A stretch of DNA of 64,000 nucleotides, taken from NCBI RefSeq assembly GCF_019649055.1, contig NW_026570223.1, positions 186,001 to 250,000 on the forward strand, in the 5' to 3' direction. This DNA comes from Paramacrobiotus metropolitanus. Taxonomy: Eukaryota; Tardigrada; Eutardigrada; Parachela; Macrobiotidae. A program made the translations under genes and the position numbers. The stretch's first letter is position 1. Each line of letters begins with the position of its first letter. The notes beneath the pieces are model-generated. The model was not told the DNA's origin. It did no database searches and saw nothing but the letters and a program-made list of their open reading frames with translations. This document shows, piece after piece, positions 1-64,000 of the stretch.

Positions 1-1
1 T

Positions 2-124
2 CCAAATCTCGGATATGTAGCGCTTCCAGAAAGAAAACACAACACAGCCAAATGTATACTGAATGAATTCACCGAATGCAAAAAAGCGTACGAAGACAAG
101 CGAGAGCGAAAAAAGTTCTTGTAA
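2..124 (+). CDS. 3' end of an unrecognised protein-coding gene
   Basis: An open frame enters from the window edge (first full codon at 2) and runs 40 codons to TAA at 122-124. The peptide is hydrophilic and lysine/glutamate-rich, begins with PNLGYVALPE and ends KRERKKFL, with two cysteines about 9 residues apart (KC-x8-C), reminiscent of a short helical CHCH-like stretch, but I do not recognise the family. It is most likely the last exon of a + strand gene whose body lies to the left. No AATAAA follows closely; an AATTAAA-like stretch lies about 20 bp after the stop. The call rests on protein-like composition only. Confidence 0.5.
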   Translation, partial: PNLGYVALPERKHNTAKCILNEFTECKKAYEDKRERKKFL

Positions 125-1633
125 ACGATATCAATTTTTGACAAAAATTAAACCGGTACGTACTGCGTCCTGTCTTAATTTTAAATACACGGCATACGAT
201 ATATAGCTGCATACTCGACATTACTCGTAAATTAGCACAGCCTTTCATAAAGCGGGCAGCGAGCTCGTCAAATGCGCAAAAACAGAAACAAAAAATTTCA
301 AAACATTTAAAAATCAGTTAATTTCCCTAGCTTAAAATCTCACCCCAAAGGCTCTGGAAATAATTAACGGCTCCTGCCGCATCACACTGGCTAGGTCTAC
401 ATCCGGGCTGCTGCGTCGATGATCGGTGTGTGGGTTTCTCGTCGCTCCGGTGGCACAGTGACGACCGCGGAGATTCTGCGTGGATGGCGATGCTTTCCAT
501 GCTAGCCAACTCGCGAGAACGCTGCACAAGATGATTCCTTGCTAATTCTGGAAACAAATCAGCTGAACCACACGATAAGAAACATGCATGTCGCAGCAAA
601 CAAAAAACACGAAGAACCCGGCTCAAAAGAAGAGTTCCATGATTTCGTGTTCGCTGGCTCCTCACCGTTTCGGATGTGCAACTTGTGGGCGCACATATTT
701 GGCAGTACGAAGGATCGGAACAGAATCCGAGCAAACGCAGTCAACTAGAACGAGATACTGTTTAACTACAAGTAAAAGAAACAAAACTTTTTTTGAAATT
801 AAAGTAAATTAACCGAAATCACAAAACTGAAACGTGAAAATTCTAAAATCAAAATTCAAATTGCAACCAGCGAATATAAGCTCGCTGCTGCAACCAAAAT
901 CGTCTTTGCCGACTTCCGCTGTGGGAAGCTGAACCCGAGCTGAGTCGATGTCGCAGTTACGTCCGCCAAAGATGGCACTAACGGTGACTAACCGATTGAA
1001 ATTCAAGGCAACGGCTAACCATGGAAATTTCCGCAATATGGTTTTCCGGTGTTCGATGATAGAGATTCTCTAAATTTTCCTTTTAAAAAAGTGTAGCTTC
1101 TGTTTTTACAAGAATCTAAATTATTCGATTCTATTTTAAAGACATCAATGCGGTAGTACCCTGCCATCGGTTTCTCTGACGTTTGCTGTTTGCACTTGCA
1201 GTTCTGAGTTCTGATCGTGACTTCCGTCGGCACACGAACGTAACGATACGAGCCGATTCGGAGTTGTCTGCTTCGGCCTGTAAGTGAATTGTGATGATAC
1301 TTCGTTACGCCACGCCGCCTGCGCATTGATTCATGTGTTTTCTCATCCAGACTGATTTCAAACCGCCGAGCATCCTCCTTGTCAGACAAGTTTTTTCTCT
1401 TACAGTCTTACGCACAGTTACGTAATCCAGTGATCTTCACAGAGTGGAAACGCACCTTTTCCGCTTCCTCTGCGCCCATAGCATCCGCCATCGCCCTGTT
1501 TCCTTATTCCCCTGTGCGTGCGCTGATTAATGTTTCTCGCGTGACACACCGTTGTAATCCCTCCATGATTATCGCCGTCACCGATGTTAGCGGATAATAA
1601 TTACATCCTGGTGCCTCGTGATCCGTTGAATCT
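125..1633. other. Spacer upstream of the carrier gene; no convincing gene
   Basis: Several short overlapping frames exist on both strands but none shows a recognisable domain. The best is a - strand frame at 1015-1389 starting MSDKEDARRFEISLDEKTH, very basic and hydrophilic, which would be divergent from the carrier gene. Another - strand frame at 327-490 ends at a GTGAGA donor-like site. Both are weak. The last 100 bp before 1634 probably hold the carrier's promoter and 5' leader. Confidence 0.4.
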
Positions 1634-4513
1634 ATGGTCGGATTTGATCCCAAACAGAGCGTTGTTCTGCCCCACTATGTCTATGGAATATGCGGAGCAT
1701 CTGCTGCGTTTCTCAGGTGCTGACAGCAGCGTGCTGATGCAGAATTGTAGAGTGGGGATTTGATTTTGTTGGTGTTTTACAGCCGGTTCTTCACGCAGCC
1801 GGTGGATGTGTGCAAGATCCGCTTCCAGCTGCAGATTGAACCGATCAGACGCGGTGAGATTGCGTCCAAATATCAGGGACTGTCGCAGGCGGTGGGTCTG
1901 ATTGTGCGGGAAGAGGGCGTCCTCGCTTTATGGGTAAGTTCGCTGTTATAGACTAATATAGAAGAATTAAAAACCTAATCGTTACTCACAGGAAATTTTT
2001 AGCAAGGGAAAGCTATGGAGATTTTGTGCAATTAAAAATTTTGATTTTTTATATTTCTCACCGCTTGTAATTCTATTATCATGAAATTTCGAAATTTTAC
2101 ATAAAGTTCTAATTTTTGCAAAATCGATTACAGGTTTTCGAAGAACCCTTCGAATTTCGAACCATAAAATTTGATGAAAGAGTAATTCCTGAATTTTATC
2201 GCGCGGTTCTAGTAGGTGCTGTGGTTTAATAAATTGATTGGGTTATTTATTTTTATTGAAACGTGAAATAGGGTTCGTCTCGGAGACGGTAAGAGAATCA
2301 GAACTGAACGTGGTGATTTCAGCGTAGGTAATGCCGTAAAGGAATAATTATATTATATAAGAATAAGTTAAAGTCAAACTGGAAGCCTTGAATTGAAGAC
2401 ACCTGACTTGTGAATGTATTTAATCATTTGGGAATTTTCGAATTGTAGAAAGGACTTCTGGCTGCTCAACTCCTGTCCACTGTCTACGGTCTGGTACAGG
2501 TGAGCACACTGAGCAGGCACTAATTGACTAATAGTTTCGATCGTGGAACATCAGTTTCAACGTGCGGTATAAGCATTGCTTTGTTAGGCTTTTTTTGTGT
2601 ATACCGCACAATTTTTTGTTCTATTTTTTTGCCGTTGATAACACGAACCGCGGAACGGCTTCATTCATAGAGAATGTGAAGGTACAGGGTTTGTGGTTGT
2701 AGTTTGGCACCTTTGAGCTGCTGAACCGCGCCCTGTGGACGCTGCGGTGGACGGATAATCCGCGTGATCCCTTCCTGTATTTCCTCTGTGGCAGTGTGTC
2801 GGGCGTGGCGGCCACGGTGGCCGCACAGCCGCTCGATGTGGTCCGTACCCGTTTCGTCTCGCAGGGACGCCAGAAGGTTGGTTAAATATTTTGACATTCA
2901 CACCGGCATTGCATCAGCCGTTTGTTTAAGTACTGTTCTTATAGAGCAATTTCGGAGGTTTTTCGTTGGACTGCGAAAACGAATATCGCAGATATCTTAA
3001 TGCAAATTCTTTTAAAAGTTCTGTAAATTTTTAAACTTAATATTAAAGTAGTTTACCTTTCTGCAAAATAAATTATAACAGTATCAGCACGTATCGAAGC
3101 CGATGAAATATTGATGAATCTCATCGGTCAAAACAGTGCTAAAAGTAAAGAGCAGCTTTCACTTGGTCACCGGTTTGTGTTATAACCTATCGAATCGGTA
3201 TTACCCAGTGATAGTACATATTTCATTTCTGGGAATCCCTGGCAATGCTGGATAAAAGCGTTAACTTTGCAAAAATTGAATATTCTTTCTATTTATTTGC
3301 CGTGTTTTTTCTGTGCAGGTGTACAACTCTTTGTGGCAGTCACTGACTCTCCTCCGCCGTCAGGAGGGCCTCCGCGGCTTCTACCGCGGTCTCGTCCCGG
3401 CTGTGATCCAGATAGTTCCTTACAATGGAGCGTCCTTTGCATTTTACGCCCAGTTTCAGTCTATTTATAGACGCTTCTCTGGCAATACGTCCGCCCACAG
3501 CGGTATGTCCTATGTCGCGCAGTGTGGCGGTAAAATTGATGATCGCGCAGCCGGTTTCCTGCTGCGGTCGTTTATCGCAGCGGCTGTTCCGTTTATTTAC
3601 GAATTACTTTCAGGAAAGATCGTTCTGCCGATTTTCTAAGAATTTTTTCTTATTTGCTCGGTCTGCTGTTGATTAATCGTCTGTCTCTTAAAGCTTCATT
3701 TCTTTTATTGGATAAGGGTTAAACTTTAAGCAGGTGCGGATATGAGTTTATAAACTGTTAATTCAGCTAGAGATTCATCAATTTAATTGTATTGAACCCA
3801 ATTAATTTCGCTGATTTTATGGAGTTTTTTATGATTGACTTTATGGACTTCTGCCTGATTTATAATTTGATCGCATTTTTTTTTATAATTTTGGTGGTTT
3901 TTTGTAGATGCGCTGGAAAGTTTGACGTGTGGTATATTTGCGGGTGGTGTGGCCAAAACGTTAATCTATCCGTTGGATGTGTTCAAGAAGCGCCTGCAAG
4001 TGCAGGGTTTCGAGGAAGGACGTCGCGGATTCGGCCGGATGATCTGCGTTGACAGTCTTCGTCAGTGCGTTGGTGAGATGTGGCGCATCGAGGGCCTCAG
4101 CGGATTTTACAAAGGCTACAGGTGATTTCATATCCAACGCATAGCATTACAACTTGTATTGATGTTAAATTTCAGTTAATTTAAATTTTAAAATGAGTAA
4201 AAAACGTCATTGCAGTACATTATTCAAAAAGGGATATTTCTACTAGCAGCGTTAGCGTTTGGCTGTATTCTGTTAGTTGCGCGGCTTGCGCCTAGAAGAA
4301 AACACGGATATAAAGTTGTTAACATTTAAAATTGGCTTGCGGAAACGCAGCTTAATCACTGGCATTTTATTTTGTTGAAACTCGTTTCTTAATTTGTGTG
4401 TTTTGTTTTATTGCAGTCCGAGCCTGATCAAAGCGGCGCTGGCCACGGGGATCAATTTTTATTGTTATGAACAGTTTCTTAAATTATTTCGCACTTACTA
4501 CGAGTCGAAATGA
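1634..4513 (+). CDS. SLC25A19: Mitochondrial thiamine pyrophosphate carrier (SLC25A19-like)
   Basis: Seven exons: 1634-1716, 1783-1933, 2449-2499, 2703-2876, 3319-3502, 3908-4121, 4417-4513, all with GT-AG introns and matching phases, giving 317 residues (human protein 320). The start MVGFDPK matches the conserved N terminus of SLC25A19. All three mitochondrial-carrier repeats are present, with signatures PVDVCKIR (about residue 34), PLDVVRTR (138) and PLDVFKKR (236). KIRFQLQIE after the first signature and KKRLQVQGFE after the third are close to the human thiamine pyrophosphate carrier. The protein should sit in the inner mitochondrial membrane and import thiamine pyrophosphate for matrix dehydrogenases, probably in exchange for nucleotides. 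No lesion is seen. Another SLC25 member is the only serious alternative; repeats and N terminus favour A19. Confidence 0.92.
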
Positions 4514-4663
4514 ACCTGGTTTGCCTTGTTGTTCTAGTTTGAAATCTGCGCTGTGGTGGAATGATGTGTGATACTTTATTGATACACCGAGTGTGTAAAT
4601 GTGTACGTTTGGCAGCGGTGATGTTTGTTAGCAAGTAGCAGCTCTAGCACTAATAGACAACTT

Positions 4664-4669
4664 AATAAA
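4664..4669 (+). terminator. Polyadenylation signal of the carrier gene
   Basis: AATAAA lies 151 bp after the carrier stop codon, in an AT-rich 3' region. Confidence 0.65.
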
Positions 4670-5665
4670 GTTGTTGCGAAAAAATTCTGTACAGCAGTAC
4701 CACCTTGCTGATTGTTCTATTTATTCCAAATTAAATTTAAAGTAATGACATTGTCCTATTAAAAATTTAAATTTTGATTCTTTTGGATTCTGTTTTTTTT
4801 TATTGGTGAAAAGGCTATAAATTTTTATTTGTCACCGCTTTTCAAATGCCCGACATGTGGTTAAATGTCTCAAAATTTTGTACTAACATTGAAAGGGAAA
4901 TACTTAGATAGTATGCTAGTCAAGAAGAAACTGGCAAATTGGAAAAATCACAACAATACTCTCATAAGCCATATTTAAAGTACGAGTAGAGAAGTTGACA
5001 GGCAATTTTCTCGATTCTAGTTTTGATGCTTTGCCTGTTTATAAATTTTAACTACGTACACAAATTCTATAATATATTTGTGATATATCTGACCATAAGT
5101 ATGTTCTTCTTCGTTTGTCCATTGCGTGCGGATTCAGTCTGTTTTCGAATTTAAAGCGACCGATCACGGAGTCGGTAAAGCGGACGCTTCGCAACGCTTT
5201 GAGAATTTCTTCCCTTTGACAAGCCGACGGAAGCACAACACCGCACGCGAGTGCGGCGACCGCAATGGTATTCGACCAATTTTGGCGGAAACGATTGCCG
5301 CTGCACCAATTCCACTAAAGCTCCAGTGGGATTCCACAGGTGGCGCTACTTACCTTACCGTACTCAAGTCTTGCTTTAAACTGGAAAATCCGAAAATGGA
5401 GGTGGTTAGCGTTAGCGACCGAATGTTAGCGAGGTGGTGGAATTGGTATTACAAAGTGGTGGAATTACTAAAAATTACCAGCCCGAAGTTTTCTTCGTTC
5501 ATCCTTTTCGTAAGGAAGAATTTTGTCGATATCACTTGCGACTTTCGAGAGCTATTTTTATTTTTTTTCCTAGTCAGGTTTGTTCCATTTGCTTGCTTTT
5601 CAATTTCGTTAGAAGTTGTTTTCTAATATTCAAAGTTTTCAAGTTTTAAGTCCTTTTTTCGCAAA
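4670..5665. other. Spacer and 5' region of the RRM gene
   Basis: AT-rich. A + strand open frame of 166 codons (5126-5626) has no recognisable domain and drifts into a phenylalanine-rich T-tract; a 62-codon - strand frame (5048-5236) overlaps it. I treat both as chance and the region as promoter plus leader of the RRM gene. Confidence 0.4.
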
Positions 5666-8600
5666 ATGAACGGCGGCGGAAAAAACGTAAGTATCTTTGA
5701 TTTTGCTTTTCTCTGCTGGCTCCACGGGTTCTGTACCTGATGTAGGCAATAAATGAGGCTTACCTCAGAATAAACCTGTACATACCCAATATTAGCTTTG
5801 TATCGAGACAGGGACTGCTTTGCATGTGCTTCAATTAAACTCGTTTTTGTATCCTGGTTCCTTCCACTTGTTGCTCCTGTGAATGTGAGGCTTAGTTTCG
5901 GGGTTAACTGTAGATCGTTGATTTTCCCTCCGTCGTGATCCTATGCAGACAGCGCAACGCATCTCCAAGAATGCGTATCGGCGATGCAGCATCGGCGGAT
6001 GCCTTCGCGGGGTTTCGTAGCGCTGAAGAACTGTTTCTGGTTTCCTCCGTATTTTCTGTTTCGTAGCGACTTCTGGGCTTTTCTGTGTTTGACATTGTAC
6101 AATTTGTACTTGACATTATCGTCGTAGGGAAACCGTAGCTGGACCGAAAGCGCTCCGCAGCGAAGCCTGAATGGGACTTTGATGCCCAGCAAGATCTTTA
6201 TTGGCGGACTAGCTCCTCAGGTGCGCATTTAATCCATTTCATCGAATTCTGGCGTCTTGCAAATTTTACCAGTAACGATCCTTGTCTGTATTGTTTACGG
6301 AAAGTTGCGTAGGATTTTAATGTGAATTTTGGCATAAGCTGTATGTATGCACGAAAATTCTCGAAAAACGTTAATTTATTGATTTTATCACAAACGAAGA
6401 TGTCTTCAGCGGCATAGAAACTGATGCAGCTCAGTTATTCTCCACAAGCGCTATTGCCTTTAATTTTTATTATTAATATTTTTTTAAAAATTGCAGACCA
6501 ATAAGGAGCATGTCCAGCACGCGCTCCGCCAGTACGGTCCGATTGTGGATATCAATGTGATTACGGATAAATCGCTGTTCGCGCGTAACGGTGAACCGCG
6601 TCGGTATGCTTTTGTCGAATTCGGTTTCGCTGAGGACGTGGATCGAGTGTTGCGCGTGGTAAGTTTGTAGTGATGGGCCTGTAATCCATGTGAATTCAGC
6701 AAGATTCTGAAATCCAGTTTTCTGACTGAATAAAATTATGAATTTTCTTCAAATTTGCATACCGTTGTGCTTATCATATAAATCAGGAAAATTATGTAAA
6801 TGTGCTGTTTTGTGTTGTAAATCCTTCGAGTAAGTATTGAATTTGTTTTGCGGTAATTTTCAGTGATGGAAGTAATTCATGAATTGCGTAAATAACTGTT
6901 TTCTGGTTCTTGTAGTTTCAGCGGACTTTTTTGGAAATTCATGGTCGTCGTTTGAATGTGGCTAAAGCCTACCGTCGTCCATCGACGTTTGGAAAAATCT
7001 TCCGTAAGGCATTCTCTTTATTACTACTACACAGTACACTCAGTCAGATTTTGCACATCAGTTTTCTGCGTCTCCCGATTGTTGTAGCGTAAATATCCCC
7101 GCGTATATGTTAAATAAATGCGATAATTTGTACGAATTTCTCCGCGTCAGGTCCGGACGATGCGCCCGTGCTGCCCAAGGCGGAACAGCTGCCACCGGGA
7201 ATTGGTGTGGTGACGGTCCATCCGGAGGCGTACAACAAGGGCTACGTCCCGCCGGGGATCCAGAACGCGCAGTGGGCCATGCTCCCGGGTCAGCAGCCGC
7301 TGCAGCCTAACGGAATGCCGCTGTTTCCGGTGCGTACGTTTCTGTTATTAATCATTACTGCATCTCGAGATTTGGATAAATTTACCATTTTAAGTTTTCA
7401 AAAGTAATATCACGGTGGGGAAATGCGTTTTGACTTTTTGAGACGCCACATAAAGCGCCTGGCTACTCGACGATGGTGAATTCTTTAAAACTTTGTATTA
7501 TATTAGTGCCCGATTTATCGAAGGTGTAATTAGTGAAACTGTTATTTAAATACTTACTTAAGCAGTGCCAAAATTAGTTTGCAGTTTCCAGTACAGAATT
7601 GGAATCAGTTTACCGCAGTATCATTCTGGCGTTTATTATTCAGTTAATTTATTAATCGTTGTGCTGTATCGTCAGTTTGTCACACCGAAAACTTGTTAGT
7701 TTATTCGTAAGTTTTTTTAGAGATTCTTCGTTCAGAGATACGAGAACATGTAGAACATATGTATGTTCTCGTGTGCAGAACATGTGTATGGCTTCGCATC
7801 AAATACTGGGTGAAATATTGTGTTTTTATAGAATGTTCACGGCGGGATGTTTGGGGTGCCGTATTACAACAACGCGTTCTATATGACTCCCAATGGACTG
7901 CCGTATCAGTATTCTGGATTCGGTTACGGAATGGGGAACCAGGTGCCGCTGCTGAATGGCGCCAACACGGCCACGGCTGGCCCAGGACTGACCCCGTATC
8001 CAGCTGCCACACCGTCGCCCAACGGGTCTAGTGGATCCAGCGGCGTCTCCTCGTTGGGGACGCCGACCGGCGTCTTCATGGGCTCACCGCCGCGTCCGGA
8101 CATGTTTGAGGTATCTTAAATTCGGAAATTGTTAAATAACTAGAATATTTGTATGATGCGAATACTTTTTTACGTACGCACCGGTACGTTGTACTTGAAC
8201 CGAAACTATTCTCTAAAGTATGTCTGCAACTCTGAAGTTTCGTAATTTTGTTAAGAATACGGCCGAAAATGTCTGAGAGGGTATAATATTCCGCTGTTTC
8301 CTTTTTCCTAAACGATAGTTTATCATCAACTTTGTAACGGAAGTTACTATTGAAAAAGATGTTAATTTTTTCGGATACTGTTGACTTTTACTTGCGTTCT
8401 TTACTTTCTTTGGTCGAGCAAACTCTAGCTGGTACTGAATATTCACTGAGTTTTCTAAAATTTTACGAGGTGCTTTTGAGCTGAAAATTATTAAATTCTT
8501 TTTGCGTAACAATTTAGCTCGTATTAGATGAATTTTATACTTGCATATTTTAATTTTTCCAATGATATTTTACAGCGCACCATGGGAATGCATAACGGAT

Positions 8601-8713
8601 ATTACTACGGTGCTCCGGGACCGATTCCCATGGACGGCGGCCAGATGTACGGCGGGATGCCGAATTTCTTCCCGCCGATGCCGGCTTTCGTGCCGCAGCC
8701 TCAGTTTGCTTAG
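5666..8713 (+). CDS. DAZ/Boule-like RRM RNA-binding protein
   Basis: Seven exons: 5666-5686, 6128-6220, 6497-6658, 6916-7003, 7151-7329, 7832-8110, 8576-8713; 319 residues. One RRM spans about residues 28-110: RNP2 is KIFIGGLA (from residue 29) and RNP1 is RRYAFVEF (73-80). The segment DVDRVL followed by EIHGRRLNVAKAYRRP resembles the end of the DAZL/Boule RRM. The C-terminal 200 residues are rich in proline, glycine, tyrosine, asparagine and methionine, as in Boule proteins, but I see no clear DAZ repeat. Boule-type proteins bind 3' UTRs and promote translation in germ cells; that role is inferred. Exon 4 could also begin at 6922, since TAG and TTTCAG are 6 bp apart in the same phase, which would drop two residues. 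Another single-RRM protein (Musashi-type) is the alternative. Confidence 0.8.
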
Positions 8714-10644
8714 AAACGGATCTCCGACGTGCCAGACCAAAAACTGTATGCAGTTTAGTTATTCCTTTGTTGTTGCATTTTTTCTCTTTAGTTGTAATCT
8801 CCGTTAAAAATCGGATCTTCGTTTGAGTATAGGGACTAGGGCGTTGTTTCGTTTTGGCGTTGCTTATGTGCGGAAAGTGTTGTCATTTATTGTCAACGGT
8901 GCGCCAAAACGGTGACAAGAGATTAGTATTTTTGGGATTATTCGAAGAATTTTGTACAATTGATCTACACGATATGTATTTGTCCGGCATTCTGATGCGG
9001 AGTATTTTTGCGAGATTTATACGCTTGGTCAATTAAAAAGTTTCTACGTTTGCCGATTGTTCGATACAGCACTCAGTTCATGTACACAGTTCAATACATA
9101 CTGTACATGAAAATTTAGGAATTGTCAAATCCTGATTTAGTTTTTGATTTGGTGAATATCTATATAGTCTATAGATATAAAGATTTACAGTACGACTACG
9201 AGTATATAAATACTATATGTCGACGTGAAAAGTTATTTGCATTGCACGTATAGCCCATTTCTTCATAAAGTAAAACGGAAATGATCGTATTTCGTTGCGA
9301 ACACTAAGTAGTTGGTAAATACAGATAGTAATGAATCAATGATAGTCAACAGGCGAAACTTATTTCTGTTATTAATTTGTTATCACTTTCATTTATTAAG
9401 GTTTGTTGTGACTGTCAAATATGTACTATCATCACTTTCGTACGGTGAGAGATGATTCAGGTAGAAAGGAAGTGCACATTACACAATAAATACGGCGTGG
9501 TACACAATAATTTTTACACGTTAGTGATTTCGGTATTACCGAAATCACTAACGTGTAAAAATTATTGCAATCTCAATCACAGTACGTAATTAATAACAGT
9601 ACAAAAATAAAATACAAATGAACAGTAATAAACAAATTGCACGAATTGTTACCGCATTTTGTGAAATAAAAATTCATTGCACGAAATAAGTTATTATATA
9701 GATATTTTTAGATAAAATTACAGTATATCGTTATATATATATTATACGACATGACGGATACGTAAAAAAGTCTTGTCATATCGTTCTCGTTATTTTTTCG
9801 TTATACCGCTACAAAAAAAAACATAAATAATATTATAAATTTACTATTCGTACCGTACTCGAGTATTTATGCGCCGAAGAACAGTGCATTACTGTACCTA
9901 ACCTCACAAAAGTACCGAATTTATCGATTGCGATTTTCTGTACATACAGTACGATACAGTACTTACTTGTACTATTGTACGATTAATTTTACGATTAATA
10001 CATTGCGAAATTTTCCTTCAGTTCTTCTGGCCCGAAACATTGGCCTTAATTTTTTTTATCCGTATAACGTATTAGAATAAGTACTGACTAGTTATCACCA
10101 CTCAGAAAATCATATAAATCAAGAAAAAATGAAAACCATATGCGCACTGAAAATTGCTTTGATATGACCGGCGTGCCGCCATTGGCCAGGCCGCCTAGAC
10201 ACCACGTGACGCGCCGCTGTTACATGAAAGGGGCGGGGCGGATGGCCTGCAAAACTGGCAAAGAAAGAAAAGCGGAGCTTTATCGACGGGGCCTGCACTG
10301 CATACGAAGCAATTTCCAGACAGACGTCGTGCTGTATGTTATGGCATTGGCGTGCGACTGCACAAGCCGAGTTGATTTCTGTCAAACCTAGTCAACAAGC
10401 CTTACGAGTTCCTTCATCATTGATTTCCCATGTTGGGAAGATAATTTCCAATAATTATTACCCGTATATTGTCGGCTGGTCCAATTGCGTCGACGGCTTG
10501 TAATCCTGGAAGAAACGGAAAATGTAATCAGTAAATCGGAGACGGTGTTGGATTTTTTCCATCCCGGTGTGGAGTCCCGCAGGTGACCCGTGATATTCCA
10601 GGAACGGATGGACTGCCTGCATCCTGTTTGGGTGCATTGTGAAG
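8714..10644. other. AT-rich spacer between the RRM gene and the receptor gene
   Basis: Contains the 3' UTR of the RRM gene (an ATTAAA at 9032), a perfect palindrome (9505-9567, listed separately) and many short TA-rich runs. A GC-richer island at about 10160-10340 has overlapping frames on both strands without domain content and may be part of the receptor promoter. No gene is supported. Confidence 0.45.
9505..9567. repeat. Perfect 31-bp inverted repeat with a 1-base centre
   Basis: The arm 9505-9535 is matched without error by 9537-9567 on the other strand, leaving a single T at 9536. The arms contain ACACGTTAGTGATTTCGG. No coding sequence surrounds it. Confidence 0.95.
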
Positions 10645-13600
10645 ATGAAGAGTTCTATTATATTTGGATGCATTTTGAGCGGATTCGGTGCACTCTGGAG
10701 TGTGGGAGACGCTATTAAGCCAGCGCCACTCGGTGGTAAGAATATTTATTTTGTGTCTTGCTTAAATGGGAAATAATTAATAAGTAATTTCCTAGCTTCA
10801 TTATGACATTCTCGCTCACATATTTAAATAAATAAATATAAGTAGCATCATAAAAAATTGCGTTTCTGTGGTTTGTTATGGTTTATTGACTTGGTATCAA
10901 TTTATTTGTAAAATGTCCTCCGGAATGATTTGAGGCGCATTTCTGTTTCAAGACTCGGTTTTACCCGCATTTCCGTTTCGAATTCAAGCACAACAGCGAA
11001 ACGGTCTTTTGCGCACAGTTTGTTCTCTGTATGTCCTAGATAGCATTTCTGCCGCAGACACAACAAGGAGCTGCAATGAAAGCGGCGTGTTTTCATATTG
11101 CACCGTACAGTACAGTCTAGACTGGGAAATCGCCATTTCTAATAAAAATTGATTATTTTTTTGCATTTGATTTTCGTGCTTTGAGAGAATGATATTGATA
11201 TAGTCTTTAAAGGTATTTCAATAAATTATTTATTACTCTGGTAAATTTGTATTACGCTAATACTGTACTCATCGTTTTCTGCAGTAAACTGAGATTTTCG
11301 CATCCGTGTGCAAAATGTGATCACGGCGAATTTTAAGTACACATTTAATTTTTATTCGATTGTGTCTTGGTTTGCCGGAAACCGGTGCTATCCAGCATCA
11401 CAGTATCATACACAAGCAGGTTGTTTTCCTTAAATTGTCAAGCCAGTGCAGCCGTAGAGTGATGCGGAGGGAGCAGCAGCAAATGAGCACTGTCATTGTC
11501 CTCATTTCCGGTTTGGCGTTTTTGGGCGATTCCTTCTCGGCCGAGCGTGCATGCTGTTCTGGCGATGCAGTTTCGGCGCTGTCTGCGGAATTTCACTGCG
11601 CGGCTAACCAGACGCGCGGAGTAACCTAACACTGACATTAATGGTTTCCGCGACCAAATTGTCCTACCAGGCGATTTCAATTCAGTCGAGTATTGTCTTG
11701 ATGGAAAACGATTAAATTATTTAAATAAACGTTGACAAACGATTGAATTATTTAAATGCAGCTAAAACACTACTCTACCAGTAGAGTAAGTAATTTGGCG
11801 AAAAATTTTGAACAGCTCTACTTGCGGTCACAATGTCGTGAAATTTGTCTTAAATAAGTCGTAAATTTACAGAAATCTTGAAAACAGAAATATGGCGATT
11901 TGATATGCAGTATTATCAGTGAACTGGTTTAATAGTAGTAAGTATTCGTAACGTGAGCAATTTTTTAGGACACTTTAAAACAAAAATTTATGAAAATTGA
12001 AAAATATGATGTGTAAATATTGTTGTATTCGCACCATGAATTAAACTTTAATAAATATGTAATGAATGTTTTTCTGGTTTAGAATTACAGTTAAGCTAAA
12101 AGAAAGACATCAAAAAAGTGTTGGCTTTTCTAAGAAAATCAATATTCGTACTTAATAATGTCTAAAGTGGGTGAGTTGAATCCTTTAAGATTATTTATTG
12201 GGTTTTTATTTATTTAAAATTGCAATTGAGTTAGAATGACTTGGAAAATCGTTTGGCGGTTGGGAGAGTATTAAGAAAAATAAACACGAATACCCGGACA
12301 AGCTGTAAATAATGGCGCCAGCTCGTTAAAACGCACCGAATGTCGTCGACTTGACAGAAGCTGACATGTCGATGTGCGATAATCCCTTCGATTTTCCTCG
12401 TCCGACTGTCAAAGCGATGACGGTGTGTGCGTTGCGGTTTTTGTGTCGTTTTCCTAATCTCCGCCAGTATTTGGAAAATGGCAGGCAACGTTGTTGAACG
12501 CTACTGACGCGGGCCGACAGCTAGCGGAAAACAAGCAGTAATTATTTTAACGCATTTAATTGCACTCGCGGTGGGAAATGACTTCCTTCCGTAACGCGGC
12601 TGGTCACTGTAGTGTTTTAGTGTGACTACTTAAAAATACGGCTGCCGGTTCAGGGCGCTAAAGTGTTCTAATTGGTCATAATTGTCTTAACTTTTCCAAG
12701 CCTTGGCAGATCAAGATGAACTCTGTTGTTTAGTATGAAATAAATTACGAGACGTCGTGTGATTATTTTTGATTGCAATCATTTCATGCTGCCGGCTGAT
12801 ATCTCGACCGAAATGCTAAAACAGACGACAGCCACCTAATTATTGCGTGATTTAATTTTCCGGTGAATGTTTTTGCTGATAATAGCGTTATTTATTGAAA
12901 GGCTGCATTTTACAGGATGAAGAAGTGACTAATTGCAAGAAAAAATAGCAGTGTATGAAAATTTCACGTTTGACCAAATGGTCCTTTTACTTTTTTCGTT
13001 TTTAAATAATTATTAATTTTGATATATTTCCGTAACTTGTTTTACTTTGATAACATACTGTAGTTGCCGGCTCAGTCGCGGATTTCTTGAAATTGAGAAT
13101 TAATTTGCTGCGTATTTGCGTACGAACATTTGGTATAAAATATAAAATATATATTTGAAAACAGAATATGTAAATAGTACTGTGGTTCGCAGAATCACGA
13201 AGCAAGTTTTCGAAATTTCTCGACACAAAATAAATCTGTGTAAACAGGAACATGAATACGCTCTCAAAAAAATTTGTCCTTTATTGATGTCAATGCTCAA
13301 TATTTACCTAAAGCGATGTAGTTTGTATTGAACGGATAAGCGAGACAGCCGGGAATGTTGTTGCAGGTATCACGTGTGTGTGTACGCTGTGCCCCAACAA
13401 GACCTGTCACACGGACGGTGTGTGTCTGACGCAGGTGGTCCGGCAGAAGGACGGCGTGGTGGTGCGATGGGACAAGTAGGTTGAACGCCGCATTTTCGCT
13501 TTTTGTATCATTGAACGGACAAGGGAATCGGGAATGTTGTGCAGTTGTCTGGCCAAGTACCAGCTCTTCCCACCGGAACATCCCTTCCTATGTCTGGTGT

Positions 13601-16600
13601 CGGAGGCCCTCCGGGAGACCAACGCGGTGGGCTGCTGCGCGGAAGGGGATTTGTGTAATCGCGACTTGAATGTCACGCTGGCCGAACCGCTGACGCTGGC
13701 GCCAGGTGGGTGAAATTGCGATGAAAGTTTGAAAGCATTTCGGCTTCGAATAATATTCGTGTAACTAATAAGGAAACCGGTTTATTGGAATTTTTCTACT
13801 CGGAGTAATAATCAACGCAGTAAGAGTGCTTTATTGATTTACGGTTACTTTACTTGTGAGAAAACATTTATCGATACATCTATTAATTATGCTTTTAGGA
13901 GTAAGACTAATGATGACCAGTTTCATGACAACTTGTTTAATTAAATTTTGTGATATTTTTATTACTTATTGCATGTTTAGTTTGTAACTGTTTGTGTTTT
14001 CCAACGTTTTTTAACATCGCGTGTACGTTGTATTGATGCTGGCGTTGTAATAAAGGTTGGTAATGTTGCAGCGTCAGCCGCCAGCACCGGTGACCCGTGG
14101 GAGACATCCGGGAGTCGCCAGCTGATAATCGGCATAGTGGCCGCTGTCATCGTCGTCCTGGTGCTGCTGGCCGCGCTCGGTGTGTTCATGTGGCGCCGTC
14201 ACACCACCCAGCTGGCGGCCAAGGCGCCGGGCGGGAAGGAAGCCATGCGGCTGCTGGAGGAAGGACAGTCGGGCGCACTCAGCGCCCTCGTGGGGGAGAT
14301 GACCACGTCCGGCTCGGGATCGGGTGCGTCATGTGCTCGGTCGTATTTCTGGTTGCGCTGATAGCGTTTACTGTTGCTGTTTTCAGTGTTTCTTAACAGT
14401 TGACAGTTTTATTGAAATAAGGCTTTTATTTTTCTAAATAAAAGTTTAATTGAATCTGCATTTAATTACACCTAAAAACTGTGATTTGTTTTTTTAATTA
14501 GGATTAATTTGTAGTTCGCACTACGGTAGTTGTTCTTCTTTGCGTTTTTGTGGTGCGTGTTGATGAAATCGGCCTTTTTAATACGGTTTTGCAGACAGTA
14601 TTGGTTTTAAGCAGTGGCAGAAATGTATTACATTATTACAGAGTTTTAAAATTACACGAATTCGTTGAACTATCGTTCGAATTGCAATTAATATTCTAGT
14701 ATATAGTAATAGTGGAATCGTTTACGTTAGAAAAAGCAGTTCCATCTGTATTTCATTCCATTCTGTTAGTTACACAGCTGCCAGACTAATAATCATGGCG
14801 GTAATGTTGTGTAGGTCTGCCGCTGTTGATTCAGCGCACCATCGCCCGCCAGGTGTCCCTGATCAACCCCATCGGGAAGGGCCGCTACGGGGAAGTGTAT
14901 CTGGGCCGCTGGCAGGGGGAGAACATTGCGGTGAAGATGTTCTCGACGCGCGACGAGGCCAGCTGGAAGCGCGAGGTGGAGATGTACCAGACGGTGATGC
15001 TGCGGCATGAGAATCTCCTCGGCTTCATCGCCGCCGACAACAAGGACAACGGCCTGGTGACGCAGTTGTGGCTGCTCACCGAGTACCACGAGCTCGGGTC
15101 GTTGTACGATTATCTGACGCGGACACCGGTGGATGTGCCGGGCATGCTGCGGCTGTGCTTCTCCCTGGCCAACGGACTGGCGCATCTCCACATGGAGATT
15201 GTCGGTGTGTCCACGCTCGGTAAGGACATCGTGGAAACCAGCCACATTCGTTTAGCAGTTGCTCATGATCGGAATGTACTCACGTGCAATTTATTTATAT
15301 TTGTTTTTATTTCGTTTATCTGTTGAACCTTGAACCATTATTTTGGAAAATGTACTAGTAATAAATAAATACACGCAATTCGTTCAGCGCTTTTTAATAA
15401 AATATTCCTCTTTTTACTGTACCAAATGTATTTTATTCGAAAAATAGTACGAGTACGTGAGGAGCCAGATATTTTCTGTAATTTTGTTAAAATAGTAATG
15501 ATATTCTGATGCGTAATTCTACATTTGAATACCTGCTTCTTAAAGTACGGGGCAGGTGTTTTGCTTAATTTTTTCGCGCATGTGCTGTAATTGTCTGATC
15601 GAGTTAACGTAGGTAACACACTGTCGAAATCGAAGCAACAGCTGCCGGAATTTGTATTGGAATTTCGACCGAAGTATTTAAAGCCGCTTCACTGGTTAAT
15701 TGTCTATTGATTATTGGAATTTTTTATTGGGCGGATTTTTTGTTGCCTTTTTCTCCGCACTATTTGCGGTATATTGACTCTAATTGAGTATTGATCTGCG
15801 ACGGTCGTCTGCATTGTTTGTATGAGTTCCGTCTGTCTGTCACAGGGAAGCCGGCGATCGCCCATCGCGACCTAAAGAGCAAGAACATTCTGGTGAAGCG
15901 GAATCTGCAGTGCGCCATCGCCGATCTGGGCCTGGCCGTCGCCTACGATCACACCGGCCACATCAATCTGCCGCACAACGATAAGGTGGGCACGGTGCGC
16001 TATCTTCCACCGGAAGTGCTGGATAGCAACCTCAATTTAACCAACTTCGAGTCCATCAAGGCCGTGGATGTGTACGCACTGGCGCTGGTCCTTTGGGAGA
16101 TCTGCCACCGCTGCGCCTTCGCAGGTCAGTATAACAGATTGTAAAATATTGAATCGCTTGTTAATAAAAATATCGGTTCACCTTTATTTATTCATTGTAA
16201 ATTCAAAATTGCCGAATCTTTACAAATTTAATGATGAGAATTACAATAACACTATACTTCAAGTATATCTACTTATTTTCATAGTTTATTATTGAAATTC
16301 CATGCACGCGCTATTCTGATGGATTGAGCTGAAAGCCTGAAATGTATAATTTTCTTTGCAAATAAACAGTTCCATATTTTTATCATGTACCATAACCACT
16401 ATGAGTTTTTAGTTAGCATTCTCTAGAGTTTATTTACCGACTATGTTAGTGCTGCCTGTGCTGTCATGCAATTTAATAAAATAAGTTATAAAAATGCTGA
16501 TGGTGCAGGTCCTGCTGCGGAGTATGAGTTGCCGTATGCCAATGATGTCCCGGGTGATCCGGATGTGGGACAGATGCGGGAGGTGGTGGTGGTGAAGAAG

Positions 16601-17407
16601 ACACGGCCCAGCATCCATAATCAGTGGAGCACGCGCGAGGTACGTGTCAGATCAGCGTAGCATTTTGATGTATTCAAATCAGATTGAACGTTGACCACTA
16701 AGGCAAGATTGTTACGTATAACGTGATGCATATATATATATATGTATATATGCATCACGTAAAATATATATATGCATATTAAATATATATATGCATATTA
16801 ATCCAATATTTAATCGAATAATATTCCGTTAAAAAACCAAGAAGGAATATTCCATTAGGAAGGAATAAATAGCATTTTGTTTAACGACTACGACTTGTGC
16901 AGTCGATGCTTTCCCTGCTAGTAAAGCTCCTTGAAAACTACTGCTTTGAATATCATGAGCAAAGAAAGAATCAGCATGATTTTTTTAACGGAAAAAGATT
17001 GTGCTTTTGGCACTGCGATACAGGCACAGTGTTAATTCAGTACGAGTATTAATTGAGTAAAACTGCGTAAAGCATTAATTTAAATTTTAAATATTACAGT
17101 ACCGCGGAAAGAATGTTTTCTGTTTAGCGAGAAAATATTACTTTTGTGTCTCTGAACTTTCGATACAGTTTTAATGTTGATTCCGTAAAAAATTCGATTC
17201 CGTGGAAAATGTTATAAGAAAAAATACCGGCAAAAGTTGGAGCTTTCTGTTAAATAATTTTGTTTGGTTGTTTTGTTGTAGCCGATGCAGACGATGTGCC
17301 GGTTGATGCGCGAATGCTGGTATCCCAATCCGCAGGCCCGGCTGACGGCGTTGCGCGTAAAGAAGACCATCGCCCAGCTGGTGGCCACCGGGGACGTCAA
17401 GATATAA
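10645..17407 (+). CDS. TGF-beta/activin type I receptor serine/threonine kinase (ALK4/5/7, Baboon class)
   Basis: Eight exons: 10645-10735, 13367-13475, 13545-13705, 14072-14323, 14815-15219, 15846-16124, 16509-16639, 17282-17407; 517 residues. Order: signal peptide (about 1-25), cysteine-rich activin-receptor ectodomain ending CCAEGDLCN, transmembrane helix (138-161), GS motif TTSGSGSG (198-205), kinase domain. Kinase landmarks: glycine loop GKGRYGEV, lysine 245, HRDLKSKN (346-353) and DLG (366-368), the usual type I form of DFG. The L45 loop reads NKDNG (280-284), as in receptors that signal through Smad2/3, not BMP receptors. Type II receptors would phosphorylate the GS region at the plasma membrane. 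Exon 5 could also end at 15204 (GTGTGT donor), in the same phase and 5 residues shorter; the GTAAGG donor at 15220 is stronger. First intron is 2.6 kb. Confidence 0.93.
16721..16800. repeat. AT-rich palindrome plus short tandem repeat in a receptor intron
   Basis: 16721-16760 is an inverted repeat with 20-bp arms (ACGTGATGCATATATA outer part, one mismatch near the centre). It is followed by two copies of ATATATATGCATATTAA (about 16766-16800). It lies inside the last intron of the receptor gene. Confidence 0.85.
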
Positions 17408-17900
17408 TGCGGATGTGAAGATATAACACGACACAGTGAACTCGGGAAAACGCTGTTTACGGTGGGGAATCTCCTGGTTTTTTGGCTGAAAACGGAGGCA
17501 ACACGGGGGCTTTTGTAATTGGCGGGACAGGCGAGTCGGGGCGCGCTGGAAAGCCCGGTCTGTGATAATTTCCGGGGAATTATTATGAAAAACGCCGAGA
17601 GCGATGCAGGGTTTTTTTTGTTTTTGATTTTTAATGCGGTATTGTGGCGGACTGTGGTTGCGGGGGTGACTGGAGGATTGGCTTTCATAGGGACGCCCAT
17701 GGGATTTTCAGCCAGCGATATTGGAATGGTTTTTGTTTTTTTTTTCAAAATACTTTTACAGAGTTGGATCTTTTTGTCAGGCTTCTATTGTTGCGTGCAA
17801 CGGTCTGTGTGTGTTTACTTGATACCCGTTCAAGAAATTGCGAATATATCTGATTAATTTTATTAGTCATGGACATTTGATTTGGACAGGGAGTGCTTTG

Positions 17901-17906
17901 AATAAA
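17901..17906 (+). terminator. Candidate polyadenylation signal of the receptor gene
   Basis: AATAAA about 495 bp after the receptor stop, the first clear one on the + strand; a 3' UTR of that size is plausible. Confidence 0.5.
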
Positions 17907-19344
17907 GCGACAATGATATTACTACAATGTGGAAGAAATTCCTTTTTTTACATACTAGATAGTTATTTAAAAATTTAGTGTAACGTTTAAATGAATCTAC
18001 ACTGTATAATGTACACACTGTATCTGTGTAAAATACATTATCATTATAAAGTTTTGTACCGGTACGTTGGAATTTTAGGAACGGATGTCATTTTACTACT
18101 TTGCGAATCTTCGCATACGGAAGAAGAAAATCAAACAAATTCACTTTTTTTACAATGACAGAATTTTGCTGTAAATGCTTTCAGTTTCTGCATTGTGCGA
18201 ACACAACACTCTTGTGTGCGAATTAAACATTACACAACGCTGCACCGGAAGTGAGGGAAAATCGCTCTCAGCCAAAAAACAGACACCGGTTTTCGCTTGG
18301 AAATGGTGTAATAATTCGATATGTAACGCCTTGCGAATTATCATATTCAGGATTATTATGCAAGTAACTGAAGTAAGTATGCCAAATTTAGTTGCGATCT
18401 GAAATGAATTACATTAATTAATTGTATTTAGTGTACGAAATACTATTTTAATCCTCTAAATTGTATATAAAATTCCGGGTTATATTGCACTGCTAGATGG
18501 TCATTTAGGTATTTTTTTCAATGATTTTTGTTTTTCTAGAAACTAATAAATCCAAAAAATTTCGAATATTGAATGATTATTTGAATCATTGTTGGTAACT
18601 TGAGGAAGCCTGCAAGGCAAACTGCAAACTGACCCATACAACCATAAATCACATAAAGCATTTGCCGACGCACGGAAGCCAGACGCGCTTGCGCTCAATC
18701 CAACATGCAAACTGTAAACGCCAATACTGCCGAAAACGATCACAAGGAGCGTTCAAGAGGTTACCAGCGGCACAGCAATGTTCGTCGGGATCACGTTTCC
18801 GCTGCGTGAATACCGCAATACCACATCCATACAGAATCAACAACACTACCGCCTCGTTACTTTGTTCTTACCCGGGCAACGGAATATCCAAATATGACGC
18901 AAGGCTATTTCCCTGTACCGTCTAGCCAGGCGACGAGACAACGTTCTGCCGCCGCAAGATTCTGGCTCGTTCGCGCTCGCACTGCCCAAATTTGAAATCA
19001 GTGATCTCGCCAGTCTGCAGTGAAATTCCTGCAGTCCGCCGATCATCTGCATCTTCCATCCAAATCAGGACAATATTCTGCAGTTCTCTTTGTTTTTGTT
19101 GTGTGTTCATTGGGAAAAGGCCACGGATTATGCGAATTTAACACGTGATGCACGTTAACTGTTCGCTTTATCGCCGTTGATCGACGGTCGACCTACTTTG
19201 TGGTTGCGCAATCTGTACACAACGCGAGGAACCCAGTTGGAACTCATCGCCCCAGTCGATTAATCGTATTTACTGATTGTTGTGCGAGTTGTGGAATTTG
19301 CATCCTTTTGCAATATTTTTAACTGTGTTTCTGCTGGATTAATA
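17907..19344. other. Spacer with two weak coding candidates
   Basis: A + strand frame at 18175-18402 has five cysteines and CNNSICN, faintly like the end of a Ly6/three-finger domain, but no matching exon was found. A - strand frame at 18922-19110 starts MNTQQKQRELQNIVLIWMED and would be divergent from the gene at 19345, yet it stops after 62 codons with no fitting downstream exon. Neither is annotated as a gene. The divergent promoter of the gene at 19345 would lie at about 19110-19344. Confidence 0.35.
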
Positions 19345-20586
19345 ATGGCACTGATGGGTCGGGTGCTTAATGTTGGACGGTTTGGATGGTTTGCGCTCCG
19401 CTCAAATAAGGTACGCCGTAGGTTGTTATCATGATTTTAGTTGGTTTGGAATTTGTGGCTGCTTTTTTTGGGAATCTGCTTGCAGTCTAGTTAAATATTT
19501 TTTTATTTTTCGGTACTGATTTTGAAATGCTTAAAAACTTCTTGTGTTTTACTGTTTAAGAGCTTTCACACAATTTACAGTTTACTGAGACTCTTTAGTT
19601 TTGCTTGTATTTTTCGCCGGTTGGCCGTATTTGTAAAGATCAACCTGAGTCTTATGATGGTGATTTGCAGCGTGTGTAAAATATTCATTTAATTCATTTT
19701 TAATTTAGAAGGGGTTCTGAACTTTTAAGTATTGTAGGTATCGCGTGTGAGACTCATCGTTTCTTTGCCAGATTGTCAGATGGTGTATATATTTCTGGTT
19801 ATTATCAATATTAATTATTATGTAAGGATGTTTTGATAAAGTGGCGATTGGTAAATAAAGAGTGTTTTTTATTTGGATGAAACCTTCACGAATTTAACAT
19901 TTAAATGATATTTTGAAATATTTTTCGTACGTATCTGTACAGTGCAGTATAAATTACAACTTTTCTATCAGCTGCGTCTATTATTAGGTTTTTATTGCTT
20001 CAGATTTTGCTTGCAGTCAGTAAACAGATTTGCGGAAATGGAGCGTTAATTAACAATTTTTAGGTATCTTGATTTAAAATTTTGTAGTTATGCAACCGCA
20101 AAAAAACTAGCCTTTCATGCGGCTGTAAACTGTCACCAGGTTTGTGAACAGAAAAAATTACAACAAAAAATTATTGAATAATTCAGTGATCGTTGAATAA
20201 TTCAGTGATCGTGAGCGTTGTTATTGTAATCGCCATGAAATCCACCGTAAAAAATACATAGAAAATGGTTCGTATGGCTGAATTTCCTTGCGTTTAATAA
20301 AAAAAAATTAATTAGGGCGGTACAGCATCATCAACGCTGAATTGAAATTTGTTTTGAGTTTATTGGTAAAAATCAATATGCGCATTACACAGGGATGCAT
20401 GGTTAATCGTGGTGTTTTGTGCTGCAGGGAGAGAGTCTAGCCCGCCGGCAGAGTATCGCCGCCGACGGCGACCTGCTGATCCCCTCCGGTCTATTATTGG
20501 CGCTGGCCGGTGTCGGTCTGTGTACCTTCTCCTGCCACCAGATGAGCTCTACCAGCACCAGCCGGAGTTTCCCTTACGGGAAATGA
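19345..20586 (+). CDS. Small putative mitochondrial single-pass membrane protein
   Basis: Two exons, 19345-19410 and 20428-20586, joined in phase 0 by a 1-kb GT-AG intron; 74 residues. The N terminus (MALMGRVLNVGRFGWFALRS) is basic, hydroxylated and without acidic residues, like a mitochondrial presequence. One hydrophobic segment (LIPSGLLLALAGVGLCTF) could span a membrane, and the tail is short and serine-rich. The size and layout resemble small respiratory-chain subunits (COX7/COX8 or complex I accessory type), but I do not recognise the family. A second frame in exon 2 runs on to 20627 and ends with PDELYQHQPEFPLREMN, so the true reading frame is not certain. An AATAAA at 20888 supports a + strand gene ending here. 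Confidence 0.45.
20174..20211. repeat. Perfect 19-bp tandem duplication
   Basis: TTGAATAATTCAGTGATCG occurs twice head to tail inside the intron of the small gene at 19345-20586. Confidence 0.95.
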
Positions 20587-20887
20587 ACGTTTCTGTGTAT
20601 TCCCAAAATACACTGGGTCCGCAGTAAACGAGCGGGATTCGCTGTACATTGCGCTGCTTCAGCTGGAACTAGCCAATACCAAAGTGGGCATCTGCTGCTT
20701 TTTCTTGTGATATGATGATGCCGTGGCCTTGAGACGAAATGCGTGCGTGTGTATGTCGTGTGATTATTTATTTTAATCCCTCGATTTCTGCTGATTTATT
20801 GAATGTTCCTTGATATGTGTCAGATGGATGCGCTGACCGGCGCGGTTTTTGTCGGCCGTCGATGTATCTGAATAAGGGAATGTTCAG

Positions 20888-20893
20888 AATAAA
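20888..20893 (+). terminator. Polyadenylation signal (+ strand)
   Basis: AATAAA about 300 bp after the stop of the small + strand gene, immediately before the 50-bp tandem repeat. Confidence 0.6.
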
Positions 20894-20900
20894 ATCTCTA

Positions 20901-21000
20901 TTGATTTAAATACCGCTGCAAAATAGCGCACTGCAACTTTATTCAGTTTATTGGTTTAAATACCGCTGCAAAATAGCGCACTGAGACTTTATTGATTCAA
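20901..21000. repeat. 50-bp tandem repeat between convergent genes, carrying - strand AATAAA signals
   Basis: Units 20901-20950 and 20951-21000 share TACCGCTGCAAAATAGCGCA and differ at only a few bases; a fragment continues to about 21018. TTTATT at 20938-20943, 20947-20952 and 20988-20993 reads AATAAA on the - strand, so the repeat may supply the polyadenylation signals of the Ly6 gene. Confidence 0.85.
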
Positions 21001-21182
21001 ATCACACGGCGCACTGTGACGCGGCACAAGAGGGAAAAACGGCAAAATTATATTCCGTTGTAGAAAATATTGGTCATGTGTGGAACATGTATCACAAGAA
21101 ACACTGCTTTAAAACGTAGAAACAGGACAAATACACAGTGCAGAAGTACAAACGAGGAAAAAATCTGCGCACCATTTCCGGT

Positions 21183-22269
21183 TTACAATTTGGCCCAAAC
21201 GGCTGCCAGCAGGCCGATGGTGAGCAGAAGCAGGGAAATCGGATGGACGGCGGCGGAGTTGCAAAAGTCCTTGTCGTTGCACAGACAGAGTCGGCCCGTG
21301 TAGTACTGGTTCTGGTTGGGATCCTTGGAGGCGTTGACCATCACGCAGTTGTTGCGCTCGAACTTGTAGCCACCGGAAAACTGCTGAATGATGCTGTAGG
21401 CCACGCAGGATTTGGTCGTGATGTCTGTGGAAATCAGAAAACAGCTGTGTTAATCAAACCATGCACAGACAGATTATTCCCTGTTCAGCATAACGTATAC
21501 CGCAACTGCGAGTACAGGGATCTATATTAACACGGTAACCGAACATAGATACGAAATAAATCTGCAGAAATCAGCGGTGTTAATTAAATCATACGCAGGA
21601 CATTGAATTCCCTGTTCAGCGAAGCGTAAGCCGCAATCGAGAGCACGAGGATTTAACGTAACAGAATCACATTACAAGGAAATGAAAATGCGAATGGAAG
21701 CTCATTAATTTTATGCAAGCCGCAGCAAGATTTCATATTTTGATGACTGAAATAACTTTGTCAAAAGAAAAACATTTTCTGCATCCAAAAATTCCGATGA
21801 CGGTGGTTAAATTAATGCCAAACCGTTCTAATTATTTTTCAAGATAAACGCATGAGAATTCAGTCACATTTTACGGGGAAATTCCCTACTGCGAAGAATT
21901 ACGAAGAATTACGAAGAACACGGAAGGTCATCGGTCTGATTCACTCACTTTTGAGAAGAGCTCCTTCCCGTATCACATCTCCCTCGAATTTGAAGCATTC
22001 ATCCTGGGCAATATTGCAGTTCTCCTGGACAACATCCACCAGGCCGGGGCAGGACCCAGGCACTTTGGAGCAGGTATAGCAGCGTAGACCATTGGCTACA
22101 CAAAAAAAATCACCATAAATTAAAAAAGCCATCAAATCGTGAATGATAGCATATCCGGGATCAAAAATATTTTCCTCCATTTTCCCTGAATAGAAGAGTG
22201 ATTACCTTGATGGACGGCGATGCACATGAAAACAGCCAAAAACACGGCGATTTTGGAAGCAGTAGCCAT
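21183..22269 (-). CDS. GPI-anchored Ly6/three-finger family protein
   Basis: Three exons on the - strand: 22206-22269, 21949-22095, 21183-21424; 150 residues. Residues 1-21 form a signal peptide (MATASKIAVFLAVFMCIAVH). The mature part begins NGLRCYTCSKVPGSC, the usual opening of a Ly6 domain, and closes with CLCNDKDFCN (117-126), the conserved end containing the final Cys-Asn pair. A hydrophobic tail (ISLLLLTIGLLAAVWAKL) after a short spacer fits a GPI-anchor signal. Such invertebrate proteins (for example the Quiver/Boudin group) act at the cell surface on channels or septate junctions; which role applies here cannot be told. The 3' end is convergent with the gene at 19345 across a tandem repeat. 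Confidence 0.88.
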
Positions 22270-23677
22270 TTTTGCTGGTGCAGTAAAAATTCCACTAACT
22301 GTGAGCAAGATAAGAAAAGGAAGTTGAAAATAAAAAATATATGACTGTCTACGGCAATGCGGAAATTTTGTCACAGCTCACAAGTGTAAATGAAATCTCA
22401 GACACGCCTGAATGATGGCTCCACTTCCAGATTGAAATTTGAAAAAGAGCCTGGTCAAGCGAGATAAGCAAATGAGTTATCCACTTCACCTACGGAACGC
22501 ACCAGCAAAGCCGGATGAATCATGCGATCGCTCAACAGATTAAAAAATTTTTGTTTGGAGTCAGCGTACAATCATACAATGATGCGCGGCACTCGTATAG
22601 CGTTGTACGTACTACGTAATGGTACAAGTACAGGTGTATCTATATTCGTACAGATGAAACAGTATAATAGCAATTTCAGTTTAATAGTTCCAGCAACAAA
22701 AATTAATAGTTTATTAATAAGCTGTATCAGTTTTTCAAATAGTTAGTTAATCTATGATTTTTATCAATCGCTTTGATGTTGTGTAATAAGGTTCTTTAAC
22801 TATGTTAAGGTGAAGGCTGCTTTTAACACCGATTTTTTTTAAAAAAACAAGTACGTAGTGGAGATTATTTATAAAAATAACAATGCAGAGCTGCTGAGAA
22901 TTGCAGTCGTACACGGTTTGGAACATGTACCAATTACAGTATTATTTTCGGTTTTGGAAAGCTGAAAGTGTAGTTAACAATATTTCTGATTGCTAGCTAC
23001 AACTTGCACGTGCATAATATTATTATTATAAACAACAAAGAATATTTAATAGATCTGTTAAAGTAGAATTACACTTTTTTGCTAGATCTAATTGAAAAAA
23101 CATGCTCTTTCAATTACATTGCATGGCGTGTTCATGCCATATGCAATGTACTGTATATCTATATCTATATTATATTGTGGTAAAGTACACTACAAGCACA
23201 TTTACGATTAATACTATATACAATTGTTAATAATTTCGTTTACAGCACAGAATCTTAATTAAAAGAAGCATGATGAACCTTATGCAACGTTAGAACGATT
23301 GAGTTAATTCCAACTTTGCAAATAAAATTTTTCAAATGTATTCAGTATTAAGATTTAGGGTTAGTATAATTTGTTTATTCGCCATATTTCCGGCTTTTTC
23401 CTTTGCATAATTGCAAAGTTTGCCTAGCAGACTGCAAAAAAATATGCTTCCGACAGTTGTGCAGGTGTTTACTTATGTAATGTCAACGGGCAACGCAGGA
23501 CACGAGTAAGTACAGTACCTTCAATACCTAATTGTACTTAATAACAATCATCACATCATTGTTTTCATATTGTACTGAATGTCGAAAAGCAAAGCCGGTA
23601 TTCCCATGGTCCGTATACTGTCTTGTGGATAACAGTATTATTATTAATTGATTACTGTATGTGCTATAGTGTTATCA
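22270..23677. other. Spacer between the Ly6 gene and the gene cluster
   Basis: AT-rich, with a GC-richer 230 bp next to the Ly6 start that is probably its promoter. Only short frames without domain content are seen. This spacer marks the boundary between single-copy genes and the duplicated cluster. Confidence 0.45.
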
Positions 23678-25598
23678 TCAGACTTCCGGTTGCTCTGTTG
23701 AGCACAGGATTACGGTCTTGACATTGACGTAGAGTGGAGCAGATAGGACAAACAGCACCGTGTTGGCCACATCCTCGGTACGTAGCCGCTGATACTCGGA
23801 AGCGGTCAAACGGGACGCGGCAGGTCGGCTCTCGGAAGCAGCATCGGCGAAAGCACGCGGCATCAGTTGCGTGTCCGCCACCACCCCGGGACTGATATCC
23901 TAACGATGAGAAAATGTTTGAAATGCATGTCCGATGCCGTAAACGTATACATACAGTACCTACGTATTTAATATTTATTGTTAGATGCTCTTTTACCGGC
24001 CCAATGGTGCCGTTAAAAAGTTCATAGAATAGTTCTATGATGACAAATATATCGACTATATTCATTTAACGTTCATTTAACTGTCACACGTTCATTTTAA
24101 CTGTCTTCCGACGTTGTATATACATAATTTATTAAAATACAGTGTTTTATTATCCTGTTTCAGGAAGCATTAATTCAGTTACGTAAACAGACGAGGATCA
24201 ATTACACTTAATAAAATTAATACAATCAAAAGGTACAAGTATGTACCATTTGCCAACTTATTTGTACATTCTACATTTTCATTATCACCTTCGTTCTTTT
24301 CATTGTTTAACTGCTTTATGCAGTACAGATATACGTGCATTGAGAATGTTGTCATTTAATAAATAATCTTGTAGATTAAACCGAATTAGAATCTTTCGAT
24401 CATGATGGTCATGACTTTGCTATAACACATGGTTAGAAATGCGGAGATTTACCGTTATTCGAATGTTATTCTTCGGTGTCATCGCGCGCACTTGCCGGTA
24501 CAGTGCTTCCGCCAGTGCCGTCACCATGTGTTTGGTGGCCGAGTAGAAATGCATGGGACCGTAGGTGATGTTCTTATGTCCACCATAACTGCATTAGTAA
24601 TAACAATTATTGTATCATTAGTATGTACTTTAATTCAGAAGACTTCCTGCATGTACGGGGATATAATTTCCAAACTGTGCGTATCAGTGTATGTACCTGT
24701 TAATGAGAATAATATGGCCGTCGGTTATCCCATTTTTCTGCATGAGTTTCAGTGTTTCCCTGGCGCACATGCTCATTCCTAGCACGTTTGTCTGGTTGAA
24801 AAAAATATCATTTCAAGTTCGTTTCCAAATGTACATGTATGTGCGGTGCGGTGCGGCAGCGTTTCCGGCTTGGGTGTTATCAGCTGATACTATGCATATT
24901 TGGATACGCGTATAGACTGTACCTGGTGTCGTGTCGGCTCATTTAAATATACTCCTACTTTTTTAATTTTTAAATACAGTAATACCGTACGCGCTGGAGT
25001 GTACCTGGAACATGTCGAGCCATTTCTCTGACTGTCCGGTAAGAAAATCGCCCAGTTTGGCTATACCAGCGTTATTGATGAGGACGTCCACGTGGGAGTA
25101 GCGCTGCTCGATGTGGCTGAACATCCGCTGAATGTCCGCTTCACTAGTAACGTCGCACTGTACCGCTTCGATCCGTCCATTTCCGGCGGTTTCGTGCTTC
25201 CTCACAAGCTCCTTCGGACACATGTAGCAACGCGGGTTACTTGCAATTTGCAAAAAAGATTACCGGTTTGGAAAATGCAGTGCAAATTTTACCACTTAAA
25301 ATATATTTTAATATTAGGTACGTTGATCATGAGCGTAATGCCTCTCCAGAATTCTGCGAAAAATAAATACGAGCGGCCAACGAAAAATCGCACGCAAATA
25401 TAAAATACAAAAGAAATTTTGACATGAAAACGAAGGAATTACAAGTTATAAAAATAATAAAAGTACCTCAATGGTGCTAATATTCCTGGCGCAGGCGACA
25501 ACGTTCATACCGTGCTGCGCCAGTGTGTCGGCTATGGTGTATCCAATCCCGGAGGAGGCCCCGGTTACGAGGGCTGTTCGGCCTTTCCAGCGCTCCAT
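23678..25598 (-). CDS. Short-chain dehydrogenase/reductase, DHRS11-like (copy A)
   Basis: Five exons on the - strand: 25467-25598, 25005-25211, 24697-24791, 24453-24588, 23678-23899; 263 residues, all junctions GT-AG and in phase. Classical SDR landmarks are intact: cofactor loop TGASSGIG (from residue 12), CDVT, NNAG (90-93), active-site serine at about 145 and YSATK (Tyr160, Lys164), then SPGVV. The opening [19 protein letters not shown] and the segment [13 protein letters not shown] are typical of the DHRS11 group of NADP-dependent reductases. The likely role is reduction of a ketone or steroid-like substrate in the cytosol; the substrate is unknown. It shares every exon boundary with the SDR at 60157-61706, so the two arose by duplication. 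Exon 1 and exon 5 pieces of the same family occur at 36166-36330 and 41329-41535. Confidence 0.9.
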
Positions 25599-26550
25599 CC
25601 TTTTACGATCGCGCTCACATCAACGGTGTATTCATAAAAAACTTTTTGCTTTACTCACTGTCAGCATTTACTACATCAAAGCCGTGTACCGGGAGGGTCT
25701 TCAGAATTTCACATACGAAGTCATACAATTTTGCCCAAAGCTCGTGAAATAGAACAGATCATTATATGGCCTTGCATATCTGTACCAAGTAGCTACAAAC
25801 TACCGCTTCCGGCATTATGGTTTTTCAGTTTGCGATATACGTTAATGTGATTATTTTCATCGACGATTAAGGAACGGTATAGAACACTGTATTTAAACCG
25901 TACGTTATTAGACATGTACGTACACTGTATAAACCATACGAAAAATTTATTCTACTATTAACCAAGTGTCTTTATACCTGTATACGATATGCGCCGTTAA
26001 CTAGCTGCATGCAGTAAAGTAATAATTAATCGCAACTTAAGTATTGTAATATTTTTACCGCTAGCCTTAAAGTTTCACTGACATCAGTAACATCATAATA
26101 ATTTACTTTAGCAGTAGCATGATATAAATATATTAGGTTATTTTGTAATACTGACTTGTAACTACCCATACATTATAATAATTATAATGGAAATGTAAAA
26201 ACAACTAAAATTATTTTAGTTGTACAAAAGTGTCATTATTATGCGACTGGGTTTACTGTATACATAACCAAATGTTATGCCGTAATCAACACTGCAGCGC
26301 TGTGCTGTCCGCGTTGTAAAACGTGATATAAATAGGCAAAGGTAGGTGCGTAAAAATAAAAAAATTATTAACATCAGTCGAGGATTCAGAAATTGCCAGA
26401 GTTTTCAAACTGCGCGATACATGCACCGGAACACAGTACTACGGATCACCAAAATATATCCTTACGATTTACTGTATTACAGTTATACAGATACTCGTAC
26501 CAGTTAACAATAAATCGATCATAATCATATCAATGTGAAGTGGGCGAGTA
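25599..26550. other. Spacer between SDR copy A and DGAT2 copy A
   Basis: AT-rich with short palindromic TA/AT runs, no supported gene or RNA. The 150 bp next to 25598 presumably hold the SDR promoter. Confidence 0.45.
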
Positions 26551-27867
26551 TCAGTCGATGAAGGACAGCTGCGATTCCGGATGGCCATAGCGTGTTTTGT
26601 GGCAGTCAAAGAGATTCCGCAGTTCCTGTAAGTAGCGCTGGTGCAATGCGTCAATCTCCGCCTACAAAATTTCCAGATGTGCAACAAAGATTAGTTCAAG
26701 TACATAAAGTACAGAAAAACCCTTCGATAGACAATTTCTACAGTAGGCATTTGCACCTGTGATGGATGAGAATTTTCTTCTACGGGAATCGGTGCTCCGA
26801 CGACCACGGTAATGGGAACACGTTTCGGCAATAGACCGCTACCACCGAAAAATCCCCGGCCTTTTATTAATGCCGGGCAGAATCCGAGCACTTTCTTTTG
26901 GACAAAGCGCTGGAAACGGTAGACAACGGAATCACGGTGGAAGGCTAACTCGTACGTATCGTTCTCACCAAAGGCAAATATGGGAACCAGTTGCGCTCTG
27001 CAAGGAAAACAGCGTTAACGTGATGGCGGCAGATAAAGGTCAAGATTGTCTCACTTCCCCATGCTGGATTGCAGCCTTGACGAAACCTGTCCCCAAAGAA
27101 TAAATACTTGAACTTGTTTGTACTCGTATAAGTCTCGACTCGCGACATTTTTAAGACATTATTTAAGCATTAGCAATGCAATTTTTATTAGTAACTGACA
27201 ATCAAAATTAAGGAGATGGATGACCTTTGCGGTTGCGCAGCACCAGCTTGACATTATGACAATCAATCTCAAAGATCTCCCGCGCTCCGCCAGTGATAAT
27301 AGCCACCGCGGTCCCCGCCCCTTTCGTCATCCAGTAATCTATACTTTTTCGACTAACATCACACACTCCAAACGCCATCGTGTACTCGCGCATTAGCGGG
27401 ACTTGCATCATAAACTTCTGCCCCAACCCTATCACATTGATCCCGGGAAACACTTCCCGCACTCCCAGTGCCTCCGTGAATAAGGCTGTCATAAAGCCGA
27501 AGGCCATGGTTGGTCCATGCGGGTGTCCGGCAAACAGGTACTTCCGGCGCGGATCCAGTTCCGCTGTCTTAACCAACCGGATAGGGAAGTAGTCGCGTAC
27601 CCAGTGCCAGAAAATGGAGCTCCGGAAAGCCGCACTGCGACGACCGCCGCGGGAACTCTGGTCCCAGTCATATATATACCATAGCACGTAGAGTAACGGG
27701 ATCACGTACAGCCTGCTAGGGAAGAAGACGAAAAGAACGGGAAAGAAGAGGAAAAACAGGAAGATCACCGAGCCAAAGATGAACATGATGAAGAGATGCA
27801 AGGCCACAGCAAAGGTCTGTAACGCATGCTGCAGGGATTTCTCATCGATCGTTAATGACTGCAACAT
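26551..27867 (-). CDS. DGAT2-like diacylglycerol acyltransferase, copy A (one splice donor lost)
   Basis: Four exons on the - strand: 27225-27867, 27059-27086, 26757-26997, 26551-26661; 340 residues if spliced like its sisters. Two adjoining N-terminal hydrophobic segments (about 15-65) would form the membrane hairpin of DGAT2 in the endoplasmic reticulum. The family motifs YFP (93-95) and HPHG (115-118, catalytic histidines) are present, as is GRGFFGGSGLLPKR near the end. The enzyme family transfers fatty acyl groups from acyl-CoA to diacylglycerol or related acceptors to make storage lipid. Oddity: after the 28-bp exon 2 the expected GT donor reads GG (positions 27058-27057), whereas copies B and C have GTAA there. 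Using the nearby GTGAGA would shift the frame. The gene may therefore be dying or need an unusual splice; the rest of the frame is open. Confidence 0.75.
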
Positions 27868-29819
27868 GCTGATATTGAAACTTGTTACTAGCTCGCCCGG
27901 ATATTTTCTGCTAGCTCGTAAGTATGCAGATTCTGACGGAGAATTTTTACAGTGGGTATGCGAAGATAAAATTGTTTTAAACTATTTCCCTGAACTGCTG
28001 CACTTGTAAAATTGTTGGTACCGTAGTATAGTACGCACCACGCAGTCATGAAATCGTGGCAGTGATAAAATATCTGCACCTCAAGACCGATTTCGTGTCA
28101 TTTTTGCAATCTCACTCAAAAAGTCTTCTTTTTGCCTGTAGCAAGAACCGGCATGCAATCTCAAATTAGAAGATTAGCAAGAATAGCATGAATACGAGTG
28201 CTCAAGTAACTGTAAAATGCTTCCGGCACAGTGTTTAAACACAAGAGTCGATTTGGTTTCTTCTGTTGTACTTCTCGTACTTACAACACAGTTCAACGCA
28301 TAACATAGCTCTTTAACAGATGATAATTCCTTGAGGTAAGACTAACCATAAGCACAGATCAGTTAGAGTATCAGATTCTGTATTTAACGTATTTGCTAGT
28401 CAAACATTTCATGCTTGCACTACGATAAAGCGGTGCGCCGGTAGCCCTTTCTTTACAAATTTACAATTTTGGATAATTGTGCTACAATGTTGTTTGATGT
28501 CTTCATAGCATTGTGGTTTACTAATGTGAACTGTTACGGATTGTTAATTTAATGCATAGATAAGCGTAACTTATATTGCACTTATGCATGTACCGATACC
28601 AATGCGTAGCCAAAATTATATCTATAGCTGCTATTAAGATCTTGGCTTCTCGCTAATTTGCCGTATCATCGTCCCGTCCCCATGCATGCCGGTTGTTTAA
28701 ATTTACCACTGCTTACTCATGCATTGGATGATCGGAATAAAGAATCTAGATTTGACTACTGCAGGTTTCTGGTTTCCTTATGCTAAACTTTGCCCGTCTT
28801 ATGTTAACCATTTCGTTTCTGTAAGGATATTTAACATCCATCCTGTCCAGTATCTGTAAGTACTTTATTGACCTTTACCTTGATGCACTGCATGTTCCAC
28901 CGCAGATAGATCGGAACAGAAATTCCACTCCAGATCACAATAAAATTAGGAAACTAATTTTGCCGGTCGTTTCGCATCAGAATCGCTGCAAATGTCGATG
29001 GATTGGACCGCCCAGGAGAGTGCTTGCATCAGCGTTTGGCAGCGGCTGTCGATTGCGTTACGTGGGCTTAAGGGAAGCGTATATCAATGCAGGAAGTGCC
29101 GCTAAAACCGTTGAAAATTAAATTATTTCAGATGATTGGAGAGTTTATGGAGAGAATTGGCAGCCGTTCATGTGTTTTGTTCAGTTCCGAAGGTTCTGTC
29201 GTGCAGCGCACCAACCACCAAGTGCACTTTATTGATACGCATTACGGATCTGATTATTTCTGTTCTCATGAAGTATGGAAAAGAGCGTCGCATTTCTCTA
29301 CCTTTAGATTTGTGGAATGAAAATCCCCTTTGCGGGAACAAGACAGCTACTCTGCCAGTACTTTACCGTTAGACAACTATTACAAATCCGCACCGCCGCT
29401 TAAATTCTTGGTTTCGCTGGTTTTACAGTATATTCGCGTAACAACTGTGAATTGGTTACAGACGCTGCTAATCGAAAATGTGAATTAGACGTGTTTTACC
29501 TTCAACCAAACTACAATGCCGGCAACTTCCATCATGTCGCGCAAAATTATTATTGCGAACATTCGTGCAGTCATTTATAACACAAGGTTCTTAATAAGTA
29601 AATGACGAGGACAAGAACCAGGAAAAAGCGCAGAACGTAGTCTAGATAAAAACTCGAAGTAAAACTCCTTGGAAACGCTCTTTAAGTTTTCTCACCACAT
29701 GGTTTACGCTAGTGACAACCCGAGCCATCCACTGAAGACAACGCAATGTGAAAATATTATAAAACGAAAATCTACTGGTTTACGATTAAGCGCAATCATT
29801 AGCCAATATCGTATACCGT
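27868..29819. other. Spacer between DGAT2 copy A and Kelch copy A
   Basis: No supported gene. The stretch 28857-28975 is similar to 34670-34795, which lies upstream of a broken DGAT2 exon 1, so upstream DNA was duplicated along with the gene. The 200 bp next to 27867 should contain the DGAT2 promoter. Confidence 0.5.
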
Positions 29820-32562
29820 TCATTTCTGTCCCTCTTGGTCCACCAGAGTGAGATCCATCTGACCAGTCCAGTTGGCGCCTGCAATAAATCCAGTTCATTT
29901 CTCACTTTCCATATTACGACACGGAAGTATAACAGACCAACAGACCTTACTAAGCGTACAATAACGATTCTTTAAAGAAAGCCGTCTCACGCATGTAGTT
30001 ACCCTTTTTCATCGTCATCACCGTACAGGCAAGACTGCGGTTCGGTTCGGAGAGCCGGCAGGGATGCGGGCGCCAAATATCGAGACTTTCGTCGTAGAAC
30101 TCGATATCACAACGAAGATCATCGGCGAAGCCGCCAAGAACATAGATCTTGCCATCCACATACGCACATCCGGCTCCACAGCGATTGCTAATCATATCGC
30201 CTGCAAATTCGAGCGGACAGCGATATAGAAGTACTCGTACAAGCATTCATAATAATGGAAATATTATATAGCTGCCTTAAGTCAAACTCAGCAAGTCAAA
30301 AGCAGCAGCCTACTTTTCTTCAACCACCGATCGTTACTGGTCTCGTAAGCCTCGACGCAACGCCCATTGTCACCGTCCGAGTATCCACCTACGAAAGAGA
30401 AAACTTTACCATATAACAATTGTAAAATCGGAACTTTGGGATGACGACTAGAAACACAATTTCTCCCGTACCGATAACGTAAATAACGCCATTCAAACCC
30501 ACACAGGCACTGCACCATCGGCGTGCAGTGGGCATGTCGGCCAGCTTATTCCACGCATCCACAGCTGGATCGTAGTAGAAGACGGAGTTAAGCGCTATAA
30601 GATTTTCTCCTGATTTTGTCGTTCCACCGAAAACGTACAGCCGGTCATTCGTGGCCACCATGGCAAAATTTGCTAGCGGAAGTGGCAGTCCAGCTACAGA
30701 GTGCCAGACATTTTTCTGTGGGTCGTAAAATTCTACGGTGGCCATCAATTCGGCATCATCGTTACAGCCACCAACAGCGTAGACACAACCATTAAGAGTA
30801 GCCACACCACCATAGGCGCGGTAGGACAGCATAGGCGCCAGGTTCGTGCATCCACCACGAAAGAGGTCAAGCCGGCGAGCTTGGTACCAACTCTTAGCGG
30901 TACATACGACCACTGAATCCTCCAAAACCGTTAAACCATATGCAGTAACGCGCTGCGGAAGCGTTGGTTTATTGATGCGCCAGACAGCCGGCATGGATGG
31001 ACTGAAGACCTCCACTGAGGCCACACCGGCATCGGTCGCATCGCCCGCAACACAAACAATAACCTTGGGCAAACCTCGTAACAGCAAAAATATACACTAA
31101 AAAACTAAAACAATAATAGTGCTATTAATACAAATTTTTGTATGGTTTAAATGTGCCTTTTATAAGTACCATGTTTCGGATACGAACTAAGTACCATATA
31201 ACAAATTACACATTAGCAACACTTCGGCTTACTGTAAGATTCTCGTGGTCGACATCGGGAAATTATTGATTGGGGATTGCGACCGGTTAGTTGGACCTCA
31301 AGACTCGGCGACTGAAGTGAGAAATTAACAGCGCCAGAGTGGATAAGCCCAGTAAAAACAGCCAAAATATAATTTTCAAGACGTGTGGGAGACAGAAATG
31401 GCACACGGATATGCTGCAAAACGTCGGATAACTGCGCCTTCCGACCGTCCTGCTCATAATCGGACCAGCGCTTCACAGCCTCAAACACTTCATCCTCGTG
31501 TTCAACGCTCAAGTCATCTGATGCTGTCAGCTCAATGACCTACAAATTTCAATATCTTCGAAATGCACAGCGAATGTTTCAAGCTATCTACCTGATGCAA
31601 TTTGAATTATCACAGAACAATTAAACAAAACCAAGTACCAGTAATTACTAATTACAGTCGCAGCAGTAATGCAGTTATCCCATCTGATTTTCCGTTACAA
31701 CTTATAGGGCGAGTACTAATGAAGTTTACTTTTAAAACATGCAACAAGTCTAACGACCACAAGCATGAGAAATTTCCGGCTGTACCAAAAATCCACACCA
31801 AAAACAACCAAATACCTGTTGTCCGTCCAGCTGCAGGAACTCGATGCTGCTTGCAATTCGGACAAAGTTCTGACATGCCAAGGCTTTGGCCTTGTCGGCC
31901 AGATGCGGATTGTTGTGCGTCTGCGCCAGACAGTACACCTGCAGACAACTAAACACATCCAGGCGAGATTCCAGGAAATCCCAGCACAGTTTAGGACGGG
32001 AGACAAGTCCAAGAAGAGCGCCGCAACGAGAACTGACTCAACACTGTCGTCATCCAGGCAGATTTGTAAAGTGTACGCGTATGTCACCAACCTGCGAAGG
32101 AAGACAAGTGGAGGGCTAATCTCCACTGATTCTCCAGTATAGTTTATACCGCATCGACCACGAAATAACAAGCTAAGCAAAAAGATAAAATTCAGCACAA
32201 CCGAAACTTGGAAAAAAACTGAAGTAATTTGACGGTTATGAGTTGACATGTACAAAGCGTTTTGTAACTTACTTGCTCAGTACGTTAAAGGAGATATTCT
32301 GCAACGGGATCTCCACTTGGGAAGATTCTTTCCAATCAGTTGAAAACATGCTGCGAAAGTAGCCGCTGTGCGCAATGAGCACCACACGATGGCAGGGAAT
32401 CCCAGTTGATGAATCTTCAGCTCCTTTGAGGATTACGTCGCACAGAACTCCACTGCTCTTCAGCTCCTGCAGCCCCTCCAAGAATCCCTGCACCACGCTG
32501 CTGTCCACAGAGGGACGGGCACTGGCGGGATCTGTGCTGGGTTGCGCTTGATCTGCAGACAT
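29820..32562 (-). pseudogene. BTB-BACK-Kelch gene, copy A, with a 1-bp frameshift
   Basis: Seven exons on the - strand: 32273-32562, 31816-32091, 31233-31539, 30472-31074, 30388-30314, 30003-30200, 29820-29878, with the same boundaries as copies B and C. Exons 1-2 hold the BTB domain (GVLCDVILKG, CHRVVLIAHSGYFRSMF), exons 2-3 the BACK domain and exons 4-7 the kelch repeats (YAVGGCNDD, YVFGGTTKSG, YVLGGFADD). Exon 2 has 276 bases where B and C have 277: a single base is missing at 31994/31995 (TTTAGGACGGG against TTTAGCGACGGG). This shifts the frame soon after LVAALFLDLSPV and would remove BACK and kelch. Everything after the lesion is otherwise open, so the loss is recent or a sequencing error. 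Intact relatives are substrate adaptors of CUL3 ubiquitin ligases. Confidence 0.78.
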
Positions 32563-33276
32563 GATGAGATGGGACAGTGGCGCTCAAAAGTCACAGAAGA
32601 TACAGGAAACTGTTGTACTCGTTGTCACTGTTCAGGAGTTACTGTCAGCTAGACGATCATCTGAAATGCCAACACCACACGGCATGAATAACAATAGATT
32701 AAATCAGAATTCGTAAACTATCAAGTGAAAACCGCGGAAAATCATATTAGCTGACTGAAAATATTAAAGTATAAAAACTGAAAAGTCGATAACGAATGTT
32801 TAACTGTCATGACTGCGTTAGTGATATCTGCTTTAGTACCGATAAATGCGTGTATCGTACTTCTGTTGAACTGCGTGGATCTGGCAGTAGGGTGGAGTTA
32901 CTTACACGTTTTTGCATTTCACTTTTCAAAATCTTACTTCGCATATGTAACTTACCAACCGGATGTAGCGCGCACAAACGGTTTTTACTCAACGTACATA
33001 CATAATACAAAATCATTTGAGGATACAGCATACCAAAGTGTTTGGGAGTGCGCGAAAGTGGAAGCTTTTGTGTATGTACCAGTATTTCGCTCCATGTACC
33101 TTGTCACTTCCCTTAACGATGATTACAAAGAAAGGTTACTATTGGAAGCTCTTCATTGCGTATCGTAAATATGGTCGAAGACGCAGCCATCATGTACAAA
33201 CAGTATGTACAAGCAGGAGTACAAAACTAACAGCTTCCCACATCAAACATAACCTGATTTGAGTATCATCAACAAT
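32563..33276. other. Upstream region of Kelch copy A and start of a segmental duplication
   Basis: No gene. From about 32706 the sequence is repeated, with divergence, from about 34797 (shared words include GTAGCGCGCACAAACG and TTGTGTATGTACCAGTATTT). Confidence 0.55.
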
Positions 33277-33498
33277 TCTTAGATAACGTCAGACTCCAGC
33301 GGCGTTTGCGGCCATCGTCTTTTTTAGCAGTAGTCCTTGTGCTTCTTGGAGCATTCGTCGTCTTTGCCATTACGAGTTCCCTTTGAAGCCTTGACCTCGC
33401 CGCAGTTTTGGTTTGGCGTTTGCAGTTGGTGCTAGAATCCTGTACTGAGCACTGGAAATCCGGAAAACCTTTTATGGAGGGTCAGCACGGCGAAGGTA
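33277..33498 (-). pseudogene. Remnant of the secreted cysteine-rich gene (exon 2), unit 1
   Basis: Aligns with exon 2 of the intact gene at 52118-52366 (shared GCACTGGAAATCCGGAAAACC and GTCAGCACGGC on the + strand), but has substitutions and indels that break the frame. Its upstream end is joined to a DGAT2 exon 3 remnant instead of its own intron. Confidence 0.75.
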
Positions 33499-33506
33499 CT
33501 TTCTTA

Positions 33507-34235
33507 CCGGGGATTAACTGCTATTTTCATCTGCGGGAATCGGTGCACGTGCTCCGATGACAGCCGTGGTGGGGACGCGTTTTAGCGCTAAACCGCTACC
33601 GAAAGCACTTTTTTGGACAAAACGCTGAGAGGCGGTAGACGATGCAATCGCCGTGGAAGGCATATTTGTACGTGCCGCTCCCACCGAAGGTAAACACGGA
33701 AACGAGGTGCGCTCTGCAATCAAGCAGCATTAACCCAATGACGGCACGACCAAGGTCGAAATCGTCTCATTTCCCCATGTTGGATGGCACCCAAATTTAA
33801 TGCTGTCTTGACTTGTAAGAAACGTAAATGTATTTCTCTTTTCATGTATGTATTAGAAGCTGAAGTAATTATATCTTCGAAAATCATCGGTTAAAGGTGA
33901 CAATTCTAGGCTAAAAGGACCGAAGCGGCATCGGATGACCTTTGCGGATGACGGATGCGCAGAACCAGCTGGACATCATGATAATCGGTTTTAAATCGCA
34001 CCGGCATTTTCGCCATGAAATACTCAATATGTATTTGGCCGGCTGGCATCGCAGACTCCGGACGCCGTAATGTACTCTCGCAGGACAGGTGCTTGCAGAC
34101 GCAGTAGAGGGATTGCATAATAAACTTCTGGCCTAACCCGACCACATCGATTTCAGCGAGTACTTTCCGCGCTCCTACTGAGTGCTGCGGTGAGCAATTT
34201 GTCCATGAATCCGAATGTCGTGGTGTGTCTGCGGA
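33507..34235 (-). pseudogene. DGAT2 remnant (parts of exons 1, 2 and 3), unit 1
   Basis: Exon 3-like sequence at 33530-33720 has lost the middle part encoding the FCPALIKGRGFFG region. Exon 2-like sequence is at 33766-33815, and the 3' part of exon 1 at 33908-34235, recognisable from ATGACCTTTGCGGATG and ATAATAAACTTCTGGCC. Several frame breaks are present. The order on the - strand is still exon 1, 2, 3. Confidence 0.75.
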
Positions 34236-35514
34236 TGCAACGTACCAAGAAGAATTGGTCTGTTTGAATTTGGTTTCCTCTTGTTACAGCATTACATACA
34301 AGAAATCACATACAAAAATGATATTATTTCGGAACTGGTAAACCCTGATGTATCTGTACGAGTACATAAGCGCATTAACGTATTGGCTAGCCGATTCTGT
34401 TTATGATTACATATAAATAACGAGTAATTCATTCTGTAGTTTATACACTCGTGTTATACTTATTAAAGGTTCCATCAACATTCTGTAGGCACCTACCGAC
34501 TTTTACGATATACCGATACCGGTCAGAGGATGTTTTTCCGCGTACCGCTGTTGCCTATATCGTCGCTGTTACCTATTTATGCAGTTTTGTAAAGAACGCA
34601 ATTACTGCAGTTGTTTCCTAATGATAACCTTTCGCATTTTGTTACGACGTTAATTTTACCATCCTTCCCGAGGAGTACTTTTATTGACCTGTACCATGCT
34701 GCAGTGCATGTTCTGTTGCCCACAAATCGTAACTGATAATAAACACCGCAGCACTAAATTCCGGAAACGAATTCCTTTGCCGGTTTCCTTTGCCGGAATA
34801 CGTAAACTATTAAGTGGAAACCGTGGAAAATCATATTATCTGAATGAGTAAATTAATGTATAAAAGCTACAAGTCGATCACAAATGTTTAACTGTCATGA
34901 CTGTGTTACTTCAGCTGAACTGTGGGGATCTGGCAGTACGATGGAGTTGTACTGCCAGTAGCTGATCATTGCCCAACCTCTGTCACAATGCGCTCTAGCA
35001 CTGTAAGTGGGCGCTGTGCAAGTAAGTTGCGGCATTTTTTTTCCAGTTTAAAATAAATTTTAAAATTTTGTGGAATTCCTTGTCAAAACGATTTTTTGCT
35101 TATGTCCCTTTATTTGCAAAATGTGTATGAGATCGATTCATAATGAGAGTTTTGGTACATGTTCTTGCATTTCAAACTTACCAACCGGATGTAGCGCGCA
35201 CAAACGATTTTCACCCAATGTATACTCGTACCAATCACTTGAGTACAGAATGCAAAAACGTGTTTTTGAGGGCGCGAAAGTGAAAGCTTTTGTGTATGTA
35301 CCAGTATTTGGCGCCATGTACCGGGTCACTTCCCTTAACAATTACGCAAAAAAGGTCACAAAAGTTCACTCTTTATTGCGTATCGTAAAATATGGCTGAA
35401 TACACAGCCATCGTGTACAAACAGTATGTGAAGTTGTGCACGGAGAAGTACAAAACTACCAGATTCCCACATCAAACATGACCTGATTTGAGTATTATTC
35501 GCACTTAGATAAGG
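34236..35514. other. Spacer within the segmental duplication
   Basis: No gene. 34670-34795 resembles 28857-28975; 34797-35500 is the leader of unit 2 and repeats 32706-33276. Confidence 0.55.
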
Positions 35515-35725
35515 TAAAACTCCAGCGGCGTTTGCGGCCATCGCCTTTTTTAGCAGCAGCCCTTGTGCTTCTTGGTGCATCCGTCGTCTTTGCCATTACG
35601 GGTTACCTTTGAATCCTTGATCTCGCATCAGTTCTGGTTAGGCGTTTTCAGGCGATGACTGAAATCCTGCGTCCAGCACTGGAAATCCGGAAAACCGTTT
35701 GTGGAGGCTCAGCACGGCAAAGGTA
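35515..35725 (-). pseudogene. Remnant of the secreted cysteine-rich gene (exon 2), unit 2
   Basis: Same region and same fusion point as the unit 1 remnant and closer to the intact gene (shares TGAAATCCTGCGTCCAGCA with 52288-52306). Frame breaks are present, including loss of codons around the RHKR site. Confidence 0.75.
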
Positions 35726-35739
35726 TTTTCTTACCGGGG

Positions 35740-36035
35740 ATAAACTGCTATTTTCGTCTACGGGAGTCGGTGCTCCGATGACAGCGGAACGCGTTTTGGC
35801 GCTAAACCGGTATCGAAAGCCCTTTCTTCTGGACAAAACGCTGGAAGCGGTAGACGATGGAATCGCACTGGAAGACATAATCGTACGTGCCGCTCTCACC
35901 GAAGGTAAACACGGGAACGAGTTGCGCTTTGCAGTCAAAGTTATCAAGCAGCGTTACCCCAATGACGGCACGACTAAGGGCAAAATCGTCTCATTTCCCC
36001 ATGTTGGATGGCACCCTTGACGAGACTTCAACCAG
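35740..36035 (-). pseudogene. DGAT2 remnant (exons 2 and 3), unit 2
   Basis: Exon 3 sequence at 35745-35935 keeps the pieces coding for the aspartate/tyrosine-rich start and the Gln-Lys-Lys region but has a deletion in the middle. Exon 2-like sequence is at 35988-36035. As in DGAT2 copy A, the base pair after exon 2 is GG rather than a GT donor. Confidence 0.72.
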
Positions 36036-36165
36036 AAATTTAACTGTACCAACTTGTGAGAATGTTCATATCTGCTCTTTTCATGTGCGTATTAGAAGCT
36101 AAAGTAATGATATATTCGAAAATCATCTGCTCAATTAGACAATTATAGGGTAAATGGACAAGGGT

Positions 36166-36330
36166 CATACCGTGCTGCACCAGACTGTCGGCAGTCGGCA
36201 CTGATAAGTATTTATATCCAATCCGGAGGTACAGAGTGGCTCCTGTTTCCGGGCTGTTCGGCCTTTCCAGCGCTCCATCCTTTTACGATCACGCTCGCAT
36301 CAACAGCATTTTCATCGGAAAAATTTTGAA
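36166..36330 (-). pseudogene. SDR exon 1 remnant
   Basis: Aligns with exon 1 of SDR copy A and its 5' flank (25490-25640): the + strand words GGGCTGTTCGGCCTTTCCAG and CGCTCCATCCTTTTACGATC are shared exactly. The cofactor-loop codons are disrupted by insertions and no other SDR exons follow. Confidence 0.85.
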
Positions 36331-37284
36331 TTTACGCTGAAGACGACGAAATAACGATGTAAGGCCAACTCAGAACTTGTTTAAAGGAACCCCTACCCTA
36401 ACAGATGGCTTTTCATGCCTGGGCACATTGAACACTTTGTAACGCTTTGCGTGTTCTTTTGGGGAATTCTTTTGCCTTTCCGAATATACTCGTATGCGTA
36501 TCTACGGTATAGGTGCTCTACCGTAGGTTTTTAGATAGAAATATACTGTACTTCAAGAACTAAGACCGGCTAGAAAGTGTTAGAAATTATATTACCAATA
36601 TAATATACACTCATGATGTGTCATGTACTTGTGAACTATGACCATTGTCCTACTAACTGATCTATGAGTGTACAAGCTTGTCCGGTAATTTCCTACGTAA
36701 AGGTACAGCTAGCGCGAAGTTTGCGCATATAACGATGGCCACTTCACTACGTTTATGAAAATCTCTAAATGCGCTCCGCAGTTAGATTGTCCCTTACCGC
36801 ACCGATCATTTTCTAGCCACCTTCCGCCAGGCAGTTACTATCATTCTCATAAAATTATATGGCGTGTACGAAGCCACCACCCAGCCAAATGCAAGTTACG
36901 TGTTTGAAAAGTGTGGCGTGGGGCGCCGTAGTGTGAAGTTTGGCGTAACACGCAAATTTATTCGTAAGAAATTACCGGACAAGCTTGTACGGTGCACCCA
37001 GGTCACCAATCCCCTTGTTTATCAGATGTTTAGGTGCAGTAACTTACTAATATCGTGAATGTACCTAGTGCTATATAAGAAACCTGCTTGTATAACGTTG
37101 ATGAACAGAACAACACCAGTGTGTGCGATGCTTCCGGTTTCTGTTCCCGTGACTATAATAATCTCATAATATAAATTCTAACAGAAAGCATCCACTGATG
37201 TAACCGACTGGCCTTTGCCACATACGCGTATGACAGACAGGCGAATCACTCACATGGCAGGTCGTAAACAAATGCTTGATCACA
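36331..37284. other. Spacer without recognised features
   Basis: Moderately AT-rich with only short frames; a 64-codon + strand frame (36864-37058) has no domain. Confidence 0.4.
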
Positions 37285-37590
37285 GCGATTATGACAATCA
37301 GTCCCAAAGATTTCCCTCGCTGTTCCTTAATAATGCCCACCGCCATGCAGTAATCAGAATATACTCCGCCGACTGACATCGCACACTCCATACTGTAGGC
37401 CATCGTGTACTTCCCCCCAGCAGGGGAACTTGCTCTTAACTTCTGCCTTAACCATGTCCTCCTATCAGATTAATTCCCGGGAACACTTCCCGCAGTCCAG
37501 TGCTTTTGTAAACAATGCCGTCATGAATCCAAAGGCCATCGTTGGTCCGTCGGGATTCCCGGCCATTTGATATTTTTACGTAGATCCCGT
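37285..37590 (-). pseudogene. DGAT2 exon 1 remnant
   Basis: On the - strand this matches the second half of DGAT2 exon 1, from the region after HPHG to the exon end: GGGAAGTGTTCCCGGGAATT and ATGAATCCAAAGGCCAT-like words are recognisable. Indels break the frame. It lies 5' (on the - strand) of nothing else from the family and 0.7 kb from Kelch copy B. Confidence 0.75.
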
Positions 37591-38277
37591 TCGTTTGATA
37601 TTATACTCGTACATCTGCATCGTAATTCTACAATACTTTCTGTGAAGGCCGATAGCTCCGCCTTCATGATTGGCCATTCGCCATTGTGTTTTGCTGTTCT
37701 GGGGATTTCCATCCCACACATTGCTGCTATTTTGACGGACCTACAGCACAGCTGCGCTGGCTGTAGGATCCGATCTCATTAGTCTGGTGTTGCTGCGCCA
37801 CGGTGCGCGAGTTAGATTTCGGCATTAAAGCCTCAATCCGGGTTCGCCGCTGTTTCGCCGTCGAAGGTACGTGGGCGCCCATAAGGCCCCACGTAACATT
37901 TCCAACTTTCTACTGCGTCGCAAAATAACACAGTACTATAGTAGGACATAATGTTACCCAGGAGAGAAGAGTGGACAGCAACGCTGCTCAACAAACGGGT
38001 TCACGATTGAAAATCAAAAGGTTTTGATCTGCTAATCGAAATGCCGATTTTCATTACTTTTTTTTGGTTTCAACCGAAAAGGTCCCGTAATAATTACGAA
38101 ATCACTGTCGACCTTCAGCAACGTTTGTTACTGCGAATTATCACAGCTGATAAATTGATAAAGAAACATTGAGTTTATCATCAGCATGAGAAGTAAAACG
38201 AACCAGTCAATAATGAAACAATTCAGTTTCCCGAATTCTCATGGAATCCGACTAAGCGATACCAACAGCCAACACAT
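37591..38277. other. Spacer downstream of Kelch copy B
   Basis: No gene is supported. It should contain the 3' UTR of Kelch copy B at its right end. Confidence 0.4.
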
Positions 38278-40926
38278 TCATTCCTGCCCTCTTCGTTGAT
38301 CAGAAACGATCTGGCCAGTCCAGTTGGTGCCTGCAGTTTGTCACACAAGTGTTATTCAATTTCCAGACGCAAGCATGAAACAGTTCACACAGCGTACAGA
38401 AACCATTCCATAAAAACTGCTGAATCAGCCAAGTAATTACCCTTTTTCATCGTCATCACCGTGCAGCCAAAGCTATGGTTCGGCTTGGACAGTCGGCAGG
38501 GATGTATGCGCCAAACATCTAGGCCTTCATCGTAAAACTCGATATCGCGATTATCGTCGTTTCCGCCTCCAAGAACATAGATCTTGCCATCCATGTACGC
38601 ACATCCCGCTCTGCAGTGACCGCTAATCGTATCGCCTGAAATTGACCAGTTTGAGTTCACAAGGAAATACTATGATATCAAATGGCTGCGTTAACGGGAA
38701 CCGGATAACATCACAGCACAGACCACGGAGACCTACCTTTTTTCGACCACTGATCATAGTTGATCTCGTACGCCTCTACGCGACGCACACGGCGATCAGA
38801 AGAATATCCACCTACGCAAAGGGAAGGCCTTAACGTATCTGTTGGGAATTGCACACTGTAAACATCATTTCACTCCTACTGATAACGTAAATGATGCCAT
38901 TCGCGCCAACACAGGCAGTGCAGTCTTCCCGGGCAGTTGGCATGTCGGCCAGTTTATTCCACGCATCCGCTGCTGGATCGTAGCAGAAGGCCGAGTGGGT
39001 ACTCGAATATCCATCTGATTTTGTCATCCCACCAAACACGTACAGCCGGTCATTGGTGGCCACTATGGCAAATCCAGCTAACGGGAGAGGCAGCCCAGCC
39101 ACGGGTTGCCAAACATTTTTCTCTGGATCGTAGCACTCCGCAGCAGTCAGCACTTCTCCCTTATCGTTACAGCCACCAACAGCGTAGACCCGGCCATTGA
39201 GAGCAGCCACACCGCCACAAGCGCGGTTGGCCAGCATAGGCGCCAGATCCGCGCATTCATTACCAAACAGATCAAGCCGGCTGACTTGATTCGTCGGGCT
39301 CCCATCAATTTTGACACCACCACATATGATCAACGAGTCCTTCATAACAGCTATGCCGCATCCATAAACGGCACGCGGAAGCTGTGGTCTTTCCATGCGC
39401 CATGCAGCCGATATGGATGGACAGAAAACCTCCACTGAACTCACATCGGTATCGAACTCAACGCCTCCAACGCACACGATAACCTTGGGCAGACCTCATA
39501 AAAGCAAAAACAAAATAAAGGGTAAACAAAAATAGTAATCGTTCTATTTTAGAAAAAAACATCAACACATTAGTGACACTAATAATAACAACAAAAACGT
39601 AAACAATAACAAACGGTTTACTGTACGATTCTCGTGGCCGGCATCGAGATAACAGCGATTCAGGATTGCTACCGGGTAGCTGGTCAAGAGTCCGCGACTG
39701 AAGTGGGAAATTGACAGCGCCAGTGCTGACAAGCCCATTAAAAAGAGCCAAAAAATAATTTTCAAGACGCTTGACAGAGAGAAATGGTACACGGATATAC
39801 TGCAAAACGTTGGGCAACTTCGCCGTCCGGCCAGTCTGGTCATGATCGAACCAACGCTTTACAGCCTCCAGTACTTCATCCTCGTGTTCGACGCATAAAT
39901 CATCTGATGCTGTCAGTTCAGTCACCTAAAAACGGCAATTTGTAAGTAACCACCCAAAAAGCGGCGGCCTTTTTTTGACATGCTTTTATTTTTGTTATCA
40001 TATAAAGATATTAAACACAGAATATCAGAGGTAACAGAGGCAAAAGGTTATGCTATCGTTTCATGATACAATAATTAACAATCTGAATGTTACAGATATC
40101 AGAAATTTCCAGCTATCACAAATCCTACAAGCAAGAAAAGCACTGTACCTTTTCTGCATCCAGCTGCAAGAAGTCAACGCCGTGTGCAATCTTGACAAAA
40201 TGCTGGCAAACCAAGACTTCAGCCTTGTTGGCCAGATACGGATTGTTGTGCGTCTGCGCCAGCGAGTACACCAGCAGACAACTGGATGCATCCAGGCGAC
40301 TTTCCAGGAAATCCCAGCACAGTTTAGCGACGGGAGAGAAGTCCAAGAAGAGCGCCGCAACGAGAACTGACTCAACAGTGTCGTCATCCAGGCAGATTTG
40401 TAAAGTGTACGCGTATGTCACCAATCTACAAGAAAGACGAGGAAAGAGCTAATCCCATAATATGATAATCAAGTCGATGTCGAAATAAATTAAATAATAC
40501 CAACGGAAACAAAAGAAAGATTTTAGTGGCTCACAATTTCAATAAAAAAATAATCAAGCAGTTTTACAGGATTCAGTTTTAATTCACATATGCAGAGTTA
40601 CCAGAGTACTAGTATTAGCTTTTTGAAGCTTACTTGTTCAGCAGCGTGGCAAAGGAGATATTCTGCAACGGGATCTCCGCTTGGGAAGATTCTTTCCAAT
40701 CAGTTGAAAACATGCTGCGAAAGTAGCTGCTGTGAGCACTGAGCACAACACGATGGCAAGGAATACCAGCTGCTGAATCTTCGGCTCCTTTGAGGATTAC
40801 GTCGCACAGAACTCCACTGCTCTTCAGATCCTGCAGTCCGTCCAGAAATCCCTGCACCACGCTGGAGCAAACAGAGGGACGGACAGTGGCCGAATCTGTG
40901 CTGGGTTGCATATGATCGGAAGACAT
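38278..40926 (-). CDS. BTB-BACK-Kelch protein, copy B (intact)
   Basis: Seven exons on the - strand: 40634-40926, 40149-40425, 39622-39925, 38880-39494, 38737-38811, 38441-38635, 38278-38330; 603 residues, every junction in phase. The BTB domain (about 30-140) contains GVLCDVILKG and CHRVVLSAHSSYFRSMF, the BACK domain spans exons 2-3 (CWDFLESRLDASSC, EHEDEVLEAVKRW) and five to six kelch blocks fill exons 4-7 (ICGGVKIDG, YAVGGCNDKGE, YVFGGMTKSDG, YVLGGGNDD). The family links substrates to CUL3 for ubiquitination through the kelch propeller; the substrate here is unknown. The protein ends GTNWTGQ plus a short tail, as in A and C. It is the only one of the three copies free of a disabling mutation. 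Confidence 0.9.
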
Positions 40927-41328
40927 GATGCGACAAGACCGTAGGAGGTTGCTAACTGGTAAGATCAGAATAGGAACAACGTGGAAATCTAAAAATGACC
41001 AAACTAGACTTAACTAGCTAACGATCTGATTGTAACGGTTACAGGACGAATCTAAAAAGAAATTGTGCAGCAGTGAATTACGTAAACTGATGGCGGCGAT
41101 TCCACTGTTTCAGTTCTGCTAAATCAGGCTTGTAGGAGGACCGCCGTCCGTTGGCGGTGTGCTGAGCGACAACAATGGCAAGTGGCAACCATGAACCATC
41201 CTACCGATCTCATTCTCAAATTAAGTTTTACTGGACAATAAGAGTACAGTACAGTAGTACAGCTCTTTTACCAGTCCCAAAACTCACCGCCGGTATTCCA
41301 GTTATATAACCGGAAATATTGCTGACTG
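40927..41328. other. Upstream region of Kelch copy B
   Basis: No coding sequence recognised; presumably the promoter of Kelch copy B on the - strand. Confidence 0.4.
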
Positions 41329-41535
41329 TTATCATCAGACTTCCTGTTGCTCTGTTGATTAACGGTGTTGACCAAACCTTCGGTACGTACAAGGCCGCTG
41401 ACACTCGGAAGCTGGAAGTGGTCAAAAGGGGCACTGCGGGTCAGCTCTCAGCAATAGCGTAGACGACATCATAAAGCATGGGCTGCTTGCTGGTCGGTCA
41501 CCACGCCGGGACTGATATCTTAACGATAAGAAAGT
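41329..41535 (-). pseudogene. SDR exon 5 remnant
   Basis: Aligns with exon 5 of SDR copy A (23670-23910): both share TTATCATCAGACTTCC and GGGACTGATATC-TTAACGAT on the + strand, including the exon's splice acceptor. A deletion of about 20 bp and other indels destroy the frame. No other SDR exon is nearby. Confidence 0.85.
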
Positions 41536-41583
41536 AACTGAAGTGTGCTTCGCTTCCCGCAACCGCGTCAACGTCTGCGTAAT

Positions 41584-41737
41584 TGTGAAGTATTGTATAA
41601 GTAATACTTTAATAGTCAATTAATACTACATAATTAATGATGTGAACAGCAACTGCGCAGCAGGTAGAATGACAGGAATATAACAGGAAGACGTATGAAG
41701 TAAAACAGTAGTTGCTAGGACAGCAACGTACACGACA
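41584..41737 (-). repeat. LTR of the miniature element (left, 3' LTR in - orientation)
   Basis: Nearly identical to 42715-42868; the noticed difference is TATTGTATA here against TATTGCATA there. Confidence 0.88.
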
Positions 41738-42714
41738 ACTCGTCCCCACGTATCGAAAGTGATACGGAATTAAGTATCGGAATTGTAATTGTACGTACAG
41801 GATGTAGAAACGAACTTGCATAGAATTTAGCAGTTAGGTAAGCACTTGTAATTAAGTAGCGTATTAGCGAAACCGTATAAGCAAGTATAAGAATTAATCC
41901 GTATAAATTAAAGTATTGCACTGCATTGTAAAGTGCATGTAGGAGTACGATCCCGGATCCAGGCAACCGAACTGGAACGGCAACTGGCATGTGAGTTGAA
42001 ATTCATCGCATCATCCAAGTGCAGGAAATACGGTGTAAACCATACGAACCGTAGTAGCAAGGTTATCCGGATTCTAAGTGTAAGGCGCCATACGAAGGAT
42101 TTAACCATTGCGTAGTCGGCTCGAATAACGGTGTAACATTGTACGATACTGTGTATTGTACTCCAGGACAGGACGTACTGTACATTCGTACATAACACGT
42201 TCAGGTTGCTCTGTGGATTACGGTAGGAGGTAAACAAGGATACGTACGGTACGGAATAACAGGACTGCAGAGCAAACGCTGCATAGAACATTAATGGTGA
42301 ACGCAGGCCATGACAACAACCAACAGCAACTGAATGGAATGACGCGTAGGGCAAAATAGCGCTCTGCAAGGTCATCAGGGCGTTACGAAGAATTTGCTCC
42401 ATCCAGATCATCCAGAAGGACGATTGGCATTACGTTGAGCAGTTTGGCGATGCACGTTCAGGCAACTACACGGAACGAAGATCCGTTGGTAGCGCTATGG
42501 TACTGGCAGGGCGGTACCAGCAGTAAATAATATCCACCAGCATCGTGGGGAAAAGGGTGGCAGAGCATCCGCTGCCGAACAGGTGTGGGGCGGTGGCAGA
42601 CTGCCAGGCGAGTGCATGCGGAATCGGCATCGGATCCCTCCCATGGCAGATTATGACCGTATAGTGTAGTCGTAGGAGAAATTAGTAAGCATGAATTCGA
42701 ATTCTTCACGCCAA

Positions 42715-42868
42715 TGTGAAGTATTGCATAAGTAATACTTTAATAGTCAATTAATACTACATAATTAATGATGTGAACAGCAACTGCGCAGCAGGTAGAA
42801 TGACAGGAATATAACAGGAAGACGTATGAAGTAAAACAGTAGTTGCTAGGACAGCAACGTACACGACA
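42715..42868 (-). repeat. LTR of the miniature element (right, 5' LTR in - orientation)
   Basis: Same length and ends as the left copy; followed by the target duplication GTAAT. Confidence 0.88.
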
Positions 42869-43350
42869 GTAATTAACGTTTTTGTATTGTACAGTACTGC
42901 TTCCATACTACAATGTTGAGCGTTGTGAACGGCTCCAGACTAATGCCTCCAGTGTTGACACACTGTAAAATTAATGTTGGTTATAACTGGTTTAACTGCG
43001 GTTTTCCCTGTGTTGTTGTACGCGCGAAAACAGTATTTCGGTTTGGTCGTTTTCGGTTGATTTCAAAGACGTTTCCTTTCAGCGGTGCAAACATCAGACT
43101 TGTACAAAAACTTTAATTTGGTTTCTTATAGCTTACGATCTTTTTTATTACATGTTAGAAGTACCGCATTATTAATGAATATCAGCAAAATGCACAAAAT
43201 ATGTAAAGGTATGATGATGGGCACCCATTGACCATCGAAACACGAGGTCCGTAACGAACCCAGTAGTAAAACCGACATGAAATGCTGCTAAAATCCATTT
43301 CCACTGATACATAACCAAAGCGATCGTCAAGCCGCAAACACCGTTTATCT
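42869..43350. other. Spacer downstream of Kelch copy C
   Basis: A short + strand frame (42913-43116) has no domain. It includes the 3' UTR side of Kelch copy C. Confidence 0.4.
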
Positions 43351-46245
43351 TCATTCCTGTCCCGCTTCTTCATCATCCGAAGTGTCATTCACTTCACCAG
43401 TCCAGTTGCTACCTGTGGAGCACACATTCATTGTTACAAGTAATTTCCACATGAAAACTTAGCGCACAGTTCGCAAATCGTACAACAACGACGGCTCTCG
43501 AATTTCTGCAAAAACCACCGCATCTATCAAATAACTCACCTTTTTTCATCGGCATCACCACACAGCCAAAGCTCTCTTTTGGCTGAGATAGTCGGCAGGG
43601 ATGAACGCTCCACATGCCGGTATCCTCGTCATAAAACTCGATATCAGAACGAACACCGTCTTCGTCGCCTCCGCCGCCAAGGGCAAAGATCCGGCCGTCC
43701 ACATAACCACAACCGGCTGCGGAGCGAGCGCTAATCATATCACCTGCAGTGTGATAAGGACGAATTTATGCATAGACAGGAAAAGTTAAACAAGAAAGAA
43801 ATATCAAATGCCGCGTTCAGCGAAACACATCGTAATTAATGCATTCTGCAAGTGCGTCGCAACCCGCCGGCAAATACCCACTTTTTTTCAACCATCGATC
43901 GTTACGGATTTCGTAAGCCTCAACGCAACGCAAATATCTACCATCTTCTGATTTTCCACCTACAAAAATCGAGGATCGTAACGCATCTGTTCGGAATTCC
44001 GCATACAAGCATAATTTCACTCCTACCGATTACGTAAATTAGGCCACCGGGACCCACACAGGCACTACAATAACGCCGTGCAGTTGGCATGTCGGCCAGC
44101 GTAATCCATGCATCCACTGCTGGATCGTAGCATAACGCCGCGTTAGCCGTTGTAAAAGTGCCTCCCCATGTGGACCTGCCCCCAAACACGTACAGCCGAT
44201 TATTGGTAGCCACCATGGCGAAATGACCTAATGGAAGTGGTAGTCCGGCGACGGGCTGCCAAGTATTTTTCTCAAGGTCGTAAAATTCAACGGCGGCCAT
44301 CGGTTCGTCTTCCTCGTTATAGCCACCAACAGCGTAGACGCGGCCGTTAAGAGAAGCGGCACCCCCAAAGGCGCGGCGGGACAGCATAGGTGTCAGATCC
44401 GTCGATCGATCACGAAACAGATCCAGCCGACGAACGCGCTTCAGATCAGCGTAAGGCAAGGGACCATCATCTTCCAAGCCGCCGCATACCATCAATGAGT
44501 CCTTCAGAACCGCCACGCCGAATCCAAGAACGCCATACGGAAGCCTTGGTTTTTCCATGCGCCACACAACCGACATGGAGGGACTGAAAATCTCCACCAC
44601 GCACAGAGCAGTCGGCTCACCCCCAACACACACAATAACCTTGGGCAAACCTAAAGAAAAATTTATAACAAGAAAACAAAAACAGAATGAAACCAGTAGT
44701 AGTCATGGGATGTGTTGCTTACTAGATTTATAAATTATTTCAGTCGCTCTTCAAGAGATCAACGAACGCAATACATAACAATGGCATTAATACGGCATAA
44801 ATAGCAAAGTTAACAAAAACCATTTCGCTTACTATACGATTCCCGTGGTCGGCATCGGGATAGTACTGACTCGGGATTCTGACATAGCTCGTCAAGATTC
44901 GACGACGGACATGGGAAATTATCAGCGCCAGAGTTGTCAAACCCATTAGAGAAAGCCAATTAATAATTGTGAAGACGCTTGGGAGAAAGAAATGGCACAC
45001 GGATATACTGTAAAACGTGGGACAACTGCGCCTTCCGCCCAGCCTGGTCGTGGTCAGACCAACGTTTAACAGCCTCAAACACTTCATCCTCGTGTTCAAC
45101 GTTCAGGTCATCGGATGCTGCCAATTCAACCATCTAAAAGTTGATTGAAATATGTGCTAAATGTGCATCAAATTTCTCCCAGTTGGACCATCTTCAGTCA
45201 TTAGACTATTTCTAAAGTTACTCGTTCTGAGAAAATACGTAAGAAAAATAAAATTAACAAATACGCAAAGCAGTGCGGTACGATAAAAAAACAACACAAC
45301 AAGAGAAGGTCGTTGTCATAAAACTGAGTGACAAGGATTATGACATCTTTCTATCTGCGGTAATATGTACATATTTACCATGCTCCCTTTCAAAAACATG
45401 ATTGCTAGTCGGTACATACGTAAGAAATGTGACTACCAGAAATGTAAAAAATTTCTACCTTTTCGAAATCTTCACAGCCAAAAAGAACCAAATAACTAGC
45501 AGATACCTGTTGTCCGTCCAGCTGCAAAAATTCACCACTCTGTGCAATTATGATAAAATGCTGACACGCCAAGGCTTTGGCCTTGTTGGCCAAATGCGGA
45601 TTGTTGTGAGTGTGCGCCAGACAGTACACCTGCAGACAACTGGATGCATTCAGGCGACTCTCCAAGAAATCCCAGCACAGTTTAGCGACGGGAGAGAAGT
45701 CGAAGAAGAGCGCCGCAACGAGAACTGACTCAACGCTGTCGTCATCCAGGCAGATTTGCAGAGTGTACGCATAAGTCACCAACCTACACGGAAAGATAAG
45801 GAAAGGCTGAGCTCCAGTTTGGTTATCAAATCGACCACGAAATAACAACGAGCGCATAAGAAAGTACTGTACTCAGTGACTCAAATATTGAAACAACCAT
45901 TACGAAGTAATTCTGCTGGAATCAGTTAAAATTTCCTTAGCGTTTTGTAGCTTACGTGTTCAGCGTGTTGAAGGAGATATTCTGCAACGGGATCTCCTTC
46001 TGAAAAGATTCTTTCCATTCAGCAGAAAACATGCTGCGAAAGTAGCTGCTGTGGGCACTGAGGATAGCACGATGACAGGGAATCCCATTAGATGCATCGT
46101 CTGCTCCTTTGAGGATCACGTCACACAGAACTCCGCTGCTCTTCAGATCCTGCAGTCCCTCCAGAAATCCCTGCACTTCGCTGGAGTCCACAGAGAGATG
46201 GACGCTGGTGGAGTCTTTACTGCGTTGCGCTTGATCTGACGACAT
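43351..46245 (-). pseudogene. BTB-BACK-Kelch gene, copy C, with an in-frame stop in BACK
   Basis: Seven exons on the - strand: 45956-46245, 45507-45783, 44833-45133, 44027-44650, 43882-43959, 43540-43743, 43351-43412; 611 codons plus stop if read through. BTB (GVLCDVILKG), BACK (CWDFLESRLNASSC, HEDEVFEAVKRW) and kelch repeats (VCGGLEDDG, YAVGGYNEED, YVFGGRSTWGG, FALGGGGDED) are all in place and all splice sites are canonical. In exon 3, codon 58 of the exon reads TAA (44960-44962) where B has TTT and A has ATT (LENY-x-LA). That truncates the product in the BACK domain before the kelch propeller. Alternatively a BTB-only short protein is made. A start 24 codons further upstream (46317) is open, but 46245 is the position conserved in A and B. 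Confidence 0.78.
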
Positions 46246-46831
46246 GATGAGATGGGCAGCGGGACTCGAGTCTGAAACTGCAGGGAATGAATGGCTTCGG
46301 TTTGATTCCGTCACCACGACGCTCCCCTAAAATTACGCTCCCCTAAAATTCTTTCAGTTACACTGTTACAGAGGTTCAGGAGAATCATACAGTTACGATA
46401 GTGCTAATTTGTAAGAAGTAACAAGAGCTGAACAGAAACCCCGAAACAAAATGTCTTACCTTTTCACTGTTCAGCAATTAATTGCAGTCTTCAGTAATGT
46501 CAAAACCGTTTAAAAGTGATAAACGCGGAAATGATTAAGTTAAGGAGCTGAGGAAAAATCATCAAATGGCGTGCAAGTACTGACCATGGTGAGTACAGTC
46601 TGCTTCAGTGCATTACATAGTACTGTACGTACTGTATTAAGAGGTGTGACTCCGGACAACTGTCCAGCCGCTACCACCGTTCGTGTACGTACAAAACGAT
46701 GATACTCCGCCGTACTTTTGTACTACTTACTGTTAACAAATATTCTATATTTAATTACTGTAACTAATTTTTATTGTACTGATAAAATTTTTATTGCACT
46801 TGCACTGGCGAAGGACAAGTACAATGTATGC
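46246..46831. other. Upstream region of Kelch copy C up to the gag element
   Basis: Contains a short tandem duplication of CGCTCCCCTAAAATTA (about 46319-46350) close to the Kelch start. No gene. Confidence 0.45.
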
Positions 46832-47016
46832 TATAACGGGCAACGGAACCGGCTGATACTGCTCGAAATATTGCTAACCCAACGACTGAAGATACCGCAG
46901 GAAATACATCGCTATATATACTGAACCGCTCGTACAGGAACAGGAAATACAAGAGGCGGGACAACCAAGCACATACTCGTACATACTAATACATGAGACA
47001 GGAATCCCCCGTTACA
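46832..47016 (-). repeat. 3' LTR of the gag-only element
   Basis: 185 bp, identical to 51462-51646 except ACATCG here against ACGTCG there. Confidence 0.92.
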
Positions 47017-47027
47017 CTCCCCTCTTA
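47017..47027 (-). promoter_or_regulatory. Polypurine tract
   Basis: On the element strand TAAGAGGGGAG abuts the TGTAAC start of the 3' LTR, where plus-strand DNA synthesis would be primed. Confidence 0.75.
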
Positions 47028-47209
47028 CCAAACTGAAAACAGAATGTTTTCAGGGAAAAACAAACAAAAAACATATAAAAAAAAGAATTCAAAGCGTGCA
47101 AAAACATTAGAGAAATCACGATCAGATTTTTTGGGAGTACAAAACGTAGATTTAGTTCGAAAACATTATTAACAAAATAATAAGTAGACAGAGCAGAAGG
47201 ATCCGAAGC

Positions 47210-47279
47210 GTTCCACGTAGGACGATAGTTGTTGTATCCGTCCGGTTCCACGTAGGACGTAAGTTGTTGCATCCGTCCG
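47210..47279. repeat. 35-bp tandem duplication in the element's non-coding part
   Basis: Two units sharing GTTCCACGTAGGACG and ATCCGTCCG, with about three differences. Confidence 0.85.
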
Positions 47280-49897
47280 GTAAAGTCAGTCCGTCCAACG
47301 CTGAAGATTGACCACGTTATCCACATAGATTTGCGACATCCGGTTTCGTATTGGTCTTGGGAAAGGAAGTGTAAAATCGATGTCCACGACGTGAGTACAC
47401 CAGTAGAAAATCATTACAAACTTCTGGTTCTGAAAAACTCGAACACACATTGACGCAACCCTACTTATATTTACAAATGTTTTTGTAATTTTCAATTAAC
47501 GCGCTAATTTAATTTAACGATTCAGTTGTTGAAAATTGCCGCAAATACAAATCAAAATTATTCCAGAAACGCCACCTTCAAAATAAACCTTGCGAAAATC
47601 TTTCGGTCAATGAAGTATATAACATTGTATGGCGTAATATTGCGACAATGACGCATGAAGGGAGAATGAATGGAGCGAGATAAGAAGACAATGCGGATAA
47701 GATGGGGAGAGACAAAGGCACTAGAGCAATACTGCGTAAAGCGAGTGCATTACAATGGGGTGAATTTGAGTGATGAGTGGCAAGACAGAGTTATGAGGAT
47801 CAGCAGTGGAGACAGGATGATAGGGGCAAGAGAGAACCTGTGCTCTCTGTTTGCATGAAATGATGCGACGGGAAGGTATGAATACCTCAGAACTGGTGAG
47901 GCGTGAACAAGAGAAAAGATAGAGCGGGGAGAGAATCGGGCCAAAGTTACTTTCCTAATAAAATCGAGAGGTGCTTCATCGGGCCAAATGGAAAATGAAT
48001 ATCCAGCGAATGCAATGATCTTCCCTGTTCTGGCTATACAGAATTGCTGAGAATAGTACGACCGGCTAAAAAAGATAATCGACTGGCAAAACCAAGATTA
48101 AAAAAAGGAAAATAGGTGACAAGATGTGACACATGTTTGGCTGCTAATAAAATTATAATAAGAAATAACAAAAGAGTGGCAAGAAATAACAAAAGATGCA
48201 TACTGTTAATATTACGGAAGTGGCAGTACTATCTGTTAAGATTCTGTTCTTGAATTATTGAAAAGATGTACTTACGCCTTTACACTATGACATATAAATT
48301 AACGAAACAAGTACAAAAAGATTAAATCACGTCGAGAAATGTACTGTCGTAATCTGCTGCTTTACAAAAAAATTATTCGCTAACCAGAGTTAAGTCCAAA
48401 CCAATATCAGCAAAACAACATCTGACAATGCATAACTTCAGAACAAATACTTTTTTATGCCCGAACTATGGAAGGGACGCCCATCTTTCCAATACCGCGA
48501 TATGCGCACGAAATATACAATTTTTTTTTAAAAACAAATTTCGCGTTTTAATATAAACAAAATACTTACCGTCAGAAGCACTGTGCAGCAGTGATGATGG
48601 TAGACTACCAATAGGCGAGCTCGACCGGTGGGACACAAAGTTGCCAGTAATTTTTTAGCTGTTGTGCATATGGCAGTTGTTTTCGAAATTATGACACTTG
48701 CTGAGCTTTCGCGCATTAGATCGTCCGATGTTTAGGGCTTGACTAAGAGAATCAAACCAACAGGGACCGTTTATAGGTGCTCCTGGATGACAACACGACA
48801 CAATAGAAACAGAGGGCACGGACAAGGGCAGGCGTTTATAGCCGTGGCCCGTCTATATGGTCGAAAATTAGGTCACGACGCAACGAAACAAGGATGGGCG
48901 TTTATAGCACGCACCCGTATATGAGCGAATATAAATAGATTTGCTCGTGCAAAAGCCCTTTTCCATAAATTTTCAGTGATCTTCTTAATTTCGTAGATCT
49001 ACTTTAATTTCATTTTGCGTAATTAGCGTAATTCGGTTTAACACAAATACTTACTTGAGCTGCCGTGGTACACAGTGGTGATCAAGCTGCGTCTTCTGTT
49101 CGGCGGAATTATTATTCAAATTAATGCGCGCATTACTGTTACCATAAACTTTGCACAACCTTAAAACTGAACCAATCAATTTTTCTCTTTGCAGTCGAAG
49201 CAAACATTCATAATTGTCTGTTACCAAAATCAATGCGCATATTGCAGTACTACCACATAACCGCACCAGTTAATGGGAATTTCGAATAATAGTTCATGTT
49301 TTTGTGCCAAGCATGCCGTCATGTGTTGTGAACGCTGACATTTAGATTTAGGATCTTATTTTCGTGGAATGCGATAAGTTGGAATTTATTCTTAACTTTA
49401 AATGATGGTACATCTGGTTTTAGTGATTTTATTGAAAATTTTATAATTTAAGTTGACATTAACGATCTCTGGCTGCCCAAAAGGAGACGACAACATCTGG
49501 CGTTTTAAGTCATTAGCCGAACCAGCGGCGGAAAATTAATGATAGATAAGATTTAAGCGGTGCTGCGCATATGCAATAACAATTTAAATATATCCCAAAA
49601 TTCATTTCTGCACATTACATTGAGATAAACCATTACCGTTACCATCGCGAGGCTTTTCACATCTGGCCATCATCAAACAAATATTCAGCGAATCAGCGCT
49701 GTCAACCTCAAAAATTTTCTCACTTATCTGCCCTTTTCTCAATAACAATAAATACTGCTGCAGCCTTCAAAATCAACGGGCAGGCATCATTAATAACTCA
49801 GTACAATAATATAATATTAACAAAATTTTCAAAGAGCACTTTAGTTTACAAAACCGAAACAAATTTTCACGTACGAACGACAATTAGACCAGAAAAG

Positions 49898-51112
49898 TTA
49901 AATCTGCCATCTGGAATACGCCGGTTGTGCACTACCGGTGTCCTGAGATTCTGCAGACCCAAACTGTTGCGCCTGAGATGGTAATTTACCGGATGTGTTA
50001 AAAGTCAGTTGCTGCGTTGTTGGTGGATGCTGTGCTGCACCGAATGACATCGGATAACGATCTTCAGAATCTTGTTCTGCCTGTGCATACTGTGCCTGCG
50101 TAGAGTGGCCAGCTCCAAACGGGCAAGCATACGAAAGATGATCATAGTTACCGCAATTAAAGCATCCATTGTCTTGGCTTGGCGCATCTGTGAGTCGAAG
50201 GGTTGACTGGTTCGCATTACCCGTTAAGTAATTCTGAGAAAGATCGTAACTGCCCTGTGATTCGTTATTCTCCTGTAAACACTTTATTTGTTCAGCAAGA
50301 TGCTTTAGTCTTTCATCCAAACCTTTCATCAGGTTATGAGCGACAATCTCTATCTGATTAGAGCTAGGCGCTGTCGGTTGGCTGTATAGCGACGAGAGAT
50401 TTGACTGATCTGTAACATTATTGGACGCCTGGTATGACGAATTTTGATTCTGCATCGCGAGCTTGTATTGTTGCTTAACGGACACATCACGTAAACGATT
50501 GAAAAAATCGGCTACGGTTCTGGGGCTGTTAGTCACGAATGCCGGTTTAAATTCAAGGGCCAAGGCTTCAAAGAGACGAACTGTCTTTTCTGCTTCGGTA
50601 GCTGCGGGATTACTGGCTTCCACGTAATCAAGGACACGGTAAACAAAAGTACGAGGATCTGTAAATGCTAATGTACGACAACCTTCATGCATAAGATCAA
50701 GTTCAAAACGAGTTTTTCCGAAAGCTGTTAAAAAATGAGATCGAAGGTCTGGCCATGTGATACCTGCTGGTACTGCGGTATACCAGCGAAGAGCGTTGTT
50801 CCTCAAACAGAGCGCAAAATGTTGGATTCTGTTAGCTGGTGTGAAATTATTAGCAACGGCCATCGTCTCAAACTGTGTTAAAAAGTCCTGAGCGTCTTCG
50901 TAAGGAAAACCACCAAACTTCGGCAAATCACCCATTTCGAGAGATGTTATACGGGTAACTGCAGCGGCATTCTGGTTATTCAAAAAATTTAATAAATTCT
51001 GATGTGCAGTAGCGTTATTCTGTAGGCTTTGCTGTAAAGCTGCATTCTGCTGAGCGGAAGCGGCATTAACGGTGTTAAGCATATTCTGCAGTGCTTGCGG
51101 GTCTATAGCCAT
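49898..51112 (-). CDS. Retrotransposon Gag protein with CCHC zinc knuckle
   Basis: Single open frame of 404 codons. The N-terminal 50 residues are rich in glutamine, asparagine and alanine and likely helical. Residues about 60-220 look like a retrotransposon Gag capsid domain (ALRWYTAVPAG, then WPDLRSHFLTAFG and RTLAFTDPRTFVYRVLDYVE). Near residue 315-330 a zinc knuckle CFNCGNYDHLSYAC fits C-x2-C-x4-H-x4-C. The tail is Q/S/T-rich. Gag would form the particle that packages element RNA. The frame is followed by a stop and no pol frame, so it is not a Gag-Pol fusion. The start lies about 350 bp inside the 5' LTR; a GTAAGT donor at 51313 in the leader suggests the transcript is spliced before the start codon. 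Confidence 0.88.
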   Translation of the reverse strand: MAIDPQALQNMLNTVNAASAQQNAALQQSLQNNATAHQNLLNFLNNQNAAAVTRITSLEMGDLPKFGGFPYEDAQDFLTQFETMAVANNFTPANRIQHFALCLRNNALRWYTAVPAGITWPDLRSHFLTAFGKTRFELDLMHEGCRTLAFTDPRTFVYRVLDYVEASNPAATEAEKTVRLFEALALEFKPAFVTNSPRTVADFFNRLRDVSVKQQYKLAMQNQNSSYQASNNVTDQSNLSSLYSQPTAPSSNQIEIVAHNLMKGLDERLKHLAEQIKCLQENNESQGSYDLSQNYLTGNANQSTLRLTDAPSQDNGCFNCGNYDHLSYACPFGAGHSTQAQYAQAEQDSEDRYPMSFGAAQHPPTTQQLTFNTSGKLPSQAQQFGSAESQDTGSAQPAYSRWQI

Positions 51113-51313
51113 GATATTGACTTGCTGGTAATTAGTACTTATTAATTATTGCAAACAGCCTGCCAACTGCGGAAAGTTGACTATACGATCGTTAATTAAA
51201 TTTTCTTGAAAAATGGCGCGTTAATACCGAATTCGAAAATAGTATTAGGATCGGTAACAGTTAAGATTGTTCTTTTTGGGAAAAAAAATTGGACGTGATA
51301 CATAAGGACTTAC

Positions 51314-51413
51314 CTGTTGAAACAGGGAGGCGGAGGGGTAGCGGTGGTAAAGGCTAAAGGGCACTGTTCAACAGGGAGGCGGAGGGGTAGCGGTGGTAAA
51401 AGTTAAAGGGCAC
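51314..51413. repeat. 50-bp tandem duplication in the gag leader
   Basis: Two units containing CAGGGAGGCGGAGGGGTAGC and GGTGGTAAA, ending AAAGGGCACTG; one small indel and two substitutions separate them. The first unit ends exactly at a splice-donor-like GTAAGT on the - strand. Confidence 0.88.
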
Positions 51414-51442
51414 TGAAACTGTCGACTTGAAAAAATTTCGTT

Positions 51443-51459
51443 CTCGGTATGCGACTCCA
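51443..51459 (-). other. Primer-binding site of the gag-only element
   Basis: TGGAGTCGCATACCGAG lies two bases after the 5' LTR on the element strand; TGG pairs with the CCA end of a tRNA. The tRNA species was not identified. Confidence 0.6.
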
Positions 51460-51461
51460 AG

Positions 51462-51646
51462 TATAACGGGCAACGGAACCGGCTGATACTGCTCGAAATA
51501 TTGCTAACCCAACGACTGAAGATACCGCAGGAAATACGTCGCTATATATACTGAACCGCTCGTACAGGAACAGGAAATACAAGAGGCGGGACAACCAAGC
51601 ACATACTCGTACATACTAATACATGAGACAGGAATCCCCCGTTACA
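51462..51646 (-). repeat. 5' LTR of the gag-only element
   Basis: Contains a TATA-like TATATATAGC (51542-51551 on the - strand) in the position expected for the element promoter. One difference from the 3' LTR. Confidence 0.92.
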
Positions 51647-52117
51647 ATGCCAATACGGTATCATTTCTTTTCAGTTCAGAGTTCTTTTGGAAGCCGGGCG
51701 GTACCCTTGCAATCCTCCCACACGAGTACGGACTACGGAGTACTGTACTTTGCAGTTAGCTTACCATTTGCAGCGCTGGAAACAGCAAGCAATAATCAGT
51801 GAAGAAGGAAAATGGCGCCGTCACGCTTTAAATGGGAGCAGTTTTTTTTTGATTGGTAAACGTATATATGTTTAAGGACGCTTCCTGACGAAAGGTCATC
51901 ACTGGAAGTACTTTATTGCTTATGCCACAAATAGCCGTACACATTCAATATAGGAGAATATTATAGTTATAAATAAATAATTTGTAACCATCAATCCATC
52001 ATAAACGAGCACGATATACATAACACAAACACTCTTACGCCTATATACAAACGTTCACACAAAGCTAACGGAATGCAAGCGTAATCCCACACGAAATATG
52101 GTCTCCACTAAAAATCA
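51647..52117. other. Spacer downstream of the cysteine-rich gene
   Basis: Starts with the target duplication ATGC. No gene; the right end is the 3' UTR of the gene at 52118. Confidence 0.45.
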
Positions 52118-52865
52118 TTAATTCTTCTTAGGTAAGGTCAAGCTCCAGTGGCATTTGCCACCATCGCCTTTAGAGCAGCAACCTTTGTGCTGCTTCGTGC
52201 ATTCATCGTCCTTGCCATTGCGGTTCCCCTTGAAACCCCTGATCTCGCCGCAGTTCTTGTTGGGGTTCTTTTTTCCGAGGAGATGATTGAAATCCTGCGT
52301 CCAGCATTGGAAATCCGGAAAACCGTCGTCCCGTTTGTGGCGGCTCAGCACGGCAGAAGCGCCGGACTACCGGATAACAAAAATCATTTATTTAGAGAAT
52401 AATTTTAATAGTATTTGTTGTGTACGAGTATGTGGTATCAATACCAATTCTTGCTGTCTTGCAATTACATGTAGATTTCTACGTCTGCCTAACAAAATAG
52501 CCGATAGCATAAACCTGTTATTGCAAACAACGAAAGAAGTCAAAATCATACTAAATAAAGCAGTAAATAAATTTTACTCTGTAGTACAATACGAAAACAA
52601 TAAATACTAAAAGACAAACCGAAAGGTATTGCGTTGCTACTTTATACTTTTGTACTATTCATTGGTAGCAAAATAAAAAAAAAACAATAAAAGTCATTAA
52701 ATTAGTGCTCGTAACTGTATTTTCGAATAGATTTTTTACGGCGATATATAATTGATAGCATTTTGATAGCATTCATAGCATTTTTACCTTTTCGGCGTTG
52801 GTTTGTTGGATGAGCACCAGAAGCGCCAGCGAAGAAGCCAGGATAAGTGTAGCAAAACGAGTCAT
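52118..52865 (-). CDS. Small secreted cysteine-rich protein with a furin-like site
   Basis: Two exons on the - strand, 52788-52865 and 52118-52366, in phase 0; 108 residues. Residues 1-24 are a signal peptide (hydrophobic core LILASSLALLVLI). RHKR at 35-38 matches a furin-type cleavage site, so a mature chain of about 70 residues starting DDGFPDFQCW is expected. It has six cysteines at 47, 65, 82, 89, 90 and 98 (a CC pair preceded by three single cysteines would be 3-2-1), enough for three disulfides, and many Lys, Asn, Gly and Asp. I do not recognise the family; a secreted peptide, defence molecule or matrix component are all possible. Two broken, chimeric copies of exon 2 lie at 33277-33498 and 35515-35725, showing that it belongs to the duplicated cluster. 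Confidence 0.75.
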
Positions 52866-53872
52866 TTTACCGGCAAAAAGTGAATAGCAAGAACGGTAAA
52901 ACAATCTGCTCAAGATTCACTGAAGATGACAGCAGAAAATGAAAAATGGAAGGGTATCAACGGATGATTATAAAATGGAGAAATCTTGTGCGATAATGTA
53001 CAGATACTGCTTCGGTTATATACACCTCATCTAAACCGAGTGAAAGGCCGCGAGCGGTTTGTGGTTTACGGACAAATGAACGCTTTTCGGACTTATGTAT
53101 TATTGTTCACATGTTTTGGAAAGGCAGTCACTGCTTTTTTGAAAGCTGAGTACTTATTATGGTGGAGTTACATAACACGGATAAAATAAGTCCGGCATGG
53201 AAAATCCCCTTATCAAACGGTCAACCGAGCCGGACTTTAGTTTGAAAGTGTCTCAAAAGCGGTTCGCCGAAGATAAAACGAATCCATCGGTACGATTACA
53301 CCTGGTACATCTTATTGCTGCAAAGTTACAAACACGCATTTTCGGTCTAACAAAACGAGACGTAACGCGACAACGTCACATTCGGTCACAGTGGCATCTT
53401 ACAGTATGATATTAACTGAAGTGACTATATAAGTATGCGATATGCAGCTTGCAGTACGAGAACCTTGTACAATTGTACCAACTGCCTCCACAATAATAAC
53501 ATCTATATTTATATCATCGGTTTTCTGATGTTATATCGAATTACCACCATCAAAAACGTATTTATTCTGTGGTTATGCGCGGAAACTGCGATTCTTTCTC
53601 TGGAGGGATACTGCATATTTTGAAGTTGTGCTTTTATGTACTCGTAGCATAGCGTACCACAAGCAAGGGCTACATTATTTTAGTTGTGCATTGGAGTGAC
53701 TCGATGACTTTCGTGACTGCTTGGTACCTGCGATTTACTTCCATATATTTACAGAGGCTAAAAAAATACAGCATTTAGAGGCGTCACCAAGGTGCGGCTA
53801 GGAACTGCATAAAACTCCAGACTGTTTTGGTCGCAATATCATATGAACATTACGATGATGTTAATCATGTTG
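52866..53872. other. Spacer upstream of the cysteine-rich gene
   Basis: Short frames only, none with a domain. The left 150 bp are presumably the promoter of the cysteine-rich gene and the right end the 3' UTR of DGAT2 copy B. Confidence 0.4.
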
Positions 53873-55165
53873 TTAGTCGATGTAGGATAACTGAGCGTCC
53901 CGATATCCACACTGTGCTTTGTATGCGTCAAAAAGATTGTGCAGCTCCTGTAAGTAGCGCTGGTGGAGCGCATCTATCTCTGCCTGCAAGATGGTTAAAG
54001 AGATAACGTTACTGAGATATGAAAACGTTCTTTCAGAATTCCCGGGTGGGTCTTACGTGGGATGGGTTAGGATTCTCATCGACGGGTATCGGTGCTCCTA
54101 CGACCACGGTGATGGGAATGCGTTTAGGCAGCATACCGATACTGCCGAAAAATCCCCGGCCTTTAACCAGTGCCGGGCAGAATCCTAGGATTTTCTTCTG
54201 GACAAAACGTTGGAAGCGGTAGACGAGGGAATCACGATGGAAAGCCAGATCGTACGTATCGTTTTCACCGAAGGCGAACACGGGAACGAGTTGCGCTCTG
54301 CAATGCACCGTCGTTGATAAATGATTCGATAGCGATAAATGTATTGTCTCTTTACCCGTGCTGGATTGCAGCCTTGACGAAACCTACAAATTACAACACA
54401 TGTTGCACAAACCAGGGTTGTTTTGTTACGTTACGTACAACTGGTACAAGATGGCAGTGTTACAGCACAATACGGTAGCACTGCGAGCGATCTATGCATA
54501 AAATGGTGAAAGTTTGCGTGACCTTTGCGAGTGCGCAGCACCAACTTGACATTATGGCAATCAATCTCAAAGATCTCCCGTGCTCCGCCAATAACAATGG
54601 CCACTGCCGTCCCTGGCCCTTTTGACATCCAGTAGTCGATACTCGGCCGACTGACATCACACACCCCGAACGCCATCGTGTACTCGCGCAGTAACGGCAC
54701 TTGCATCATAATCTTCTGTCCCAGTGGCCGCACCTCGATCCCGGGAAACATCTGCCGGAATCCCAATGCTTCCGTGGACAATGCCGTCATGAATCCGAAG
54801 GCCATGGTTGGTCCATGCGGGTGCCCGGCCAGCAGGTATTTGCCGCGCGGATCCAGTTCCGCCGTCTTGATCAAACGGATGGGGAAGTAGTCACGCACCA
54901 AATGCCAGAAGACGGAACGCTGAAAGGCCGGCCAGCGACGACCTCCGCGGGAAGTCTGGTCCCAGTCATACACGTACCATGCTGCGTAGAGTAACGGGAT
55001 CACATACCACCAACTGGGGAAGAAAAAGAAAAGGACCGGAAGGATGAGAAAAAACACGGTAACTAACGGGCTGAAGATGAAGATGATGGACAAATGCAGG
55101 GCGACGGCGAAAGCCTGCAGACCGCGCTGCAGGGAGTATTTGCCTATCCCTAGAAAGTGCAGCAT
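53873..55165 (-). CDS. DGAT2-like diacylglycerol acyltransferase, copy B (intact)
   Basis: Four exons on the - strand: 54523-55165, 54356-54383, 54057-54297, 53873-53983; 340 residues, every exon the same length as in copies A and C, all donors GT. The N-terminal hydrophobic hairpin, YFP (93-95), HPHG (115-118), LREYTMAFGVCDVSR, RKGFVKAAIQHGAQLVP and GRGFFGSIGMLPKR follow the DGAT2 order. The likely reaction is acyl-CoA plus diacylglycerol (or a wax or monoacylglycerol acceptor) to neutral lipid at the ER. An in-frame ATG at 55210 would add 15 residues, but 55165 is the start shared with the other copies. Its 3' neighbour on the same strand is the cysteine-rich gene and its 5' neighbour is copy C, 2.5 kb away, head to tail. 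Confidence 0.9.
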
Positions 55166-57695
55166 CTTTGTTTTAAAGGCACCACCAGGCAATCGCCGCA
55201 CCGTTGGCAATGACTGTCATAGTAAGATCGCGAAGCTAATGAACAGCACAATCCATGTGCTCTTTATAATTTGATAAATTACAGTTTTATTCCATCAGAT
55301 CCCCAATTCGCTCATCCAAATGCACAAAGCCACATCGAGCAAATATTAAATTTACCGTAACATAACGTAAGAGTACGGCAGACGCAAAGCAGGCATGCTA
55401 CGATAAAGCGCAATTTCCAAAATTTAAATTCATTAACTGGTGAGAGCAAAGCTAATATCTATATGACAATCTATACTGTACGAGTGCGTATATTGTATAG
55501 GAAAAATGGATTCCACTGAAGGAAAATGGATTATCCTGGCTGATTTCTACAAGTGCTGCTAACATTCCTGATTCTTTTGAAATATCGGGACTCATTAGGC
55601 GCTATCAACTCACGGAAAAAACCTAACTTGAGGAAGACTGGTCTAATCAAACTCTTGTGTGGCTGTAGACTCGTGTAGCGTAAACGATGAGTGGAGTCTC
55701 TCAGTTCCGCATACATATCCTTCGTAATCATTGATTACCAACGCCGAACACGAGGAATCGATTTATATGCTCGTAAACCGGTTTTGTACATGTGTTTGTG
55801 GCCGATTGCGCAACCGAGTGAGAGAGCAGAAAGAGAGCCCGACAGACGTTCAGTACAAAACTGTATTACTGTATCTATATAAAGCAGAGTGAATGAAAGA
55901 AATACTGTACATAACTGCCGCTTCAGCAATCAGCTGCAGAAAGACAGAGGAGAAGAAATCCCGATTGCATGTGTTCCTGTTTATTGCTTGGAAGGGCCAG
56001 GAAGGCCGATACATTCTTGCACTGGATATACTCGTTTATTTGCTTTCGAACCCTTGTTCGATAGAGACAGTGGGATCCTTCGGCAATCGCCATAATAAAA
56101 AGAATATTACGAGTACAGGAAAGCGTACAAGTGCACGCAGGACCAGCGGGCTCGCGTGAATTCCTGCGGCAGCGCCTATATGCATTGGAAATTAAGCGGA
56201 AACCGATCTCGGAACAATGGAGTCAGCGGAAAAATTACATGGAGCTGGGTTGTTGCAAAAACTATGTTTTTGTTATGGGGCAAAAGATAGCGATGCTGAA
56301 CAAACAGTGCGATAAGTGACATGAGCAAGCACTTCCGGTCCGCACTACAAGTTTGAACGAATCTCTACTGTACGCCTTTGGGTTAAGTTCTGCTGCGCTT
56401 TGCACCACCAAAATAATAATCAGCTGTGCCGGTTGAGTAGATAGCGGTATTAATTTGCACAGGGACAGTGCAAGCATGACAAGAAAGGACGCATCCTGCT
56501 GAAAAGACAGCAACGTAAGAATAATGATGTAGTAAAGATATTGGAGTTCCAGATGCTGACCGTACAGTAAAATATAATAATTGGCATTAATTGCATATCT
56601 GTTTACGGCGGTAATGATTGCAAAAAGGATAATTGTACTCTATCCTAAAAGGAGATACACAACGAATCCACGATCTGTGAACTGCGCACTTTTACATGCG
56701 GTATTGCAGTGATCATAAACGCTAACAGCCCGGGAATCTGAGAGAGTATCACTGTTTCGCTTAAATCGCATCAGCGGACTGTATCGACGTCGTTTCCGCT
56801 GGCCGGGTCAAAGAAATTCGGTGTTCTGTACAAAATCAAAGAAGATAAGAGAGTAATAAGTGATATTTGTTAGCAACAACGACCAAAACATTATCGAGAT
56901 TTAGAATGAGGATTTGGATACACGTACAACTGTGCTGAAAACTTACCGGTATTGGATGAAAACGGTACTAGCAGCAGATGAACATTAATGCTATCTTATT
57001 GACAAAATTATGGTTAATTGGTTATACAGGATGGGAATTTCCTTGACATACCAGTGTGTCAACTTTGTTGTTACCGTGATTATACAGTACATCTGGACTT
57101 GAAGACCGTAATACGTAATTTGTTATTGTGGATGCTGCTCGCGTCTCTAGGCTATTATTTTTTGCTGTTTTGCAAATACTTACAATCTTTGTTTTTTCGA
57201 AAGCAAATACTGTAATTATTATCACAAGAGCTGCAATGTGCGGATGTGGCATGGGAATGCCCTTTGCCCAAATTCGCGACGGCCCAGCAAGACAATGTGG
57301 GTTTCTGTTCAAACATCTTCATTCTGTATTTTATTTTGATCCAAAGAATTTACGGCTAGAACTAGACACAACTGCTTTAAATTCAAATTACAGTATGAGC
57401 TGACACAACATTTTTGTCACAGTAGATACCTGTTTATTGACTGCACTATCATAACTCACCGATTTTATTCTTTACATGTACGTAATAAACAGCTACAAGA
57501 TTCTTAAAGGAACAAATCAGTCTTAAATCCAACAACGCAAAGGATTCCCGAAGCGGAAAAGACTTTTCTGCCAACCGTCATGCAAAGAGCCGCTTATTGT
57601 ACATGCAGTTCTACTCCTATAATAAGGGTTAAATAAATGCAAGAAGCGGCAGAGGTCACCAGGAACCAGTTAGGAACTGTACAAGAGTGACATTA
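55166..57695. other. Spacer between DGAT2 copies C and B
   Basis: Largest gene-free stretch in the cluster. Only short frames; one at 57128-57403 (+) begins with a hydrophobic segment but has no recognisable domain. No repeat or remnant of the cluster genes was spotted. Confidence 0.4.
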
Positions 57696-58942
57696 TCAGT
57701 CGATGTAGGACAACTGCGCGTCGGGATAGCCACAGCTGGCTTTGTGCGTGTCAAAGAGTTTGTGAAGCTCCTGTAAATAGCGTTGGTGCAGCGCGTCAAT
57801 CTCCGCCTGCAGAATGATTCAAAAGCATTTAAACCTCTGTTGTACGTGTTTCGGAAAATCTCTTACATGGGAAGGATGAGGATTCTCTTCGACGGGTATT
57901 GGTGCTCCGATCACCACGGTGATGGGAATGCGCTTCGGCAGTAGACCGCTTCCGCCAAAGAAACCCCGGCCTTTAATTAATGCCGGGCAGAATCCCAGAA
58001 CTTTTTTCTGGATAAAACGCTGGAAGCGGTAGACAATGGAGTCGCGATGGAAGGCTAGCTCGTACGTGTCGTTCTCACCAAAGGCAAACATGGGAACGAG
58101 TTCCGCCCTGCAGTGAAACACGGTCAATTTGATTCCGGTAAATAAAGGTCAAGATGGTCGAACTTACCCGTGCTGAATGGCTGCCTTGACAAAACCTAAA
58201 ACCCCAAGTGCATCTTCAGTGTTTATTTCATTCAGAAGATAGTTAAAATAGTTGCAGGAACGTAATACGTATTAACTGAGAATGGAAAGTTTTTGTGACC
58301 TTTGCGAGTACGCAGCACCAACTTCACATTATGGCAATCAATCTCGAAGATCTCCCGCGCTCCACCAATGACAATAGCCACCGCCGTTCCCGGCCCTTTC
58401 GCCATCCAGTAGTCGATACTCGGCCGACTGACATCACAGATTCCAAACGCCATGGTGTACTCGCGCAACACCGGCACCTGCATCATAAACTTCTGACCCA
58501 ATGCCCGCACATTGATCCCGGGAAACATCTTCCGAAATCCCAAGGCTTCCGTACACATGGCCGTAATGAATCCAAAAGCCATGGTCGGTCCGTGGGGATG
58601 CCCGGCCATTAGATATTTTTTTCGGGGATCCAGTTCGGCGGTCTTGATTAATCGGACGGGAAAATAATCGCGCACCCAGTGCCAGAAGATGGAGCGCTGA
58701 AATGCCGGCCAGCGATGACCGCCGCGTGAACTCTGGTCCCAGTCGTACACGTACCATACCAGGTACAACAGCGGAAGGATATACCAACGACTGGGGAAAA
58801 AATAAAAGATCACCGGCATAAAGACATAGAATAACAAGATTACCGAACCCAGGAAGAAGACGATGAATAAATGTAATGCTACGGCGAATGTCTGCAAACC
58901 GCGTTGCAGGGATTTCTCGTCATTGGTCAATAATTCCAACAT
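57696..58942 (-). CDS. DGAT2-like diacylglycerol acyltransferase, copy C (intact)
   Basis: Four exons on the - strand: 58300-58942, 58168-58195, 57867-58107, 57696-57806; 340 residues, all introns GT-AG and phases 1, 2, 0 as in copy B. YFP (93-95) and HPHG (115-118) are intact, with two hydrophobic N-terminal segments, FPGINVRALGQKFMMQVPVL, HGAELVPMFAFGENDTYE and GRGFFGGSGLLPKR. Function as for the family: acyl transfer onto diacylglycerol or a similar acceptor in the ER membrane. The 28-bp exon 2 is unusually small but conserved in all copies. An upstream ATG (58993) is in frame but lies outside the conserved start. Copy C is closer to A than to B in the GRGFFGG region. Confidence 0.9.
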
Positions 58943-60156
58943 TTTTACTATTACATCAAGAGCCGAAATCGATCCCAGCGATGCAGTGATCAATTAGAAA
59001 AGTAAATTACCGTCAGTACTGACCAAATGCACAGATACTGTTTGCATCCGGTAATGTCGCAATTGAGTCGTTCTTGAATTAGTGCACTTGTGAGAATTAA
59101 GTGCAAAATAGCACATTATCGTAATAACGTCAGGGTTTGTTTGTAAAGCGGTGTATACGGGCTGTTTAGGTATGTGAACTACGATAAGAATTTGTTACAT
59201 TAGTGATTAGCGGCGTTGTGAACAAAACATATACTATCGCCGGATTCGCCGCTTTCAAAGGATGGCTGGCAGTGTATTTGTGTATGTTGTCGATGAGCAA
59301 CGAACGCCGGTTATTACCCGGCCTAATTCCCCGTAATAATTACACTCAGAAAATTTTGCAGTGCATGTGGTACTACTACTGGTAATGGTATAACAGCTGT
59401 GGGGCTGAAAAGATAAGGAAAAGTGCAAAATATCGCAGTAAGAAATCAGTTTTAACACGTGCCCGGGTGAGAATGACGGTGCGTTCAGTGCATTCGGTGC
59501 AATGAGTGCCCCGGGTTGATTGATAATACATTGATGCTTAAGGAAAATGCGCTTAATTACTTATAATTTATAACTAATGCACGTAAATCAAATATGTAAT
59601 CACAATATTCTTGCGGGCATAATTCATGACCATCTGTATAATTGGATTTAGGGCTAAAATTAATGAATTAATTGGACAGCTGCGGGAAAAGACAAGTTGA
59701 CCTTTGCCCCCTCCTGCATCTCACCAACAATCGCACAATATAAGTACTAGATGTTTTTGCGGCTCTTTGCGTGCACATTTAAAGCTTTTGTGCTTTATAT
59801 AACGAATGTAAAGCAACGGTTTTATTAACACAATTTTATAACGGCTGTAAGATGGCAACTAAACATTAGCAGGTACATAATAATTAAAATTTCCCATAAA
59901 CAATTTTCTGAATGCTCGCCAATGATTAAATTTCGTATTCAAAAGCTACCCTAGCCTCCCAATTATGTACATTTGTTTTGATTTAAGGCCGGTGTGTCGA
60001 ACGAGAAAAATTTACTCGTCCCGACAATTTTTATTGGAACACTAAGTGCATATACCAATAAACATTTAGGCAGAAATTTATTTTTAACTTGTTCGCGGGC
60101 AAACCGTGCCCAAGGATCGTCGCACCTCGTCACAAGTTATGTAAGCAGTCTGTGTG
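58943..60156. other. Spacer between SDR copy B and DGAT2 copy C
   Basis: AT-rich with short frames only; no gene, RNA or cluster remnant recognised. Confidence 0.4.
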
Positions 60157-61706
60157 TCAGCCGCTTTTTTGCTCCGTGGGTACAAGGATCATCTCTTGCA
60201 CGGTCACATGCGCCGGCTCACTGAGCACGTAAACAATAGCGTCGGCTATATCGCCGCTCTCCAGAAACGTGAATCCCTCCTTGACGTAGGGCGTATCACG
60301 GACGGCTGCTTCACCCAGCCAACGATTGGCAAAATCGGTAAGCGTTGCGCCGGGGCTGAGACTCTAAGATGCAACATTTGAAGTTATCTTATTTACAGAC
60401 TACAACACTGGTATTACGAGCATAATGACGATTTCTTAAGTTACGTACTCGTACGGTAACGCGGATGCTGGTGCCCAGGGCGGCTACTTCACGGCGCAGG
60501 CCCTCGGTTAGCGCCGTCACCATGTGTTTCGTAGCGGCGTAAAAGTGAATGGCATTGTAGTCGTTGATTTTATGCCCGGACACACTGCAATTACGGTCAG
60601 GCAGCTGATGATTGTTGTTATTCTCCTAATTTTATCCCACGTTTTATTAATAATTTATCGCTATGCCTACATGTTTACCGGTTTTTATATTTCACAGGTA
60701 CCCGCACGAAAGTGATGCGGAAAAACTATGCTGATTTGGTCGTGTTTCTGTATATTTCCAATTAAACTTTGCGCAAATTCGAGTGTTGCTATTATGTAGT
60801 TAGTTGGTCGTCTCTAAATCGCATCCCAGGTATGCGCTCAGATACGGACGTTTCATCGCTTGCGCACATTTTAACAGCACTTTGCAGAACGTCCAATTTT
60901 CCAACGGAGCTGGCGCGAAATCCGATCGACTTCGACCATTGAACTTCTAGCCAACTGGGCTTTTAATTCAAGGAGAAAAATATAATAGCATAGGTTTTTT
61001 AAAGTCGTTAGTTTCAGAAATCGTGCAGAATAAACGAATCCAGAATGCGCACGTTCGCATTCTGACCGCATCACTTTCGTGTGGGGTACGTTGATCGATG
61101 CAGTACGGTACTTTTACGTATTCTATTGCCTGGACGGTACCTGTTCATGTTGATAATGTGGCCACCGCGAATGCCATGTTTGACCATAAGTCTCACGGCT
61201 TCACGCGCACAAGTCGACAAACCCAGAATATTTGTCTAAAATGGGCCAATAAAAACGTTTTGTGTTTTCGAAGACAGGCACTTCACAACGAACGTACGTC
61301 AACCATTTGGCGCCACTGCCCCACGCTTCGCGTCAGCAAATCATCGGAGTGCGCCAAGCCGGCATTATTCACCAGGACATCCACACCTCCATGGACACCC
61401 TCAATCTCCCTGAACATGGCGACAATCTCCGCCTCCTGCGTGACATCACAGCGGATGGCGTGCACCACGCCGGTGCCGAGTGTACGTTGCTGGAGCTCCT
61501 GGTTCGAGGGTCAGTGCACAGTGTCTTGCGGTGCGTGTATGTAAGGTAAGTACAGTAGAAGCGCACGTACGTACCTCGATTGGCGCAATGTTACGGGCAC
61601 ATCCAATCACCGTCATCCCCGAACGAGCCAACCGTTCCGCGGTGGCCAAGCCAATTCCGGAAGATGCGCCGGTAATGAGAGCCGTTTTGCCTCTCCAGCG
61701 ATCCAT
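60157..61706 (-). CDS. Short-chain dehydrogenase/reductase, DHRS11-like (copy B)
   Basis: Five exons on the - strand: 61575-61706, 61298-61498, 61141-61235, 60455-60584, 60157-60363; 254 residues, all in phase. Exons 1 and 3 have exactly the lengths of copy A (132 and 95). TGASSGIG (from residue 12), CDVT, NNAGLA (88-93), the serine at about 143 and YAATK (Tyr158, Lys162) are intact, followed by SLSPGAT. The enzyme should use NAD(P)H to reduce a carbonyl in the cytosol; substrate unknown. It has diverged well away from copy A (for example in the C-terminal third), so this duplication is older than the Kelch and DGAT2 ones. It marks the right border of the - strand cluster. Confidence 0.9.
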
Positions 61707-62455
61707 AGCGTGGAGAAATCACAAATTATTATGTGTGTGGCATAATAATTACAACTTTGCTCTAAATCTAAGGACCCACTAACAGGACGTTGGCCACATT
61801 ATTGATGGTATTAAAGCTTCTAATGGCGCCTTGTTTATCTACAGAAGGCTAGAAGACTTCTGCATCAGGTACTCGTACTACCGGTATCTTTCCCACAATG
61901 TGCTCGACGGTTTTAAAGCAGTTATCTGGCTGTGTAGAATACTGATATTAAAGACAAAGAAGTATTTTGTTGTAGGCTTGTAGCCACACGAGTACTTACG
62001 AATCAAAATAAGTTATTGTGATAGCCTTGTTGCGCCACGGTGTATCGGCGATTCCCGTTGTCACTGAATTTTTACCGGATTCGTTTCTTTGCTTTTATAG
62101 AATGAGGATGAGCCGAAGATGCGAAAGGAATGCAAGTAAAAGAAAATAATTAATACATAATAAAGTACTCCATCACCCATGTTTCCGGTTGGGTTTAATT
62201 TTAAAGTGGACGTACGCAAGCAGCAAGGCACATACACGGTTTAATACTGTGCGGTATAAACCGCACCAAATAGGTAAATACAGTATGAACTACTACCATA
62301 CGAAGTACATAATTATCCACTCGTCGCCGCCCGCGATTCTCTGGTGCCGGATACTTTTAGTTCACTTTTGGTTTGCTTTGCGTATAGGCGCGAAAGGATT
62401 TCCGTGAGTTGATGTAACAAGTAAATAACAGTTTTTTTTTTGACGAGCGCGAAGA
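61707..62455. other. Divergent spacer between SDR copy B and the last gene
   Basis: Expected to hold the promoters of both flanking genes. It has a T-rich run just before 62456 and no frame of interest. Confidence 0.4.
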
Positions 62456-64000
62456 ATGGACGGCAAGAGAACGAGGAGGAAATTGAACGTCGATGCGAGT
62501 ATGGTTGAAATTGACTATGCGTATACGATGAGACATTCGACGAAGATCTCCAGCGACCTGGACGCGCGCAACTCAATTCGATCTGTCTCGGGTTTCAGCG
62601 GCGTAACCACCCAACACTCCCCTCGTTTGACTAAACAGCAGCAGCTGGAAGCAGGATTTTTAGAGCTGATTACCCATTTTCAGCTAGCTGAAATGAGCGC
62701 GGCATGTGACGATGTGAGCGGTTTCCTGACGTGCGGCGCAATGTACCATTTCCCGATGGATTCACAGGACCTGCATTACGGGAAGTGGAACGATTTCCGT
62801 CAGGGGAAACTGCAACAAGGCGAGTACGGGTTTCACGGACTGGCCACGAAATTTCCCCGTTGCCGGCGTGGCTACAGAACGGAGTTGGACTGCAAGTGTT
62901 CCGTAAGTGATCACGTTATTTTGATGCCTCATGGTCACTATGGCTAACTACGTCCGATTGTAAGTCGTAATTCGTTTTCGAGTGCCTCCCATCGCTTTTT
63001 TCTGTGTTCCGATATCGGCCGTACGTGCGGTGTTTTTCATTGAGCATTCTCAGCATTCTGTATAATGCTATCATTACTGATAAGACAGTAGCTGCAGTAC
63101 ATACACCATAATGTTACAGACTTACAGTATAATTATAACTGAATGCCTCCGAGGAGGATTCTGTGGAATTATTGCCACTAATGCTTTGCAGTGCAGGAGA
63201 AGGTTGCGACAGACCGACCGAATGTCAACCGTAGCAAGTCTAACCGTGGTCTGCGGTTTCCGTGGCGGGCCAGCATCCAACTGGAGCGAGTTCCGGTTAA
63301 ATGCATTCTGACGGAGGCACAGCTGGCATTCATCAATCCGGACGCTCGCGGAAGTCCGACTATCCAGGTGAAAATCGCGCCCACCCGTGCCACCAACATG
63401 GACTTCGTCAACAAGAATCTGAGAAACATTAACGGTCAGAGTCAGACTAAGGATGAAATGGAAAAATGCTTTACGTTTTTGAATACACCTAAAAATAATC
63501 TGATTTTGAAGAAAATGTAAATCACGAATTTTTTTATTTTTACTACATAAGAAAATGTACTACATTAGAAGTTTATTAACTTCGTTTCATTACACTTTCT
63601 TTTAACCCCGTAGTTTCCTTTGCCTAAAATTGTATAAGACAAAATAATTTGTGTAAGCCAGTATAGATGTTAAAAAAATGAATTTTTCCAAAATGGTTTT
63701 GATTTAATTCTTACATTACGAAATTTTTATCCTGAACTCACAGGTCAGATCTACAAGGAGTGCTGCCGAGAGCTGGGTATCTTCCGCGAAGTCCATTGTT
63801 TCGTCACCATGCGTGTGCCGGTGCCGCGCTTCTTCGGGAAACTGCTGAAAGAATTCCGGCATACTATTCCCAAGAGTCCCCTACATGCACTTGCGGACGG
63901 GATGGTCTTGACAGGAACGGATAATGTGGTGCTGAAAACGCGACAGGGTGACGTGGAGATTAATCGGCAGATCCTCTGTAACACCTCTCCAACAGCGCGC
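62456..64000 (+). CDS. Unrecognised protein, 5' part (runs off the window)
   Basis: Three exons so far: 62456-62902, 63197-63434 and 63744 to the window end, joined in phases 0 and 1; 314 residues visible. The first exon is hydrophilic, without signal peptide, and contains LEAGFLELITHFQLAEMSAACDD (split here: LEAGFLELITHFQLAEM, then SAACDD), with several cysteines near its end (CRRGYRTELDCKCS). Exons 2-3 carry VKCILTEAQLAFINPDARG, then QIYKECCRELGIFREVHCF and VPVPRFFGKLLKEFRHTIPK. The folding of exons 2-3 looks like one globular domain, but I cannot name the family. Exon 2 is taken to start at 63197 because the CAG five bases earlier would break the phase. Base composition and splice sites are ordinary for the window. 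Confidence 0.6.

Follow-up and report, generated by a model that had tools for sequence, protein, structure and literature searches.

Drosophila Dgat2, CG1941, and CG1946 are adjacent in the genome, and we know of no Kelch or short-chain dehydrogenase (SDR) genes interleaved with these paralogues. CG1941 and CG1946 are paralogues of Dgat2 (PMC9944249). In mammals, AWAT1, AWAT2, and DGAT2L6 are reported to form a DGAT2-family cluster that arose by tandem duplication and from which members were lost in some lineages (PMC6526905). The locus studied here lies in a 64-kb window, by which we mean the whole stretch of DNA analyzed. It shares tandem duplication and copy loss with the mammalian cluster and, like Drosophila, has three DGAT2-family paralogues in one invertebrate. 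The mammalian cluster, as described in that report, consists of one family, whereas the cluster here interleaves three others and contains eroded pseudogenes. We conclude that it is very probably an ordinary tandem cluster shaped by birth and death, with members of four unrelated families whose copies differ in age and in retention.

Gene content of the cluster

Nine genes occupy positions 23,678 to 61,706 of the 64-kb window, all on the minus strand. Three belong to the DGAT2 family, three are of the BTB-BACK-Kelch type, two are DHRS11-like SDRs, and one encodes a small secreted cysteine-rich peptide. A sequence-only reading had listed this set, with the same strand and ends, and every member was located. 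The cluster runs from the stop codon of SDR-L (23,678) to the ATG of SDR-R (61,706).

23678..25598, minus strand: SDR-L, DHRS11-like short-chain dehydrogenase; 5 exons, open frame
26551..27867, minus strand: DGAT2-A; 4 exons, 340 codons; GG in place of GT at the donor of intron 2
29820..32562, minus strand: Kelch-A (BTB-BACK-Kelch); 7 exons, one frameshift near 31994
38278..40926, minus strand: Kelch-B; 7 exons, 603 codons, no interruption
43351..46245, minus strand: Kelch-C; 7 exons, in-frame TAA at 44962
52118..52865, minus strand: gene for the small secreted cysteine-rich peptide; 2 exons, 108 codons, start at 52,865
53873..55165, minus strand: DGAT2-B; 4 exons, 340 codons, intact
57696..58942, minus strand: DGAT2-C; 4 exons, 340 codons, intact
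60157..61706, minus strand: SDR-R, DHRS11-like; 5 exons, 254 codons, catalytic residues present

The best PDB match of both SDRs is 1xg5 (E 3.7e-65 for SDR-R and 4.1e-60 for SDR-L), listed in the PDB as ARPG836, which we take to be DHRS11. Classical SDRs are recognized by the motifs TGxxxGIG and NNAG and by a catalytic Ser-Tyr-Lys, all of which are present in SDR-R. SDR-L keeps the other motifs but has Gly at the usual position of the catalytic Ser, which in 1xg5 is Ser and precedes the Tyr of YxxxK by 13 residues. The putative function of these enzymes is NADP-dependent carbonyl reduction.

The earlier account of the Kelch genes needs correction: one of the three (Kelch-B) is open, Kelch-A is frameshifted, and Kelch-C contains an in-frame stop. 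Direct reading of the sequence gives GT donors at exon 5 in all three genes, the exon-5 ends reported by the aligner being artefactual. In the Pfam search, the Kelch-B protein carries BTB, BACK, and Kelch domains together, the combination found in the KLHL family of CUL3 adaptors, and substrate adaptation for CUL3 is the putative function of the Kelch proteins. In contrast to that family, two of the three copies here are disrupted, and CUL3 binding by Kelch-B is putative.

The product of the peptide gene has a hydrophobic leader followed by six cysteines and may be a secreted disulfide-rich peptide. The full 108 residues matched no Pfam family at E 0.01, and the knottin-like family PF10530, considered for the peptide exon, was not assigned (E 0.014, below the family cut-off). 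In the self-alignment that the sequence-only reading had suggested, repeats were found within the cluster; copy-to-copy similarity is in direct orientation in all rows and extends through introns in several pairs.

Eroded copies among the genes

At least eight exon-sized remnants are interspersed among the genes (four DGAT2, two peptide-gene, and two SDR pieces), where the sequence-only reading had noted at least six; those found come from three of the four families, Kelch being the exception.

33273..33491, minus strand: peptide-gene remnant, exon 2; tblastn E 1.3e-16, intact peptide as query
33522..34238, minus strand: DGAT2 pseudogene, pieces of exons 1-3; tblastn, nhmmer, and spliced alignment
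35501..35719, minus strand: peptide-gene remnant, exon 2; tblastn E 6.7e-22
35749..36026, minus strand: DGAT2 pseudogene, exons 2-3; tblastn and nhmmer
36148..36278, minus strand: SDR exon-1 remnant, SDR-L type; blastn, tblastn E 0.011, nhmmer E 7.1e-12
37288..37593, minus strand: remnant of DGAT2 exon 1, which may be the 5' part of the 35.7-36.0-kb pseudogene; tblastn, nhmmer E 2e-48
41361..41518, minus strand: SDR last-exon remnant, SDR-L type; blastn, nhmmer E 1.3e-12

Local tblastn with five query proteins recovered seven of the eight main pieces, with E values of 1e-4 to 4e-12 for DGAT2 and the listed values for the peptide-gene and SDR exon-1 remnants; the SDR last-exon piece at 41.4 kb is absent from the tblastn matches and is supported by blastn and nhmmer. 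None of 20 dinucleotide-shuffled controls gave a tblastn match at E<0.05 (best, 0.11). The nhmmer search, with 16 exon profiles that covered every Kelch exon except 5 and 7, returned no match at E<1 in the window outside 23.6-61.7 kb. Inside that interval there was a single plus-strand match, at chance level (E 0.86 at 42,059); five triplet shuffles gave six matches with E<1, the best at 0.33. The peptide exon-2 profile contained both peptide remnants, which makes their nhmmer matches circular, and tblastn is the independent basis for them. No Kelch remnant was found in the window by tblastn or by nhmmer with these profiles. An additional, borderline DGAT2 piece lies at 36,305-36,371 (nhmmer E 0.0096).

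DGAT2 copies and an unusual splice donor

The spliced models of DGAT2-A and DGAT2-B, the two copies covered by the Pfam scan, contain the whole DAGAT domain (PF03982; E 9.7e-89 and 1.3e-84, respectively), and DGAT2-C is 81% identical to each of them across 340 columns. Exon 1 of DGAT2-C had no match among solved structures at E 1. The motifs YFP, HPHG, and RxGFxKxAxxxGxxLVPxxxFGE, which we take to be the DGAT2/MOGAT signature, occur at identical positions in all three copies. Scans with the DGAT2 alignment yielded 19 pattern matches in viral contigs and 69 in GTDB prokaryote contigs, with no relative in either. The encoded enzymes would act at the ER, acylating lipid alcohols or glycerides. 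Purifying selection is strong on the DGAT2 genes (dN/dS about 0.1; 0.08-0.15 among pairs) and weaker on the Kelch genes (0.31-0.40).

The description of the three DGAT2 genes as full length holds in that each has a frame of 340 codons, but DGAT2-A attains it only with a non-GT donor. The GG donor at intron 2 is common to DGAT2-A and both DGAT2 pseudogenes, and in DGAT2-A the longest of the three motifs straddles this intron. Splicing from a GT four bases downstream was considered and rejected on reading the sequence, as the frame shifts to an early stop. Among annotated Drosophila introns (release 6.04), the table consulted contains no GG-AG case (PMC4528330, Table 3). If DGAT2-A transcripts are spliced from the GG donor, selection would be maintaining a GG-AG intron in a coding gene. 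The shared donor is the oddity of the cluster most open to testing.

A tree of concatenated exons separates DGAT2-A and both pseudogenes from DGAT2-B and DGAT2-C with 99% bootstrap support, one of its rows being the 37.3-kb piece joined to the 35.7-36.0-kb piece on the assumption of a single pseudogene. The same split has 92% support for exons 2-3 and 88% for exon 1 alone, and thus the DGAT2 copies group by position.

Order and age of the duplications

Two DGAT2-peptide pseudogene blocks lie at 32.7-33.9 and 34.8-36.2 kb. Both lack 40 bp at the identical column of DGAT2 exon 3 and have an identical junction that fuses the end of this exon to peptide exon 2, so the block was duplicated when it was already dead. 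At least one two-family block has therefore been duplicated. In other respects the copies differ in age. Among the copies in the 64-kb window, 52 of the 69 fourfold sites shared by the two SDRs differ, whereas the three DGAT2 pairs differ at 41-57 of 121-130 such sites and the three Kelch pairs at 55-73 of 202-213. Divergence of the SDR pair is far above that of Kelch A-C (p 3e-12) and DGAT2 A-C (p 1e-4), and by this measure the two SDRs parted long before the DGAT2 and Kelch copies did. In each of the three Kelch pairs, exons 1-2 have diverged less at fourfold sites than the exons encoding the propeller (8/69 versus 36/105 in one pair, p 7e-4), and gene conversion or constraint therefore blurs the ages of duplication.

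The birth and death proposed in the sequence-only reading agrees with these observations: related copies stand side by side in one orientation, some intact, some disrupted, and some eroded to remnants. Its other proposal, that an ancestral SDR-DGAT2-peptide-Kelch cassette went through several rounds of duplication as a unit and is now eroding, we consider unlikely. The order DGAT2-peptide-Kelch does occur twice, as DGAT2-B, peptide, and Kelch-C and as Kelch-A with remnants of the DGAT2 and peptide genes, and the SDR remnants resemble SDR-L. Moreover, the divergence of DGAT2 A-B (41/121) does not differ from that of Kelch A-C (55/202, p 0.21) or Kelch B-C (73/202, p 0.72), so that a DGAT2-peptide-Kelch block may have been duplicated. 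The DGAT2 introns compared are at most 43-49% similar, so low that intergenic traces of a block duplication linking the left and right halves would have vanished. However, repeated copying of a four-family cassette predicts copies of equal age in all families, and fourfold sites give unequal ages; the divergence of the SDR pair relative to DGAT2 and Kelch, and an order kept in two places only, leave such a cassette unsupported. DGAT2 A-C is also more diverged than Kelch A-C (fourfold sites, p 5e-4), no peptide gene lies directly upstream of Kelch-B, and DGAT2-A and SDR-L stand in the reverse of the cassette order. It is very unlikely that several lesions are assembly or sequencing errors in a mostly intact cluster. 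Such an error could account for Kelch-A, whose ~600 codons are open but for one deleted base, but the Kelch-C stop codon differs by three bases from the matching codon of Kelch-A and by two from that of Kelch-B, and the GG donor recurs at three loci, so a single miscalled base explains neither of them. The remnants of DGAT2, in addition, are 23-41% diverged from the intact copies and have deletions in common.

SDR and DGAT2-family reactions could be consecutive, and the DGAT2 copies are retained by selection; both points would suit an adaptive, co-regulated lipid module, in which the SDR produces or consumes a lipid alcohol, DGAT2-family enzymes esterify it, and Kelch-CUL3 sets enzyme turnover, linkage and copy number being selected. 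Given two disrupted Kelch copies out of three, one SDR without the usual catalytic serine, and a peptide gene without any tie to the scheme, we regard this as highly improbable. It is extremely improbable that the locus is an animal metabolic gene cluster in which a linked SDR-DGAT2 pair converts a carbonyl to a lipid alcohol and then to an ester, with Kelch-CUL3 linkage selected and a DGAT2-A subfamily working via a GG-AG intron. The cluster is ordinary in kind, and there is no evidence for a lipid-ubiquitin module.

Under the preferred reading, a birth-and-death tandem cluster, unequal exchange and local segmental duplication would have generated copies in direct orientation at different times, with at least one duplication spanning two neighboring genes. 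Purifying selection retains DGAT2 copies, Kelch copies are held more loosely, two of three now being disrupted, and further DGAT2, SDR, and peptide-gene copies have decayed to exon-sized remnants. Neighboring genes need not share one pathway in such a process. The locus thus offers a local case of unrelated neighbor genes copied separately and together and then lost, including the duplication of a dead block.

Recent insertions

Two LTR insertions into the cluster are recent.

41584..42868, no strand assigned: short LTR element; 154-bp LTRs, 5-bp target duplication GTAAT
46832..51646, minus strand: LTR element; LTRs of 185 bp with 1 mismatch between them, target duplication ATGC (4 bp)

We considered whether the 4.8 kb that separate Kelch-C from the peptide gene hold a further gene and rejected this, as they make up the second of these elements. 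No polymerase domain was found in this element; its gag-like frame of 415 codons, at 49901-51145, has a CCHC knuckle that scores under the Pfam cut-off. The LTRs of the short element differ at 1 of 154 positions.

Organization of the cluster

The simplest account of the interval from 23,678 to 61,706 is a birth-and-death tandem cluster in which four families are interleaved: DHRS11-like short-chain dehydrogenases (SDRs), DGAT2-family acyltransferases, BTB-BACK-Kelch genes, and a small secreted cysteine-rich peptide gene. All cluster genes are encoded on the minus strand. Read as transcribed, from right to left, the order is SDR-R, DGAT2-C, DGAT2-B, the peptide gene, an LTR element, Kelch-C, a short LTR element, an SDR remnant, Kelch-B, a DGAT2 remnant, an SDR remnant, a DGAT2 remnant and a peptide-gene remnant, a further DGAT2 remnant and peptide-gene remnant, Kelch-A, DGAT2-A, and SDR-L. 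The birth and death proposed in the sequence-only reading is borne out by the coexistence of intact genes (DGAT2-B, DGAT2-C, and Kelch-B), disrupted ones (Kelch-A and Kelch-C), and remnants of DGAT2, SDR, and the peptide gene.

Genes were modeled by protein-to-DNA spliced alignment allowing GT-AG introns, frameshifts, and stops. Each DGAT2 gene has four exons and 340 codons; DGAT2-A and DGAT2-B are both 81% identical to DGAT2-C in protein sequence and cover nearly the whole of Pfam DAGAT. Kelch-B has 603 codons encoding BTB, BACK, and Kelch domains, Kelch-A is frameshifted by one base near 31,994, and an in-frame TAA interrupts Kelch-C at 44,962. The corresponding codon is ATT in Kelch-A (three differences) and TTT in Kelch-B (two), so the TAA is not one miscalled base. 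The peptide gene (two exons) encodes 108 residues with a hydrophobic leader followed by six cysteines, and its product matched no Pfam family at an E value of 0.01.

The nearest solved structure for both SDR-L and SDR-R is 1xg5 (ARPG836), which we take to be DHRS11. In SDRs the serine 13 residues before the tyrosine of YxxxK is catalytic. It is present in 1xg5 and SDR-R and replaced by glycine in SDR-L (NSYGGH, within 24,453-24,588, versus NSVSGH in SDR-R); SDR-L may be a non-catalytic or altered reductase.

Two LTR elements interrupt the array, and both look recent:

46,832-51,646, minus strand, LTR element of 4.8 kb; 185-bp LTRs with one base different; 4-bp target duplication ATGC
41,584-42,868, strand not assigned, TRIM-like LTR element of 1.3 kb; 154-bp LTRs with one base different; 5-bp target duplication GTAAT

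The longer element carries a gag-like frame of 415 codons whose CCHC knuckle falls short of the Pfam cut-off; a six-frame search at an E value of 0.1 found no polymerase domain, and the element looks non-autonomous. The shorter one adjoins an SDR last-exon remnant.

Remnants and a dead block copied again

The following pieces lie between the genes:

34,238-33,952, minus strand, DGAT2 piece (exon profile)
33,712-33,522, minus strand, DGAT2 piece (exon profile, two matches)
36,026-35,749, minus strand, DGAT2 piece (exon 2 and exon 3 profile matches)
37,593-37,288, minus strand, DGAT2 piece (exon profile)
36,371-36,305, minus strand, borderline DGAT2 piece (exon profile)
36,278-36,148, minus strand, SDR piece (exon profile)
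41,518-41,361, minus strand, SDR piece (exon profile)
33,491-33,273, minus strand, peptide-gene piece (tblastn; exon profile)
35,719-35,501, minus strand, peptide-gene piece (tblastn; exon profile)

Exon-sized remnants had been claimed for the same families as the genes. This stands for DGAT2, SDR, and the peptide gene, which gave tblastn, blastn, and nhmmer matches, but not for Kelch, for which neither profiles of exons 1, 2, 3, 4, and 6 nor the Kelch-C protein as query gave any. The tblastn E values were 0.011 for SDR exon 1, 1e-4 to 4e-12 for DGAT2, and 1.3e-16 and 6.7e-22 for the peptide gene; none of 20 dinucleotide-shuffled versions of the window produced a tblastn match at E<0.05. For the SDR piece at 41.4 kb, which tblastn missed, support comes from blastn and nhmmer. 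The peptide exon profile contained both peptide-gene pieces, whose independent evidence is tblastn.

Joint movement of more than one family is most clearly shown by a pair of duplicates at 32.7-33.9 kb and 34.8-36.2 kb, whose main piece is 80% identical over 1,022 columns. DGAT2 exon 3 is missing the same 40 bp in each, and its end is followed in each within about 20 bases by the second exon of the peptide gene; exon profiles found neither DGAT2 exon 4 nor peptide exon 1 in either block. As two lesions are common to both, the ancestral DGAT2-peptide block was already broken when it was copied. That a dead block was duplicated again says that copying at this site is independent of whether the genes work.

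A DGAT2-family tandem cluster with losses is already known in mammals (AWAT1-AWAT2-DGAT2L6; PMC6526905), and Dgat2 has two paralogues in Drosophila (PMC9944249). The mixture of families and the re-duplicated dead block seem less usual, yet neither is a new kind of thing. No relatives of the DGAT2 alignment were found in one viral and one prokaryote contig collection. The suggestion that neutral-lipid enzymes may be linked in function with a CUL3 adaptor finds no support here.

Duplication order and selection

A five-tip DGAT2 tree without outgroup separates DGAT2-A and both DGAT2 pseudogenes from DGAT2-B and DGAT2-C (99% bootstrap for concatenated exons; 92% and 88% for the parts). By simple counting methods, dS is 0.87-1.36 for DGAT2 pairs and 0.44-0.62 for Kelch pairs, and the SDR pair is saturated. 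Kelch-A and Kelch-B are the closest Kelch pair (0.44 versus 0.55 and 0.62), with overlapping intervals. Differences at fourfold sites number 41/121 (A-B), 57/122 (A-C), and 50/130 (B-C) for DGAT2 and 58/213, 55/202, and 73/202 for the same Kelch pairs. The SDR pair, at 52/69, is clearly older, so the idea that a four-gene SDR-DGAT2-Kelch-peptide cassette was copied whole is unsupported. A DGAT2-peptide-Kelch block duplication is possible, since DGAT2 A-B divergence is indistinguishable from that of Kelch A-C (p 0.21) or B-C (p 0.72); DGAT2 A-C is distinguishable from Kelch A-C (p 5e-4).

The 5' half of the Kelch genes is less diverged in these segments:

31,816-32,562, minus strand, Kelch-A exons 1-2 and intron 1 (copy comparison)
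40,149-40,926, minus strand, Kelch-B exons 1-2 and intron 1 (copy comparison)
45,507-46,245, minus strand, Kelch-C exons 1-2 and intron 1 (copy comparison)

In every one of the three pairs, fourfold sites of exons 1-2 are less diverged than those of the propeller exons (8/69 versus 36/105, 10/60 versus 37/105, and 13/64 versus 48/104; p 7e-4 to 0.012), and of three Kelch introns compared intron 1 is the most conserved, which suggests gene conversion or constraint.

The DGAT2 genes are clearly kept by selection (pairwise dN/dS 0.08-0.15; bootstrap intervals 0.05-0.20). The Kelch genes are kept more loosely (0.31-0.40; 0.24-0.51), and two of the three are now disrupted.

A GG donor in DGAT2-A

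Only one of the 36 introns in nine models lacks a GT donor: DGAT2-A intron 2 (26,997-27,059) begins with GG, where DGAT2-B and DGAT2-C have GT. Both DGAT2 pseudogenes (35.9-36.0 kb and 33.7-33.8 kb) have GG at the same site and fall in one clade with DGAT2-A, so the simplest reading is that the change came before they diverged. DGAT2-A seems, from its substitutions, to have been in use afterwards, which would need GG-AG splicing: its own branch has 7 synonymous changes and 1 non-synonymous in exon 3 (193 columns), and exons 3-4 together have 15 synonymous DGAT2-A-specific changes to 7 (neutral expectation 24% synonymous, p 2e-5) on a branch that includes time before the donor change. Exon 4 alone, with 2 synonymous to 5, counts against such use, and the alternative is that the GG donor has two separate origins and DGAT2-A died only recently. 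Table 3 of PMC4528330 lists no GG-AG introns in the Drosophila annotation; a testis-specific GG-AG site is reported for human CPSF3 (PMC4176328).

Flanking sequence

To the left of the cluster is an imperfect direct repeat (21,435-21,663; 99 bp, 74%). Plus-strand sequence at 14,800-16,200, outside the cluster, has strong matches to protein kinase domains (E 7e-11 and 9e-14) and, next to them, a GS motif of the TGF-beta type I receptor that scores below the family cut-off. On this evidence the window is most probably from an animal, and the locus is probably the gene of a TGF-beta type I receptor kinase.
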